A stretch of DNA of 64,000 nucleotides from Gari tellinella. Its lineage: Eukaryota > Mollusca > Bivalvia > Cardiida > Psammobiidae. Below the pieces are notes generated by a model. The model was not told the origin of the DNA and searched no databases. It was given only the letters and a program-made list of their open reading frames with translations. The translations under genes and the position numbers were made by a program. Shown piece after piece: positions 1 through 64,000 of the stretch. Each line of letters opens with the position of its first letter. The stretch's first letter is position 1. The stretch covers positions 21,262,291 to 21,326,290 of the forward strand of contig OV277868.1 of the NCBI GenBank assembly GCA_922989275.2. The letters are read 5' to 3'.

Positions 1-172
1 ATTGACCAACATCAAGGTAACCCGGCGTCTGATCAGGCTCCAACCTGTTTAGCCACTCGGTTTAAAATAAATTGTGATAAATGTTAAAAAAGTGTCATTT
101 TCTACATTTTAGTGTATTGCGTTTGCCTTTCGTTTGCGTTTAAAATGTGGAAGAATAGCGTATTCTCTACTA
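1..172 (-). mobile_element. MITE-A, cut by the window edge
   Basis: The right arm of the central hairpin lies at 20-50 and the GTTTAAACGC-type end lies at about 130-170. It is diverged (TCTCTACTA instead of CTCCACTGTA). Confidence 0.7.
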
Positions 173-226
173 TAGCAGCCGCAACATCAAAACGACATGT
201 CACACGTGTTCTTCAAGCATGTCACA

Positions 227-473
227 CAGTAGAGAATCTGTTTTTCTTTCCCGTTTAAACGCAAATGTACGCAAACGCAAAGCACTAAAACGTAGAAAAG
301 TACAACTTTTGAACAATTCTGCTAGTTCATGTTTATCATGGTGGCAAACAGTTTGGAGCCTGATCAGACGCCGGGTTACCCGGTGTCTGATTTGGCTCCA
401 AACTGTTTGCACTGCAAATAATAGTTTTAGCGTTAAAACGCGTTTATTGGGAAAGAATAACGTTTTCTCCACG
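227..473 (+). mobile_element. MITE-A copy abutting a splice acceptor
   Basis: Family description: about 246 bp with TA on both sides. The left end reads CAGTGGAGAATCTGTTATTC then TTTCCCGTTTAAACGC. The right end is the inverted CAGTGGAGAA..GTTATTCTTTCCC followed by AATAAACGCG. A hairpin of about 60 bp lies in the middle (CAAACAGTTTGGAGCC, GATCAGACGCCGGG, then the complement). Strand + here means the GTTTAAACGC end comes first. TA target and CAGT ends suggest Tc1/mariner-type mobilisation (inference). This copy has CAGTAGAG at its start and CTCCACG at its end. It stops about 15 bp before the exon at 489, so the polypyrimidine tract sits right at its edge. Confidence 0.9.
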
Positions 474-488
474 TTCTATCCTTTTCAG

Positions 489-599
489 TTACAACTCCTC
501 CAACAACCCCAACCACAACAACTACGACTACAACAACTACGACTACTACAACTACGACTCCAAGTACGACTACGTCGCTCTATGACACTGCCAAGCAAG
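489..599 (+). CDS. VWA gene, Thr/Pro-rich linker exon
   Basis: The exon is preceded by a TTCTATCCTTTTCAG acceptor and followed by GTAATA. It is read in phase 1 at both ends, so it is a symmetric 1-1 exon. It encodes about 36 residues, nearly all Thr with a few Pro, ending S-L-Y-D-T-A-K-Q. Such Thr runs are typical O-glycosylated spacers between extracellular domains. The phase matches the following VWA exon at 1222. The gene clearly continues upstream of the window. Assignment as an exon rests on splice sites, phase and composition. Confidence 0.7.
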
Positions 600-783
600 G
601 TAATAACTTTAACCGTTATAATTCATAATGAATACGATGAATGAAAGCAAATTTAAAGCATAATATTATTTTGAAAACTTCATATGGGACGGCTATTATT
701 CTTGATATCTACATGTACTAAACTCTCTGTAACAATGTACGGCGTGATTCATCTCATCTGAGTGTACTTGTAATAAAAAGTGT

Positions 784-975
784 TTTACCCCGTCACTGCC
801 ATGACGTCACCAATTTTTAACAATTGTCGTCTGATCTTATTTCTAAAATCTTACTTGAAGTTTAGGCAATTTCACTTAAGAAATATTGAAACTATTACGC
901 GACGTGTGATCAGGATCCAGACTGTTTGTAAATAACTATTATACTCGGGGTAATGCAGTGGAGGGATTAATGACA
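784..975 (-). mobile_element. decayed MITE-B
   Basis: The start resembles the TTTACCCCTTCACYGCC subterminal block of MITE-B. A hairpin right arm (GATCAGGATCCAGACTGTTTG) remains at about 908-932. The ends are eroded. Confidence 0.4.
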
Positions 976-994
976 AAATCTACCCTATTGCATT

Positions 995-1066
995 GCAAAC
1001 AGTGTAGATCAAGGTCAGCCGCCGCGTCTTTGACGCGGCGGCTGACCTTGTTCTACTCTGTTTGAC
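995..1066. repeat. family J hairpin
   Basis: Near-perfect inverted repeat: GTGTAGATCAAGGTCAGCCG and CGGCTGACCTTG around a CGCGTCTTTGACGCG tip, bounded by GCAAACAGTGTAGA and TCTACTCTGTTTGAC. The right flank (1052-1135) is repeated at 56,906-56,990. Confidence 0.75.
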
Positions 1067-1221
1067 ACCCACAATAATCTAAAGCATTACATTTAGCAGT
1101 ATTATCTACGGTATTTGGCAGTGTAGACCAAACTCAGCTGTAGAGCATGTGGTGACAACGACAAGGTTTCCATTGCAATAATGCATGTTTTGATATGGCA
1201 CGACTCATCTTTTTATTTCAG

Positions 1222-1519
1222 TCTGCGCCGACAAGATGATCGATGTTGTGTTCGCCATAGACTCGTCCGAGAGTATAGATGATGCAGACTATGTAAAAGA
1301 AGGCGAATTCTTTAGCAAACTTGCAGAGAGTTTTGACATTTCCGCAGACACAACTAGAATAGGTTCCATACTATACAGCGACCAGATACAGGAAATGTTT
1401 TCAGTCGTCGACTATAAAACAATCGCAGGGGTCAAGAAAGGGATGAGCAAGCTGAGCATGACGGCCGGAAACAGCCGAGTTGACCTGGCCCTTAAACACA
1501 TCCTTACTAAAAGCTTTAG
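1222..1519 (+). CDS. VWA domain 1, N-terminal half exon
   Basis: The acceptor TTTTTATTTCAG ends at 1221 and the donor GTGAGT begins at 1520. The exon enters in phase 1 and leaves in phase 2. It encodes C-A-D-K-M-I-D-V-V-F-A-I-D-S-S-E-S, the first strand and metal-binding MIDAS loop (D-x-S-x-S intact) of a VWA domain, then helix 1 and the G-x-I-x-Y-S-D strand. The style matches collagen VI, matrilin and cochlin modules, which are secreted matrix or adhesion proteins. Which orthologue this is cannot be decided from the fragment. It continues in the exon at 2070. Confidence 0.85.
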
Positions 1520-2069
1520 GTGAGTAGGGGTTTTCCGTAGCACTGTCAATTTAAATTCAGGTTTAAAACCAATATAATAATGTGGAGAGTTTTGAACTTC
1601 ACCTGCGTGATTCATGCCACAGTAGGTCTTTCATTCTTTGTTTGAGCTGATATATTCATTGTACACTCATTGGTTTTCCCATACATAACCGAAACCAATG
1701 CGATACTTGTGTGTTAATCATATCCAATGTTGATACCGGCTATTGGCAAAATATCTTAGATTTCATAAAACTTCCAGACATAAAGAGTATATCAGGAAAT
1801 ATTTGAATACCTCGAATACACATGTACCAGAAGCAGATATGTTATCGAACAATTCATTGATGAAGAGAGAAAATAATATCTGGCTTAAACGACAGTCTTG
1901 TCTGAGGCCAATCAGGCACTATATCTTCTCACTTATTCATTTCAATATTTGTACGCTTAAAACTTCACAAAATTGAATCTGGTATAAACTTTCAGACAAT
2001 ACATTTTATCAGACGATTTAATACATGTACCGGTATCTATAAATACATGTACTAGTATGTGCTTTTCAG

Positions 2070-2335
2070 ACGGTCTTACACTAGACGAGGTGCTGCCCAG
2101 GTTGGAGTTATCATTACCGGAAGTCCAGCCAGATATTTGGAACTCTCGAAACACATGGTTAAGAAATCGAACAACGCTGATATCCAGTATATTGCGATCG
2201 GTGTTGGAAACAAAGCGGAAGAAGAGGAACTGCGTATTGTAGTGGGACCTGGCGACACAGATCACATACACCAATTGAATGACTTTGACGACCTGCTAGA
2301 AATTGTGCCCCATATTGCTATGCAGATATGTAAAG
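2070..2335 (+). CDS. VWA domain 1, C-terminal half exon
   Basis: The acceptor GTGCTTTTCAG ends at 2069 and the donor GTAGGC starts at 2336. Joined to the exon ending at 1519, the split codon gives Arg and the frame stays open. It encodes A-A-Q-V-G-V-I-I-T-G-S, then I-Q-Y-I-A-I-G-V-G-N and the closing D-D-L-L-E-I-V-P-H-I-A-M-Q-I-C-K, the usual end of a collagen VI/matrilin-like VWA module. The usual T-D-G of strand 4 is T-G-S here. The exon leaves in phase 1, matching the 3027 linker. Confidence 0.85.
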
Positions 2336-2370
2336 GTAGGCATAAGAAGCTATGTTCAGCTCGTTTAAAT

Positions 2371-2592
2371 CTTTACCCCATAGCCTAGTTCTAGTTTTAA
2401 AGACGGGTGCCCACTTTTAAAAGCAGGTTGAAAGAAAAGCAGAGCGCCTTCAGCTTCGAAAACATTGTAGTAACAAAACTGTATATGGTGCATAAATGTA
2501 TTCATGATTGCATCAAGTGGAACTATTTTGTTCAATGGATGAGTAAATTGAAGATGTACTGTAAACAGGCGTATTTATTGGGTAATTGGTTA
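2371..2592. mobile_element. MITE-D in a VWA gene intron
   Basis: It begins TTTACCCCATAGCC and ends GGGTAATTGGTTAA, with AAAGCAGGTTGAAAG and a weak hairpin inside. It is diverged and starts 35 bp after the exon ending at 2335. Confidence 0.55.
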
Positions 2593-2689
2593 AAGACATT
2601 AAACAAAAGTTTTTTACGCACACACCACGGTACATTGGTGCTTCTGTCATCACTGCTTCTTCGTTTTCTTTATTTGTCTGTCATATGTC

Positions 2690-2930
2690 TCTGGCCCTCT
2701 GTCTAGTTGTATGTCTGTGTATCTGTATGCCTGTCAATCAGTGTGTTAATCTCTCTGTTTTTCTCTGATTACCTATCTATGTCCCTGTCTCTCTCTCAGT
2801 CTCTCTCTTTCTTTCTCACCGCTCCCACTATTACTATGTTGCTCTGTCTCCTTATCGGCATGTGTGTTTTTTCTTTTCCACTATCGCTTTATCTCTCCTT
2901 TCTTCCTTTCTTGTCCATTCTTATCATTCT
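2690..2930. repeat. CT-rich low-complexity tract
   Basis: Long runs of TCTCTCTC/TGTCTGT in the intron. Open frames across it (Ser/Leu-rich) are compositional, not coding. Confidence 0.7.
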
Positions 2931-3026
2931 TTATTAATATGTTTGTATGATTGTCCTTCACTTAAATTGTATATTCATCATATAAAGTTAGTAAAACTTA
3001 ATTTAGTCTCTCTTTTTAATCTACAG

Positions 3027-3059
3027 TTGCAACACCAAAGCTTGATTTCCAAGCCCAAG
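3027..3059 (+). CDS. VWA gene, 11-codon linker microexon
   Basis: The acceptor TTAATCTACAG and donor GTAAGA bound 33 bases, phase 1 at both ends, encoding about V-A-T-P-K-L-D-F-Q-A-Q. Size and phase fit a spacer between the two VWA modules. It is too short to prove without a transcript. The matching phase on both sides is the main support. Confidence 0.55.
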
Positions 3060-3362
3060 GTAAGACATGCTTTACTTTAACTATTTATAATGAAAATATA
3101 TTATAATATTAAGTATATAATATACATGTAACACGAAACGATGTAGGGAAAGAAAATTGTCTTCTCCACTGCATGGCTCATGGAACTGTTGTGAAAGTTT
3201 TCAGATCACTTTAGGTAAGACTGAAATAATGTAGAAGAAATTCCCACACACATTTAATCTGTAAATTATACAGGCTTTTTTGTCTGGTTATTTTTGCAGA
3301 AATTAATAAACCTAGAAGTCTGACCTAGATGTTAAATTAAGAAAATTAACGTTCACCGACAT

Positions 3363-3547
3363 ATCAACCTCTCAAACTCACTCACTTCGATTATATTCGG
3401 ATTTTTACAGTTGAATTGTATTAGTCTGAACTCATTAAAGTCGAGTAAATATCCGTGTTTAAAAGCTAAAACCAGGTTTAGTCACGTTTTAACTTAAGAA
3501 TACGAATATGACCACTTAATCGAGTTCGATAGATCGGAGTTCTACTG
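3363..3547. mobile_element. MITE-F, diverged
   Basis: The right end is GAGTTCGATAGATCGGAGTTC followed by TACTGTA, a diverged version of the MITE-F end (see 28,927). The left end is eroded. Confidence 0.45.
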
Positions 3548-3742
3548 TACTATAAAGCGATGTGTTTGAGGCTTTAATTTGTTAAATTGAAAACATGTGT
3601 AGATAAATACTGTATGATACAGTCGTGTAAGTGGTTGTATGTTTTAACAGCCTTTAGTACAGGAGAATACATGTATAGTCGTAATGTCAATTATTATTTC
3701 AAAAGTCCGTGTTTGTGCTATGTCCTTGATGCGTGATACATA

Positions 3743-3987
3743 CAGTGGAGAATCTGTTATTCTTTCCCAATAAACGCGTTTACGCTAAATCTATTATTTG
3801 CAGTGCAAACAGTTTGGAGCCAGATCAGACGCCGGGTACCCGGCGTCTGGTCAGGCTCCAAACTGTTTGCCACCAAGATAAACAAGAATTATCAGAATTG
3901 TCCAAAAGTTGTTCTTTTCTACGTTTTAGTGCTTTGCGTTTGCGTACGTTTGCGTTTAAACGGGAACGAATAACATATTCTCCCCTG
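3743..3987 (-). mobile_element. MITE-A, both ends present
   Basis: TA-CAGTGGAGAATCTG at the left and TCTCCCCTG-TA at the right. The hairpin tip is shortened to GGGTACCCGG and one arm carries CTGGTC. Confidence 0.9.
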
Positions 3988-3991
3988 TAAT

Positions 3992-4049
3992 ACAAACAGT
4001 TTGGAGTCTGATAAGACGCCAAGTTACTTAGTACTCCAAACTGTATGCC
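3992..4049. repeat. orphan hairpin remnant
   Basis: CAAACAGTTTGGAGTCTGAT, AGACGCC, then a damaged right arm ending TCCAAACTG. There is no MITE end on the right. It follows the preceding MITE-A directly. Confidence 0.5.
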
Positions 4050-4258
4050 AGTAAACTCAGTCGTAAAAAGAGTCATTCACATTTTCAAAAAAAAAAAAAA
4101 CACCTGAAACAATATTCTACAATTTGCTGCATCAAAACATGTGTGTAAATCTTTGCACTTATATGATTGTCAGACAATTTGGATCCTTAGTACATTACAA
4201 TGTCTGATCTGCATACATGTACAATCTGTTAATGTTTTCCAATTTTGAACCGACGGGG

Positions 4259-4493
4259 TTAACCCATTACCCCATAGCCTGTGTCTAGTTTTCAAAACAA
4301 GGTACTACAAATGTATTAAAGGCAGGTTGGAAGTAATGCAGAATGCCTGTTTTTTAAGCTACATGTTTTATCTACTAGGATATAGAAGATATATTTTGGT
4401 ACATGTTCATGACTTTATTAAAAGGAACATATTTTTATAGTGGAGGAATGATTTAAAGACCTAAAAGGGTGTATTTATAGGGTAACGGGTTAA
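4259..4493. mobile_element. MITE-D, TTAA-flanked
   Basis: TTAACCCATTACCCCATAG at the left and TATAGGGTAACGGGTTAA at the right. The interior has AAAGGCAGGTTGGAAGTAA and the GTGGAGGAATGATTTAAAGA block of the family. The hairpin is decayed. Confidence 0.7.
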
Positions 4494-4545
4494 TTTCCAG
4501 TTAAACGGGCTAATTAAATTAAATGTCTCTTTTTATATTCTTCAG

Positions 4546-4970
4546 TTTGTGGGAGCAAGCAAGAGGCCGATATCATGTTCCTTATGGACAGCGTTAATGC
4601 CGGTCGACGTAACACGAGGACGGCTTTAGCCTTCATGAAATCCCTTATAAATGAATTTGACATTGATAATGACAATATCCACGTAGGTCTCATGTCCGCA
4701 GAGTGTGTGGCCGATGCTGAGGAATTCCCATTAGGCTCCCACGAGAGCAGGAAACACATCGAGGAATCTATTGACAATATGAAAGGCACGGACTTCCATG
4801 ATATCATTCACAAGATGAGGAAGAAGGCGTTCCGAACGAGAAAAGGGGCGAGAAAACACGCGAAGAAAATCGCCATTTTGATAATTGATGGTGAATTAGA
4901 GGAACCGTTAAAAACGCTAAATGAAGCAAAGAGAGCGAAAATCCACGGTATCGAGGTCTATGTGATACAG
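4546..4970 (+). CDS. VWA domain 2, main exon
   Basis: The acceptor TTTTATATTCTTCAG ends at 4545 and the donor GTTAGTA begins at 4971. Entry phase is 1 and exit phase 0. It encodes C-G-S-K-Q-E-A-D-I-M-F-L-M-D-S-V-N, a VWA fold start whose MIDAS is degenerate (D-S-V-N in place of D-x-S-x-S), through K-I-A-I-L-I-I-D-G and G-I-E-V-Y-V-I-Q. The T-D-G loop is I-D-G. Metal-dependent ligand binding is therefore doubtful for this module, though the fold looks complete. A MITE-A copy begins 7 bp inside the intron. Confidence 0.85.
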
Positions 4971-4977
4971 GTTAGTA

Positions 4978-5175
4978 CAATGGAGATCTATAACGTTATT
5001 CTTTTCAAATAACTGTGTTTACGCTAAGACTTTTAGATGTGTTTCCATTGCAAATAGTGTGGCACCAGATCAGACGCCGGATAACTGTTTGCCATTGAGG
5101 TATAGAATAAACCGAGATACATCACAATAAATTGTACATTTCCAAACATTTTACTGCATTAGATAGTTTCTACTG
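4978..5175 (-). mobile_element. diverged MITE-A fused to a splice donor
   Basis: CAATGGAGATCTATAACGTT starts 7 bp after the exon ending at 4970, so the donor is GTTAGTA plus the MITE. The TA of the donor is the target TA. The right end is TTTCTACTG-TA. The hairpin has lost most of one arm. Confidence 0.6.
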
Positions 5176-5182
5176 TATGCCG

Positions 5183-5229
5183 ATTGCAAACTGATTTCAA
5201 CTGATCAGACGCCACTCGAAACTGTTTCC
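5183..5229. repeat. orphan hairpin remnant
   Basis: TTGCAAACTGATTTCAACTG, GATCAGACGCC, CGAAACTGTTTCC. One arm is deleted. Confidence 0.4.
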
Positions 5230-5463
5230 TTTTCATGAACCTATAAAATTCTATGTGAAAACTTTAACTCACTGAACCCCACTGGCGCCATGCACATGAG
5301 CCATTTACAAACGGTGGACATGTGTCTGTGAATTTTAACCTATGTTTGCCTGAACATTGCAATACACTCTCCCCATGTACTTCTTGGAAGATTTTCATTG
5401 TCGAAGGGTGATCTAAGGGCACTGCAACGTTCTTTCAATTGAGCAAAACATCTCATTTACAAT

Positions 5464-5524
5464 AGCAAACAGTGCAGATCCTGATGTGACACCGCGTTAA
5501 GCGCCAGAAACTACACTGTTTGCT
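5464..5524. repeat. family J hairpin remnant
   Basis: GCAAACAGTGCAGATCCTGA, CACCGCGTTAAGCGCC, CTACACTGTTTGC. The outer arms pair well and the core is eroded. Confidence 0.5.
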
Positions 5525-5617
5525 TATGTCCCCTTTAATAGACACCATACATGTACCTAAATGGCTTGATGTCATCTTCACCGATATACGTGTAATTGTA
5601 TTGTGTTTCTTGATCAG

Positions 5618-5750
5618 GTTGGAGACCAAGACCCACAGCCGGAGCTTCAGATGATGTGTGACGAATCTGCAAACCAACATTACTTCAAAGTGAAACATTA
5701 TGCAGATTTGCAAGCATTGAAAGACAAGATTCTCCAGTCCCTGTGTGACG
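5618..5750 (+). CDS. VWA domain 2, C-terminal exon
   Basis: The acceptor TTTCTTGATCAG and donor GTAAGT bound it, entering phase 0 and leaving phase 1. It encodes V-G-D-Q-D-P-Q-P-E-L-Q-M-M-C-D-E-S-A-N followed by H-Y-F-K-V, A-D-L-Q-A-L-K-D-K-I-L and S-L-C-D, the standard end of a VWA module (last strand, final helix, terminal Cys). The phase-1 exit continues the symmetric module pattern of the gene. Confidence 0.85.
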
Positions 5751-5799
5751 GTAAGTGATTGGTATATCGGAAAAGACGTTAGTCTTTCCCGTTTACTCC

Positions 5800-7190
5800 C
5801 CATTTGCTTCCAGTTGTTTCGTCCATGCTGATATATTGGATTAGACAATACTAATCTATGCCATGGAGTACCTGTTCTGTATTTAAATTTAAGTTTTGTT
5901 TTATATTGAAATTCCGATCAGCAAAACTGGTAGACTATGTTCAGACACCTCTTTATAAATGCCTAATTGATTGCCTATGACCTATACATGATATCGTGTT
6001 GACAATTCCTACACTAAAACAGGAACCTTAGACGCAGAGATGTTTGGCGTCTAGCACATAAATGAAATTTGCTCTGACTGTAGGCCTCCTATTCAGTTTA
6101 ATTACATGTACCTCTAACTCACTTGAGTCGAACTTACCTGAACTTTAAAGTTAAATTATTGCTTAGCTACGTATGATCGACTTAAGCTAAACGGTTGACA
6201 GTCCCTGTTTTACCTTATCATTATACGTACTATGTCCCTTTGTTCATGCTTGATGATTTTTTCCTATCAAGGGTTACGAAATAAATCACTGCTGGACTTT
6301 GCAAAAGGACGAACCATTGACAACCATACTACAGAATTAAAACTAATATATTTATCAGACTAAATGCTAGTTTAGAGTTAAGATACTTCGCAGGTGCGCT
6401 TAGTTTCCATACAAGGTGTTATGAAACTTTTCATGAAGAATGATAATAGCCTCAGAAACAATGTGTGAAAATATAGGCAAAATGTATCGATTGGTTTGTC
6501 TTTAAGGTAACTTTTTCTGACAAAAACCTGGCATTTTGATGATTTTATTTTTCTCAAAAATAAATAAAGCTAATGACTATAAATCTCGCCCAATAAGTAG
6601 TCCACAACATTTATTACAAGAAAAGCTAAAAACATTTTGAATAAAGGTGTTCAGAAAGATGTTATCAGCTATTTAAATTTTGCAAAATGCTAAAAAATTG
6701 AATTACAAAAAATTGACTCATTCAATGTATATTTGTTTTCGTTTTATTCAAATATATGGTTGATGAAAAAGATAGTCTGAAAAAATTATAAAATATTACA
6801 GTCAGATTTTGTTGTAATAACAGATTTTCTTATTAAAATGTGGGATATTTGAAGTTGAGATACAGTTACCTACCTTAAAATTAAAATTCTGTCATTAAAA
6901 TGCATTATTATTTATTCATGGACTTGCATACAAGGTTTATTATATTTTTTAAACATAATAATAATGGGCAATATCGATCTTGAAAAGGTTAACGTATAGA
7001 TAAGCTTCAATGTGTGGCTTTATATAGTTCGATCAAATCGTATACATGTATACCGATTTAATTGAATTGTAAGTCACTAAACTAAAACGTACATGTAAGT
7101 AGACATATAATTGGACCGTATATAACATCACTAATTCTAATCAACGAAGACTAGAAAATAACATGTCTCTTGATCACTGCGTTATAGATT
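5800..7190. other. AT-rich intronic DNA, nothing recognised
   Basis: No open frame, MITE end, hairpin or tRNA-like box was recognised. This is the longest repeat-poor stretch in the first 10 kb and probably belongs to the last intron of the VWA gene. Confidence 0.5.
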
Positions 7191-7212
7191 GACAAGTCAA
7201 TAAATCGGACAC

Positions 7213-7305
7213 TTAAAACAATACTTTGGATTGGATGGGTCTCGAACCTATGACATTTGCACTGCTAGTCAACCACTATACTCACTGCGCTATGAAGGAT
7301 TATAC
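7213..7305 (-). repeat. tRNA-like SINE head
   Basis: On the minus strand, TAGCGCAGTGAGTATAGTGG resembles a Pol III A box and GGTTCGAGACC a B box with normal spacing. There is no good tRNA cloverleaf (acceptor stem unpaired), so a tRNA-derived SINE or tRNA pseudogene is more likely than a tRNA gene. Confidence 0.45.
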
Positions 7306-7505
7306 TAAATCGTATCAACATTTCCTTTATATAAATTTTCTAGTATAAGCACGTATGGAAAAAGATCAAGTCGCCTAGACGCATATCCGCTCGCCCGCTT
7401 GACCGACTTCCGTATGCGAAAGGCCTTAAGCAAGCTCGAATTTTACTTCGACATAAGCGAATGACATTTTAGAGGCTTGGCTGTAATTCATTTTGTTTGA
7501 ACATA

Positions 7506-7743
7506 CTGTGAAGAAAACGTCATTCTTTCCCAATAAACGCGTTTACGCTAAAACACTTATATCCTTTGCAAGACAGTTTGAAGCCAGATCAGACGCCGGG
7601 AAACCCGGCGTCTGATCAGGCTCCAAATTGTTTGTCACTCATGTTAAAGTTAATGGTCAGAATTTCCAGCAAGTTACAATTTTCTACGGTTTTTGCAATG
7701 CGTTAGCTTTTCGTGTGCGTTTAGGCGGACAATAATACCACTA
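7506..7743 (-). mobile_element. MITE-A, right end eroded
   Basis: TA-CTGTGAAGAAAACGTCATTC start and an intact GACGCCGGGAAACCCGGCGTC tip. The right terminus is degraded (GGCGGACAATAATACCAC). Confidence 0.75.
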
Positions 7744-7793
7744 AACAAGTGAAACGAAGACACTATATTATTTGTTTTTATTTTCAATTTCAG

Positions 7794-7802
7794 AACTCTG
7801 AG
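7794..7802 (+). CDS. possible terminal exon of the VWA gene
   Basis: A strong pyrimidine tract (TTTGTTTTTATTTTCAATTTCAG, split over 7771-7793) precedes AACTCTGA. Joined in phase 1 to the exon ending at 5750, it reads Glu-Leu-stop, which would end the protein just after the second VWA module. A transcript is needed. No nearby AATAAA outside MITE sequence was found. Confidence 0.35.
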
Positions 7803-8097
7803 CGACATGCAAGATTACAGAGTGACTGTATAAGCTTATCTGTGATGTTACCATGACGACGAAAAGGCAATCCATGGCCTTTGGAAAACTGCTTCCTATG
7901 TTGCATCATGTACATTAACGTCCGGTGCATTAACTTCCGGTTTATTGACTTCCGGTGATTTTCGTTCATGGAAAAATTGGATAGAGACAATCGGAAAGCG
8001 GAAAGTATTCCATGAAGGAGGTGCGATTACTTAGGTTTTACAAGTGGATCGGTTTCATGTACATACATTCAAACTATGTAATACTTTCCCAAATGAC

Positions 8098-8272
8098 CGC
8101 CTTCCAGCTGGCTTGTGGAAGGTCGGTGTTTTTACCCAGTTCCAGTCGCCGATTTGTGCCTGAAACAGTGCATAAAGGGTGTCTGTTGTATTCCCTCACC
8201 TGCAATTAGCTAGACGTCGCAATATGACTGAAATAGTGTTAAGCGACGTAAAATCATACGAAACAAAATCCC
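8098..8272 (+). mobile_element. 5'-truncated SINE-2
   Basis: From CTTCCAGCTGGCTTGTGGAAG to GCGACGTAAAATC this matches the reverse complement of 25,187-25,350, including TGAAACAGTGCATAAAGGG and CGCAATATGACTGAAATA. The tRNA-like head is missing. Confidence 0.7.
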
Positions 8273-8424
8273 ACAAAGTGTGTTTATACTGGAATCCTTA
8301 TGTATATTGTACATCGCAAAAAGTTTGGATCGTGATGTAACGTTTGAAGTTAAAATATATGCCGGGTACCTCGGCTCCTTACATGTATTAGGTTCCAAAT
8401 ATGTTCATTCTAACTGGATATATA

Positions 8425-8670
8425 CAGTGGAGAATGTGTTATTCTTTCCCAATAAACGCGTTTACGCTAAAACTATTATTTCCAGTGCAAACAGTTTGGA
8501 GCCAGATCAGACGCCGGGTAACCCGGCGTCTGATCATGCTCCAAACTGTTTGCCACCAAGATAAACATGAAATATCAAAATTGTCCAAAAGTTGTTATTT
8601 TCTACGTTTTAGTGCTTTGCGTTTGCGTACGTTTGCGTTTAAACGGGAAAGAATAACAGATTCTCCACTG
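8425..8670 (-). mobile_element. MITE-A, full length
   Basis: Both ends are perfect and flanked by TA. The right-hand TA (8671-8672) is also the left TA of the next copy. Confidence 0.95.
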
Positions 8671-8672
8671 TA

Positions 8673-8894
8673 CAGTGGAGAAGATGTTATCCTTTCAAAA
8701 TAAAACTCGTTGACGCTTAAACTAGTATTTTCAATACAAACAGTTTAGAGCCAGATCAGGCTCCAAACTGTTTGTCACTCAGATTTAAAAAAAATAGTCA
8801 GAAATGTCAAAAGTTGTCATTTGTCTACGTTTTATAGCAATGCGTTTGCGTTTAGTTTGCGTTTGAACTGGAAAGAATAACGTCTTCTCCACTG
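8673..8894 (-). mobile_element. MITE-A, adjacent to the previous copy
   Basis: CAGTGGAGAAGATGTTATCC to CGTCTTCTCCACTG. The hairpin tip is lost, leaving only GGAGCCAGATCAGGCTCC. Confidence 0.85.
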
Positions 8895-8895
8895 T

Positions 8896-8985
8896 ATTTA
8901 AAAACCTGCCATGTTTAGAATTAATTGCTTTTCGTTTGTGTTTCGGTTCGTTTAAACTTTGAAAGAGTAACGTTTTCCCCCACTG
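8896..8985 (-). mobile_element. MITE-A end fragment
   Basis: Only the GTTTAAAC-type end remains (CGTTTAAACTTTGAAAGAG, then CCCCACTG-TA). With the two preceding copies it makes a row of three. Confidence 0.6.
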
Positions 8986-9279
8986 TAGTATGTTCTATCT
9001 TGCATTCATTTTGAAGATCCCAAATAAGATAGGGTCAATGCTGGTCAATATCGGTACTCTACGGAGAGTGAAAGCATGGTTCGGAATGGACCTCCCGTTT
9101 GACAAAAATGGCCGATCGCTGTGCGTAGAGGACCGAAGGTCCGATCTTATGGGGAATCGTCAACTTAAGCGGCCACTCAACGAAGTATTGCTGAGACATT
9201 TACAAGTACAAAGTTCTTACAACTGTTTCATGCATGGTAGACATTATACACAAAACTTCTACATGAGCTGTCTTGAAAC

Positions 9280-9846
9280 TAGGGATGTCTGTTGCAACCC
9301 AAATCGCTATCACGATAGTTCCATGTATCGATAGTTAAAACACTATCACGATAAACCATCAATAGTTGGATTCACTATTGCAATACTATCACGATTGATT
9401 ACTACATATTTTACTATTATAGATACATATATTAGCCACAAGGAACAGTGTCTATATTCTAGCAGATGGTACCTTAAAGTAGACTGAAAGTAAAGGAGAA
9501 TACGCCTTAAGACGCATTTTCTTTACTTTCAACCTGATTTATGCAACCATTGTTCTTCAATATTGAAACACACACTAAAGGATACAGGATTAAAAGAGAC
9601 TCTAAATACATACTAGGATCTCAAACTTTTGTAACAACTTCTGGAGATAACTTGTAAACATGTTTAATACATGTACGTTTCTTTGATGGAAGTGATAGAG
9701 GTCAAACTATCGATAGTAGCTCAAACTATCGCCGTTACATGTAGTTTCGATAGTTTTTTTTGCAATCGATAGTCGACTATTGCTACTTCAGCTATTGCGA
9801 TAGGTCGATAATATATATATCTACTATTACATGTAAGTCACCTCTA
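9280..9846. mobile_element. non-autonomous hAT-like element
   Basis: The ends are TAGGGATG at the left and CACCTCTA (TAGAGGTG inverted) at the right. The flanking 8-mers CTTGAAAC and CTTTAAAC form an 8-bp target duplication with one mismatch. Both subterminal regions (9,300-9,420 and 9,695-9,815) carry arrays of ACTATCGATAGT-type palindromes, as hAT transposase-binding repeats often do. A foldback like that of MITE-D lies at 9,474-9,545. There is no coding capacity. Confidence 0.7.
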
Positions 9847-10109
9847 CTTTAAACTGCCTTTGGTCGTGCATAGATTGATCGTTTGATACTATATTGACTG
9901 TAGCCATTTGTTCCTTCTCTAGTTTGTATCTCACACGTCCAGATGGATGTTTATATTCTTCAGCCGTTCTGTCTATCCACGGGCTTGATGTATTTGAAGT
10001 GAATGTCCTTCGCTATATGTATATAACAGAAATCGATATGTATATATGTTAAAACATCAACCATAGTATTTCATCACATGCCATGTTGATTATACATGCA
10101 CATATAATA

Positions 10110-10352
10110 TGGATAATACGTTTTTCTGTCCCACTAACCGCATTTACACTAAAACTAACATTTCGGGTGAAAACATATTTTGCTGTAGATCAGACGCCAG
10201 GAGGCCCGGCGCCTGATACCGCTAAAACATGTTCGCACTCAGATGGAAATGATTAGTTAGAATTGTCGTCAATATGTCTTTTTCTACGTCTCTTTGCGTT
10301 GTGTTTGGGTTTCGTTTGCGTTAAAGAGGGAAAGAATAACGTCATTTCCATT
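10110..10352 (-). mobile_element. decayed MITE-A
   Basis: CGTTTTTCTGTCCCACTAAC at one end and GGGAAAGAATAACGTCATTT at the other. The tip is a rearranged GACGCCAGGAGGCCCGGCGCC. Confidence 0.65.
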
Positions 10353-10510
10353 GAACATGTAAAGTAGGAAAATCGTTATTATTTCTAGATTAAACGCAAA
10401 CGAAACGAAAAGCAAGGCAAAACGTGAACACCTTCGAGTATTTGAAATTGCCTACGTTTCTGTTTAATCTGAATGGCTTACTGTTGAATGGCTTACTGTT
10501 GTCACATGTA

Positions 10511-10756
10511 CAGTGGATAATCTGTTATTCTTTCCCGTTTAAACGCAAACGTACGCAAACGCAAAGCGCTAAAACGTAGAAAAGAACAACTTTTGGTCAA
10601 TTCTGATATTTCATATTTATCTTGGTGGCAAACAGTTTGGAGCCTGATCAGACGCCGGGTTACCTCACGTCTGATCTGGCTCCAAACTGTTTGCACTGCA
10701 AATAATAGTTTTAGCGTAAACGCGTTTATTGGGAAAGAATAACACATTCTCCACTG
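10511..10756 (+). mobile_element. MITE-A inside a MITE-B relic
   Basis: Both ends are intact (TA-CAGTGGATAATCTG, ACATTCTCCACTG-TA). The right flank continues as a MITE-B hairpin arm, so this copy apparently inserted into MITE-B. Confidence 0.9.
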
Positions 10757-10759
10757 TAC

Positions 10760-10832
10760 CTGGCGTCTGATCAGGACCCACACTGTTTGCAAACGAGCTT
10801 TATGGCGTCATAGAGAGTGAAAGGGTTATTAA
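10760..10832 (-). mobile_element. MITE-B right-hand remnant
   Basis: GGCGTCTGATCAGGACCCA, ACTGTTTGCAAACG, then GGCGTCATAGAGAGTGAAAG and GGTTA, the standard MITE-B terminal block. Confidence 0.65.
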
Positions 10833-11309
10833 GATATCTTAAACTTTCTAATCGAGCAAAACCATTGGTTATGTATTCAAACAATTTGGATACAAGTCAG
10901 ATGCTAAATTACTGCAAATTTAATGTTAGTGACTTTTGGCCAAGGCAATGACGTGGTTAAACATTCCTTAAATTGTGGTCTAAAACAAGAACACATTTCA
11001 TGTTATTTCGATAAAATGAACGCTTAACATCAGTTGACCCATGCATCGATATACAGGGAAGCTTAATTGGCAGAGCAGATTGCCAAAGGAACATTTGGAA
11101 TACTTGAGTGCTTGAGCTTAACGGTTAATTTGCATTTATCAGACAAAACCCAACCGGTCTACACTCTATGGCAGCGTTTTATTTATGTAATTCCAGATTG
11201 TCTTTTATAACGAAACTGGCAGTCAGTACTTGTAATCATATCTAATGTAAGGGAAAAACATTGCAAGTACAAATAGTTGCCTTGTTTGTCCAAAAACAAG
11301 TACAACTTA

Positions 11310-11327
11310 CAGTGGAGAATGTGTTAT
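11310..11327 (-). mobile_element. left piece of the MITE-A split by the large transposon
   Basis: TA then CAGTGGAGAATGTGTTAT. The rest of the MITE resumes at 20,107 with ATTCTTTCCCAATAAACG. AT is present on both sides of the insertion. Confidence 0.85.
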
Positions 11328-11360
11328 CCTTCGTTTTCACTGACGTCACGCAAATGTACG
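11328..11360 (+). repeat. left terminal inverted repeat of the large transposon
   Basis: CCTTCGTTTTCACTGACGTC then ACGCAAATG. It aligns with the inverted right end with a few mismatches and a 1-base gap around TGACGTCAC. Confidence 0.8.
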
Positions 11361-11555
11361 CAAATACCCACAATGCATCGCGCGTTTTGTTTACGTCGCC
11401 ATTTTGATTCCCTGTCGCTAAGGAAGCTATCGTTCGCCATTTTACTACTATCTACTCGTTTTCTGTAATTATTTCAATATATTTGTGCTCGTTTGGTGTG
11501 CAGACGATTATTATTGTATCGGATTTGAAAGGAAATTGATATAGTTCGTTGAAAC

Positions 11556-14500
11556 ATGGAAAAGAAGAGTGATTCTAGTCAGACGTACCGTGAATCGTTA
11601 CCAGTGGATGTTCGGAACCGATACGACCAGAAGATTTCAGTGATAGGACTTGATCCCTACGAATTGTTAACATCCGAGTTTGATAGGGAGAGAACTCATT
11701 GGCCAGAGTTGAACATTGTTGATGTGATACATTATTTAGTGTTTCAACAGTCTGCATACACGAAGGACCAGCTGCGAAACTACAAGGCTTTGGAAGCATT
11801 CAGGTTGTTCCAAGATGGCTGGATCAGGGAAACCATGTACAAGGAAGTCAATGGTCATCACCTACTTCGAGCTAAGGTAACATAATTAACCGTGATTTAA
11901 CTTTTTTTGCTACCATATTTCTCATTCTGCGAGTATGCGATTCCATATTAAAATATAAATGGAATCTGCCCCAGCTTATTCGTTCTTATAAAATCTCTGC
12001 CTTGTCCAACCATCTTGGGAGGGTCTTCACAAAGGGGTGTATCAAAAGTGGCACTGCCTAGGGGGAACCCCTGCCCGATTTTTCAATTTTTACCTCTTAA
12101 GTTAGTCCAAAAAAAAAAGTGGCACTGCCTAGGGGGGAACCCCTGCCCGATTTTTCAATTTTTACCTCTTAAGTTAGTCCCAAAAATGGCACTGCCTAAG
12201 GGGAACCCACCAGGCCTGCCCAGCCTTTTTTAAATTTTGACCTGATCATGTATATATTTTTAAAACTGGTTTATTTAACAACCTCCCAGGTCGAATTAAG
12301 TTAAGCCCCAGTCTGGATGCCTTCAGGGTGGGACTGGGAGCAGTCACATTCTAAGCACTGAGAGCTTGCTTTTATCTTTTTAATCTAACCTTGCACCCTA
12401 TCTCTGTACATTATGTATACTTTTGTTTTATCTTTCTCTTTGATCTGTTAATTTGACATTTATAACACTTAACTAACACTGTCTTTCCAAGACAAAGCCC
12501 CTCCCAATTATAATCAGCCTTGATTGTTCGGGAGTATACTGTTGATGTTTAATTTAAATAATGGTGACACGTTTCACCATATCATCAGGTGCAAATCATA
12601 TGTACTAATATCCTAAACCGCCTGCATAGCTCAGTGGTAGAGTGTCCGATAGCATTGCTGGAGGTGCGGGTTCAAACCCCGGCTGCATCAAACAATAGTG
12701 TAATATTGGTAGTAATGGCTTCGAGTCTTTGTGCTCAGGATTTAGGGTAAGAATAATGACTAGTTTGTCAGTGTCAGGATAAAGTGATTGGCAGGGTACA
12801 GCCCCTGGTGCACCTCATCACTCATCGCTGCCTCTTCTCAACCATTATCTTGATGGAGAGAAGTAAATTAACTCTAATAATAAGAAGGGTGGTTACTGGT
12901 AGCTTGAAGCAGACTAAAAGTAAAGCAGAATGTACCTTTAACAAATACCCCATAACTTTTTTCTAAGGTAGCTGACTCTTAACCCTTTCCCCCATAGAAG
13001 CGCCTTTTAGCAAATATTATTTTTTCCTCCGCTAAAGAAAATAGTTCCAATTCAATCAGTCATGAATATATATTATAGGGAATATTTTCTATTTTGTAGA
13101 ACATGAGAGCTTAAAGCAGGCTGAAAGTAAAGCAGAATGCGCCTTAGGGTGCATTCTGTTTTACTTTCAACTTGCTTTAAGTAGTCACTTATCTTCAATT
13201 CTATAAATAGGCTATCAGGTAAAGGGTTAAAGCAGGTTGAAAGTAAAGCAGAATGTGCCGTAAGAAGCAATCTGATTTATTTTCAATATGCTTTAAGCTA
13301 GCAACTGCTAGAATGTAGAAAATATTTCTGTTGAAACATATTATACATGTACCGGTATGTATATTTTCCTGAGTGAAGGAATAAATCAACAGTGCCAACA
13401 GTTTCCAGTAACTTTTAACTTTTTGAACCCTAGACTGTAAGACAGCATATATGCCTCTTTGCAGACAGTGTACCTGTGAGGAGTACACTTGTACTATGCA
13501 AACAGTGTAGACTCTGATCAGAGGGCTTCTTAAGGAGTCCTCTGATCAGGATCTACACTGTTTGTCATTTTGACATACATATTGTAAAAATCAACCCTAA
13601 AATGTCAAAAATGGACTAGACTAAATTGAAAACTAGAATTGTCCATTTGAGGTTTCAGGGAGGAAATGGTAATTATAGAAAGCTGAAAGTAAAGCAGAAT
13701 GTGTCTGTAGTTCACATGTCTTTAGAAGTAGAAACAGGCTATTGGGTAAATGGTTGAAAGTAAAATGCAAAGACTAATATATAATATTTAAACGCATTTC
13801 AGGTAACTCATTCCATGGCCGTTAGGAACAAGCTGCTGGATGCATGGATCATTATAGGAGAAGAGGGAAGCATCTTGTCCACCCATTGTACTTGCATGGC
13901 AGGTTTAGGAGAATGCTGTTCTCATGTTGCTGCTGTGCTGTTTGCACTAGAGACTTGGACAAGAATGAAGACAGAAGTCAGTTGTACTGACACTCCTGCG
14001 TATTGGATGTTTCCGACAGCAACTCGTTTTGAGGCTCCATACAAGCGATTAAGAGAAATGGACTGCACATCAGCCTCTAAGAAGAGGAAAACAAATCAGG
14101 CTCCTGTTACGTCACCAGAGACGTGTGTGCCCAACATACCGTCACCAACTAAGCGTGAAGAGAAAAGTTTTCTGGGAGGGCTTCATCAAGTGATGCCAGA
14201 GGCAGCTTTACTGTCTCTGGAGAAGGAGTTTTGTGCTAGATTCACCCCCAAGTCTTTGCTGGCAGACTGGCCCATTGATATGGCAAGTGTCTTTGTTAAA
14301 GACTATGCTGTGAGCAATTTAGAGGACTTGCTTAAAGTTTGTAAGGATATAGACATAGCCATTACACCGGAACAAGCCAGCTTTGTTGAAGCCCAGACAC
14401 AAGCTCAGTCGAACAGCCCATTCTGGCTGAAATATAGAAGTGGGAGAGTTACAGCTTCGAAGTTTTATGCCGTTACACACACCACAATTGAGAAGCCTTC

Positions 14501-15242
14501 TGTTTCTCTTTTGAAGTCAGTTTGTTGTGTGAGTACTCACCAGTTGCAGACTGCGGCAATAGAGTGGGGAAAGAAGAAGGAACCTGTGGCTAAAAAGGCC
14601 TATGCAAATGGCATGAAAGGGAAACACCAGAATTTCGAGATTAGAGAAAGTGGTTTAGTGCTGAATGAGCAATACCCAGAATTTGGAGCCAGCCCGGATG
14701 GTATTGTTTCTTGTGACTGTTGTGGAAAAGGCTGCCTAGAGGTGAAGTGCCCATATACAGCGAGGGATATGTACAGGCTGGACCTGACATGGTTAGAGAC
14801 TGTACATGACACCAAACAACTTGCCAGGAATCATCCCCACTACTATCAAGTACAGATGCAGATGCATTTAACAGAAACAGACTACTGTGACTTTTATGTG
14901 TGGTCACCAAATGTTTGCCATCAGGAAAGGATTTATAAAGACGGTGAATTATGGAATAAATATGCAATCATTGCAAAGGCCTTCCATGCCAAGTGTGTGA
15001 TGCCAGAGTTGGTTTGTAATTTTTTTTCCCGTCAGACATTGAAGCCTTTGGCAATCAGTGGTCCAAACCCAGTTGCGGGTAGTGGGGAAACAGATTGTTA
15101 CTGTATCTGTGGGGGTACCGACGATGGGAGGCGTATGATTGCCTGTGAAGGGGAAAATTGTATTAAACAATGGTACCATATGGCATGCATAAATATGAAG
15201 AGAGCACCCAAAGGAAAGTGGCTATGCTTAGAGTGTAAATAG
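11556..15242 (+). CDS. transposon-borne SWIM-YqaJ-PHD nuclease-like protein
   Basis: Two exons, 11556-11876 (donor GTAACA) and 13803-15242 (acceptor ACGCATTTCAG), joined in phase 0, give 586 residues from the ATG at 11556. A SWIM zinc finger (C136, C138, C146, H148) follows the junction. A YqaJ/lambda-exonuclease-like domain spans about 312-475: S-G-R-V-T-A-S-K-F, a conserved Glu near 367, G-A-S-P-D-G (Asp near 406), L-E-V-K-C-P (Glu near 420, Lys 422) and Y-Y-Q-V-Q-M-Q. These are the expected metal-binding nuclease residues. A PHD finger (C4HC3, about 539-582) ends the protein. Basic residues near 199-205 could be a nuclear signal. Known YqaJ proteins process DNA ends. Its role in transposition is inferred from its place between the inverted repeats. 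Confidence 0.85.
12048..12235. repeat. short tandem array, about 70-bp unit
   Basis: Three copies of a unit starting TGGCACTGCCTAGGGGGAAC and including CCCGATTTTTCAATTTTTAC lie in the intron of the YqaJ gene. The third is partial. Confidence 0.8.
12620..12823 (+). mobile_element. SINE-1 copy, tRNA-derived
   Basis: A-box TAGCTCAGTGGTAGAGTG and B-box GGTTCAAACCCC are well placed. The body (GGTAGTAATGGCTTC, CTCAGGATTT, GTGTCAGGATAAAGTGA, TGGTGCACCTC) is shared with 19,174-19,382. The shared body makes it a SINE rather than a tRNA gene. It lies in the intron of the YqaJ gene. Confidence 0.8.
12895..12962. mobile_element. MITE-D fragment
   Basis: GTAGCTTGAAGCAGACTAAA and GTAAAGCAGAATGTACC, the left arm of the MITE-D hairpin, then ATACCCCATAAC. 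Confidence 0.5.
12979..13230. mobile_element. MITE-D, TTAA both sides
   Basis: TTAACCCTTTCCCCCATAG at the left and GGCTATCAGGTAAAGGGTTAA (last bases 13,210-13,230) at the right. A central hairpin lies at about 13,110-13,185 (AAAGCAGGCTGAAAGTAAAG, CAGAATGCGCC, complement). The TTAA and CCCTTT ends suggest piggyBac-type mobilisation (inference). Confidence 0.8.
13227..13298. repeat. second MITE-D hairpin
   Basis: AAAGCAGGTTGAAAGTAAAG, GTGCCGTAAGAAGC, ATTTTCAATATGCTTTAAG. It shares the TTAA of the preceding copy but has no left end of its own. Confidence 0.65.
13498..13564. repeat. family J hairpin, nearly perfect
   Basis: GCAAACAGTGTAGACTCTGA, GATCAGAGGGCTTCTTAAGG, ATCTACACTGTTTG. The core is GATCAGAGGG rather than GATCAGACG. 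It lies in the intron of the YqaJ gene. Confidence 0.8.
13675..13758. mobile_element. MITE-D fragment
   Basis: AAGCTGAAAGTAAAGCAGAA at the left and CAGGCTATTGGGTAAATGGT at the right. It lies 45 bp before the second exon of the YqaJ gene. Confidence 0.5.
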
Positions 15243-15295
15243 AGATAATGGGTAATATTGTGCTTTGCAAACTGTATTTATTATATAGTCTATAA

Positions 15296-15487
15296 CAGGG
15301 ATCCAGATAAGGGGAGTATTTCAAAAACTAATATCTTTATTTCTGCATTAAACCCTATGGTGTCACTACTCATTAGAATCCTCTCAAAGATACTATTCTA
15401 ATGAGTAGTAACACCTTAAGATTTGGTTCAGTATGTGTGAGAAAATGTTGGATTTGTTCGGATTACTCCCTCTTATTTGGAACCCTG
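15296..15487. mobile_element. MITE with CAGGGATCCAGATAAG ends
   Basis: CAGGGATCCAGATAAGGGGA at the left and CTTATTTGGAACCCTG at the right, flanked by CTATAA on both sides. A central hairpin is built on CTCATTAGAAT/ATTCTAATGAG. It lies 50 bp after the YqaJ stop codon. Confidence 0.7.
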
Positions 15488-15702
15488 CTATAACCCATTA
15501 ACTCATAAGCGATAAACAAATATCATTGCTTATCTCAATGGAAGCTAGTTGATTAAAGTGCGTCAAAATGAGTTAGTATGAGGCTACTGCGCAATGAGTC
15601 AAAATGAGTCAGTATGGCTTAATGGGATAATATAGATACTCATTTTAACACATTTGATTTATTCCCTCAGAAAATACTTGGTATTCCACTTTTTACAGTC
15701 AT

Positions 15703-15832
15703 GCTTAAAGTAAGGTGACAGTAAAGCAGAATACTCCACAAGGAGCATTGTGCTTTACTTTCAACCTGGTTTCAGTTGGCTTTAAGCAACCATATGTCTT
15801 TGATACTGATAAGAAGCTATGGAGTTAAGGGT
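15703..15832. mobile_element. MITE-D relic
   Basis: CTTAAAGTAAGGTGACAGTA, AAGCAGAATACTCC, ATTGTGCTTTACTTTCAACC, then GCTATGGAGTTAAGGG. Confidence 0.55.
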
Positions 15833-15885
15833 TATGCCAAAAGTTGGATGTAGGATGTATCGATATTCTCCAAAAACTTACTACT

Positions 15886-15960
15886 GTTTAATGAAGGATA
15901 AAAATAATGCAGAAAGCCACAGTAGAATGGTTTTATCATTATTTTTATCCTGCATTAAAC
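15886..15960. repeat. foldback
   Basis: GTTTAATGAAGGATAAAAAT and its complement ATTTTTATCCTGCATTAAAC flank a short AGAAAGCCACAG loop. A relative lies at 17,325-17,412. Confidence 0.7.
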
Positions 15961-16212
15961 AACCATCTGTATATGACATCGTCTAATGCTATTCTTTACC
16001 AATGTATAAGTTTTCAGGTTTTACTTGATTTGCTTCCATGTGTTTACACTCTTCAGTGACTTGTGCTGTATTACATGTTTCCACATGGTCACCTATTATA
16101 ATTTTAGAAAAAGGCTAAGGAGTAATGGGTTAAGACAGGTTTGAATTTACGATTTCTTCTTCAGTTGAAACGTAACCCCTTCACTTGCTTACCCGTAGTA
16201 CAATGGCTATTT

Positions 16213-16283
16213 GATAACAATTTGGAATCGGATCAGATGCCATGTTACACAGCGACTGATCATGATTCAAACCGTTTCATTCT
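16213..16283. repeat. decayed GATCAGA hairpin
   Basis: AACAATTTGGAATCGGATCA, GATGCC, GACTGATCATGATTCAAACC. The flanks (AACCCCTTCACTTGC, GGTGAATGGGTTAC) look like MITE-B ends. Confidence 0.45.
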
Positions 16284-16390
16284 GATTACAATAAAAAATT
16301 TATTAAGTCAATTTACATAAAATTTAAGTTGACAATTGTTCAAAGCAAATGGTGTCAGCGGTGAATGGGTTACAATGTTTGTTAATTGTT

Positions 16391-16560
16391 CATGAGAAAG
16401 GGTATCTTTTGTCAGTGTATATCCAAATCAGCCGACAAGATATCTGATAAATAGCTACACTGACTGTTGTAATTACACTGTTAGAACAGCATTCACCAGA
16501 ACATTAACAGAGTGTTGTCCCTTATAATTTGCAATGCCAAAAGCTACCCTTTCTCATGGT
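16391..16560. mobile_element. small inverted-repeat element
   Basis: CATGAGAAAGGGTATCTTTTG at one end (16,391-16,411) and its complement CAAAAGCTACCCTTTCTCATG at the other. There is no coding potential. Confidence 0.6.
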
Positions 16561-16692
16561 GGGTCGTCAAGAATATTGATGAAAATGCTAAATAAAAAGC
16601 TATAGTAAACATACTGACTGACTTCTTTATTTATTCATTATGTAAGTGATTCATCTTTAAAATATACAATTTTCAACTTTAGAGCATAATTT

Positions 16693-16822
16693 ATATACAT
16701 GGGTGAAAGGTTTCAGTATTGACAATGGGTTCAGTATATTAAGCATTTCTGGTTCATTAAAATTCAAAAGGTGTTTACTCTATCAGTATTTTGAAAGTGG
16801 ACAACTTTCACCCATGTATATA
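16693..16822. mobile_element. small inverted-repeat element
   Basis: TATATACATGGGTGAAAGG and CTTTCACCCATGTATATA face each other about 90 bp apart. Confidence 0.55.
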
Positions 16823-16846
16823 AAACTGCTTTATTTTACAATTTTC

Positions 16847-17028
16847 AGAGCTCCAGATAAGGGTAGTATTTTCAGGACTTAAAAATCTTAATTTATGCAT
16901 GAAACTCTATGGTGTCACTACTCTGATGAGTCAGTAGTGACAACATAGGATTTGGTGCTCTTATTAGAGAAAAATTTGGATTTATTTTTCGTTTTACTTT
17001 ACTGTCTCATATATGGAGCCCTGAATCT
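16847..17028. mobile_element. relative of the 15,296 MITE
   Basis: CAGAGCTCCAGATAAGGG at the left and ATATATGGAGCCCTG at the right. The central hairpin is shortened (GTCACTACTCTGATGAGTCA). Confidence 0.6.
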
Positions 17029-17102
17029 TGACACTAATTATTCCATTTCTCATTTGTGAAATGAAGGTTCAACATCAACTTCTAGTGGTAAATCTGTCAT
17101 AA

Positions 17103-17294
17103 TCCGTTACCCCATAAATAGGCCTTCTTTTTATTCCATCACTGAAGAAAATATTTCACATACATAATGAGAAAAAGTTTCTATTCTTATTCTAGCTTAA
17201 AGCGCTGCAGTCTGAAATAAAGCATTTACTTTCAACCTGCTTTAAGTCACCTGATTTGAAAACTACAAATAGGCTATGGGGTGAAGGGTAAGGT
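17103..17294. mobile_element. MITE-D, diverged
   Basis: CCGTTACCCCATAAATAGGC at the left and ATAGGCTATGGGGTGAAGGG at the right. The interior hairpin is partly lost. Confidence 0.6.
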
Positions 17295-17324
17295 GAAAAC
17301 TCAGAAAACAATAAATTGGTACTT

Positions 17325-17412
17325 TTTCAAAAACAGGTGGAAGCTCTATGCAAGAAAGAAGTAGAACAGAAAGCTCCATTAGTACATGTAGCTTTCTGCA
17401 GCATTTTTATCC
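17325..17412. repeat. foldback relic
   Basis: AAAGCTCCATTAGTACATGT and AGCTTTCTGCAGC pair. TTTTTATCCTGCATTAA is shared with 15,886-15,960. Confidence 0.5.
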
Positions 17413-17660
17413 TGCATTAAGCAATTACTGTTGATTATAGACCAAAATAATTCTTACACACTGTCGGTTAACATGAGATTTACATTTGATCAAGCTGATA
17501 TTTCTATATCATTCAAAATTATGTATTACGAAAATGTAGTGTGTATGACAGCAAACAGTACAACTTGCAAAACGTGCTTGAAATAATGCTTATTGCAAGG
17601 AAATTTCCTGGCTAGGTGTTATCACTGAAAGTAGGTCGGGAAATGTCTTTAAGTCTCAAC

Positions 17661-19991
17661 TCAGTCAAAGGGTACTACCGACTGGCACAAATTTGTCAGA
17701 CAACAGGCAACTCTAACAATCTTGTCTATGGTTGGAATATTTTCTCCATTTCTTAATCTGACAAACTCAAGAGGAACAACCCCTTCAAATATCCTAAATT
17801 TTCTCATAATCAGTCCAATGACACGTTCAACATGAATACGCACTGATGCTATCTTTCTGGTCTTTTCTACATCCAAAGGATGTAACTGCGGTTTGCCTCT
17901 AGTGAAACTGGGAATTGCCAGCTCTGCACCATAGAACCTAACAGATTCTTCGATACAAAAACCACGGTCTGTCATTACAATATCACCTGGAAGTAAATTG
18001 TCTAAAATGTCTGACTTCTCCGTGATGTATTTGTCTGAAGTCCTGCCACCCCAGCCTTCTGATATAAAAGTGACAACACCTTGCGGGGCAACTCCTATCA
18101 AATATTTGATCGTTTGATGGTGTTTATAATTTGAATATGTAAACACTTTGTTCTCAGCCCCACTTGGTCTCTCTGTAAACAATTCAAAACAGTCCAGTAC
18201 AACTACTACTTTGGTACCAAAGTGTTTTCTGAAAGACATGGGCATTGTTTTCCTGATTGTTTCACGTTCTGGCCATCTAATTAAAAACTTGAGTCTGATA
18301 TAAAGTAAATCAAGGGTGTTATGAAAGCCTCTGGAAATAGTTGACAGCGATACATTTAAATGATTAGCAATGTCTTTAAAGAGGTAATTCATTCTTAGTT
18401 TCACCAGGCAGATCAGAAAGGTTTCTTCTTTTGTCAACACTTTGCTGTTTTCTAGCATGTGGTCTTTTAAATAGTTGAAAACATGTTTCAGCACACCAAT
18501 ATTAGGTAGACCAGTGTAAAATGGAACGTCGTCAGCATTTTTCTCATAGAAACTAATGCTGTACAGGTCCTTCATGCAAAGATTTTCTTTTGACTTCTCT
18601 CCTTTCGACTTCTCTCCTTTCGACTTCTCTCCTAGTCTTGATCTTAGTTCATACTCCATACTCTGTATCATCTCGGAGGTAAGGTCAGTTTGGCTCTCCC
18701 TATCAGTTTGTGTTTCCATTGATTGACAAACAGAAGCGCTTTCACTTATTTCACAATCCGATTCACAAAAAGAATCAGTAGCACCCAGCGTAGTCTTGTT
18801 ATCATGTTGCTCTGTCTCTGTTTCTTTGGTGAACTGTATCCGTCTCCTCTTTAGTGAGAGAAGGGAAGAAGCTGCTTCAGAGAGGATTTTCTTACCTTTT
18901 CGCTCGCTCGCTCGTTCGAACCTTTCTGTCGCTTGTTTAGTTGGTTCTGATGGGGAAGCACTACTTTGTGTCCCTAGACATAGCGTTGGACTCCATGATG
19001 GGCTGGTCCTGTCATGTAAATAAGCTTTGACACCTGAAAGAAATGAAGTAGATCTATGTCAATAAATTTGACTAAAATGATGTAAATACAGAAATTATCA
19101 GCTTTATTAAAATAAAGCTGATAATTATCTATTGATTGTAAAGTGATTTTGCTAATATCTAACAGAATATCGTTGCCTGTATAGCTCAGTAGTGCAGCGT
19201 CCGCTTGCAGTGCGGGAGGTTGAGGGTTCAATACCTGGCCGGGTCAAACCAAAGACTTGAAAATTGGTAGTAATCATAAATGGCTTCCCTCCTTGACGCT
19301 CAGGATTTCGGGTTTGCATTACGACTAGTTGGTCGGTGTCAGGATAAAGTGACCGGCCTGGTACAGTACCAATGGTGCACCTAAAAAGTGCCCCTTATCA
19401 TAATCATTAGAATTGACATAGAAGTAATAAATAGGTGGAAAAATAGAGAAATCATCAACATTTCTAACTTTTTTGACAATATTTTTTCTCTTTAAACATC
19501 AATTGTATACTTATATAGATCTACTTATATTGCACATATTTAAAAAAATAAATAATAAAAACATAATTATGCACAAACTGTCATGAGATTCATGAATCGA
19601 CACGTAGCTGGTAAACTTTGCAGCCTTGAAAACATCAAGCTTGTGGGTGGGGTATCATAATCGTGAACAATTAAAGTTTCAGTTCTAGCATCTACGTTGG
19701 TGACAAGAAGCTTACAAGATCGGAATTACTATGTGAAGGTGATTTAATATGAGAAAATGATTTTAACCTACCATTAACAAAATGCTTGGAACACACGATC
19801 GTTCTTTCCCATTTTTCCTCAGTCTTAATATCGGCACGGTTGATTGCCGCTTTCCATAACCGGCGCCTTTCTTCCGACAGTTTTTTGGTTTCATCTCCTT
19901 GTCCATTTATTATTTTTGGGAGTTTGTAAAAACTCAGATCTGTCTGTGATCCTGGCCTGTTTGCACAGCCGATTATACCACAAATCGGCAT
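17661..19991 (-). CDS. THAP-domain DDE transposase (PIF/Harbinger-ISL2EU type)
   Basis: Two exons on the minus strand: 19991-19772 (donor GTAGGT) and 19033-17661 (acceptor CATTTCTTTCAG), joined in phase 1, give 530 residues. Residues 1-73 form a THAP zinc finger with C4, C9, C67, H70, conserved P25 and W46. A Lys/Arg-rich linker follows, including K-R-R-R near 123. A helix-turn-helix lies near 280-310, then the DDE_Tnp_4-type catalytic core: V-V-V-L-D (D354), Y-S-N-Y-K-H-H-Q-T, G-W-G-G-R-T-S-D-K, I-V-M-T-D-R-G-F (D429) and R-I-H-V-E-R (E476). All three catalytic residues are present. It would cut and rejoin transposon ends. A tandem G-E-K-S-K repeat lies near 208-222. The ATG is 115 bp inside the right inverted repeat. 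Confidence 0.88.
19174..19382 (+). mobile_element. SINE-1 copy in the transposase intron
   Basis: Head TATAGCTCAGTAGTGCAGCG and GGGTTCAATACC. The body GTGTCAGGATAAAGTGACC and ATGGTGCACCT match 12,620-12,823. It is antisense to the transposase gene. Confidence 0.8.
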
Positions 19992-20073
19992 TATTTTGTC
20001 AGTTTCATTGATAGATCGACAGCGCGATAACGTTTAATTGGGTAGGGAAGCAAAATGGCGGATATGTATGTGC

Positions 20074-20106
20074 ACATGTTGCGGTGACGTCACGTGAAAA
20101 CAAAGG
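20074..20106 (-). repeat. right terminal inverted repeat of the large transposon
   Basis: GCGGTGACGTCACGTGAAAA followed by CAAAGG, inverted match to the left end. The next base starts the AT target duplicate. Confidence 0.8.
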
Positions 20107-20336
20107 ATTCTTTCCCAATAAACGCGTTTACGCTAAAATTATTATTTACAGAGCAAACAGTTTGGAGCCAGATCAGACGCCGGGTAACCCGGTGTCTGAT
20201 CAGGCTCCAAACGGTTTACCACCAAGATAAACAAGAATTATCAGAATTGTCCAAAAGTTGTTCTTTTCTACGTTTTAGTGCTTTGCGTTTGCGTACGTTT
20301 ACGTTTAAACGGGAAAGAATAACAGATTCTCCACTG
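20107..20336 (-). mobile_element. right piece of the split MITE-A
   Basis: Resumes with ATTCTTTCCCAATAAACG and ends TTCTCCACTG-TA. Removing the insertion and one AT gives a normal MITE-A of 246 bp. Confidence 0.9.
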
Positions 20337-20397
20337 TAACAGTTGTGAGACAAAAAAGGAATTAGTGTACAGTAGGAAATATTGTACATTGAATATG

Positions 20398-20560
20398 GTG
20401 TTATTCTTTCCAAATAAAGTGTTTATGATATGGCATTTATTTCCATTGCAAACAGTTTGAAGCCAGATAAGTTACCGGGAAACCCGGCGTCTGATAAGGG
20501 TCAAAACTGTTTGCCACACTTTAAACTTGATCGTTAAAATTTTAAAAGGTTGTACATGTA
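20398..20560 (-). mobile_element. decayed MITE-A
   Basis: GGTGTTATTCTTTCCAAATA start, tip TACCGGGAAACCCGGCG. The right third is missing. Confidence 0.6.
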
Positions 20561-20830
20561 ATTTATGAGTCGTTCTGCAAGTTCAGAATGATTAAGAGTT
20601 CCTGTATTAAATGTACGACCTGCTATTGAGATAGATAAGTTTGGTCATTGTAAACAGTATACATGTACGTGTACCATGATTGGAAATGATACAAGTTGGC
20701 AATGCAAATGACTGTGAAGAAAGTCTAGAATCAAATCAGCCGCCGATTTAAAACATCGCTGTATACAGTGACTGAATTCCAGTTGTGTTTAGTACAGTCA
20801 CACCTGTACTATGCTACCATTTGGTAACTA

Positions 20831-21071
20831 CAGTGGAAAATCTGTTATTCTTTCCCGTTTAAACGCAAACGTACGCAAACGCAAAACACTGAAACGTAGA
20901 AAAGTACAACTTTTGGACAATTCTGATAATTCATGTTTATCTTGGTGGCAAACAGTTCGGAGCCTCATCAGACGCCGGGTTACCTGGCATCTGATCTGGC
21001 TCCAAACTGTTTGCACTGCAAATAATAGTTTTAGCGTAGTTTATTGGGAAAGAATAACGTTTTCTCCACTG
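20831..21071 (+). mobile_element. MITE-A, full length
   Basis: TA-CAGTGGAAAATCTG to TTTTCTCCACTG-TA. A small deletion removes part of AAACGCG near the right end. Confidence 0.92.
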
Positions 21072-21533
21072 TAACTATGCTGCATGTGGATTGCTAAATG
21101 CAGAATACGTATAATGCAGAGAGCTCTTGTAACAGCATCAATTGTATTGTGCATTTAGCGTTTAGTCGATTTTTGTTACATGAATTGTGCCTGCCGAAAG
21201 CTCTTTATCACTTATAAAATACAAATTCTTTGACACACATAAACATGCACAGTCAAACTGCACAATATTCTTAACTTTAGAAACAAAAAGCAGGCAATCA
21301 GTCTGCGAGTAGACTAAGATAGGGAAGTGAACGTTGAAAATGTATAGTGGAAGTGAAAAGGGTTAATGTAAATATGACTATGTGCCAATTATTTCATAAT
21401 ATTCTATGTTTATTGCTTTGAATGCCAAAAATGTTCCAATATGGATTACAAACGCCAAAAATGAACTACCAAATATGTCATACACGTTCTGTATGTTTTA
21501 TGTGGGGTGTTTGTTTATATTGTTACAATAGAT

Positions 21534-21774
21534 ATTCACTTTATTATTTCCCAATGAACGCGTTTAAGCTAAAACAATAATTGCAATTACAACCATTTTG
21601 GAGCCAGATAAGACGCCGAGTAACCCCGGCGTCTGATCAGGTTCCAAATTGTTTGCCGCTCATATTATAATAAATAGTCTGAGTTGTCAAAAATATGTCA
21701 TTTTATATATTTTAGTTCAATGCGTTTGTGTTTCGTTTGCGTTTAAAAGGGAACGACTAACGTCTTCTCCACTG
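21534..21774 (-). mobile_element. MITE-A, left end eroded
   Basis: ATTATTTCCCAATGAACGCG to GTCTTCTCCACTG-TA. The next copy starts 10 bp further on in the opposite orientation. Confidence 0.8.
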
Positions 21775-21784
21775 TACACATGTA

Positions 21785-22036
21785 CAGTGGAGAATCTGTT
21801 ATTCTTTCCCGTTTAAACGCAAACGTACGCAAACGCAAACGCAAAGCACTAAAACGTAGAAAAGAACAACTTTTGGACAATTCTGATAATTCTTGTTTAT
21901 CTTGGTGGCAAACAGTTTGGAGCCTGGTCAAACGCCGGGTTACCCGGCGTCTGATCTGGCTCCAAACTGTTTGCACTGCAAATAATAGTTTTAGCGTAAA
22001 CGCGTTAATTGGGAAAGAATAACAGATTATCCACTG
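21785..22036 (+). mobile_element. MITE-A, full length
   Basis: TA at both ends. ACGCAAACGCAAACGCAAAG shows one extra repeat unit near the left end. Confidence 0.95.
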
Positions 22037-22309
22037 TAATAAGCTCGGATTCAACAGTTAAACTTCTACATGGCCTCAATCTGAACTGGTACATAGACAT
22101 ATTGTTTCACTCATTTACATTCTTAATATTCAAATTCAATTTTTTTTAGCTTAAGCAAAGTACTTTGTTTCAAGCCATATAAAGAACAAATTATTAATGA
22201 CAATAATGTCAATACATGAACGAACCAAACAAAACAAATCATTCGCGCAAAGAGCTTAAATGTTACAAATGTACAAACAAAAATTGTGTTAAAATTTGTT
22301 ATGTCTCAT

Positions 22310-22400
22310 TTAAATCTGACGGTATCTATACTTATTAGAATGTAATCTTCAAGACCATTCTAATGAGTAGTCGCAAGATACGGTCTTGTGGAGACTGCTA
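22310..22400. repeat. hairpin related to the 15,296 MITE
   Basis: CTTATTAGAATGTAATCTTC and CCATTCTAATGAGTAGTCGC share the CATTAGAAT core. The MITE ends were not found. Confidence 0.45.
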
Positions 22401-22658
22401 GAAATTATCAGTTTATTCGCTTTTATCTTGAGCCTATAGATAATTCATATTTGAAAGAGAATGTTCGTGTTATTTATGTTTTAAATTTAGATGCCCGATT
22501 GGGGAAACATTGGTATCCGATTGACCATGATCAGACACTTTAATGTTTAGTGAAAACAACTGTAGTTTAGTTTTGCAGTGAATGGGTCGACTGCATTGAA
22601 TTAATTGTACAGTAAAACCTTCCTACCTCGACCACTTAATTGTGTTAGTTATTAGTTA

Positions 22659-22904
22659 CAGAGGAGAAAACGTTATTTTTTCCCGTTTAAACGCAAACGA
22701 AGCGCAAACGCATTATACTAAAATGCAGAAAATGACAACTTTTTGACAATTCTGGATGTTGATTTTAACCTGGATGGCAAACAGTTTGGAGCCTGATCAG
22801 ACGCCGGGTTTCCCGGCGTCTGATCTGGCTCCAAACTGGTTGAAATGGAATAATGGTTTAATCATAAACGCGTTTGTTGGGAAGGATTAATGTTTCCTCC
22901 ACTG
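22659..22904 (+). mobile_element. MITE-A, diverged
   Basis: CAGAGGAGAAAACG to TTTCCTCCACTG-TA. The tip is GGGTTTCCCGG. It uses CGAAGCGCAAACGC rather than ACGTACGC. Confidence 0.85.
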
Positions 22905-23212
22905 TATTAGGTGTTTGAGAAATAGGACTGCTTGAAGCTGTCACTTGTATCTTATATATAATCAATTAGCCTCCGATTTAGTGGTCGTAATAGATAAGTT
23001 TTAATCTACATGTTTTTATTTGTTACATTGTTATTTCATGATGATTTGTATATATAGTGTTAAATAACTTCTTGTCATAAATTTAACAATCATAATACGA
23101 TATTGATATTGATGTTCTAATGTTATATTCTGAAATATGGAATAAAATAACAGTGCTTACAATGATGCTCCTCTTCTGTGTTTTTATTTAAACAAAACCT
23201 TTTTACAGCAAA

Positions 23213-23310
23213 CCCCTGTTATTACGACCTACAAAAATAATGCTAATTGGTGGTAGAAAAAACAGCTTACAGCTTACAGCATGGTAAAAGTAAAGCAGAA
23301 ATTTCATTCA
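23213..23310. mobile_element. MITE-E left half
   Basis: CCCTGTTATTACGACCTAC and GCTAATTGGTGGTAG match 42,130-42,190. Confidence 0.5.
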
Positions 23311-23443
23311 TTTGGGTTTATTCTTCAGTGTCTTTGCCTCAAACGCATTGCAATAAAAATAGAAAACGACAACTTGTTGACAACGTCGATAGCCTATCAC
23401 ATCTCAACGAAAGTAATGAAACAAACAATTTTACATTAGAATA

Positions 23444-23652
23444 CAGTGGAGAAGACGTTTTTCATTTCCATTAAACTCGTTTGAGCTAAAATAAGTGTTG
23501 TTTACCCGGCGTCTGATCAGGCTTCAAAATGTCTTCCGCTCATGTTAAGATAAATAATCTTAGTTGTCAAAAAGATGTCATTTTATACATTTAATTGCAA
23601 ACGTTTGCGTTTCGTTTGCGTTTAAACCGAAATAATCATTTCTTCTCAACTG
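23444..23652 (-). mobile_element. MITE-A, hairpin left arm deleted
   Basis: CAGTGGAGAAGACG to TTCTTCTCAACTG. Only CCCGGCGTCTGATCAGGCTTC of the hairpin remains, at about 23,506-23,528. Confidence 0.8.
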
Positions 23653-23694
23653 AACATGCAAATTTGCAAACACTTCTAAAAAAAAACTTGTATA

Positions 23695-24412
23695 AATAAA
23701 CATATGATGCTGTATATAGTTCACTTTTATATATTGAATTTTCTAAGCACGTTGTGATGAAATTGAGGATAATTGTTTTTTTCAGTATAAAATAGAAATT
23801 TAATCCATTGAGTGAACATCAGACGTTATATTTTCACGAGTGGCGAAGCCACGAGTGAAAATATAATAGTCTGATGTTCACGAAATGGATTAAATTCGAT
23901 CTTATACTGAAAAAATACAATTATTCTATTTATTTATGCTTTTAAGCCACTTTTTAAACGAAATTGTTCGACAATTGTGAAAGCGAAAGTACATGATTTA
24001 CCCCGTCTTGAGCCCCAAGTTTACATCGAACACATTAACGAAACAGTTTCCCGTACGATGACGTCACTTATTTATTGATTTGACGTCATCCGAATTACGT
24101 CGTTGCTCCCGATTTTGGATTCGTATTCTTCCGTTGAGTGGTTCGCGACAAATCGGACTGCCGGAATTTAACGATAAGACACGATTGACTACGATTTTTG
24201 GGGAGCTCTACGGGGAAAACGGCGATTGGTGATAATCCACTGCAGTGGATTACCAAGTGATAATCCACTGCTTTTTCCGGTAATCGACCGAAAAGCATAA
24301 ATAAAAATTGATTGATTAAATTTTCATCACAACATGCTTAGAAAATTCTATATACATGTAATTATAAAAGTGAATAACATACAGCATCATACCATATGAT
24401 TATTTATACAAG
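23695..24412. mobile_element. nested inverted-repeat element with long foldback
   Basis: The outer inverted repeats at 23,700-23,768 and 24,318-24,405 each include TGATGCTGTAT and TTTTCTAAGCA-type blocks. Inside is a near-perfect foldback at 23,768-23,938 (AATTTAATCCATT, AACATCAGACG, TATATTTTCACGAGTGGC and complements). A further pair TTTATTTATGCTTTT / AAAAGCATAAATAAA lies at 23,928 and 24,290. It looks like two or three elements inside one another. Confidence 0.65.
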
Positions 24413-24551
24413 TGTGTTCTTATATACATTTAAATAGTGTGTCAGCAATTAGCGATATATTTGACAACATGGACATCAGCCAACATAAATGTATGCTTCC
24501 AAGAGTTGCTACATACACTGCAAAAGTTGAATAGCATTCATGCTCATGGTC

Positions 24552-24918
24552 CAATGTTCCCTCCCATCAACGGCCCTCCCAACAACGACCTATCCGTACC
24601 ACGACCCATTCTTACACCGACCCTTGCCACTGTTCCCAAAACAAGACATTTATTTCAAACCTTTTTTTGGCTGCAATACCGTCTCCTTAAATTTGTCGTT
24701 TGTTGATTTTTCTCAAAGTTTTGATAGGATAAATATCATGACGAGTGTAAAACAGCTTGAATCCAGATCAGACGCCGCGTTACGCGGCGTCTGATCTGGA
24801 ATTAAGCTATTTGTAAATGTAAGTCAAGTCTTAATTTTCCATCCCTTTACCGACTCCTTCCGAATAACGTACACACTCTGTGTCTCCCATAGGGTGTCGT
24901 TGTTGAGAGGGAGCACTA
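24552..24918 (+). mobile_element. MITE-C, both ends present
   Basis: CAATGTTCCCTCCCATCAAC at the left, GTCGTTGTTGAGAGGGAGCA at the right. The central hairpin at 24,753-24,812 is GAATCCAGATCAGACGCCGC and complement, with matched arms. Confidence 0.75.
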
Positions 24919-24957
24919 TAATATATATATTTCTGTGTATACATGTACTTTACATAT

Positions 24958-25080
24958 TGTTTACCCCTTTCGTTGCCTTACCTCGAGCACACATGTTAAT
25001 TACGTAACGAGGCGTCTGATTAGGATCAAAACTGTTTTACACTCAATTTTATATTCCGTGTACCTAAAAATTAACAATGC
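24958..25080 (-). mobile_element. MITE-B fragment
   Basis: GTTTACCCCTTTCGTTGCC, then GGCGTCTGATTAGGATCAAA and ACTGTTTTACACTC. Most of the left arm is missing. Confidence 0.5.
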
Positions 25081-25186
25081 CGACTTATAAAGTAGGGGAG
25101 GTAGTTAAAAACTCCAAATGAAAACAACTTAACAAGTTATACTTGATTATCCCCCTTGTACTAAAACTCGGTTTACCCTTTCAGAA

Positions 25187-25457
25187 GATTTGTTTTGATT
25201 TTACGTCGCTTTCAACAGTATTTCAGTCATATCGCGACGTCCAGCTAATTATAGGTGGAGGAAGACTCCAGAAGCCCTTTATGCACTGTTTCAGTCATAG
25301 ATCGGTAACTGGGTAGAACCATCGACCTTCCGCAAGCCAGCTGGAAGGCTTCCCCACATGAAAAATCCGAACGTCCCTACTGGGATTCGAACTCACAGCG
25401 GTGAGGAGCTTAGTGATGTAAGTCACAGTGATTATACCACTAGGCCACGGAGGCCCC
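25187..25457 (-). mobile_element. SINE-2, full length
   Basis: On the minus strand the head reads CCGTGGCCTAGTGGTATAAT (A box) and GAGTTCGAATCCCAGTAGG (B box). The body includes CTTCCTCCACCTATAATTAG and GCGACGTAAAATCAAAACAA. Body order resembles tRNA-derived SINEs widespread in molluscs. The 8,098 copy is a truncated relative. Confidence 0.8.
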
Positions 25458-25476
25458 CGCAGAATATATATCATGA

Positions 25477-25697
25477 GCGTTTACCCCTTCACCGCCATAC
25501 TGTTGTCTGCTTCAATATTGTTGTCTGCAATATTGTTTCATAGTTAGGTTTATGGCAGTAAAACTGACGTATTTTCTTAACAACTGGCAAACAGCGTCTG
25601 ATTGGGATTCAAGCTGTTTGCAAATGAAAGTCAAGCCTTAATTGTCCCTCCCTATATGTGTCTCCCATTAGGTGTCGTTGTAGAAAGGGGGCAATGT
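25477..25697. mobile_element. chimera of MITE-B left half and MITE-C right half
   Basis: The left part has the MITE-B blocks TTTACCCCTTCACCGCCAT, TTGTTGTCTGCAATATTG and GGCAGTAAAACTGACG. After a shortened hairpin (CAAACAGCGTCTGATTGGGA) the right part is MITE-C: GCAAATGAAAGTCAAGCC, CCCTCCCTAT, GTGTCGTTGTAGAAAGGGGG. The switch falls in the hairpin. Confidence 0.75.
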
Positions 25698-25729
25698 AGT
25701 TGTTGTTATAGTAGTACATGTAGTACATT

Positions 25730-26030
25730 TAGTTGTAATGGTAGTTGTAGTAATAATAACAGGAGCAGTACATAGTTGTAATGGTAGTTGTAGTAATAAT
25801 AACAGGAGCAGTACATAGTTGTAATGGTAGTTGTAGTAATAATAACAGGAGCAGTACATAGTTGTAATGGTAGTTGTAGTAATAATAACAGGAGCAGTAC
25901 ATAGTTGTAATGGTAGTTGTAGTAATAATAACAGGAGCAGTACATAGTTGTAATGGTAGTTGTAGTAATAATAACAGGAGCAGTACATAGTTGTAATGGT
26001 AGTTGTAGTAATAATAACAGGAGCAGTACA
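25730..26030. repeat. 43-bp minisatellite, 7 copies
   Basis: The unit begins TAGTTGTAATGGTAGTTGTA and ends AACAGGAGCAGTACA. Copies start at 25,730, 25,773, 25,816, 25,859, 25,902, 25,945 and 25,988 and are nearly identical. Long open frames on the minus strand are a by-product. Confidence 0.95.
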
Positions 26031-26073
26031 TGTAGCAGTAGAAGTTCTACATGTAGCACTAGTACTAGTAATA

Positions 26074-26319
26074 CAGTGGATAATGTGTTATTCTTTCCCG
26101 TCTAAACGCAAACGTACGCAAACGCAAACGGCTAAAACGTAGAAAAGAACAATTTTTGGACAATTTTGATATTTCATGTTTATCTTGGTGGCAAACAGTT
26201 TGGAGCCTGATCAGACGCCGGGTTACCCGGCGTCTGATCAGGCTCCAAACTGTTTGCACTGCAAATAATAGTTTTAGCGTAAACGCGTTTATTGGGAGAG
26301 AATAACACATTCTCCACTG
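26074..26319 (+). mobile_element. MITE-A, between two tandem arrays
   Basis: TA-CAGTGGATAATGTG to CATTCTCCACTG-TA. This copy has CTGATCAGGCTCC on the right arm, removing the usual arm mismatch. Confidence 0.93.
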
Positions 26320-26349
26320 TACATGTCACAGGATATAATCATCAGTAGC

Positions 26350-26446
26350 AGATGTTTTAGTAGAAGTAGTAGTGGTAGTTTTAGTGGTAGTAGTAGTAGT
26401 AGTAGTAGTAATAGTACATGTAGTAGTAATTGTAGTAGTGAATATG
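26350..26446. repeat. AGT/GTA microsatellite
   Basis: Imperfect GTAGTAGTAGT run following MITE-A. Confidence 0.8.
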
Positions 26447-26452
26447 TGTAGT

Positions 26453-26753
26453 ACAACGACCTTTACAGCAGTTCCCTAAACAGGACAATTATGTCCGACG
26501 CTTTTTCGGCTGCAATGTCGTCTGCTTTAAGTAGTCGTCTGCTGCTTTTCTTATAGTTACATGTTTTGACATTTTTACAGAAACTTACTTAATGACGGGT
26601 GACAAACAGCTTGATTCCAGATCAGACGCCGCGTCTGATCTGGATTCAAGCTGTTTGCAAATGTAAGCCAATTTCCCTCCCTATAAAGACTCCCTCTGAA
26701 CAACGCATACGCTTTTGGTCTCCCATTGGATGTCGCTGTAGAGAGGGGGTGCT
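26453..26753 (+). mobile_element. MITE-C, left end eroded
   Basis: TACAACGACC near the start and GTCGCTGTAGAGAGGGGGTG at the end. The hairpin (GATTCCAGATCAGACGCCGC) has a short tip. Confidence 0.7.
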
Positions 26754-26888
26754 GAAAAAGAAAGACTGGAGTACCAGCAGTAAATGTAGTTTACATAGTA
26801 CAATAGGAGGTAACATCTGCTCAACTAACATTACTAGTACCAAGAGTAGTTTCCCTTGATGTTATAAATATAATGATCTTACGGTTAG

Positions 26889-26968
26889 GAACCCTTTCTA
26901 TTCACGGCAAGTGCCCTCTGCATTGATATTTGCAAACAGGTTGGATCCTGATCAGACGCCGCGTTAAG
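26889..26968 (+). mobile_element. MITE-B left fragment
   Basis: AACCCTTTCTATTCACGGCA, TTGCAAACAGGTTGGATCC, TGATCAGACGCCGCG. It ends at the hairpin tip. Confidence 0.6.
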
Positions 26969-27039
26969 AAGTGTTTAATAAACATACAAATGTTTTTTTA
27001 AAGTTAAAAAAGTATAAAATTCAAAAGTAAATTAGTTTG

Positions 27040-27135
27040 CATGATTCGAACTGTTTACCACTCAGATAGACAATAAGTGCTAAGAACTTTGTAAAAAGTT
27101 GTCATTTGATACATTTTAGTGCATTGAACTTGCAA
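27040..27135 (-). mobile_element. MITE-A fragment
   Basis: GAACTGTTTACCACTCAGAT, AAAAGTTGTCATTTGATACA, TTTTAGTGCATTG. The terminal part is absent. Confidence 0.55.
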
Positions 27136-27149
27136 TTTGTTGTTGGCAA

Positions 27150-27292
27150 AACAGCGCAATCTGAGTGGCAAACAGTTAGGAGCCTGGTCAGACGCCGGGT
27201 ACATGTAACCCGGCGTCTGATCTGGCTTCAAACTGTTTGCATTGGCAATACTAGTTTTAGCGTAAAGGCGTTTATTGGGAAAGAATAACGTC
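27150..27292 (+). mobile_element. MITE-A right half
   Basis: GGCAAACAGTTAGGAGCCTG through CGTTTATTGGGAAAGAATAA. The tip has gained an ACATGT insert inside GGGTAACCC. Confidence 0.75.
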
Positions 27293-27690
27293 TGGTACGA
27301 AAACGCATGTTATTTTTAAGTTCGAAACAGTATGAAGTGACATGATGACACAGCATGCAGAACCTGAAGGGATGAATATAATTACTAGCTACAACAACAA
27401 CAATATTGTGTCGATAATAATAAATGCGTTTGTTTTTTCACCTTAAAGAGAATATTTCAATTCTTTTTATTTGTTTAATATCGAATAAATTTGATTTACT
27501 TAGTGAAAGATTCTTGTGTTCAAAAGATGACAACGCTATGGGATAGCTATGATTTATTTATGTTAAAGTACAATTTTATTCACCGATATCGGTAAAATAT
27601 TCAACTGCAAGAGATTAAACGCTTGAAATGTTAAAGTTTCTTTTAAAAAATATATTTTTTAAGTAATACTCTGCGGGGAAATTTGAGCTA

Positions 27691-27927
27691 CAGTGGAGAA
27701 GACGTTCTTCTTTCCCAATGAACGCGTTTACGCTAAAACAAGAATCTCTGTTGCAAACAGTTTGGAGCCTGATCAGACGCCGGGTAACCCGGCGTCTGAT
27801 CAGGCTCCAAACTGTTTGCCACTCAGCTTAAAATGAGTAGCTATAATTGTCTTAAAACATATCATTTTCTACATTTAGTTGCAATGCGTTTGCATTTTAA
27901 CGGGAAAGAATAATGTCGTTTCCTCCG
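27691..27927 (-). mobile_element. MITE-A, right end eroded
   Basis: TA-CAGTGGAGAAGACG start. The hairpin arms match fully (CCTGATCAG and CTGATCAGG). The right end TTTCCTCCGTAACTG is diverged. Confidence 0.85.
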
Positions 27928-28110
27928 TAACTGATGCACATATTTAGGATAAGATCATAAGTAAACCGTAGTTTTATCCGGATCTAGACAGTTTGACAAC
28001 GATCGGATATTATGACTATATCTAAATGAAAAATGCAGACAAATTACTGTAACTTTGAAAATTGTTTCAGGTAAATTTGTACAACTTGTATTTTATTTGT
28101 ATGTTAATGG

Positions 28111-28373
28111 TTAAACTCTTTAATCATTTCACTCTCAATGATGCCTATAGGCGCGCTTGCAAACAGTTTGTGTACTGATGAGACGTCGCGCAACGCGGCG
28201 TCAGATCAGGACCCAAACTGTTTGACACTTTATCGATATTTGTAAGTCATGAAACCTTGAATCTAACTCTGAAACGTGTCTTGAAGACAACAATACTTAC
28301 ATAGACGATAATAAAGCGGTGAAGGGGTAAAACTCTCCCGAATGATTTGTTCATGAATGAGTTCAGTACTGCA
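28111..28373 (+). mobile_element. MITE-B, diverged
   Basis: TTTCACTCTCAATGATGCC at the left. Hairpin GTGTACTGATGAGACGTCGC and complement. AGACGATAATAAAGCGGTGA and AGGGGTAAAA at the right. Confidence 0.7.
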
Positions 28374-28472
28374 GTGATGCCATCTACTTTGCTTGTCGTT
28401 TGTTTTTATTTCTCAAATTTCTCAAATTTAACATTGAGATCAATTGAGTACAGCAAAAACGTACTACATGTA

Positions 28473-28718
28473 CAGTGGAGAATCTGTTATTCTTTCCCGT
28501 TTAAACGCAAACGTACGCAAACGCAAAGCACTAAAACGTAGAAAAGTACAACTTTTGGAAAATTCTGATAATTCTTGTTTATCTTGGTGGCAAACAGTTT
28601 GGAGCCTGATCAGACGCCGGGTAATCCGGCGTCTGATCTGGCTCTAAACTGTTTGCACTGCAAATAATAGTTTTAGCGTAAACGCGTTTATTGGGAAATA
28701 ATAACAGATTCTCCACTG
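28473..28718 (+). mobile_element. MITE-A, full length
   Basis: TA both sides. One substitution in the tip (GGGTAATCCGG). Confidence 0.95.
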
Positions 28719-28926
28719 TAACTATCTACGAATTTATGTTCTTATCAGACGCTGCATTATATTGCGTCTAAATTATGATCCAGACTGCAAACGACCATTC
28801 GGAATACGGCAGCGAAAAGGTTTCAAATGTAATTTGAAAAACGCAATATGTGACACTAAATGCGAAACCTCTTACAGCACAGGGTGAAGTCTACTTCACC
28901 CGCCTACGTGTATTTGAATTTGAATA

Positions 28927-29131
28927 CAGTCGAACTTCGATATCTCGAAGTCCGTTTTGTCGAACATACGTGTACATGTACCCGTATTTCAAAGTTAAAA
29001 CGTGGCTAAGCCACGTTTTAACTTTGAAATATGGGTATGTTCGATTTAACCGAGCATGAAAAAATACAGATCATATGTCGATCGATCGGATAGTTCGAGT
29101 TAAACGAGTTCGATATATCGAAGTTCGACTG
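28927..29131. mobile_element. MITE-F, intact
   Basis: TA-CAGTCGAACTTCGATATC and GATATATCGAAGTTCGACTG-TA are perfect inverted ends. The central foldback at about 28,985-29,035 has TTTCAAAGTTAAAACGTGGC facing its complement. Confidence 0.85.
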
Positions 29132-29562
29132 TACGTCAACTATTTATAATGAATGTAGGCCTACAGCATAATAAGATGATTCATGTTGTCTCAGCCGCAT
29201 TCCGTGAACCCATGTTGGTACCCGTAAGAACGTGTTATGTTGCATTAGGAATGAATTAAACCCTTTCCACGCCGTAACAGACTAGAAATGATTTCGGCTT
29301 ATCTCATTAGTTGCAAAAACGTGCATGGGATCAACACAACCGACCTGACTTCCTTTTAGTACACGTACTTTGCAGATGGGATAATCTCGGTCTACGAAAC
29401 AGAAACCTCCCATATGACCATTCAGCCCCAGATCCACGACAAGGTAGGAATGTCTTTGAGAACGACAGAACAGAACGTATTTTCTAGTTCTCTGAGTCAA
29501 CAGCGGAACAGACATTATTATTTCCCCGTTTAAAATAAACTCAAAACAAACAAAATGTAATA

Positions 29563-29795
29563 CAGTGGAGAATCTGTTATTCTTTCCCGTTTAAACGCAA
29601 ACGTACGCAAACGCAAAGCGCTAAAACGTAGAAAAGTACAACTTTTGGACAATTTTGATATTTCATGTTTATCTTGGTGGCAAACAGTTTGGAGCTTGTA
29701 ACCCGGCGTCTGATCTGGCTCCAAACTGTTTGCACTGGAAATAATAGTTTTAGCGTAAACGCGTTTATTGGGAAAGTATAACACATTCTCCACTG
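29563..29795 (+). mobile_element. MITE-A with half of the hairpin deleted
   Basis: Ends intact. The left arm from CTGATCAGACG to the tip is missing (GGAGCTTGTAACCCGGCG). Confidence 0.93.
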
Positions 29796-29837
29796 TAGCA
29801 CGTAGTAAGGTTTCTTGCTGTTAACTTCTACTTGAGC

Positions 29838-29950
29838 GCCGTTCTTCTTTCCAATTAAACGCGCTTATGCTTAAACGACTATTTCAATTGCAAACAATAA
29901 AGAGAATTATAAGATGCCGGGTTACCCGGAGTCTGTTCTTGCGCCGAATC
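29838..29950 (-). mobile_element. decayed MITE-A
   Basis: CGTTCTTCTTTCCAATTAAA, CGCGCTTATGC, GATGCCGGGTTACCCGGAGT. Confidence 0.5.
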
Positions 29951-30036
29951 GTATGAAAAGGAATTTTGATGTTTACACAAATGCGTTTTAATTGAGGAAA
30001 AACTTGCAGTTTATCTAAATCTTGATGGCACACACG

Positions 30037-30244
30037 TTAACACTTTCACTCTCAATGACGTCATAAGGCGCATTTGCAAACAGTTTTGGTCCTGATCAGT
30101 CGCCGAGTCAGGGTCAAAACTGTTTGCCACTTGTATTGAAATTGCGTCAGTTATACTGCCTTAAACGTAGCTTTGAAACGATATTGCAGACAACAATATT
30201 GAAGGGGTAAAACCTCACGCTAAATTTGATCATGAAAGGGTTAA
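30037..30244 (+). mobile_element. MITE-B, TTAA on both sides
   Basis: TTAACACTTTCACTCTCAAT at the left and ATCATGAAAGGGTTAA at the right. The left hairpin arm and tip are shortened (GATCAGTCGCCGAGTCAGGG). It carries the internal ATATTGCAGACAACAATATT palindrome usual in the family. TTAA target suggests piggyBac-type mobilisation (inference). Confidence 0.85.
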
Positions 30245-30265
30245 AGCCTTCTTACAAGCCGCTTA

Positions 30266-30514
30266 CAGTGGAGAATCTGTTATTCTTTCCCAAAAACGCG
30301 TTTACGCTAAAACTATTATTTGCAGTGCAAACAGTTTGGAGCCAGATCAGACGCCGGGTAACCCGGCGTCTGATCAGGCTCCAAACTGTTTGCCACCCAT
30401 GCAGATAAACATGAATTATCAGAATTGTCCAAAAATTGTACTTTTCTACGTTTTAGTGTTTTGCGTTTGCGTACGTTTGCGTTTAAACGGGAAAGAATAA
30501 CAGATTCTCCACTG
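30266..30514 (-). mobile_element. MITE-A, full length
   Basis: TA both sides. ACCCATGCAGATAAAC replaces ACCAAGATAAAC after the hairpin. Confidence 0.93.
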
Positions 30515-30515
30515 T

Positions 30516-30708
30516 ATTTGCAGTGCAAACAGTTTGGAGCCAGATCAGACGCCGGGTAACCAGGCGTCTGATCAGGCTCCAAACTGTTTGCCACCAAGAT
30601 GAACAAGAATTATCAGAATTGTCCAAAAGTTGTTCTTTTCTACGTTTTAGTGTTTTGCGTTTGCGTACGTTTGCGTTTAAACGGGAAAGAATAACAGATT
30701 CTCCACTG
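30516..30708 (-). mobile_element. 5'-truncated MITE-A fused to the previous one
   Basis: Starts at TTTGCAGTGCAAACAG, internal to the family, directly after CTCCACTGTA of the previous copy, and ends normally. This looks like a tandem dimer made by unequal exchange. Confidence 0.85.
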
Positions 30709-30807
30709 TATTCTACTGTTTCAATGGAACTAAACGCACATACGATACAATACAATGGATAAACTTGCAGACCTTTGAACATTCTTATAATTTGTTTTGT
30801 AGACTAC

Positions 30808-30895
30808 TGTGCTCTTTCTCTACAACGACGCCCAATGATAGACACAAATTGTGTGGGTTGTTCTGAGGGAGTCATTATAGAGAGCGGCATTAAGA
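30808..30895 (-). mobile_element. MITE-C end fragment
   Basis: GTGCTCTTTCTCTACAACGA then GTTGTTCTGAGGGAGTCATT. Confidence 0.5.
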
Positions 30896-30937
30896 AATGA
30901 CTTACATTTTCATACAATGGTATACATGTAATTATAT

Positions 30938-31175
30938 ACTTGTTATTCCTGCCCAATAAACGCGTTTACGCTAAAACTATTATTTTCACTGCAAACAGTT
31001 TGGAGCCAGATCAGACGCCGGGTAACCCGGCGTCTGATCAGGCTCCAAAAGGTTTGCCACCAAGATAAGCATGAATTATCAGAATTGTCAAAAAGTTGTA
31101 CTTTTCTACGTTTTAGTGCTTTGCGTTTGCGTTTCGTTTGCGTTTAAACGGGAAAGAATAACGTTTTCTCCACTG
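30938..31175 (-). mobile_element. MITE-A, left terminus eroded
   Basis: ACTTGTTATTCCTGCCCAAT start. Normal CGTTTTCTCCACTG-TA end. Hairpin intact. Confidence 0.85.
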
Positions 31176-31188
31176 TACATTGTTTGTA

Positions 31189-31542
31189 CAGTGTTCGATC
31201 TATACAACAACAACTATGGGAATACAACGATTGGATGTGTTGTTCGGAGGGAGTCGTTATAGTGAGATAATATTAAGATGTGGCCTACATGTGCAAACAG
31301 CTTGAATCCAGATCAGACGCTGCGTCACGCGGCGTCTGATCAGGATTCAAGCTGCTTGTCACTCGTCATTATATTTATCACATCAAAATCTCCACTTATA
31401 TATGTAACTTTGAGACTAACAACAAAGGACACATTTAAACAGACGGTATTGCAGCCATGGAAAGGTTGGGGATACATTTGTGTTTGGGGAACAGCGACAG
31501 GGTTCGATTTACGGAGGAAGTCGTTGTTGGGAGGGAACACTG
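31189..31542 (-). mobile_element. MITE-C
   Basis: TA-CAGTGTTCGATC at the left and CGTTGTTGGGAGGGAACACTG-TA at the right (31,522-31,542). Hairpin GAATCCAGATCAGACGCTGC with matched complement at 31,298-31,360. Confidence 0.75.
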
Positions 31543-31624
31543 TAATATTATCTTCTATTTTACGCTGTACAGTCTGTTTTCGAAAACTCGACTTTGAGCA
31601 CGTTAACTTCGAGCACACAATGTA

Positions 31625-31821
31625 TTTTTATTTCAACGAAACGAAACGCACACGCAATGTATTGAAGTGGGAAAAAATGGCATCTTTAGAAACAAGTGGG
31701 TGTTACTCATTCTTATCTAAGTGGCAAACAGTTTTGAGCATGATGTCTGCTCTGGCTCCAAACTGTTCACAGAGGTCATACAAGTGCGTTTATTAAGGAA
31801 AATAAAGTATTCTTCACAGTT
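31625..31821 (+). mobile_element. decayed MITE-A
   Basis: CGAAACGAAACGCACACGCA, GTGGCAAACAGTTTTGAGC, CAAACTGTTCACAG, CGTTTATTAAGGAAAATAAA. Confidence 0.6.
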
Positions 31822-31861
31822 CGACGTAGCATACACCGCTGTTTTACATCTCTTCCTTCTT

Positions 31862-32030
31862 TTCGAACACCGTCTACACCATCATCCAGTCGCAGCGATG
31901 AAAGACACTCTTCCAGAGATCCTCTCACTTGCCATAATATAGCTTCTCTTCTAGCAGGATAGGGAGTGGCCACATATTTCGCCATTACTATTAAAACAGA
32001 GGACAGTGCTGAAGTGTGTGCTCTGTTGTT
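31862..32030 (-). CDS. orphan exon-like segment, not recognised
   Basis: On the minus strand an open frame reads A-L-S-S-V-L-I-V-M-A-K-Y-V-A-T-P-Y-P and then A-R-R-E-A-I-L-W-Q-V-R-G-S-L-E-E-C-L-S-S-L-R-L. Its amphipathic, helix-like look and codon use differ from the surrounding MITEs. A CTACCTCAG acceptor lies upstream and a GAT-GTAAAA donor is possible downstream. It matches no family I can name and has no visible partner exon, so it may be a captured or retroposed gene fragment. Confidence 0.3.
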
Positions 32031-32039
32031 TACTGAGGT

Positions 32040-32820
32040 AGACCACATGTGCATGTAGCGGGGGCATTAGTTGTAGTTCGATATATTGCCAAAATACTCC
32101 AAATACTGATGCAACTAAGGGCCTTTCTACAAAAATGCTCCCAGCTCACGAAGAGTGAGAGCATTATATTTCTAGTGCGGTTGCGTTTTGTTTGCGCTTA
32201 AATTGGAAAGAAAGTAATTTTGTTTTATAAACTGGTAGTATATAGATACACACATAACCTTCTACCATTTGTTTTACATGTAGTAAAGTAAAGAAAAGGT
32301 ACACCAAATAACTTGCCAAGGATTGGATAGTTTAGTGTTTTGATGTTTTAATGATATAAATAATTTTAAAAAGATCAGTTTCTATCTTTCTACATTTTAG
32401 TGCATTATGAGTGCGTCTATATGTGTTTGTGTCTAAAAGGGAAATTTTACGTCTTCTTCACATTATTACTCAATGTCTCGCATTTCATTAATGTATAACC
32501 CTTCACTATCTGGTCAACTGTACAATAGTTACATATATTTGTAATCAGTTTTGATCCTGACCAGTCGCCAAGTAACACGGCATTTGACATTGGTTCATAT
32601 GATGTGGAGTCGTTGAATTACAGTGTAAAATCCGGATTTTCAGTTCAGGGGCTAATGCACTTTATAATTTTTACAGGCAGTTTTATTGCTTTAGATGATG
32701 TAGGTAATTTTATTTTTAAACTGTAAAATGTGTAAAAGTGCTGAGTAATAACCGGAAAACCGCAAAGTAAGACCATTCATACATGTAATAACACTCAATG
32801 GTGATATTAATAAAATTCGA
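32040..32820. other. mostly unassigned DNA
   Basis: Only fragments of MITE-A are visible: about 32,170-32,215 (GGTTGCGTTTTGTTTGCGC) and 32,380-32,460 (TTTCTACATTTTAGTGCATT). Nothing else is recognised. Confidence 0.4.
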
Positions 32821-32827
32821 CAGATTA

Positions 32828-33073
32828 CAGTGGATAATCTGTTATTCTTTCCCGTTTAAACGCAAACGTACGCAAACGCAAAGCACTAAAACGTAGAAAA
32901 GAACAACGTTTGGACAATTCTGTTAATTCTTGTTTATCTTGGTGGCAAACAGTTCGGAGCCTGATCAGACGCCGGGTTACCCGGTGTCTGATCTGGCTCC
33001 AAACTGTTTGCACTGCAAATAATAGTTTTAGCGTAAACGCGTTTATTGGGAAAGAATAACACATTCTCCACTG
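32828..33073 (+). mobile_element. MITE-A, full length
   Basis: TA both sides. One tip mismatch (CCCGGTGTC). Confidence 0.95.
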
Positions 33074-33079
33074 TACATG

Positions 33080-33165
33080 TAACCCTTTCACCGACAATGT
33101 GCACAACACTGCTACATGTACATGTATTTGCAATCGTCACGCGGCGTCTGATCAAGATCCTAACT
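33080..33165 (+). mobile_element. MITE-B fragment
   Basis: AACCCTTTCACCGACAATGT, TTTGCAATCGTCACGCGGCG, TCTGATCAAGATCC. The left hairpin arm is lost. Confidence 0.55.
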
Positions 33166-33526
33166 GTTTTACATTCATATCAATGATTCCAGAGCCAAAA
33201 ACGTATTCCTAAAAGTGAAATCAGACAAAACATATAAGAAAACGATAATATAGCAGCGACTACGTTAGGGCAATATTTCCGTCGTACTTGCAGTGAAACG
33301 GATCAAACATGGTGAAAGAAACAAAGAAAGCTTCTGTATGAGATATAGTAGTACAGTAGTAGGGGCTATGTTCGTGGTAGAATATTTATTCGGCATCTGG
33401 TCTGGCTCCAAACTGTTTGCAAATGACTAAATGATTTGAGGGCAGGCACGTATTTTGGGAAATAATCTTCTTCATTGTAAGTAATAAATACATGCACCGT
33501 GCATGTATAATTCTTAAGTAATATAC

Positions 33527-33692
33527 ATGTGTCGAAAATCGATACCTCGAACTCGCTTAACTCGAAGTAGCCGATAGTTCGACACATGAACTGCATTATT
33601 TCATGCTCGGTTAGGTCGATTTTACCCATATATCAAAGTTAAAACGTGGGTTTGTTCGATTTAACCGAGTTCGAGATATCGAAGTTCGACTG
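33527..33692. mobile_element. MITE-F, left part rearranged
   Basis: The right end GAGATATCGAAGTTCGACTG-TA is intact. CAAAGTTAAAACGTGGG is half of the central foldback. Confidence 0.65.
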
Positions 33693-33934
33693 TATGTTGT
33701 TGTTAATAGGTCTTGAAGTCTCTGCATGTAAGCCATATTTGGTGAGCTTTCTCTTCAGCCGGCAGGGTCTAATTGCATAGTCTAAAGTGACTGTTTTCGA
33801 GCATCAGAGGATGATTCCTTAAGAGAAATTTAGAAGTTGTTATTGTGCTAGATTGCTATTTTATTCCTATATGTAAAATTGGTTTCCAGTTTAAGTTAGT
33901 CTTAATACGCATGTATAGGTATAGGTAATATATA

Positions 33935-34133
33935 CAGTTTCCCAATAAACGCGTTTACGCTAAAACTATTATTTGCAGTGCAAACCCGGCGTCTGATCAG
34001 GCTCCAAACTGTTTGCCACCAAGATAAACATGCATTATCAGAATTGTCCAAAAGTTGTACTTTTCTACGTTTTAGTGTTTTGCGTTTGCGTACGTTTGCG
34101 TTTAAACGGGAAAGAATAACAGATTCTCCACTG
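33935..34133 (-). mobile_element. MITE-A with two internal deletions
   Basis: TA-CAG joins straight to TTTCCCAATAAACGCG. The left hairpin arm is missing (GTGCAAACCCGGCGTCTGAT). The right end is perfect. Confidence 0.88.
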
Positions 34134-34289
34134 TACATGTACTGTAAACGTGTTAGAAAATACTACTGTATAAGTCTTAAGTAATTCATACATAATCTTT
34201 TGCGTTTCATCTCGCTCCACCTGATGGAACAAGCTCATACGCCAAATGTATTGACTGCTCTATCCCTTCCTCGTCAACTGATCGTCTTC

Positions 34290-34406
34290 TTTAACCCTTC
34301 AGCACTGTCGTCTGCTCCAATATTGTTGTCTGCAATATCGTTTCAAAGTTATATTTAATGCAGTATAACTGACGCATAGTCAGGATCAGAGCTGTTTGCA
34401 AATGCC
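34290..34406 (-). mobile_element. MITE-B left fragment
   Basis: TTTAACCCTTCAGCACTGTC, GTTGTCTGCAATATCGTTTC, GTCAGGATCAGAGCTGTTTG. Confidence 0.6.
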
Positions 34407-34550
34407 TGAGCTATATGTACAAGTGACGCAACATAGGCGGACCAAAAGGAGGGGTGTCCGGGACACGACATGGCTTCTTTTGCCAAAGTAAGGTTTTTAT
34501 ATGTTTCGAAGGGGCAGTATTTGGACTGTTTAGTTTACCCCCTTTATCCT

Positions 34551-34838
34551 CAGAAATTGCCGTAACGGTCGAAACTTGTTCAAGTTAAACATCGACCTCA
34601 AGCATTTATCCTGTAACAAAGATGTACGTCTGCATGCATTAGTATGTGAGACACTCCGTAAGAGAAGTCTTGGTCTACATTTCAAGCAATATCCCAGGAC
34701 AAACATCATATTTGTATACTCACATGTGTCGATTTGACAACTTACGCCATTTTTTAACGGGAGTCGATGCGTTGGATTAACGGGAATCGAAGCGTTAAGC
34801 AGGAGCCCGTTCGTTTTGCCATACCAGTGTGTTATCCC
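34551..34838. repeat. dispersed repeat H, copy 1
   Basis: About 290 bp matching 52,122-52,417 closely throughout, for example CAAGCAATATCC, GACAAACATCATATTTGTAT, TCACATGTGTCGATTTGACA. No inverted ends or coding capacity are seen. Confidence 0.8.
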
Positions 34839-34867
34839 GACAGTCACAGTGCAAGTTCTTTTACGTA

Positions 34868-35114
34868 TTAACCCTTTCACTCTCAATGACGCCATAAAGC
34901 GCATTTGAAAACAGTTTTGATCCTGATCAGACGCCGCGTAACGCGACGTCCGATCAGGAACAAAACTGTTTGCCACATGTTTTGAAATTACGTGAGCCAT
35001 ATTGTCTTAAATTTAACTTTGAAACGATATTGCAGACAACAATGTTGAAGTAGACGACAACATGGCGGTGAAGGAGTGAACATCTCACGATGAATTAAAT
35101 CATGAAAGTGTTAA
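34868..35114 (+). mobile_element. MITE-B, TTAA on both sides
   Basis: TTAACCCTTTCACTCTCAAT to CATGAAAGTGTTAA. Hairpin TGATCCTGATCAGACGCCGC and complement, with one tip change. Confidence 0.88.
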
Positions 35115-35158
35115 GGCAGATGTCAACTCACAAAGACAGAAATTACCTAGATTTCTTA

Positions 35159-35404
35159 CAGTGGAGAATCTGTTATACTTTCCCGTGTAAACGCAAACGT
35201 ACGCAAACGCAAAGCACTAAAACGTAGAAAAGAACAACTTTTGGACAATTCTGATAATTCTTGTTTATCTTGGTGGCAAACAGTTTGGAGCCTGATCAGA
35301 CGCCGGAATACCCGGCTTCTGATCTGGCTCCAAACTGTTTGCACTGTAAATAATAGTTTTAGCGTAAACGCGTTTATTGGGAAAGAATAACGCTTTCTCC
35401 ACTG
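35159..35404 (+). mobile_element. MITE-A, full length
   Basis: TA both sides. The tip is altered to CCGGAATACCCGGC. Confidence 0.94.
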
Positions 35405-35540
35405 TACCTAGATTTCTTATCTAGTCGTTTTTGTATCTTATTGTAAAACAATCAATCAACAAACATATGATTTGTGAGCAAAGTTCCAGTTTCTAAAGGG
35501 GAGAAGTCAATATTTATTCTTGTCTGAGTAGCTATATATA

Positions 35541-35752
35541 CAGTGGAGAGAACGTTTTTCTTTCCCAATAATCGCGTTTACGATCAAACTATTATTTCCA
35601 TTGCAAACGGTTTGGAGCCAGATCAGACGCCGGGTGACTATTTTTTACTCAGATTAACATGAATTGTCAGAATCGTCGAACGGTTTTTTCTACGTTTTAG
35701 TGTTTGCGTTTCGTTTGCGTTTAAACGGGAAATAATAACGTTTTCTCCACTG
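35541..35752 (-). mobile_element. MITE-A with right hairpin arm deleted
   Basis: Ends intact. GACGCCGGGTGAC runs straight into TTTTTACTCAG. Confidence 0.9.
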
Positions 35753-35759
35753 TAACAAT

Positions 35760-35820
35760 GGGGTGCCTGATCCAACGCCAGGTCACCTGGCATCTCGTCA
35801 GACACTAAACTGTTTGCAGG
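35760..35820. repeat. orphan hairpin remnant
   Basis: GGGTGCCTGATCCAACGCCA, GGTCACCTGGC, GACACTAAACTGTTTGC. Confidence 0.45.
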
Positions 35821-35853
35821 GGTAAAATCAGTTTTCTTGGTAAAGAACTGTAA

Positions 35854-36099
35854 TGAACTCTTTCACTATCATTTTTCCTGAGATTTTTACCCCTCAACCG
35901 TTTCATTGAGGTCTGGTTAAATTTTGTTGCCTGCAATGTCGTTTCAAAGTTTAAAAACAAGGCAGTATGACTTAAGACATTTCAAAACGTGTGTCAAATA
36001 GTTTGGATCCTGACCAGACGCCGCGTTACGCGTCGTCTGATCAGGATCCAAAATGCTTGCAATCGCGCTTTTAAGCGTCATTGAGAGTGAAAGCGTTAA
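35854..36099 (-). mobile_element. MITE-B
   Basis: AACTCTTTCACTATCATTTT to TGAGAGTGAAAGCGTTAA. Hairpin GGATCCTGACCAGACGCCGC with near-full pairing. Confidence 0.8.
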
Positions 36100-36639
36100 A
36101 TCTTGTCCGGCTATAGGAGGTACATGTACATGTGTACATATATTATCAGCCGATTGCTATAAACACCTCTGGATACATGCAATGTGTTACATGTATTCTG
36201 ACTATAGAATAAATTGTTCATCCTATCGACTCGGTGCTGTCCACGCAAAACAAGCCATTCAATTTTTGCCACTATTCCAGAGCAGTTTTTCGACCCCTTC
36301 CCTTTTTCCCACCCCTGCCTATCCGCACATGGGGTTTATTAACTATGATAACTATACACCCCAAATAACTCATATATCTTCGACACATCATTGCGTTTAT
36401 GTAAAAGGTTTGTATAACTAAATATTAAATAATTGGATGCTTTGAAGTTGGGGGATTTCCTTTTCATATATCTGATCTAGCATATATTTTTTCAAAGGGG
36501 TCGACGGAAAGTAAATCATCTGACGTATACAACATTCACCTCTTCACCGTCTGATCACCGTCAGCTTGAAAGTTGGCATCTATCTTAACAGGGCTGCCAT
36601 TTCTCCGGATTTTTCCTAAATCTCCGGATTTTTTCCCTG

Positions 36640-36768
36640 TACATGGTAGCTTAAAGCAGGCTGAAAGTAAAGCAGAATGCGCCCTAAGGCGCATTCTGAT
36701 TTACTTACAGCCTGCTTTAAGTGGTCGGATGTCAACAAAACAAGAAAAAGGCTATGGGGTAAGGGTAC
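36640..36768. mobile_element. MITE-D core
   Basis: Strong hairpin AAAGCAGGCTGAAAGTAAAG, AGAATGCGCCCTAAGGCGC, with complement ending CCTGCTTTAAG. The right flank is GGCTATGGGGTAAGGG. Confidence 0.75.
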
Positions 36769-36844
36769 GATTCGTAAAATTGCACTTGAAAAATGCAAAT
36801 TTTGAAATCTTAGGATTTTTATGTCAACTTATGACAGCCCTTTC

Positions 36845-37056
36845 TTAACTCTTTCCCTGCAAGGTTTTGTCGTCTGCTTTAACCCTTTTGCCCCCGAAAT
36901 CTCGTCTGTATTGGTAGTGTCGCCTGTAATATTCTTACATGTAATACCAGATTTAGCACTGTTTTGACTGACGAAATGTCAACACGAGTGTCAAACTGTT
37001 TGAATCCTGATCAATGTCAACTCATTAGCGACACGGCAATGAAGAGTCGGGTTAAT
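36845..37056 (-). mobile_element. decayed MITE-B
   Basis: TTAACTCTTTCCCTGCAAGG to GCAATGAAGAGTCGGGTTAA. The hairpin is reduced to TGTTTGAATCCTGATCAATG. Confidence 0.5.
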
Positions 37057-37084
37057 AAATTGGCTTCATTACTCCAATTCTAAA

Positions 37085-37190
37085 TACTGTCAAAATTGTC
37101 CAAAAGTTGTACTTTCCTACGTTTTAAATAGTGTTTTGCGTTTGCGTTTCGTTTGCGTTTAAACGGGAACGAATAACGTCTTCTCCACTG
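37085..37190 (-). mobile_element. MITE-A end fragment
   Basis: AATTGTCCAAAAGTTGTACT to GTCTTCTCCACTG-TA. The left half is missing. Confidence 0.75.
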
Positions 37191-37223
37191 TACATATAAT
37201 AGCTACACAGTGACTTGATGTTA

Positions 37224-37469
37224 CAGTGGAGAATGTGTTATTCTTTCCCAATAAACGCGTTTACGCTAAAACTATTATTTCCATTGCAAACAGTTTGGAG
37301 CCAGATCAGACGCCGGGTAACCCGGCGTCTGATCAGGCTCCAAACTGTTTGCCACCAAGATAAACATGAACAATCAGAATTGTCCAAAAGTTGTTCTTTT
37401 CTACGTTTTAGCGCTTTGCGTTTGCGTACGTTTGCGTTTAAACGGGAAAGAATAACAGATTCTCCACTG
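37224..37469 (-). mobile_element. MITE-A, full length
   Basis: TA at the left and TA at the right. Hairpin intact. Confidence 0.95.
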
Positions 37470-37722
37470 TAGCTGCATACGGCGCCACAGTGCATTCATT
37501 TCCATATCTCACGCATATTAATCTATTGAAATAGCAATATTAGCAAAATTGTTGCTATGCCATTTCTGTTGCTAAATGGGCGTGAATGCATTTTACACTA
37601 TTTCAGGTGCATCGGCATGCCTTTAAAATGTGACTTGAATGAAAAGAATAGCATCATTAACAAATTGACTACTAAATTCAGGGTATTGGATGATATGTAT
37701 ATATCATGCGCAGATCTTGCTA

Positions 37723-37968
37723 CAGAAGAGAAAAACGTTATTGTGCCCCGTTTAAACGCGCACAAAACGCAAAGACAATGCACTAAAATTTAGCAAACGA
37801 TAACTGTTTGACATTTCTAACTATCTGTTTAAATCTGCATGGCAACGGTTTGGAGCCTTATCAGACGCCGGGTTACCCGGAGTCTGATCTGGCTTTAAAC
37901 TGTTAGCAACTGAAATATTAGTTTTAGCGTTAACGCATTTATTGGGAAAGAATATTATCTTCTCTTAT
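37723..37968 (+). mobile_element. MITE-A, diverged
   Basis: TA-CAGAAGAGAAAAACGTTA start. Tip GACGCCGGGTTACCCGGAGTC. The right terminus TTATCTTCTCTTATA is eroded. Confidence 0.75.
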
Positions 37969-38112
37969 ATACCATAATATTTTATGGGCCATACTGAGTT
38001 CTTAAACACTTCTCATCCTGTTGGTGTACATGTATGTTGATTGCTTTTTCAGTTTGGATTCGGATGACTAAGATGACTTAGATAGTATTCCATACGAAAC
38101 GCAACTATTTGA

Positions 38113-38211
38113 CCGGCGTCTAATCTGACTCCGAACTGTTTGCATTAAAAATAATATTTTAAGCATAAATTGTACACGCGTTTATTGGGAAAGACTAACG
38201 TCTTCTCTGAT
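38113..38211 (+). mobile_element. MITE-A end fragment
   Basis: GGCGTCTAATCTGACTCCGA, ACGCGTTTATTGGGAAAGAC, GTCTTCTC. Confidence 0.6.
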
Positions 38212-38239
38212 GAACCTGGATTAAAACAAGTATTGCTTT

Positions 38240-38490
38240 TTAACCCTTTTCCCAATAACCTGTTTATAACATTAAATACAGGTGATCACTTAAAGCAGGT
38301 TGAAAGTAAAGCAGAATGTGCCTTAAGGCACATTCTGCTTTACTTTCAGCCTGCTTTAAACTACCATCTGCTAGGCTATATAAAATATGTGTTCTTGTAA
38401 TTGTCCATAGGGTATAAACTGGAACTATTTTCTTCAGTGGAGGAATAAATTTAATACGCTAAAAGTCGCTTCTATGGGGGAAAGGGTTAA
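38240..38490. mobile_element. MITE-D, intact TTAA ends
   Basis: TTAACCCTTTTCCCAATAAC to TATGGGGGAAAGGGTTAA. The hairpin at about 38,289-38,360 is almost perfect (GTTGAAAGTAAAGCAGAATG and complement). Confidence 0.88.
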
Positions 38491-38778
38491 GAGAACAAAG
38501 AGCCACCCGATAAGTTGCATCGGGACGGTCAGATATTCAGATCTGATTTGTTTGAAGTGGAGTAACTCCTCAATAATTTTACACATTTAGTTTGCTTTAT
38601 GTTTCGTTTTAAACTGGATCAACTATTCTAAGCCAAAAAAGAAAGTACCAACCTTTGTATTCTTAATTATTAGCGTCTCATACATAACCTGTCTTTAACT
38701 TTAGTTTTAGAGAAAATGGCATGAAATCATTGTGGCTAAATAAATGGCACATTGCAGTGAAACTAAAAGGTACATGTA

Positions 38779-39044
38779 CAGTGGAGAATCTGTTATTCTT
38801 TCCCGTTTAAACGCAAACGTACGCAAACGTACGCAAACGTACGCAAACGCAAAGCACTAAAACGTAGAAAAGAACAACTTTTGGACAATTCTGATATTTC
38901 ATGTTTATCTTGGTGGCAAACAGTTTGGAGCCTGATCAGACGCCGGGTTACCCGGCGTCTGATCTGGCTCCAAACTGTTTGCACTGCAAATAATAGTTTT
39001 AGCGTAAACGCGTTCATTGGGAAAGAATAACAGATTCTCCACTG
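38779..39044 (+). mobile_element. MITE-A with expanded ACGTACGCAA repeat
   Basis: TA both sides. The ACGTACGCAA unit near the left end is repeated three times, making the copy 20 bp longer. Confidence 0.95.
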
Positions 39045-39580
39045 TACTTGTATATACTCTTTTTTTGAAAATAGCATTTTTGCTTAGAAATGTTTTCCAT
39101 GGAAGAGAAACACTTATTCAGCAGCTAAAACTTGTTCTTAAAGAAAACAAAATCACATGATACTTTCAATTATCCCTATATTGCATGCAATGGCGTTATC
39201 AAGACTAGAAGTCTTATAATATCAAATTACCCCCCTTCGACTTGAAATAAGAATGAACTTTAAGTGTTTCATTTTCGTAACATTTGTCGTTTAATCTGAA
39301 CGTTTTTACTGGAATATATTGGTGAACGTATGAGCCTTTGAAAGTTAAAAAAAACTGGAGTTGATAAGGTACTTTAAAAGATAAGGAGCTCTAAAATTTA
39401 CTTCATGTAAAGTCAATTTATAAATCGGGTACATGTACTTGTTTGTTTTTGGCTAAGTATAATTTCTTCTCCACTGGTATCATAAACAACCCAACCAACT
39501 CCACCCCTCTCGATCCGCCCATGTGACTCACGTGAATGATTTCAAATCAAAATGTTTCCTTTCTGTCTAGACTTGTCGCT

Positions 39581-39826
39581 TTAATCCTTTCACTGCCAAC
39601 ATTTTCTGGAGATTTTTACCCCTTCACCTAACATTGTCGTCTGCTGCTATGTTAATGTTTGCAATCTCGTTTCAAAGTTAATTTGTAAGGCAGTATGACT
39701 GACTCAATTTCGAAACGAATGTCAAACAGTTTGGATTCTGATCAGACGCCGCGTTACGCGGCGTCTGATCAGAATCCAAACTGTTTGCAAACGCGCATTT
39801 AAGCGTCATTGAGGTAGAATGGGTAA
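39581..39826 (-). mobile_element. MITE-B with perfect hairpin
   Basis: TTAATCCTTTCACTGCCAAC to TAGAATGGGTAAAC. The hairpin at about 39,723-39,790 is fully paired (GGATTCTGATCAGACGCCGC and complement). Confidence 0.85.
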
Positions 39827-40048
39827 ACTATCACCTTGCTAAGCTAACATTGAATGCCGAAAATTGGAAATAAAGTTTGGATCCATATTAGACCCTATGT
39901 AACTCGGCGTTTGATCAGGATCTAAACAAATTGACATTGCTATTAGTTGTTTTGCCATCAATTTCACTGAAGTGAGCAATTTTGATTTATACATCATACA
40001 AAGATTTTGAAGCGTGATTATTTAAAAATGATGAAGTTAATTATGTTA

Positions 40049-40304
40049 CAGTAGAGAATCTGTTATTCTTTTCCAATAAACGCGTTTACGCTAAAACTAT
40101 TATTTGCAGTGCAAACAGTTTGGTGCCAGATCAGACGCCGGGTAACCCGGCGTCCGATCAGGCTCCAAACTGTTTGCCACCAAGATAAACATGAAATATC
40201 TGAATTGTCCAAAAGTTGTTATTTTCTACGTTTTAGTGCTTTGCGTTTGCGTACGTTTGCGTACGTTTGCGTTTAAACGGGAAAGAATAACAGATTCTCC
40301 ACTG
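40049..40304 (-). mobile_element. MITE-A, full length
   Basis: TA-CAGTAGAGAATCTG to TTCTCCACTG-TA, with a duplicated GCGTACGTTT unit. Confidence 0.94.
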
Positions 40305-40642
40305 TATGTTAATGGGGTATATGCATGAGGTGACGAAACGTTTTTGACGAAATAATTTGAAGAAAGTTACACCCTTAATCATCGGACCGTTGAATGATTT
40401 TCGGTTTTTGTCTAAAAGTGTCGTCAGCTTTAGTAATAGTTACAATTTCTTACATAACTACCCCTGTTTTCTATAGCGAACAACGATGACGAATATCCTT
40501 ATCTCCAACATGTGTAAGATCACTTTGATGACGTCACTATAACGTCACTATTTATAACGGCGTTTTGACGTCACCGGGGTTCCAAAAAAATGCATATTGC
40601 TTAAAAAATAGATGAAATCGTTGGTAATGTGAGAAAAAGAAT

Positions 40643-40790
40643 CTGTCACTCGTCGATGTTCAAGACAAGTTGATCTCAAACTCGTCTAGAATAGAAAAGT
40701 TATTAAGCTCGCCAAGGCTCGCTTAATAACATTTCAATTCTAGACTCGTTTGAGATCAGCTTGTCTTAAACATCGACTCATGACAGATCA
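40643..40790. repeat. long foldback, about 65-bp arms
   Basis: GTCGATGTTCAAGACAAGTT, GATCTCAAACTCGTCTAGAA and TTATTAAGC face their complements around TCGCCAAGGCTC. A few mismatches. No MITE ends recognised. Confidence 0.8.
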
Positions 40791-40861
40791 TATATGTAGG
40801 TTCTATATTTGAAAGCAGATACATTTGTAAATGTAATCTTTGTGGGTTTTTTCGTTAACAG

Positions 40862-41051
40862 ATTAAGTAAAGAATCAGCTATACTTTCCTGTTTAAACGA
40901 TAAGAAACGTAAATGAAATGTAAGAAAAAGAACAAATTAACAGTTTTGCCATTCTGACGTTTATCTTTGTCTTAGTGACATACAGTTAAGAGCCAGATCA
41001 GACTCTCTGTTCAGCCTACCCGGCGTCTTATAAGGCTCCAAACTCTTTGCA
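40862..41051 (+). mobile_element. decayed MITE-A
   Basis: AAAGAATCAGCTATACTTTC, GTTTAAACGATAAG, GAGCCAGATCAGAC, CTACCCGGCGTCTTATAAGG. Confidence 0.6.
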
Positions 41052-41513
41052 AGAGATATCATTAAGGCACGGCAAGGACATTTGTTTACTTTTATCTTGT
41101 ACAGGGCTCCCTCCCTACAACGTCCCCCCAACAACGATTCCCTCCTTACAACAACGCTTACCTGTTTGCAAGAGATATCATTAAGGCACGGCAAGGACAT
41201 TTGTTTACTTTTATCTTGTACAGGGCTCCCTCCCTACAACGTCCCCCCAACAACGATTCCCTCCTTACAACAACGCTTACCTGTTTGCAAGAGATATCAT
41301 TAAGGCACGGCAAGGACATTTGTTTACTTTTATCTTGTACAGGGCTCCCTCCCTACAACGTCTCCCCAACAACGATTCCCTCCTTACAACAACGCTTACC
41401 TGTTTGCAAGAGATATCATTAAGGCACGGCAAGGACATTTGTTTACTTTTATCTTGTACAGGGCTCCCTCCCTACAACGTCCCCCCAACAACGATTCCCT
41501 CTTCACAAAAATG
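41046..41513. repeat. 119-bp tandem array, 4 copies
   Basis: The unit is about 51 bp of flank (TTGCAAGAGATATCATTAAG onward) plus the first 68 bp of MITE-C (CAGGGCTCCCTCCCTACAAC onward). MITE-C starts repeat at 41,102, 41,221, 41,340 and 41,459. Units are almost identical. Confidence 0.95.
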
Positions 41514-41781
41514 ATTGCCTTTTTTGTCCTTAAACAAGACAATTATGTTCAACACATTCACAACTGCAATGCTGTCTGCTTGAAATTGTCGTCTGCTGTT
41601 TTTCTCAAAGTTAAAAAAAAAAATTCATGACAAGTGACAAACAGCTTGAATCCAGCAGCGTCTGATCTGGATTCAAGCTGTTTGCAAATGTAAGCCAATG
41701 TCCCTCCCTATAACGACTCCCTCCGAACAACGCACACTACTTTTGTCTCCCGTTTGGTGTCGTTGTAGACAGAGAATGCTG
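41102..41781 (+). mobile_element. MITE-C with amplified left end
   Basis: The last tandem unit continues into a full MITE-C. The hairpin is shortened (GAATCCAGCAGCGTCTGATC). The right end is GTCGTTGTAGACAGAGAATG-CTG-TA. Confidence 0.8.
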
Positions 41782-41875
41782 TATTAAACAACTTCATGTA
41801 TTTATCTGTTATCAACTAGCTTATAGACCGAAAATATTGTTTAACTAGTGTCCGGTTTAGAGAGGTTCCATTATA

Positions 41876-42121
41876 CAGTGGAGAATCTGTTATTCTTTCC
41901 CAGTTAAACGCAAACGTACGCAAACGCAAAGTACTAAAACGTAGAAAAGTACAACTTTTGGACAATTCTGATAATTCTTGTTTATCTTGGTGGCAAACAG
42001 TTCGGAGCCTGATCAGACGCCGGGTTACCCGGCGTCTGATCTGGCTCCAAACTGTTTGCACTGCAAATAATAGTTTTAGCGTAAACGCGTTTATTGGGAA
42101 AGAATAACAGATTCTCCACTG
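41876..42121 (+). mobile_element. MITE-A, full length
   Basis: TA both sides. TTCCCAGTTAAACGC replaces TTCCCGTTTAAACGC. Confidence 0.95.
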
Positions 42122-42129
42122 TATATATA

Positions 42130-42328
42130 CAGAAGTACCACTTTATTACGACCATCTAAATAAGGCTAATTGGTGGCATTTAAGACAGTTTACCACTTAA
42201 AGCAAAGTGAAAGCAAAACAGAAAGCTCCTAAAGGAGCTTTCTGTTGTTCTTTCATCTTGCTTTAAGCAGCCAAATGCTTATTATACATAACTACTTAAG
42301 CAAGTTTGTGGTCGTCAGGGTTCCACAG
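42130..42328. mobile_element. MITE-E, type copy
   Basis: TA-CAGAAGTACCACTTTATT and GGTCGTCAGGGTTCCACAG-TA are imperfect inverted ends. The foldback at 42,199-42,266 contains GAAAGCTCCTAAAGGAGCTT and AAAGCAAAGTGAAAGC arms. Confidence 0.65.
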
Positions 42329-42939
42329 TATAAGATCAACAGTCATTCAGGTGATTTCATAACATGCTGAGCTATAAGCGGCGACCAATGGGGCTTAGAG
42401 TACCCTTGAGTGGACTTTAACTAAAGGATGAATATGAACCTGCATACACCTCGTGATAAAGTCGTATATAAAAGGCTTTTAATTCTATTTTCGTACATGC
42501 GCATTGAAAGGCCTTGAAATATGAATCGGTATATTTAACAAATGCATAATATAATTTTAAAAGTCTGTATAGTGCGGCTATTTAAAACTACATGTAGTAA
42601 TATCTTAAGATTGGTAACTGCTAAATGCATAACAAGACAAATGCAGAAAGCTTTCTGTCTTACTTTTCTGTTGCATTGAAATAAGTCCTTATACGGGGTA
42701 TTGCTGTGCATGTAAGTTAAATCTTCACACAAGCTTCATGGTATTAATAAAACCATTGCATTCTTATGGAGAAATTTGATTTCAAGTAAAAGGATGACAG
42801 GTAAATAAAACAGAAATTGCTGAAATGCAGTTTTTTCGCTTCTGAAAAATAAAACAAAAACAGGTAAATAACCAAAATTTACAAAAACTTAGAAGTAAGC
42901 AAGCATGACTACATTCAGAAAATTAGTTCGACTGACATG

Positions 42940-43115
42940 CGTACAGAGAGACAGCGAGACAGACAAACACATAGAAACAGAGACAGATCGAGAACGGAGA
43001 TTGACAGACAGACAAACAATCAGAGACAGACAACGAGAAACACTTACAGAGAGAGGCAAATACAGCGAAACAGAGAGATAGAGTAACGGATAAAAATACA
43101 TGTATATAGATAGAT

Positions 43116-43151
<36 letters not shown>

Positions 43152-43270
43152 GGAGAGGAAGAGGAACATTCATACAGAAAGACAGCTAGATACATGTAAG
43201 AGACACACATACAGAAACAGAGAGATGGAGATCCAGATACAGAGATATACAGAGAGAAATAAACAGCTTA
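42940..43270. repeat. purine-rich GA tract
   Basis: GAGAGA runs (densest at 43,108-43,153) and GACAGACA runs. Ser/Leu-rich minus-strand frames are compositional. Confidence 0.85.
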
Positions 43271-43384
43271 AAATAGAATAATGCGTTACATTTCATTGAA
43301 TATCTAAAATTCTGTTGAACGCGGTATTCGAATTCACGCTGAATTAGAAAATAGAAAAACTGCCTTTGCATTGCCGTCTGCATA

Positions 43385-43585
43385 CAGTGGCGAATCTGTT
43401 ATTCTTTCCCGTTTAAACGCAAACGTACGCACACGCAAAACACTAAAACGTAGAAAAGAACAACTTTTGGACAATTCTGATAATTCTTGTTTATCTTGGT
43501 GGCAAACAGTTTGGAGCCTGATCAGACGCCGGGTTAGTTTTAGCGTAAACGCGTTTATTGAAAAAGAATAACAAATTCTCCACTG
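43385..43585 (+). mobile_element. MITE-A with right hairpin arm deleted
   Basis: GACGCCGGGTTAG joins straight to TTTTAGCGTAAACGCG. Ends intact. Confidence 0.93.
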
Positions 43586-43748
43586 TACCTAGACTTTGCC
43601 AACTGCGCTTAACTGCTGACAATAATCAGTTTTATCTCGTATACTAAACTCGGTTCTTCAAAAAATGGTCCGATAACATGCGGAATGATGTTCTCCCTAT
43701 AAAAATGGACTCGGCTGACCTTTGCCATAAGATCTAATTTTACCTGTA

Positions 43749-43994
43749 CAGTGGAGAATCTGTTATTCTTTCCCGTTTAAACGCAAACGTACGCAAACGC
43801 AAAGCACTAAAACGTAGAAAAGAACAACTTTTGGACAATTCTGATAATTCTTGTTTATCTTGGTGGCAAACAGTTTGGAGCCTGATTAGACGCCGGGTTA
43901 CCCGGTGTCTAATCTGGCTCCAAACTGTTTGCACTGCAAATAATAGTTTTAGCGTAAACGCGTTTATTGGGAAAGAATAACAGATTATCCACTG
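43749..43994 (+). mobile_element. MITE-A, full length
   Basis: TA both sides. Paired substitutions occur in both hairpin arms (CTGATTAGACG and GTGTCTAATC), keeping them complementary. Confidence 0.95.
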
Positions 43995-45480
43995 TACTTA
44001 AATATTACAGTACCAGTCCAGTCAATATATTCTTTAACCTCAAACTAATTGCAACAGAAATTATTTTGTTAAAAACTACTAACAAAATGTTGAAATAATA
44101 ACATACTAAAAGTCTAGAAAAATCTATAAGGGGAGATTGGTTAAAAAGGCAATTTAGAAATGATAATTTTCCTTTAAATTACATGGCCTAAAGTTTCCAC
44201 CATACCATGCTGTATTTACACAACTTCATGATGACGTCATGACGAATATCCTGTGTATGTCTTATGTTTATACATGTAAATGAAAATGGGATAAAATCCT
44301 GAACTAAGGTAAGATTTTATTGTTTTTGTATTCAATTGATATGATAACTGTTAAAATACAAGCTTTTACCAATGTAAACATGTTCACAAGATGATGATAG
44401 TTGTTAAATATAAATGTCGTGGGTTTCCGTGGATGCTAAACAACCCCTTGGAATTGTAACTTTAAAGGCTGTTCTAAGTGTTTTAAAACATATTTAGCTC
44501 TGTATTGATGTAATAAATGGTAGAATATATACCAAATAACACATAAAAAATGTTGTTGTTTTTTCTTCTTATAAGTCATAAAGTGTGACTTTCATCATAT
44601 GTTTTGACTACGGAAGGTTTTAAGTGCCATACTTTACAAAAAAGGAGCACATTCGTAGCATCATTTTGTGGTTTCAGAATTACCCAGTAGACTGTTTTTT
44701 AAACTATCAGTTAAAATGATTTGTTTAATCAAGTTCTTTCTTTTATTGATATCAAAAGAAATAAACATTTCATTTTATTAAAAAATCGAAATGAGGCGGT
44801 ACCAACAGCAAAGCTAGGAGAGAACGGAAGCGTTCGTGTCAATAGGGCTAGTGCCAAGCGTGAGGAAAGTTTGACATCTTTGCCTTGTCAGATTGTTCAT
44901 GTAAAATGTCGAAAGATATAGTGTAACCCAAACAATCTAACAAACAGCCAGAAAGTAAGAGTAATGAAGCCAAGAAAAGTTATAGTATAGAAGCAGCTGC
45001 TTAACTTATCAAAATTTATTTCAAATCTTTAAAAAAAACACACACACAAAGATGCATACCCCACATCCTATGCCTTATCTATCACTATCCAATTTACTAT
45101 CTAAGCTACTTTGGTCAAGGGTCCGAAGTTTTCTGGCAGTCTGCAGGCTCGGTTTCTAGGCATCACGGTTTTGAGGATTAGCTCTGTCAAACATCTTTGT
45201 AGCCGACCAGTTCATTCGCCTTTCAACCTACAATTTTCTGCATTTGTTTATCCTGCGATTGCTTCTCTCTACATAGCTGAACCAATGTCACTGGTTGGTT
45301 TTTAGGAGTTCATAAAGTCTTGGTAGGTGCAGTTTTTTCCAGTAGGGTATCTAACCTGATATGCTGGATCTGGTCTGACTAGACATTACTAATCGACGTA
45401 ATGAAGGCTCTGTTATTGCGTTGTAGTTAGGTTGTAGTTAGGCGAATGAGGACACTTACTGTCATATATCATTAACCTTC
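43995..45480. other. no recognised feature
   Basis: AT-rich, no MITE ends. The last few hundred bases may be the 3' tail of the minus-strand retrotransposon that follows, but no frame could be matched. Confidence 0.4.
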
Positions 45481-47646
45481 TAACATGTACACTTTACTCC
45501 TGGTGTTGAAGGGGACAGTTCCCTACATTAGTACAGTACTGGTAGTAGTTCACAAAACTTGCCCCATGCTTACATAATCCTTCCTTATGGTTGAACTGAG
45601 TAAACAGCCATCTCTCAGCACTCAACATATTCACAAGAGAGCAGAAATAGCCTATTATTTTCAGAATGGTGCCATCCATTTCCACCATATTGTAGGGACG
45701 GCCCTCATAAGGGCGTGCCAGCATTTACTTACTTGTAAGTTTGGGTATTGTTCCAGCTTTCCGCACAAGTCATTACACTTTTGTGCACCCATTGAGCCGA
45801 AAAGGCTGCATTGTTTTGCATTGTACCATGACAATTCCTTCACACAGCACATAGATACGGGCTGGTAATTTTCAAAGGTTGTAATTCTGAACCAATGACC
45901 ATCACATCTGTCGTTATCAGATACACTCTCTTTCATTTGGCTTGCTTACCATCTTTCCAAAGGTTTATGTTTCTCCAGTAAGTATGCCATAGTTTCTGCT
46001 CTGATGACTGGCTTATCTGCAAACAATGACTTCCATGAACAGCATGTGCTAAACTCTCTGGAGATGGCTTCAATGACAATAATGCTGAAAAGTATGGGGA
46101 TTAGAGTTTCACCCTGGTGGACTCACTAATTTTATACTGAAATGAACATGAATGTGTTTTCCATCAGTACTCTACTCTTGACATTAGTGCTCATATATTG
46201 TACCATTCAAAGTCTTCCTCTACTCCAAACCTCTGAATTTTCAACCATAGTACATCCCTGGGATATCTATTTGAGGCATTCTCCAGGTCAACATGTGCAA
46301 TGTACAGTATTGTATCTGCATCGTGATGCTTCTCCTGCATCTGACGCAAGGTGCATATACTCATAAAGCATCTGGGGCCCGTTTTACTAAACTACTTACG
46401 CAAAACTTTTGCGTAAGTCAAATTTTAAATTTTAATTTACATTTTTTATTATCACTTGCTACAAACAGCAAATAGCCAGATCAGAGGACGCGCTTTTAGC
46501 GCGTCCTCTGATCTGGCTGTTTGCTGTTTGCAAACGTTTATGATCGAAAATAAGAGTTAAACGATTTTGACTTACGCAAAATTTGTGCGTAAATTTAGTA
46601 AAACGGGCCCCAGTTGTACTTCTTCCAGGTGTTACACCAAATTGCATTGCATTGGTGTCAACTTGCTGTATGATGGTATTGTCTGCCACTTGCTCAGTAA
46701 CATGCATTGTTTGTTCCAAAAGCGCCATACCTCTGTAGTTACCTATAATCCGAGTTGCCTATTATCAATGATAAAGCTCTCTTCCTTCCTCTCTGGAACA
46801 TGTTGTTCTCTTATGGTGGCATTTGCTGGATCTGATATGATCAGACTCCCTCAATTTTCCTATGCTTTCAATATTTCTGCCATATTAGCAGAAAGTCATG
46901 CTTTCTTACCATATTTTGTTTCTTGAAGCATTTTATCAATCTGGGTTAGTTTAAATCGATGGGCCTTGTACTGCTTCAATTAATTTAGATGGCCAGGGTT
47001 CCAAGGAAATTCATAGTGTTGTTTCCAGGTTCTCTTTTTGGCGTTATCTGACTCGCGTCAGCTTTTCAACCTTGAAGATCTCACTTCGTATCCCTACCTA
47101 TATGATCAGTGTGACTCACACTGAACGTGGCATAGCGGCAACTTACTTGGCTTAGAAACATATTGTTTTCAGCAACACGCGCCGCCTGTGTGAACTCATC
47201 TCTGCTGCCCCCCCCCCCCCCTTCTTCAATGAATTGTAGCATCTCCTCTTTCTCTGTATTGCAATGTTAACGTATTCATCACATCACCTAGTTTCCATCT
47301 TCCATATGCACTTCATTTTTTTTACCATAAACACTCTTAGGACAAGCTGCACTACTCGTACGATATTCTTTGAGCTGATCCCAGCATCAGCTGCCTGATA
47401 GTCCACTTTGCTTTTAACAAAGGCATCTTGAAAAATTTTCAGCATGCCCTGATCCTTCAGCTTCCAGGTTCTGACTTTAGGTTGAACTTGCGGCGTGCAC
47501 CAGGGAGTAACAATACCAGGAAATCTCATGCTATTTAGAAGCCTGTGCCGAATTGCACATTCCTCTCCTGAATTGACCTCTGTTGAAACTCTTCGAAAAC
47601 TTGACAGAAAGTCTGAGGTTAATGGCTGTGGAGACCGTTGAGACAT
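45480..47646 (-). mobile_element. decayed non-LTR retrotransposon ORF
   Basis: Reading down the minus strand: a post-endonuclease segment (47,640-47,290, V-R-T-W-K-L-K-D and F-Q-D-A-F-V), the reverse-transcriptase start (about 46,740-46,620, N-Y-R-G-M-A-L-L-E, Q-F-G-V-T-P-G-R-S-T-T), L-R-Q-M-Q-E-K-H and H-V-D-L-E-N-A-S-N-R-Y-P-R near 46,330-46,240, V-H-Q-G-E-T-L, and F-A-D-K (46,012-46,023) where Y-A-D-D is expected. A Cys/His finger follows near 45,750-45,800. Frameshifts, stops and the lost catalytic Asp make it inactive. RTE/L2-like by motif order; the clade is uncertain. Confidence 0.75.
46372..46613. mobile_element. MITE-G inside the retrotransposon
   Basis: CTGGGGCCCGTTTTACTAAA and its inverse TTTAGTAAAACGGGCCCCAG. 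Second-level repeats are ACTTACGCAAAACTTTTGCG and TTACGCAAAATTTGTGCG. The central hairpin is GCCAGATCAGAGGACGCGC and complement. It splits the P-G-R-S-T-T-(D) and L-R-Q-M-Q-E-K-H segments of the reverse transcriptase. Confidence 0.85.
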
Positions 47647-47649
47647 TCA

Positions 47650-48810
47650 GTGAAAAAATGGTTCAAGCTTCGCCGAACCTGAAATAACTCTAAACGGCGA
47701 AGAGTTCTATAAATCTGTAGATGTAGCATGTGATGAATAGATAGTATATCAGTCTTATAAACAGTTCTGAAATCTACAGTACATATGTAGCCAGAAGAAG
47801 TTTTTAACTTAATTTTCCCGTGAATTTGTGAACACAATTGTTCAGTAAAGGAATATCATGATTCAGATATCTAATCAAAAATGACGAGCCATATAAACTA
47901 TTTCAGCAAATTTCATGAAAAAAGGGATGTATCTTTATTTGCAAACACTTAAGACTTTTATCGTGTGTTAACCAGGTATAAAATACAAATAGTCGTATAC
48001 ATACAATTTGCAGGGCAAATGACAAACTTTTGAAAATGTCACAATGCATCAAATAGAGCTTGAAAAATCGACATTGATAATGATAAGACCAATACTTATA
48101 TTCTTGGTCTACATTTTCTGGCATTGTTTAATGACCATTGTAACATGATGCAGCTCGTTATTAGAACAAACTCTTTATTTAGATAGTTTCAATATGTGTT
48201 TAAATGCATGGTTCTTCTGGGGGATACTTATATCACTTTATGTGCGTTCGGAGAGTGGGTGGGGTAACAGATGCACCTTTTATTTTAAATGAAACTACTG
48301 ATATACTGGGAAAAAGGGTAGGAAACTTGTGTTTCCTCTAAACAATAAATGTGTATCAAATTTCTTATCAGAACAGTTACAAACCCTGTTGTTTTATCAT
48401 TTAATTCATATGGGTCAATTAAATAGAATTGATTGCATCAAACATGAGAGCGAAATTCCTCACCAGGTGTCTTGAAGAAGTATTGAACTAAAATGACTTT
48501 GGCTTCCTAGATTTGTCTAGACTGTTTTGTGTTACATCACAATACACAGAGCTTGCAGAAAACACTTTTTTCCTTTCTGTTGCAATTTGTTTGAGGTTAA
48601 GCCCTTTTTGCCAACATATTGACTGGACTATAATTCTTAGTTATATTATCTTATAACTGCCATTGGACATAAAGAAATAGCTAATTAGCTTCATCTCCTA
48701 TAGATAATACATATGAGTTGTCACAACACAGAGTTTGTGAAGGCAAATCAGAAAATGTGAGATCTATTCGGGGTCCTAGTTTTCAGAGAAAATACAGAAA
48801 TCTTTAACAT
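47650..48810. other. no recognised feature
   Basis: The endonuclease domain expected upstream of the retrotransposon fragment was not found here. No MITE ends. Confidence 0.4.
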
Positions 48811-48811
48811 C

Positions 48812-48902
48812 TCTATTACGACAACCAAACAAGGCTCTTTGACTTCGTACAATAAAGGTAACAGCTTTAAGGACGATGAAAGTAAAACAGAAAGTCCTGA
48901 TA
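48812..48902. mobile_element. MITE-E left half
   Basis: CTATTACGACAACCAAACAA and GATGAAAGTAAAACAGAAAG. The duplicated repeat interrupts it, and ACCTTGCTTTAA at about 49,440 may be its other half. Confidence 0.45.
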
Positions 48903-48905
48903 GGA

Positions 48906-49423
48906 AAAAGTCGCCCCGTACTTCATTCTCAGTGTTGTTATACTGTCTGGTCCTTTGGAATCATTGATTTCAGCGCATTAACAGTTGAAAGTTGAATTCC
49001 GCTTAAGCTGGTGCTAGGGGGCGTGAGCACTGTTGCATATTTAAGTATTGCTCATGAACAGACTCAAATAAACCGAGTCTGCAATTTTCAGTATTTGCTT
49101 TGTTTTCTGTGCTTTCAAAGGATCTCCCCTTATTCAGATTATATAATTCACAACAGCAGATGTTAAGTGCTTGTGTGGCGGCTGTAAAAAGTCGCCCCGT
49201 ACTTCATTCTCAGTGTTGTTATACTTTCTGGTCCTTTGTAATCATTGATTTCAGCGCATTTACAGTTGAAAGTTGAATTCCGCTAAAGCTGGTGCTAGGG
49301 GGCGTGAGCACTGTTGCATATTTAAGTATTGCTCATGAACAGACTCAAATAAACCGAGTCTGCAATTTTCAGTATTTGCTTTGTTTTCTGTGCTTTCAAA
49401 GGATCTCCCCTTATTCAGATTAT
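48906..49423. repeat. 237-bp direct duplication
   Basis: Copies at 48,906-49,142 and 49,187-49,423, nearly identical, from AAAAGTCGCCCCGTACTTCA to GGATCTCCCCTTATTCAGAT. Each contains ACAGACTCAAATAAACCGAG, a small hairpin with AATAAA in the loop, and GGGGGCGTGAGCACTG. The separating 44 bp are unrelated. Confidence 0.9.
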
Positions 49424-49544
49424 AGTCTGTTATACGTTTACCTTGCTTTAATATTTTCGGGACCTAAGTCGCATAAAGTACGATGAAAGTAAAACAGAAA
49501 GTTCTGAGAGGAATATCATGTTATACGTTTACCCTGGTTTAATC

Positions 49545-50113
49545 TATTCGGAACCGAAGTCGCATAAAGTCGACTTTACAAACAGTTTGGATCCTGATCA
49601 GACGCCGCGTATCGCGGCGTCTGATCAGGATTCCAACTGTTTAACACTCGTATCGATATGTCTAAAGTCATACTACATTGAAGTTTACTTTGAAATGATA
49701 TTGCAGACAACAATATTGCAGCAGAGGACAATAAAGTGGACATGTTTTAAAATCTCCGGGGTAATTTGATCAAGAAAGGGTTAAGCAAGATGAAAGTAGA
49801 GAAGAAAGCTCTTAAAAGAATATTGTGTTATACGTTCGTTTATTCTGCTTGAATCTTTTAGGGACCGAAGTCGCATAAAGTCGACTTAACAAACAGTTTG
49901 GATCCTGGTCAGACGCCGCGTATCGCGGCGTCTGATCAGGATCTAAACTGTTTAACACTTGTATCGATATGTCTAAAGTCATACTATATTCATGTACATG
50001 TACATGGAATCTTACTTTGAAATGATATTACAGACAACAATATTGAAGCAGTCGACTATAAAGCGGTGAAGGGGTAATACCATCACATTTCAGTTGGGCC
50101 AAGAAAGGGTTAA
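49545..50113 (+). mobile_element. two 5'-truncated MITE-B copies in tandem
   Basis: Both copies are preceded by ACCGAAGTCGCATAAAGTCG and start at ACAAACAGTTTGGATCCTG, then end at AAGAAAGGGTTAAGCA. Period about 305 bp. The shared truncation point shows duplication after truncation. Hairpin tips CCGCGTATCGCGG in both. Confidence 0.85.
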
Positions 50114-50579
50114 GCAGTTACCAAGTCCTACCTTAAAACCTTGATATGAGTTTCTTACATTTTGTATCATGATCATAGTGATTAGTTTCGAAACAGTTCT
50201 CACATGTCAAGGCAGAGATGGGGAATTTTGCAACATTGCATGGGTTTTGATATGTTCAAAATAAAAAAAAAACCATTGGCAAACAACATAGTCAGTGTAT
50301 AATATTTGTTTTTAGAGAAAAAACGAAACAAAACCCAATCAAAACAGATATTTTAATCTATTGTGGATTAAAGAGAATGCCTTATATATTTCATTTTATT
50401 GCGCAAAAGGTGAGATCACCAGAAACATCATTAAGCTCAAATGAAAAGTAAAAACTATTTCGGATTGATAGATTACTTCAAATCATAAAATCTGCTTCAA
50501 AAACTAGTTTGCGTTGTAAACGCCTAGTTATAACATTTGAAATTACAAAGCAATATGCTTCATTTTCCTCTCTTTATTT

Positions 50580-50679
50580 GCAAACGTTAGCGTCTGATCT
50601 GGCTCCAAACTGTTTGCACTGCAAATAATAGTTTTAGCGTAAACGCGTTTATTGGTAAAGAATAACAGATTATCCACTG
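50580..50679 (+). mobile_element. MITE-A right half
   Basis: AGCGTCTGATCTGGCTCCAA to TTATCCACTG-TA. The minisatellite starts directly after it. Confidence 0.85.
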
Positions 50680-51530
50680 TATTAGGAGTAGGTAGTGGTA
50701 GTATTAGGAGTAGTGTTAGGAGTAGGTAGTGGTAGTGTTAGGAGTAGGTAGTGGTAGTATTAGGAGTAGTGTTAGGAGTAGGTAGTGGTAGTATTAGGAG
50801 TAGTGATAGGAGTAGGTAGTGGTAGTATTAGGAGTAGTGTCAGGAGTAGGTAGTGGTAGTATTAGGAGTAGTGTTAGGAGTAGGTAGTGGTAGTATTAGG
50901 AGTAGTGTTAGGAGTAGGCAGTGGTACTATTAGGAGTAGGTAGTGGTAGTATTAGGAGTAGTGTTAGGAGTAGGTAGTGGTAGTTTTAGGAGTAGTGTTA
51001 GGAGTAGGTAGTGGTAGTATTAGGAGTAGTGTTAGGAGTAGGTAGTGGTAGTATTAGGAGTAGGTAGTGGTAGGGGTAGGTAGAGTAGTGTTAGGAGTAG
51101 GTAGTGGTAGGGGTAGGTAGAGTATGGTTAGGACTAGGTAGTATTAGGGGTAGGTAGAGTAGTGTTAGGAGTGGTGGTGGTACAGTGGAGAAAACCTTAT
51201 TCTTTCCCAATAAACGCGTTTACGCTAAAACTATTATTTGCAGTGCAAACAGTTTGGAGCCAGATCAGACGCCGGGTAACCCGGCGTCTGATCAGGCTCC
51301 AAACTGTTTGCCACCAAGATAAACAAGAATTATCAGAATTGTCCAAAAGTTGTTCTTTTCTACGTTTTAGTGCTTTGCGTTTGCGTACGTTTGCGTTTAA
51401 ACGGGGAAGAATAACAGATTCTCCACTGTATTAGGGTAGGGAGTGGTAGTATTATGGATAGGTAGAGCAGTGTTAGGAGTAGGTAGTGGTAGTGTTAGGA
51501 GTAAGGGTAGTATGAGGGTATGGAATTAAT
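50680..51530. repeat. 34-bp minisatellite interrupted by MITE-A
   Basis: Units such as GGAGTAGGTAGTGGTAGTAT and TAGGAGTAGTGTTA repeat with variants up to 51,180, then again at 51,429-51,520. The array is bounded by a MITE-A half on the left. Confidence 0.9.
51183..51428 (-). mobile_element. MITE-A inserted in the minisatellite
   Basis: TA both sides, with GGTGGTGG before and TTAGGGTAGGG after. Confidence 0.96.
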
Positions 51531-52120
51531 TTTCAAGGCCAATGAAGATCCTTGGGGTTCTTGGTCTGGTCAAAGATACATTTTTAAGGGATGTTATAAC
51601 AGGCACAGGTGGAAGATCCGCTTTCGTTCCCTTATCTATACCTGCAACGAGATATAATGCTCTGTGCTGGAAAATTAATTTCATTAATAACGTCTGTTGA
51701 CAATATGGATTCCAAAATTGTGGGTGTCCTGGCTGCCTACTATGAATTATTCAAACGGTCTCAGTATGGGATTTATATTTTAAAATAACAGAGTAAACTT
51801 ACAAAACATTGCCGGCGATAGCAATGGAGACGGTATTCTACTTCAGATGCAACTATTAATTTCAAATTGGTCTCGAGTTTTAGAAAAAAACAACTTTACA
51901 ATGATTTTGATCTAGAGCATGTTCGTTGTACACACAACTGGAGCGTGGTTCTTTGTAATAAAAAACAATCAAAATCTTTATTTGTTTAATAGCTAAACGG
52001 ATTATTTTTTTTATGCAGTTGACGATTGTATCCAGACTACTCAACGGACATATTTTGTGTCGATAAGAGCTGAAATTGTTGCCTACTCAGAACAATTAAT
52101 GGTCAATGAGCATCAGTTTC
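51530..52120. other. no recognised feature
   Basis: A weak inverted pair GAATTAATTTTCAAGG / CTGGAAAATTAATTTC lies at 51,524 and 51,668. Otherwise unassigned. Confidence 0.4.
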
Positions 52121-52121
52121 T

Positions 52122-52417
52122 TCAGAAATCGCCGTAACGGTCGAAACTTTTTCAAGTTAAACATCAACCCCGAGCATTTATCCTATAAATAAAGTGTACG
52201 TACATGTATGCATGCATCAGTGTGTGAGACACTCCGTAAGAGTAGTCTTGGTCTACATTTCAAGCAATATCCAAGGACAAACATCATATTTGTATACTCA
52301 CATGTGTCGATTTGACAACTGACGCGTTTTGTTTTTAACGGGAACCCATACGTTAGATTAACGGGAACTGAAGCGTTAAGCGGGAGCCCGTTCGTTTTGC
52401 CATACCAGTGTGTACCG
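52122..52417. repeat. dispersed repeat H, copy 2
   Basis: Matches 34,551-34,838 in the same orientation from CAGAAATCGCCGTAACGGTC to TTTTGCCATACCAGTGTG. Confidence 0.8.
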
Positions 52418-52427
52418 GTCTAAAATA

Positions 52428-52660
52428 CAGTAGAGAAAACGTTATCCTTCTGTTTAAAGGCAAACGCATTGCAATGAAATATAGAAAATGACAATTTTTT
52501 GACAATTCTGACTTCCAGTTTTGATCTGAGTGGCAAACAGTTTGGAGCAAGATTAGATGCCGGGTTTCCCGGCGTCTGATCTGGCTCTAAAATGTTTGCA
52601 ATGAAAATGATAGTTTAAGCGTACACGCGGTTAGTTTGAAAGAATACGAATTATCTACTG
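52428..52660 (+). mobile_element. MITE-A, diverged
   Basis: TA-CAGTAGAGAAAACG to TTATCTACTG-TA. The left arm is damaged (GGAGCAAGATTAGATGCCGG). Confidence 0.82.
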
Positions 52661-52821
52661 TACTCTGCACGCTGCATACGGGGCACACATTGCTAACATA
52701 AACAGCAAACAGTGGTAACTGAACACGCTACTATACCTGAGCTAGGTAGCTCTACATGCCTTCATTGCGTGTTACGTATCCTTACATACTAGTCTTGGAT
52801 AGAATAAAACATTTGTGCAGA

Positions 52822-53888
52822 ATGGAGTACTATTGTAGTGCTGTTTGTATTATTATATTGGCATCATCTTGCTGGTATGCTGACTGTGCAAAACGAAGCA
52901 GACTAACAAGACCAATCGTTTAGACTTGGAAAACGTAGCCAGACAGCAGGACACGGATAATCTGCTGGACAAATTGAATTACTTAGAAGCGCGACTGAAT
53001 GAATCCAGTGATAATATCCAATGCAGCAACAATGGGCAGCTAGAAAATGATCCGCCATTTACAAGAGAAACCGGGACAACTGAAAACAATGGTAACCTTA
53101 TGAGAATAATGCAAGCCTTCAAACAGGAAAAAAAGATTATTAAAACTCAGAAAAACTCAGTGAAAAACTCAGTGAAGCTCTACAAACTCTTTTTGCTAAA
53201 TTTGATGAAATGGAAGCAAAATCAAGTAAAATTGAATCAACTACAACCCTGGATCAGTATGCGATAGGGAAGATGAGATCATGTCTTGATCATTATAGAG
53301 AAGGTAGAACAATGGATGGTGTATACACTGTATATCCTCTAGAACTAAACAAGCCTTTCAAAGTCTACTGTGACATGACCACAGATGGCGGTGGCTGGAC
53401 AGTTTTTCAGAGAAGGAAAGATGGATCGGTTAATTTTCTGCTTGGTTGGCTGGACTCTAACTGGTGAGTTCTGGCTTGGAAATGACAACATTGCCGCTCT
53501 GACAAGTACCTGTTGCCATGAATTCAGGGTAGAGTTGGAAGATTTTGGTGGCGCAAGGAAATATGCCAAGTATGGCAAGTTTAAGGTCTTACCAGAGTCT
53601 CGTAATTATAGACTAGAGGTCGGCCTTTACTCTGGAAATGCTAATGACTCCCTGGAATATCATAATGGTATGGAATTTACCACTAAGGACTATTACAATG
53701 ACAGTAACCCGGGGGGTAACTGTGCACTCCAACGGAAAGGTGCTTGGTGGTATAACAGCTGCCATTATTCCAATTTAAATGGTCTGTATTTGGAAGGACC
53801 ATACACTGCTCATGCTAAAGGGATAAACTGGTTCTCATGGCGAGGTTACAGCTATTCACTCAAGATGACAGAAATGAAGTTGAGATAG
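52822..53888 (+). pseudogene. fibrinogen-related protein (FReD) pseudogene, intronless
   Basis: ATG at 52,822 opens a signal-peptide-like start (M-E-Y-Y-C-S-A-V-C-I-I-I-L-A-S-S-C-W). That frame stops at 52,921. A coiled-coil-like segment (L-L-D-K-L-N-Y-L-E-A-R-L) continues in another frame, and a third frame carries M-R-S-C-L-D-H-Y and the FReD start [21 protein letters not shown]. Near 53,430 about 20 bp of the Y-R-x-W-x-x-Y-K-x-G-F-G region are lost and the frame shifts again. The rest ([10 protein letters not shown] to M-T-E-M-K-L-R stop) is well preserved, including K-G-A-W-W-Y-N-S-C-H. Intact relatives are secreted lectin-like immune proteins. Recent pseudogene, or assembly indels. Confidence 0.85.
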
Positions 53889-54105
53889 GAAAGGACTCAT
53901 ATACCACATGATCAGACTGTATTAAATACAGCCGGGACTTTTCCTATCAACACTAAATGAAGGTTCCGCATGGAATGTATATCGGAAGGTTGAAAACGGA
54001 ATATGACCATATACCACATTGCTATTATTGTGTTATCTCATTCAACCCTGAAACTTTTAATGGACAATTCAAATTTCTAATAAGTCTAGTCCATTTCTGA
54101 ATGTA

Positions 54106-54647
54106 CACTCAGTACAAAAAGAAACGCACATTTTGTATCACAATCTTATTTTTATGTAGAAGGAACGTATTTGTGAATTATTATCAAATCATTATTGAAT
54201 TGGTAGCATCCCAACCTGCACTAATCGGTGCGGTATTTTAAACAAGCTGTAGTTAATTCTTTCGCTGCCAAATTAATCGTGAGGTTTATACCCCTTCACC
54301 ATATTATTGCCATCTGCTTCAATTTTGTTGTTTTCAAGATCGTTTCTAAGTAAAATTCAATGTAGAATGACTTAAATGAAATCGATAAGAGTGTCAAACA
54401 GTTTGGATCCTGATCAGACGCCGCGTTACGCGGCGTCTGATCAGGATCCAAACTGTTTGCAAACGCTTTTTGGCGTCATTAGGAGGGACATGGTTAAAAG
54501 GCAACACAGTGTTTTTTGAGTATTTTTCTGAACTTGTTGCAGAATTAAATAAATCTTGAGATATGGTCTTTCTTTTCTATTTTTCCTCAAAAAAATGTAT
54601 CCTAATCTGCGCCTGAGCATAATGTGCGTTTCTTTTTGCACTGAGTG
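54106..54647. mobile_element. element N, TA target, interrupted by MITE-B
   Basis: TA-CACTCAGTACAAAAAGAAA and its inverse TTTCTTTTTGCACTGAGTG-TA. The ends look mariner-like. The interior is short apart from the MITE-B inserted at 54,253. Confidence 0.75.
54253..54497 (-). mobile_element. MITE-B, TTAA on both sides
   Basis: TTAATTCTTTCGCTGCCAAA to GGAGGGACATGGTTAA. The hairpin is perfectly paired at about 54,398-54,463 (GGATCCTGATCAGACGCCGC and complement). Confidence 0.88.
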
Positions 54648-54777
54648 TATACCACATTACCAACATTTTGTTAACTCATTCAACCCTGAAACGTTGAATG
54701 GACAATTCCAACTTCCAATAAGTCTAGTCCATTTTTTAATTTAAACGGTTGATTTTAACAATATATTTCAAAATGAA

Positions 54778-54843
54778 AAACAGTATAGAGCCTGATCAGA
54801 GGGCTCCTTAAGGAACCCTCTGATCAGTGTCTACACTGTTTGC
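54778..54843. repeat. family J hairpin
   Basis: CAGTATAGAGCCTGATCAGA, GGGCTCCTTAAGGAACCC, TCTGATCAGTGTCTACACTG. The GATCAGAGGG core matches 13,498. Confidence 0.8.
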
Positions 54844-54947
54844 ATGGGACAAGTGTACTCTTGAAAGTTACACTGTTCGTTAATGACGATTATACTCGTC
54901 TCTAATGATGAATGTTTTAAGTACAGCCAATATTGTTATGCAGCGTA

Positions 54948-55193
54948 CAGAGGAGAATCTGTTATTCTGTCCTGTTTAAACGCAAACGTACGTAAACGCA
55001 AAGCACTAAAACGTAGAAAAGAACAACGTTTGGACAATTCTGATAATTCTTGTTTATCTTGGTGGCAAACAGTTTGGAGCCTGATCAGACGCCGGGTTAC
55101 CCGGCGTCTGATCTGGCTCCAAACTGTTTCCACTGTAAATACTAGTTTTAGCGTAAACGCGTTTATTGGGAAAGAATAACAGATTCTCCACTG
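54948..55193 (+). mobile_element. MITE-A, full length
   Basis: TA-CAGAGGAGAATCTG to TTCTCCACTG-TA. Uses TGTCCTGTTTAAACGC. Confidence 0.94.
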
Positions 55194-55770
55194 TATGTCA
55201 TTAATGAGCAGGAACAAAAAGTACTTTTGGTGTTCCGATTTTAGTCAAACATGCATTAGGTGTATAGGAACACCAAAACATCAATAGGCAGTATTTGATA
55301 TATGAGGTTGCTTAACAAGTTCTGTAACTTTCTATAGTTTTCTTTTGAAAAAGCACTATTGTGTAAAAGAATATGGTTTTAAGTTAAAACGTTTCTAAAT
55401 TCTAGTTATTTGTCCCATTTTTTATCATAGAGCCAGTTCTGTGGAAAAAGTAAATTATTTTTTCATTTATGTGCTAAAGTCGCATAGCAACACAGATTCT
55501 GGTTCTAACAGTAGATAATACTTTATCTCGTGTATTAAATAATAAGCACTCGTGTAAGATGCTCTATTTTAACTGCGTGTGCATTGTCTGTGTTTGTGAA
55601 TTGCAAACATCACAATCGTGTTTGAACGAGAAAAATCTTTTAGCTGTTCTTTTCATAAAGAGCCCGCCAAAATTGCTTTAGTCTCAAAATGTATATGAGC
55701 CCTGGCATTTCAAAACTTGCCTTATTGCATTGCAAACAGTGTAGATCAGACGCGACAGCTCGCCTTGGTA

Positions 55771-56016
55771 CAGTGGAGAATCTGTTATTCTTTCCCAATA
55801 AACGCGTTTACGCTAAAACTATTATTTGCAGTGCAAACAGTTTGGAGCCAGATCAGACGCCGGGTAACCCGGCATCTGATCTGGCTCCAAATTGTTTGCC
55901 ACCAAGATAAACAAGAATTATCAGAATTGTGCAAAAGTTGTTCTTGTCTACGTTTTAGTGCTTTGCGTTTGCGTACGTTTGCGTTTAAACGGGAAAGAAT
56001 AACAGATTCTCCACTG
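55771..56016 (-). mobile_element. MITE-A in family J
   Basis: TA both sides. The right TA is shared with element K. Confidence 0.95.
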
Positions 56017-56018
56017 TA

Positions 56019-56906
56019 CGAGGGGTGTTTCACAATTAATGCAACTAGATTAATAACTTTATTAATATAAGTAAGATCACAGTAAGATCACATGACTATA
56101 TAAGTCACACCGCGAGCATAAATGACCCCAAGTCAAGGGCACTAGGCAGTTTTTGAGTATTTTGAGGTAATGTTTCGAACCAATTTTGATACTATAATTA
56201 CCATAACGGTTCTATTATTTGAAATAATTTTTTGAAAATTTCGGTCATATAAAACCATACAATTATACACACATTACGCAATTTCAAATTATATATTTTC
56301 ACAAAATGACAAAAATATAGGTAATAGTTTAATCTTACTGAAAATATCATAAAAAATGACACTACTGTTATGTTCAAGAGGTTTTGTTGAAATCTAGAAC
56401 ACATTTTGTTACACCAAACCAGGCTATAATTGAACTAATTGAAGAAAATGTTCATGTTTTAAAGTCAATTTATAGATATATGAATCTAGAAAAAGTTCAC
56501 AGCATTCGAAAATTAATGTCAACTTTTTTCATAAGCCAAATGAGTATTTTTCTTTTTTAAAAAAAAAAGAGTTTTAAAACAGCTGAGCCTTTAATTTTAA
56601 TGAAATCTTATTTATATTAAAATTTAGACATAAACCGATATATTTCAAAAAAAAGTATTGACATTTTACTTCTTAAAAAGTTATTAGGTCAATAAGTAAT
56701 GTCTGAAAAGTGCTATGTTCTAGTGCCCTTGAGAAGGGATTATTTAGATAAGAATTGTGATTTATCACGTAATGTGATCTTATCGTGCATTATACCATCG
56801 TGTAGGTGAGGAATTACCCTTTCCAACGATATATCACACATGCATATTACAATTATTATATCGAAGTTATCAATGGAGTTGCATTAATTATGAACCCCCC
56901 CCCTCG
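56019..56906. mobile_element. element K, mariner-like non-autonomous
   Basis: TA-CGAGGGGTGTTTCACAATTA and, inverted, CGAGGGGGGGGGTTCATAAT at the right, followed by TA. The inner ends share AATTAATGCAACT. The AT-rich interior has no frame above about 68 codons. Confidence 0.75.
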
Positions 56907-57125
56907 TATACTCTGTTCGACACCCACACTAATCTAAAGCATTGCATTTAGCTGTACTATTTACGGTATTTGGCAATGAGCGCCAAACTCAGATACAGAG
57001 CCTGGGGTTATAATGGTGCTTGGTCTGTACAATTTTGCACTGCAATAAGGCAAGTCTGTCTTGGCAAGAATCATATGTTGTTTGTACCGGATGTCAGGGA
57101 AAACTTTGTTACAAACTCGCCTATA

Positions 57126-57377
57126 CAGTGGAGAATCTGTTATTCTTTCCTGTTTAAACGCAAACGTACATGTACGCAAGCGCAAAACACTAAAACGTAG
57201 AAAAGAACAACTTTTTGACAATTCTGATAATTCATCTTTATCTGGGTGGCAAACAGTTTGGAGCCTGATCAGACGCCGGGTTACCCGGCGTCTGATCTGG
57301 CTCCAAACTGTTTGCACTGCAAATAATAGTTTTAGCGTAAACGCGTTTATTGGGAAAGAATAACGTTTTCTCCACTG
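57126..57377 (+). mobile_element. MITE-A with 16-bp flanking repeat
   Basis: Ends intact. TACAAACTCGCCTATA occurs directly on both sides, longer than the usual TA. Confidence 0.95.
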
Positions 57378-57389
57378 TACAAACTCGCC

Positions 57390-57474
57390 TATAGCACACT
57401 AACACTTACGTTAACATTTACAGTGAAGACATTATTAATGCGCTTGATGACGTCATTGAAAGTAAAAGGGTTAA
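57390..57474 (-). mobile_element. MITE-B end fragment
   Basis: CGCTTGATGACGTCATTGAA, AGTAAAAGGGTTAA. Confidence 0.6.
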
Positions 57475-57479
57475 TGCCG

Positions 57480-57935
57480 AATATTCTTGCAATTGCATTC
57501 AGTACTTTTGCCTTTACCTGATTACCCACCGACCATTACCCTCGTCTGTCCAATGACATTCTGGTAAACGGTCGCTAAATGCAAGGTTGATTGTATACTC
57601 ATGAAACCTTTATAGACATTTCAATGGTGCGCGTCTACTGCAAAAGTGCATTCAAATATAAAAATAACATGCACGTGCAGTTGATAATATGCTGTTAATT
57701 GCTACATATGGGTTTTTTCAAAAATAATAATTTCCATTGCTAACTAAAGTTACTCGGCTTCCGGGCAAGCTTCAGCTTGTTTGCCAGTAATATTATTATA
57801 TACGATCAACGATTTCCAGAACCTGAAAACTGTCAACAGTTTTATTGAATTGTGTCTGCATTTCTTTAACGGAATAGAATTATGACTTCCCTTAATACTA
57901 GTATTATGAGTTGTCTTTTATGTATAAGCAGTGAA
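57480..57935. other. no gene; one MITE-A scrap
   Basis: GGCTTCCGGGCAAGCTTCAG and TTGTTTGCC at about 57,755 may be a MITE-A remnant. Nothing else. Confidence 0.35.
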
Positions 57936-57936
57936 A

Positions 57937-58176
57937 GTATACCAGACAAAAAAGAAACGTCTACATTTAAAAAGTATGTTTCTTTCAACATATTGGCGAG
58001 AATTTGGAGCCACATGTATCAATTAGACAATTAAAATTGATGCGTTAATACAGAAAAGGGATGTGTGCATCAGTAAAAGAAAACTTTAGTGAAAAAATGA
58101 AGTATTTATTTAGATGTGGTGCTATGAAGTAAATTACTATACATTATAGTAGACGTTATTTTTTGTCTGGTATATG
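57937..58176. mobile_element. element M, inverted-repeat element
   Basis: TATACCAGACAAAAAAGAAA, CGTCTAC at the left and GTAGACGTTATTTTTTGTCT, GGTATA at the right. About 240 bp, non-coding. Confidence 0.7.
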
Positions 58177-58409
58177 TGGATTTTGGCAACTCCGTCAGTT
58201 TTTTCCGCTGAATGAGTATATTCTGTGTTTGTTCAAGTGTGTAAAGTAATATACAGTCGCAACTGTTTTATGCGGCCTTATATGATTTGGATGGTAGAAT
58301 GCCCTTTAAGCATACGAGTAGCAACAAAATTCAAGAAACAACTGTGATGCAGAAACCTCTTTAATTTCTGCTATACGTACATGTAATTTCTTATTTTAAT
58401 ACCTTTATA

Positions 58410-58655
58410 CAGTGGAGAATCTGTTATTCTTTCCCGTTTAAACGCAAACGTACGCAAACGCAAAGCACTAAAACGAAGAAAAGAACAACTTTTGGACAAT
58501 TTTGATATTTCATGTTTATCTTGGTGGCAAACAGTTTGGAGCCTGATCAGACGCCGGGTTACCCGGCGTCTGATCTGGCTCCAAACTGTTTGCACTGCAA
58601 ATAATAGTTTTAGCGTAAACGCGTTTATTGGGAAAGAATAACAGATTCTCCACTG
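58410..58655 (+). mobile_element. MITE-A, full length
   Basis: TA both sides. Close to the family consensus. Confidence 0.96.
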
Positions 58656-58670
58656 TACCATGCATTACAT

Positions 58671-58924
58671 GTAACCCTTTCACCCTCAAAGACGTCAAAA
58701 GGCGCAATTGCAAATTGTTTGAATCCCAATCATACGCCGCGTAACGCGGCGTCTGGTCAGAATCAAAACTATTTGACACTTGTATCGAAATGTCGCAGTC
58801 ATACTGCCTTAAATCTAACTTTAAACCGATATTGCAGACAACATAAATGTTGCAGACGACAAATAAAACGATGAAGGGGGTATATGTAAAAGCCTCACGA
58901 GTAATTAGTTAGCAGGGAAAATGT
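58671..58924 (+). mobile_element. MITE-B, diverged
   Basis: TAACCCTTTCACCCTCAAAG start. Hairpin GAATCCCAATCATACGCCGC with a better preserved right arm. AGGGGGTATATG near the end. Confidence 0.7.
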
Positions 58925-59032
58925 TATACCTTCCATACAAAAGGTCTACTAACACAAGCTACATGTATACTGTACATATATTATGACTTGAGATATATAT
59001 CATTTCGCTTAGGTAATAAATAATTTACATGT

Positions 59033-59245
59033 ACAGTAGAGAAAACGTTATTCTTTCCCAATAAACGCGTTTACTCTAAAACTATTATTTCCATTGCAAA
59101 CAGTTTGGAGCCAGATCAGACGCCGGGTAACCCGGCGTCTGATCAGGCTCTAAACTGTTTGCCACCAAGATAAACATGAATTATTAGAATTGTTCAAAAA
59201 TTGTTCTTTTCAACGTTTCAGTGTTTCGCGTTTGCGTACGTTTCT
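59033..59245 (-). mobile_element. MITE-A, right end truncated
   Basis: TA-CAGTAGAGAAAACG start. It breaks off at GCGTACGTTTCTGC. Confidence 0.85.
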
Positions 59246-59589
59246 GCTACATGTACAATAGAGACTGCTTCACAGTTGCGGTCTACATTTGAAATTAATT
59301 AATTTTAAGCAATTTTTTTTTGTAATAAAAGCATTCACATGAGGGTCAATCGGTTTAGGAATCAGATAGTGATACCATATAAGGCGTTTGATATTGGCCA
59401 CAAGTGTTTGCATCGTTTTGTAGACTCTCGACTGACAGCTAAAGGGTTAAGTGATATCATCATTAATGTATTTAAGAAAGAAGTTTGAGAAAAATATATT
59501 CGTGATATTTAATCTTCAAAAGTTACATTAACTATTTCAGATCTTTGTGAACTCAGTCGGAACGAGTCAAGTGTTTATTTTGTAATATA

Positions 59590-59835
59590 CAGTGGAGAAT
59601 CTGTTATTCTGTCCCGTTTAAACGCAAACGTACGCAAACGCAAAACACTAAAACGTAGAAAAGAACAACTTTTGGACAATTCTGATATTTCATGTTTATC
59701 TTGGTGGCAAACAGTTTGGAGCCTGATCAGACGCCGGGTTACCCGGCGTCTGATCTGGCTCCAAACTGTTTGCAATGGAAATAATAGTTTTAGCGTAAAC
59801 GCGTTTATTGGGAAAGAATAACAGATTCTCCACTG
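59590..59835 (+). mobile_element. MITE-A, full length
   Basis: TA both sides. Its right TA (59,836-59,837) is the left TA of the next copy. Confidence 0.95.
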
Positions 59836-59837
59836 TA

Positions 59838-60087
59838 CAGTGAAGATGATGTTATTTATTACCATTAAACGTGTTAATGCTGAAACCGTTTTAAGCATTG
59901 CAAACACTTTGGAGCCAGATAAGACACCGGACAGCTTGACGTCAGATTTTCTCCTAACAGTTTGTCACCGCGATCAAAAATATATAATTACTTAATTAAA
60001 TTTTCAAAAATCTGTACTTTTCTACATTTTATTGAAATTCGTTTATATTTTATTTGCGTTTAAATGTCTGAGAAATATTCTCCACTG
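59838..60087 (-). mobile_element. MITE-A, diverged, adjacent
   Basis: CAGTGAAGATGATGTTATTT to ATATTCTCCACTG. Hairpin largely lost (GGAGCCAGATAAGACACCGG only). Confidence 0.75.
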
Positions 60088-60108
60088 TCCATGACCTTTT
60101 GATAGTTG

Positions 60109-60355
60109 TTATCCTTTTCACTACCAAATGTATCGTGAGATGTTTACCCCTTCACCGTTTCATTGTCGTCTATTTCTATTTTGTTATCTACAATGTCATT
60201 TCTAAGTTAAACAATAAGGCAGTATGACTAAAGACATTTTAAATTGAGTGTCAAACAGTTTAGGTCCTGATCAGACGCCGCTTTATGTGGCGTCTGATCA
60301 GGATCCAAACTGTTTGCAGTCGCCCTTTTAAGCGTCATTGAGAGTGAAAGAGTTA
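60109..60355 (-). mobile_element. MITE-B
   Basis: TTATCCTTTTCACTACCAAA to TTGAGAGTGAAAGAGTTAA. Hairpin GGTCCTGATCAGACGCCGC with tip TTTATGTGG. Confidence 0.85.
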
Positions 60356-60761
60356 ACAGCGTCATAGGCGAGTACAGTAAACTTTGTAAACAGGTACATG
60401 TATGATGCAAATCCGGATTCGATATGTTCGATATGATACACTAATCGATATTTATACTAATAAACTGTCTTGAATCTAAGTTTAAGGAGTTTTTTAGACA
60501 AGTGAAGAAGACTCATATAGGTTGAAGTTTTTTCTTAGAATAAATTATTATTTAACTAAGACAAGTGGCGTAAAATAAGTAAATCACCAAACAAATATTG
60601 CAGCTTTCTGCTTGATGTACATGTACATTGTACATGTATGTCTTAGATAAAAAAAAAAGACTTTACAAAAGAGATTCTTAATGCGACTTTATAAAAAACA
60701 CGTTTGACTTTAACATGTCTATGTATATCCATGTTATGCTCTGTCGTTTATATTGGTAATA

Positions 60762-61007
60762 CAGTGGAGAAAACGTTATTCTTTCCCAATAAACGCGTGT
60801 ACGCTAAAACTATTATTTCCAGTGCCAACAGTTTGGAGCCAGATCAGACGCCGGGTAACCCGGCGTCTGATCAGGCTCCAAACTGTTTGCCACCAAGATA
60901 AACATGAAACATCAGAATTGTCCAAATATTGTTCTTTTCTACGTTTTAGTGCTTTGCGTTTGCGTACGTTTGCGTTTAAACGGGAAAGAATAACAGATTC
61001 TCAACTG
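60762..61007 (-). mobile_element. MITE-A, full length
   Basis: TA both sides. The right end is TCTCAACTG instead of TCTCCACTG. Confidence 0.95.
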
Positions 61008-61204
61008 TACGTGTGCATTTTAATGCACTATGACCCTTGCAGAATACACCATTCTTTCATATTTAAAACAACACTTACACGTATAAGGTATTACACTTTT
61101 GAAAATTACGGTTCCTTCAAAAGGTTGACGACGTATTCTTATCTTAGTGACAAATTGTTTTGAGTCTAATCATATGCTGAATAAATTTATTCCACGTCTG
61201 ATCT

Positions 61205-61355
61205 GGCTCACATAGATGTTGACAGCTGGGAAGGACTTGCATTAGATCGCAACCAATGGCGACACACTGTAAAAAGTTTAATGAATAAGGCAGAAGAGAA
61301 ACGGTCTGAAAAGAGGGACCTGCAAAGGATAAACCGGAAGGCATCGTACATGTAT
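61205..61355 (+). mobile_element. LINE ORF2 C-terminal fragment
   Basis: The open frame reads I-D-V-D-S-W-E-G-L-A-L-D-R-N-Q-W-R and then T-V-K-S-L-M-N-K-A-E-E-K-R. The W-E-x-L-A-x-D-R-x-x-W-R pattern is characteristic of the extreme C-terminus of LINE reverse-transcriptase ORFs. No other part of the element is present. Confidence 0.55.
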
Positions 61356-61392
61356 GCCAGAGATGGCACACTTTTCATCTGCGTAGATTATA

Positions 61393-61638
61393 CAGTGGAG
61401 AAAACGTTATTCTTTCCCAATAAACGCGTTTACGCTAAAACTATTGTTTGCAGTGCAAACAGTTTGGAGCCAGATCAGACGCCGGGTAACCCGGCGTCTG
61501 ATCAGGCTCGAAACTGTTTGCCACCAAGATAAACAAGAATTATCAGAATTGTCCAAAAGTTGTTCTTTTCTACGTTTTAGTGCTTTGCGTTTGCGTACGT
61601 TTGCGTTTAAACGGGAAAGAATAACAGATTCTCCACTG
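61393..61638 (-). mobile_element. MITE-A, full length
   Basis: TA both sides. One arm substitution (GGCTCGAAAC). Confidence 0.96.
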
Positions 61639-61869
61639 TACATGTATGTAAACGATGTGTTGTAATCTGAATAATCTTAATATTCGCCCCATTCACATCC
61701 TTTAAAAAATGACGTTTAAACAACAGGAACGCAATTCATAGAATTTGCCGATCATTTTGTGTCGTTTATTATGCTTAAACATCAAAAAGATTCAGTTCAT
61801 TTCTTAATTAAATATTTTGGAGCTTGACCAGTTGCCACTGTAATGACGAAAAGTATCCCCCTCTAAAAA

Positions 61870-61974
61870 GTGACACAGGAGGTCGTTTTCGACGTAGAAA
61901 GCTGATATTAATCAAGCCTTTTATTACGTTATGACCAGGGAGGTCAACTTTCTGCGTCGAAAAATGTCACGGGG
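61870..61974. repeat. small inverted repeat
   Basis: TTTTCGACGTAGAAAGCTGA faces TCAACTTTCTGCGTCGAAAA about 45 bp apart. Confidence 0.55.
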
Positions 61975-62085
61975 TCGCAATTGTGAGGAGGAGGGACACA
62001 TTTCGTAATTACACCGGATTTCAAATGTACATGTACCCGGATTCTTATCTGGCTCCTACATGTACCTGTAACTGTACTACATGTA

Positions 62086-62425
62086 CAGTGCTCCCTCTCT
62101 ACAACGGCCCTCCCAACAACGACTCCCTCCTTACAACGACGCTTGCCATTCTTCCCCCAAACAAGACAATTATGTCAACCCATTCACGGATGCAATGTCG
62201 TCTGCTTAAAATTGTCGTCTGCTGTTTTTCTCATTTTCTCATTTTGACAGAAATGATGAGTGACAAACAGCTTGAATCCAGACCAGATGCCGCGTTACGG
62301 GGCGTCTGGGTTGGATTCAAGCTGTTTGCAAATGTAAGCCAGTTTCCCTCCCTATAACGACTCCTTCCGAACAATACACACAATGTTTATCTCCCACGGG
62401 GTGTCGTTGTAGAGAGGGAGCGCTT
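62086..62425 (+). mobile_element. MITE-C, best copy
   Basis: TA-CAGTGCTCCCTCTCTACAA at the left, TTGTAGAGAGGGAGCGCTT-TA at the right. Second block CTCCCTCCTTACAACGAC. Hairpin GAATCCAGACCAGATGCCGC with imperfect right arm. It shares TTGTCGTCTGCT with MITE-B. Confidence 0.85.
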
Positions 62426-62455
62426 TATTCCATTCACCTCTCCGTGATCTGGTTA

Positions 62456-62700
62456 CAGTGGAGAATCTGTTATTCTTTCCCGTTTAACGAAACGAAACGC
62501 AAACGCAAAACACTAAAACGTAGAAAAGAACAACTTTTGGACAATTCCGATAATTCATGTTTATCTTGGTGGCAAACAGTTTGGAGCCTGATCAGTCGCC
62601 GGGTTACCCAGCGTCTCATCTGGCTCCAAACTGCTTGCAATAGAAATAATAGTTTTAGCATAAACGTGTTTATTGGGAAAGAATAACGTTTTCTCCGCTG
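62456..62700 (+). mobile_element. MITE-A, full length
   Basis: TA-CAGTGGAGAATCTG to TTCTCCGCTG-TA. Left block is GTTTAACGAAACGAAACGC. Confidence 0.93.
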
Positions 62701-62736
62701 TATGAACCCCCTCTAATAGTCTCATGAGGTACAGCC

Positions 62737-62985
62737 TTAACCTTCAGCACCAATATGTGTAAACTGCTTCAACCTCGTACCAACTTGCTGCATGTATTTC
62801 GCCTGTTTAAAACAAATTCTAAATATTATTCCCAAGAAAGATTCAAAGCGGTTTCACCGAAGAAATATCAACACGATTGTCAAACAGTTTGGACCCTGAT
62901 CAGACGCCGCGTAACGCGGCGTCTGATCAGAATCCAAACTGTTTTCAAAATCGAATTTAGTCGCTAATGGTGATGAAAGGGGTAA
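62737..62985 (-). mobile_element. MITE-B
   Basis: TTAACCTTCAGCACCAATAT start. Hairpin GGACCCTGATCAGACGCCGC and complement. GGTGATGAAAGGGGTAAAC at the right. Confidence 0.75.
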
Positions 62986-63149
62986 ACTTGTTTAATAGTT
63001 TTTATGACTTTATCAAATATGATCTGTTACTAAAACCTACCGCGCCCATTTACTAAGGTTAATCATTGGAAAATATTATCCATGAAGAAAAAAGTCATAA
63101 AATTAAATCACTGAAATAATCAAATTGCTTTCAAAGTAGTATAGATCTA

Positions 63150-63364
63150 CGGTGGAGAATACACCATTCTTTTCAAATAAAAATTAGCTTTGTTGCAAAA
63201 AGATGTGAGCCAGACAAAATGCCTGGTAAGTTGACGGCAGGTCAGACTCTAAACTGTTTGCCACTTGGATAAAAACTAATCGTTAGACCATTATAACAAG
63301 CTGTGCTTTTCTAGATTTAAGTGAAGTGCTTTAATTTAGATTTGAAATGTCATTGTCTCCCGTG
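63150..63364 (-). mobile_element. decayed MITE-A
   Basis: CGGTGGAGAATACACCATTC start, GTGAGCCAGACAAAATGCC, TCTAAACTGTTTGCCACTTG, end TGTCTCCCGTG-TA. Confidence 0.65.
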
Positions 63365-63385
63365 TATTTTCTAAATCAATAGATT

Positions 63386-63522
63386 TAACCCTTTCACTAC
63401 AAACATTTTCGTGAGTTTTTTACCCCTTCACCGTTTCAGTATTGCCTGCTCCAATTTTGTTGTCTGCAATGCCGTTTCAAGTAAAATATAAAATAATTTG
63501 GCTATAGACTTTGAATCTTATA
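63386..63522 (-). mobile_element. MITE-B left part, interrupted by MITE-A
   Basis: TTTAACCCTTTCACTACAAA, TTTTACCCCTTCACCGTTTC, TTGTTGTCTGCAATGCC. MITE-A follows, and GAATACAAACTGTGTGC at 63,772 may be the continuation. Confidence 0.65.
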
Positions 63523-63769
63523 CAGTGGAGAAAACGTTATTTTTTCCCAATAAACGCGTTTACGCTAAAACTATTATTTGCCGTGCAAACAGTTTGGAGT
63601 CAGATAAGACGCCGGGTGACCCGGCGTCTGATCAGGCTCCAAACTGTTTGCCACCAAGATAAACAAGAATTATCAGAATTGTCCAAAAGTTGTTCTTTTC
63701 TACGTTTTTAGTGCTTTGCGTTTGCGTACGTTTGCGTTTAAACGGGAAAGAATAACAGATTCTCCACTG
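63523..63769 (-). mobile_element. MITE-A, full length
   Basis: TA both sides. One extra T in TACGTTTTTAGTG. Confidence 0.96.
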
Positions 63770-64000
63770 TATGAATACAAACTGTGTGCAAATAAGAAAC
63801 CAGTCAATTTTAAAACGTACTACATGTACATGTAGATCTAAATTATAAGTCGATAACGATAAATTTCGATTGCTTGAATTTGGGTTTTACACACTTCGAC
63901 ACATTACTGGTCATAAAGCCCCGCTGTGCATGCATGTAGTGAATTCATGCGCGTGAAGGGCTTTACTACCCTGCACTGGTGTCAGTGGGTGCATTCTATT

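Follow-up and report, generated by a model that had tools for sequence, protein, structure and literature searches.

A 67-nt hairpin core common to MITE families with different ends in the bivalve Gari tellinella

Hairpin-bearing MITEs of the window

The window, that is the whole 64-kb stretch of Gari tellinella DNA that was analysed, contains many short elements built around a 67-nt near-perfect palindrome, a hairpin common to several MITE families of this one animal genome (Table 1). An iterated profile retrieved 88 hairpins at E ≤ 1e-3 from the whole window, while 136 were counted in 200 kb sampled from this 1.6-Gb genome, from which a total of about 1.1 million can be extrapolated. The word GATCAGACGCC had 115 window matches with at most one mismatch (0.30 expected) and CAAACAGTTTGGA had 176 with at most two (3.5 expected); genome-wide, GATCAGACGCCG gave 273,870 + 273,607 matches against 1 + 2 for the reversed control. 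A scan of IMG/VR returned no match to the hairpin, which is uninformative for an animal genome. The earlier note had placed a hairpin shared by MITE-A, -B and -C between positions 24753 and 63660. The sharing is real and hairpins do lie in that span, but they are far more abundant than had been noted and are spread over the whole window. The family-specific tips described there (CCGGGTAACCCGG in A, CGCGTAACGCG in B and C) were recovered, as was the GATCAGAGG form of the hairpin in G (46374-46611) and J (h14 and h70). Folded as DNA, one copy each of A, B and G, with a 33-bp stem, reached -40 to -42 kcal/mol (z -14 to -17), one C copy -29 kcal/mol (z -11) and one J copy -26 kcal/mol (z -10).

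The elements have the general features of MITEs, being short (~200-360 bp) and present in high copy number, with terminal inverted repeats and a fixed target duplication. MITE-A is 250 bp long including its TA duplication and has CAGTGGAGAA ends; both ends (TA + CAGTGGAGAA) were located in 36 of the 53 A-type window copies, and equal variable triplets at the two ends showed no excess (19/30 against 18.0 expected). MITE-C (~360 bp) also duplicates TA and ends in CAGTGCTCCC, while MITE-B (~245 bp) duplicates TTAA and belongs to a broad TTAA group around the hairpin, made up of B, H02, K, M and J, the last starting with CTC or CCC. Thus, different ends do surround one homologous centre, as had been proposed, and additional TTAA families beyond those first noted share it. 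MITEs of the Tc1/mariner type have a TA duplication and CAGT ends; A and C resemble them in their TA duplication and CAGT start, although C differs by the TTAA-type core that it carries inside. B, H02, K, M and J combine the TTAA duplication with pyrimidine (CC) starts, as do non-autonomous elements of the piggyBac type, which insert at TTAA and have CC...GG ends. Kolobok elements also duplicate TTAA, with 5'-RR...YY-3' termini in the portion of the source available (PMC9587614); an assignment of the TTAA families to Kolobok was rejected on account of their YY...RR termini.

Table 1. Hairpin elements located in the 64-kb window, which holds further copies
Element	Position	Strand
MITE-A, hairpin 344-410	225-476	-
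MITE-A, hairpin 3805-3870	3741-3989	+
Old MITE-A, right hairpin arm deleted from tip	4976-5177	+
MITE-A, hairpin 8487-8553	8423-8672	+
Old MITE-A, hairpin centre deleted (8736-8775)	8671-8896	+
MITE-A adjoining, at tip, B-type half-hairpin (10757-10790; B left arm 10790-10828)	10509-10758	-
MITE-A	20829-21073	-
MITE-A	21783-22038	-
Old MITE-A, arms diverged 21-23%, hairpin 3/67	22657-22906	-
Old MITE-A, left hairpin arm deleted to near tip	23442-23654	+
MITE-A, hairpin 26191-26257	26072-26321	-
Old MITE-A, hairpin 27753-27819 changed 1/67, arms 26-32%	27689-27940 (right end approximate)	+
MITE-A	28471-28720	-
MITE-A, deletion adjoining hairpin tip	29561-29797	-
MITE-A	30264-30516	+
MITE-A	32826-33075	-
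MITE-A	35157-35406	-
MITE-A, right hairpin arm deleted from tip	35539-35754	+
MITE-A, consensus hairpin 37286-37352	37222-37471	+
MITE-A	38777-39046	-
MITE-A	40047-40306	+
MITE-A	41874-42123	-
MITE-A, one hairpin arm lost at tip	43383-43587	-
MITE-A	43747-43996	-
MITE-A	51181-51430	+
Old MITE-A	52426-52662	-
MITE-A	54946-55195	-
MITE-A	55769-56018	+
MITE-A	57124-57379	-
MITE-A	58408-58657	-
MITE-A	59588-59837	-
Old MITE-A (h78), hairpin diverged as much as arms (16/66)	59836-60089	+
MITE-A	60760-61009	+
MITE-A	61391-61640	+
MITE-A	62454-62702	-
Old MITE-A	63148-63366	+
MITE-A	63521-63771	+
MITE-B, TTAA, hairpin 28159-28225	28120-28365 (ends approximate)	+
MITE-B	30037-30243 (ends approximate)	+
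MITE-B, older end inside right end	34868-35113 (ends approximate)	+
MITE-B	35856-36098 (ends approximate)	-
MITE-B	39582-39826 (ends approximate)	-
MITE-B2, left arm diverged, hairpin 5/67 from B	49540-49783 (ends approximate)	+
MITE-B2	49851-50112 (ends approximate)	+
MITE-B, consensus hairpin 54394-54460	54258-54500 (ends approximate)	-
MITE-B	58672-58910 (ends approximate)	+
MITE-B	60112-60355 (ends approximate)	-
MITE-C, TA composite around TTAA-type core, hairpin 24748-24814	24553-24917	-
MITE-C, hairpin tip deleted	26452-26753	-
MITE-C	31189-31540	+
MITE-C	41460-41779	-
MITE-C	62087-62424	-
h25, C-type left half and B-type right half, one hairpin arm lost	25466-25695	-
Family J, TTAA, hairpin 13498-13565	13420-13670 (ends approximate)	+
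Family J, hairpin 54776-54843	54670-54920 (ends approximate)	-
MITE-G, GGGGCCCG ends, hairpin 46461-46531	46374-46611	-
Old TTAA-type element h15, hairpin 16213-16279	16172-16373 (ends approximate)	+
H02-type half-hairpin (895-928) back to back with divergent hairpin h03 (995-1065)	863-1065	.

Conservation and loss of the hairpin

The earlier note suggested that the hairpin might be kept for a structural role and proposed a covariance analysis of its arms. Among 21 hand-picked window hairpins both sides had changed, with compensation, in 20 of the 33 pairs, a value reached in none of 500 shuffles, and the covariation score was 0.265 against 0.107 for shuffled and at most 0.080 for slid versions. 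Between consensus hairpins the compensated pairs numbered 3 for B-C, 4 for B-K and 7 for B-J, with no others, and 2 for A-B, with 1 uncompensated (row L019_4579, unaligned, was left out of this comparison). Compared with B, the individual hairpins G and h03 gave 9 compensated pairs with 1 other and 6 with 2 others, respectively. The sequence itself is also retained. Between the consensuses of old and young A elements, picked by the right arm alone, no position had changed in the hairpin (0/67) or in the end 12-mers (0/24), against 20/159 in the rest (p=0.0013), and the consensus hairpins of B and H02 match at every position (67/67). These compensatory changes, together with the contrast between the A consensuses, support the proposed structural role.

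Individual copies decay more slowly in the hairpin than outside it (0.122 against 0.187-0.226 for the flanks of old A copies, 0.021 against 0.031-0.064 for young ones), and in 18 elements, again picked by the right arm alone and with an arm divergence of 0.25-0.36, the hairpin diverged by 0.18 on average and the arm by 0.30. Our first hairpin-versus-flank estimates were discarded, since the copies had been found by the hairpin itself and its conservation was overstated.

Genome-wide, 49,043 A copies are full-length (55-80 bases between the arm words), 1,667 are partial and 403 are without hairpin. The hairpin is thus wholly or partly missing from about 4% of the countable copies, owing to deletions including the tip. 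Every one of the 89 analysable partial deletions either crosses the tip or stops no more than 3 nt from it, whereas about 17% of random deletions would be expected to miss it; among 26 deletions tested separately in 85 A elements, 7 ended within 4 of the tip (2.4 expected, p=0.011). Among the roughly 100 copies listed of the 403, almost all keep, by eye, hairpin remnants at short repeats, which are deletion scars. In one listed copy, C1:103792250, the arm words are just 4 bases apart, an arrangement that can be read as such a scar or otherwise. In an arm survey of 288 kb, including 24 kb of loci chosen for the core word, no A arm was without a trace of the hairpin (0/55 left and 0/63 right, 0/118 in all), and 8 J, C and B arms without a normal hairpin were read as remnants, truncations or interruptions. 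The MITE-A that adjoins a B-type half-hairpin (10509-10758) was considered as an insertion inside a B hairpin, which was ruled out by the absence of the second B half on its far side.

Homologous arms and nested ends

Clustering of the flanks in a single graph joined almost everything, because the elements abut, and was replaced by comparison of the outward arms and then of arm profiles. A comparison over 60 nt missed the homology between B and C, which lies further out. With profiles (40 shuffles each; K built from 4 copies and M from 2), the right arm proved common to B, B2, H02, K, M and C, with z from 4.9 (K-M) to 34, whereas the left arms gave z of -1.6 to 3.6, except for B-B2 (5.0) and K-M (13.9). 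The right arms of B and H02 agree at 59 of 88 aligned positions, a level that shuffled alignments nearly reach, and are homologous by profile (z 13.5). The shared unit takes in CACT and, for six groups, the right arm over its full length, and the families had been wrongly called unrelated as far as B and C are concerned. No convincing homology was found between the arms of A and B (z -1.3 and 3.1 for young A, 0.1 and 1.2 for old A) or of J and B (z -0.8 and 1.4); descent of A and J from the B lineage would therefore have to be read from the hairpin by itself, and a change of ends in A would be a supposition. The inner terminal half of A (TTATTCTTTCCC) may be a remnant of a J-like TTAACTCTTTCC end, which is only suggestive.

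Reading of the sequences revealed that both B and C carry, internal to their present ends, an end of the H02 type, intact as GTGAAGGGGTTAA or decayed. In C it is clear in h83 and in the TTAA of several C2 copies and decayed in the consensus; the C arm used in the B-C comparison ends like h83 and hence favours the older end there. Since C carries an H02-type TTAA end inside, it passed from TTAA to TA insertion. A C-outer element without its core was not found in a search short of genome-wide. For 119 of 121 hairpins, the closest match was a hairpin from their own family group. Agreement of hairpin and flanks, which the earlier note would have taken as the sign of one lineage with diverged ends, holds within families, but the change of ends is nonetheless real, given the older ends present in B and C. 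The notion of a hairpin that is itself mobile or freely exchanged finds no support in this family sorting or in the survey of A arms; it is the ends, not the hairpin, that appear to be exchanged. In at least two families the ends have been replaced around a retained hairpin, which suggests that the hairpin matters for the spread of the elements.

Origin of the shared core

We propose, with a probability of about 0.55, that a single old lineage of non-autonomous DNA transposons has the hairpin as its conserved core, kept in source copies while new ends were added by outward nesting. The core would consist of the palindrome plus, in several families, the homologous right arm, and new families would arise as further ends are acquired beyond the existing ones. 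Judging from their TTAA + CCC-type ends, most families besides A and C were probably moved by piggyBac-type transposases. Source copies would retain the sequence and pairing of the hairpin, while inserted copies would decay. The benefit may act at the DNA level, independently of the transposase; our preferred guess is an extruded cruciform serving as a hinge that would let the ends of a 200-360 bp element pair. Two observations fit this proposal less well: in h78, an old copy, the hairpin is as diverged as the arms, and slower decay of the hairpin after insertion is not predicted by selection on source copies alone. More tentatively, the hairpin may be a transposase-independent cis module under selection, whose carriers out-multiply losers whichever transposase is at work, and which reached about 1 million copies by riding successively on TTAA-type and TA-type ends; the hairpin core, not the ends, would then be the lasting unit.

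The slow decay of dead copies could also point to a mutation process alone, in which arm-templated repair (quasi-palindrome correction) keeps the palindrome without selection, and double pairing changes inside copies are indeed in excess (12 Watson-Crick pairs against ~2 expected). We consider this unlikely, as correction equalises the arms without fixing their sequence, yet the old and young A consensus hairpins, like those of B and H02, do not differ; moreover, 180 one-sided changes persist in 60 copies and one A.A mismatch is kept in the A consensus. A role at the RNA level, such as that of a small-RNA precursor or silencing decoy, would suit the strongly folding 33-bp stem (-26 to -42 kcal/mol as DNA, five single copies) but seems quite improbable: the near-perfect stem and 3-8 nt loop of the DNA folds do not resemble the microRNA precursors typical of animals, and Rfam at gathering thresholds had no match in the window. 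In its favour, transposon-derived microRNA genes are described in the accessible part of one account (PMC3086885).

A single lineage whose ends drifted apart gradually, without replacement, would be compatible with a hairpin so slow that the arms would saturate and with the CCC- or CTC-type starts common to the TTAA families; with older ends nested within the current ones of B and C, C inserting at TA, and left arms that differ where right arms match, it is distinctly doubtful. Least probable of all is a small mobile or exchangeable module, inserted into unrelated MITEs or passed from one to another. It could account for the A and B hairpins, identical at 61/67 positions between unrelated arms, for h25, where two family halves join across the hairpin, and for the 4 bases of C1:103792250, but against it stand the hairpin traces in all A arms, the explicable J, C and B exceptions, the scars of listed hairpin-less copies, the sorting of hairpins by family, and a shared unit that extends to CACT and, in six groups, to the entire right arm.

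The usual basis for classifying MITE families is their ends, the interior being regarded as filler. Here, the interior is the most conserved part and, older ends being nested in B and C, has outlived its ends, so that common descent can go unrecognised when only the ends are used to classify families. If the advantage of the hairpin is general, it would give experiments direct access to the question of why the copy numbers of some MITEs become enormous. In the literature, searchable by words rather than letters and with most subscription papers outside the search, no hairpin core common to different MITE families was found. The pearl family of modular bivalve MITEs includes DTC84, with a conserved palindrome near the repeat junction, but differs by its satellite-like tandem repeats, and no 67-nt central hairpin is described in the part of the source consulted (PMC5139131). 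Similar in its described layout is a MITE-like repeat of the clam Lucina pectinata haemoglobin genes, "consensus sequence 1", of 210 bp with a 30-bp imperfect terminal inverted repeat and, at its centre, 77 bp that are self-complementary (96%). Another repeat there has a 68-bp self-complementary segment and shares a short stretch with the first, and fragments with >80% similarity are reported in other molluscs; in the parts of that account available, the target duplication was not identified and neither hairpin constraint nor end change is described (PMC4732748).

Three piggyBac-type loci of this genome have nearby ends, TTAACCCTTACAA at two and TTAACCCTTTCGG at one, which the hairpin MITEs match in the first ~10 bases only, and no hairpin was seen inside these ends in the stretches examined. 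The ends near the transposase at the three loci are TTAACCCTTA or TTAACCCTTT, and a second end was not found. At a fourth locus the TTAACCC site belongs to a hairpin MITE. The idea that piggyBac flanks are free of the hairpin was ruled out by the profile, which matched hairpin MITEs or their remnants in 3 of the 4 flank sets.

The hairpin core and the elements that carry it

The core consists of 33 bases, one centre base and another 33 bases, with longer centres in family J, in MITE-G and in the divergent hairpin h03. DNA fold energies were -40 to -42 kcal/mol for one copy each of A, B and G, -29 kcal/mol for one C copy and -26 kcal/mol for one J copy. With hairpins oriented by their flanks, most families have CACT or a close variant at the start of the right side; the left side is family-specific. 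The earlier note had described one such core in unrelated MITEs, an observation that held: its core words occur in the window at a frequency far above chance, and an iterated profile found 88 hairpins in these 64 kb. The window, with 86 hairpins at 20 bits or more, lies above the genome average, the same threshold giving 136 hairpins in a sample of twenty 10-kb stretches from 14 contigs, one per 1.47 kb. Scaling up from this sample to the genome (1.598 Gb, 80 contigs) gives, by extrapolation, about 1.1 million hairpins; the 12-base core word itself occurs 547,477 times genome-wide versus 3 for its reversed control.

According to the accessible part of one report, Lucina pectinata carries a 210-bp MITE-like repeat with a central palindrome of 77 bp, compared with 67 nt here, and similar fragments exist in other molluscs (PMC4732748); a hairpin-centred mollusc MITE was thus already known. 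MITEs are also described, in the part available of another study, as a considerable share of bivalve genomes that was left unclassified (PMC10294476). Our literature search, in which sequence letters are not searchable and whose coverage leaves out most subscription papers, returned no account of one hairpin core beneath different ends.

Ends of the hairpin families and positions of features in the window and at sampled loci (flanks of piggyBac transposase matches)
Feature	Position	Ends or description
MITE-A		TA + CAGTGGAGAA; of 53 A-type copies in the window, 36 have both ends located
MITE-B		TTAA + CCCTTTCA
MITE-C		TA + CAGTGCTCCC
Family J		TTAA + CYCTTTGAACCC
H02		TTAA + CCCCTTCACTGCC
K		TTAA + CCCTTAGCCTGCC
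MITE-G		GGGGCCCG; one window copy
Other sampled copies		start TTAACCC (by eye)
h03	window 995-1065	divergent hairpin
J left arms (example)	window 13450-13497	smaller second inverted repeat CAAACAGTGTAC...GTACACTTG ahead of the main hairpin
Open frame	window 13815-15242 (+)	475 aa, matches YqaJ exonuclease and PHD-finger
Open frame	window 17661-18719 (-)	DDE_Tnp_4 and HTH_Tnp_4
tRNA-like sequence	window 25360-25460	adjoins the B-type end of hairpin copy h25
Tandem repeat	window 25700-26030	between two MITEs; unit resembles TTGTAATGGTAGTTGTAGTAATAATAACAGGAGCAGTACATAG
Another repeat	window 28924-29132 and 33520-33700	CAGTCGAACTTCGATATC-like ends
Central palindrome of its first copy	window ~28982-29037	no relation to the 67-nt hairpin
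C right outer end, four times	window 41103-41548	119-bp spacing; last one is part of the C element at 41460-41779
TTAACCC...GGGTTAA element	L029 644-845	complete; TTAACCCTTTTGATGCTGG-type ends, decayed hairpin; beside a piggyBac transposase
J half-hairpin	L033 840-960	stops at its central TTAA exactly at the start of a piggyBac-type end

Relations between the families

Arm profiles were compared with column-shuffled controls (40 each). The right arm is common to B, B2 (a B variant with a diverged left arm), H02, K, M and C (z 4.9 to 34), and the left arms of these families are unmatched (z -1.6 to 3.6), except for B-B2 (5.0) and K-M (13.9). No convincing match to these families was obtained with the arm profiles of A and J. 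Young A copies gave z values of 4.5 with J (right), 3.7 with C (right) and 3.1 with B (left), and old A copies 0.6, -1.1 and 1.2, respectively.

Older ends are nested in B and C. The terminus of H02 is GCAGTGAAGGGGTTAA, and a similar end (GGTGAAGGGGTAAAA or near) was seen by eye in 8 of the 10 aligned B and B2 copies, some 35 bases inward from the right end that they now have. C elements contain it as GTGAATGGGTTGA in hairpin copy h83 and in the decayed form GTGAAAGCGTTGGA in the consensus of 22, and several of the C-type copies called C2 have a TTAA on the other side from it. This nesting indicates that B and C acquired ends outside an older TTAA element. In the hairpin copy h25, a left half of C type is joined to a right half of B type.

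The hairpin had also been proposed to be an exchangeable module. Among 245 hairpins, 121 were nearly full length and assigned to a family, and for 119 of them the nearest hairpin came from the same family group (33% on average with shuffled labels), A and old A being treated as one group and B, B2 and H02 as another. Ongoing swapping between families was therefore not seen, and the sharing is old. Judging from the hairpin sequence, A and J may share descent with the B group.

Constraint on the hairpin and its loss

The families share one core whose structure is conserved. Covariation of its arms was seen when 21 window hairpins, hand-chosen from all groups, were aligned: both members have changed in 20 of the 33 pairs. 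Not one shuffle out of 500 reached any of the five measures used, although the shuffles ignore relatedness, and slid controls were far lower. When 60 copies of A, B and C were set against the consensus of their own family, single changes predominated (180), as expected of dead copies, and 12 double changes, some of which may share descent, retained Watson-Crick pairing versus about 2 expected.

With the right arm as the sole criterion, 86 A elements were selected, 27 of them old and 59 young. The two consensus sequences differ at 0 of 67 hairpin sites and 0 of 24 terminal sites, versus 20 of 159 others (p=0.0013), which points to constraint acting on the source copies of A. In B and C, whose copies were found by the hairpin itself, the constraint goes in the same direction. 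Decay in A copies was 0.122 in the hairpin versus 0.187 to 0.226 elsewhere for old ones, and 0.021 versus 0.031 to 0.064 for young ones; arm-templated repair would fit this slower decay in dead copies. At each end of the A consensus, two old/young differences lie just inside the terminal 12 bases, the neighbouring bases on both sides being identical.

Over the 288 kb of window and loci, no A arm was without hairpin trace (0/55 left, 0/63 right), and arms of J, C, B and K were without a nearby hairpin in 1/13, 3/20, 2/21, 1/22, 1/23 and 0/4 cases, by eye remnants, truncations or interruptions. Genome-wide, A copies were counted by exact inner-arm words of 12 and 14 bases, between which an intact hairpin leaves 69 bases: 49,043 had 55-80 bases, 1,667 had 25-54 and 403 had at most 24. 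Among the matches listed for the last class (about 100), most have one of three junctions that recur at short repeats of both arms, and one retains only 4 bases. For the middle class, 100 copies among the matches listed, all from one contig, were analysed; with 11 poor single-deletion fits dropped, the remaining 89 represent 58 distinct deletions: 50 span the tip, which about 17% of random deletions of such lengths would miss, and 39 have an end no more than 3 bases from it (25.1 +- 4.2 with random placement). Of 36 partial hairpins found by the profile, 25 have their break between model positions 30 and 38. Deletions and copy counts together indicate that the hairpin was lost repeatedly and independently and that losers are few. 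Recent loss and failure to multiply both fit these counts.

Candidate function and possible piggyBac-type partners

We infer a function for the hairpin, and favour a cruciform hinge that would bring the ends of these very short elements together. Such a hinge would account both for pairing being needed and for the independence from the transposase, but leaves the additional sequence conservation of CAAACAG and GATCAG unexplained.

Kolobok elements also duplicate TTAA but have RR...YY termini, according to the accessible part of PMC9587614, and the TTAA hairpin families were therefore filed as piggyBac-type. The genome holds 86 piggyBac transposase matches, many stop-free, and the flanks of four were examined. 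Two (C10:11266487 and C18:41905595) share a piggyBac-type end starting TTAACCCTTACAA, and TTAACCCTTTCGGCGCC lies near a third (C1:44790294); in the flanks read at these three loci, neither a second transposon end nor a hairpin inside the piggyBac-type ends was seen. Hairpin MITEs adjoin three of the four, including a K element at L036, and L033 looks as if a transposon had inserted into the tip of a J hairpin. The ends of MITEs and piggyBac transposases agree over about ten bases only, and the transposases moving the hairpin MITEs are putative.

The tRNA-like sequence is possibly a SINE; ARAGORN reported no tRNA gene. Since the first copy of the repeat with CAGTCGAACTTCGATATC-like ends has a separate central palindrome, the hairpin-centred layout may recur among MITEs here. 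The window also contains animal-type coding fragments, namely a fibrinogen C domain, a YqaJ and PHD protein and a DDE_Tnp_4 protein. The highest-ranking named relatives of the last come from Lingula, a brachiopod (64%), followed by a bryozoan (62%) and a pearl oyster (55%); fishes, corals and ticks rank lower.
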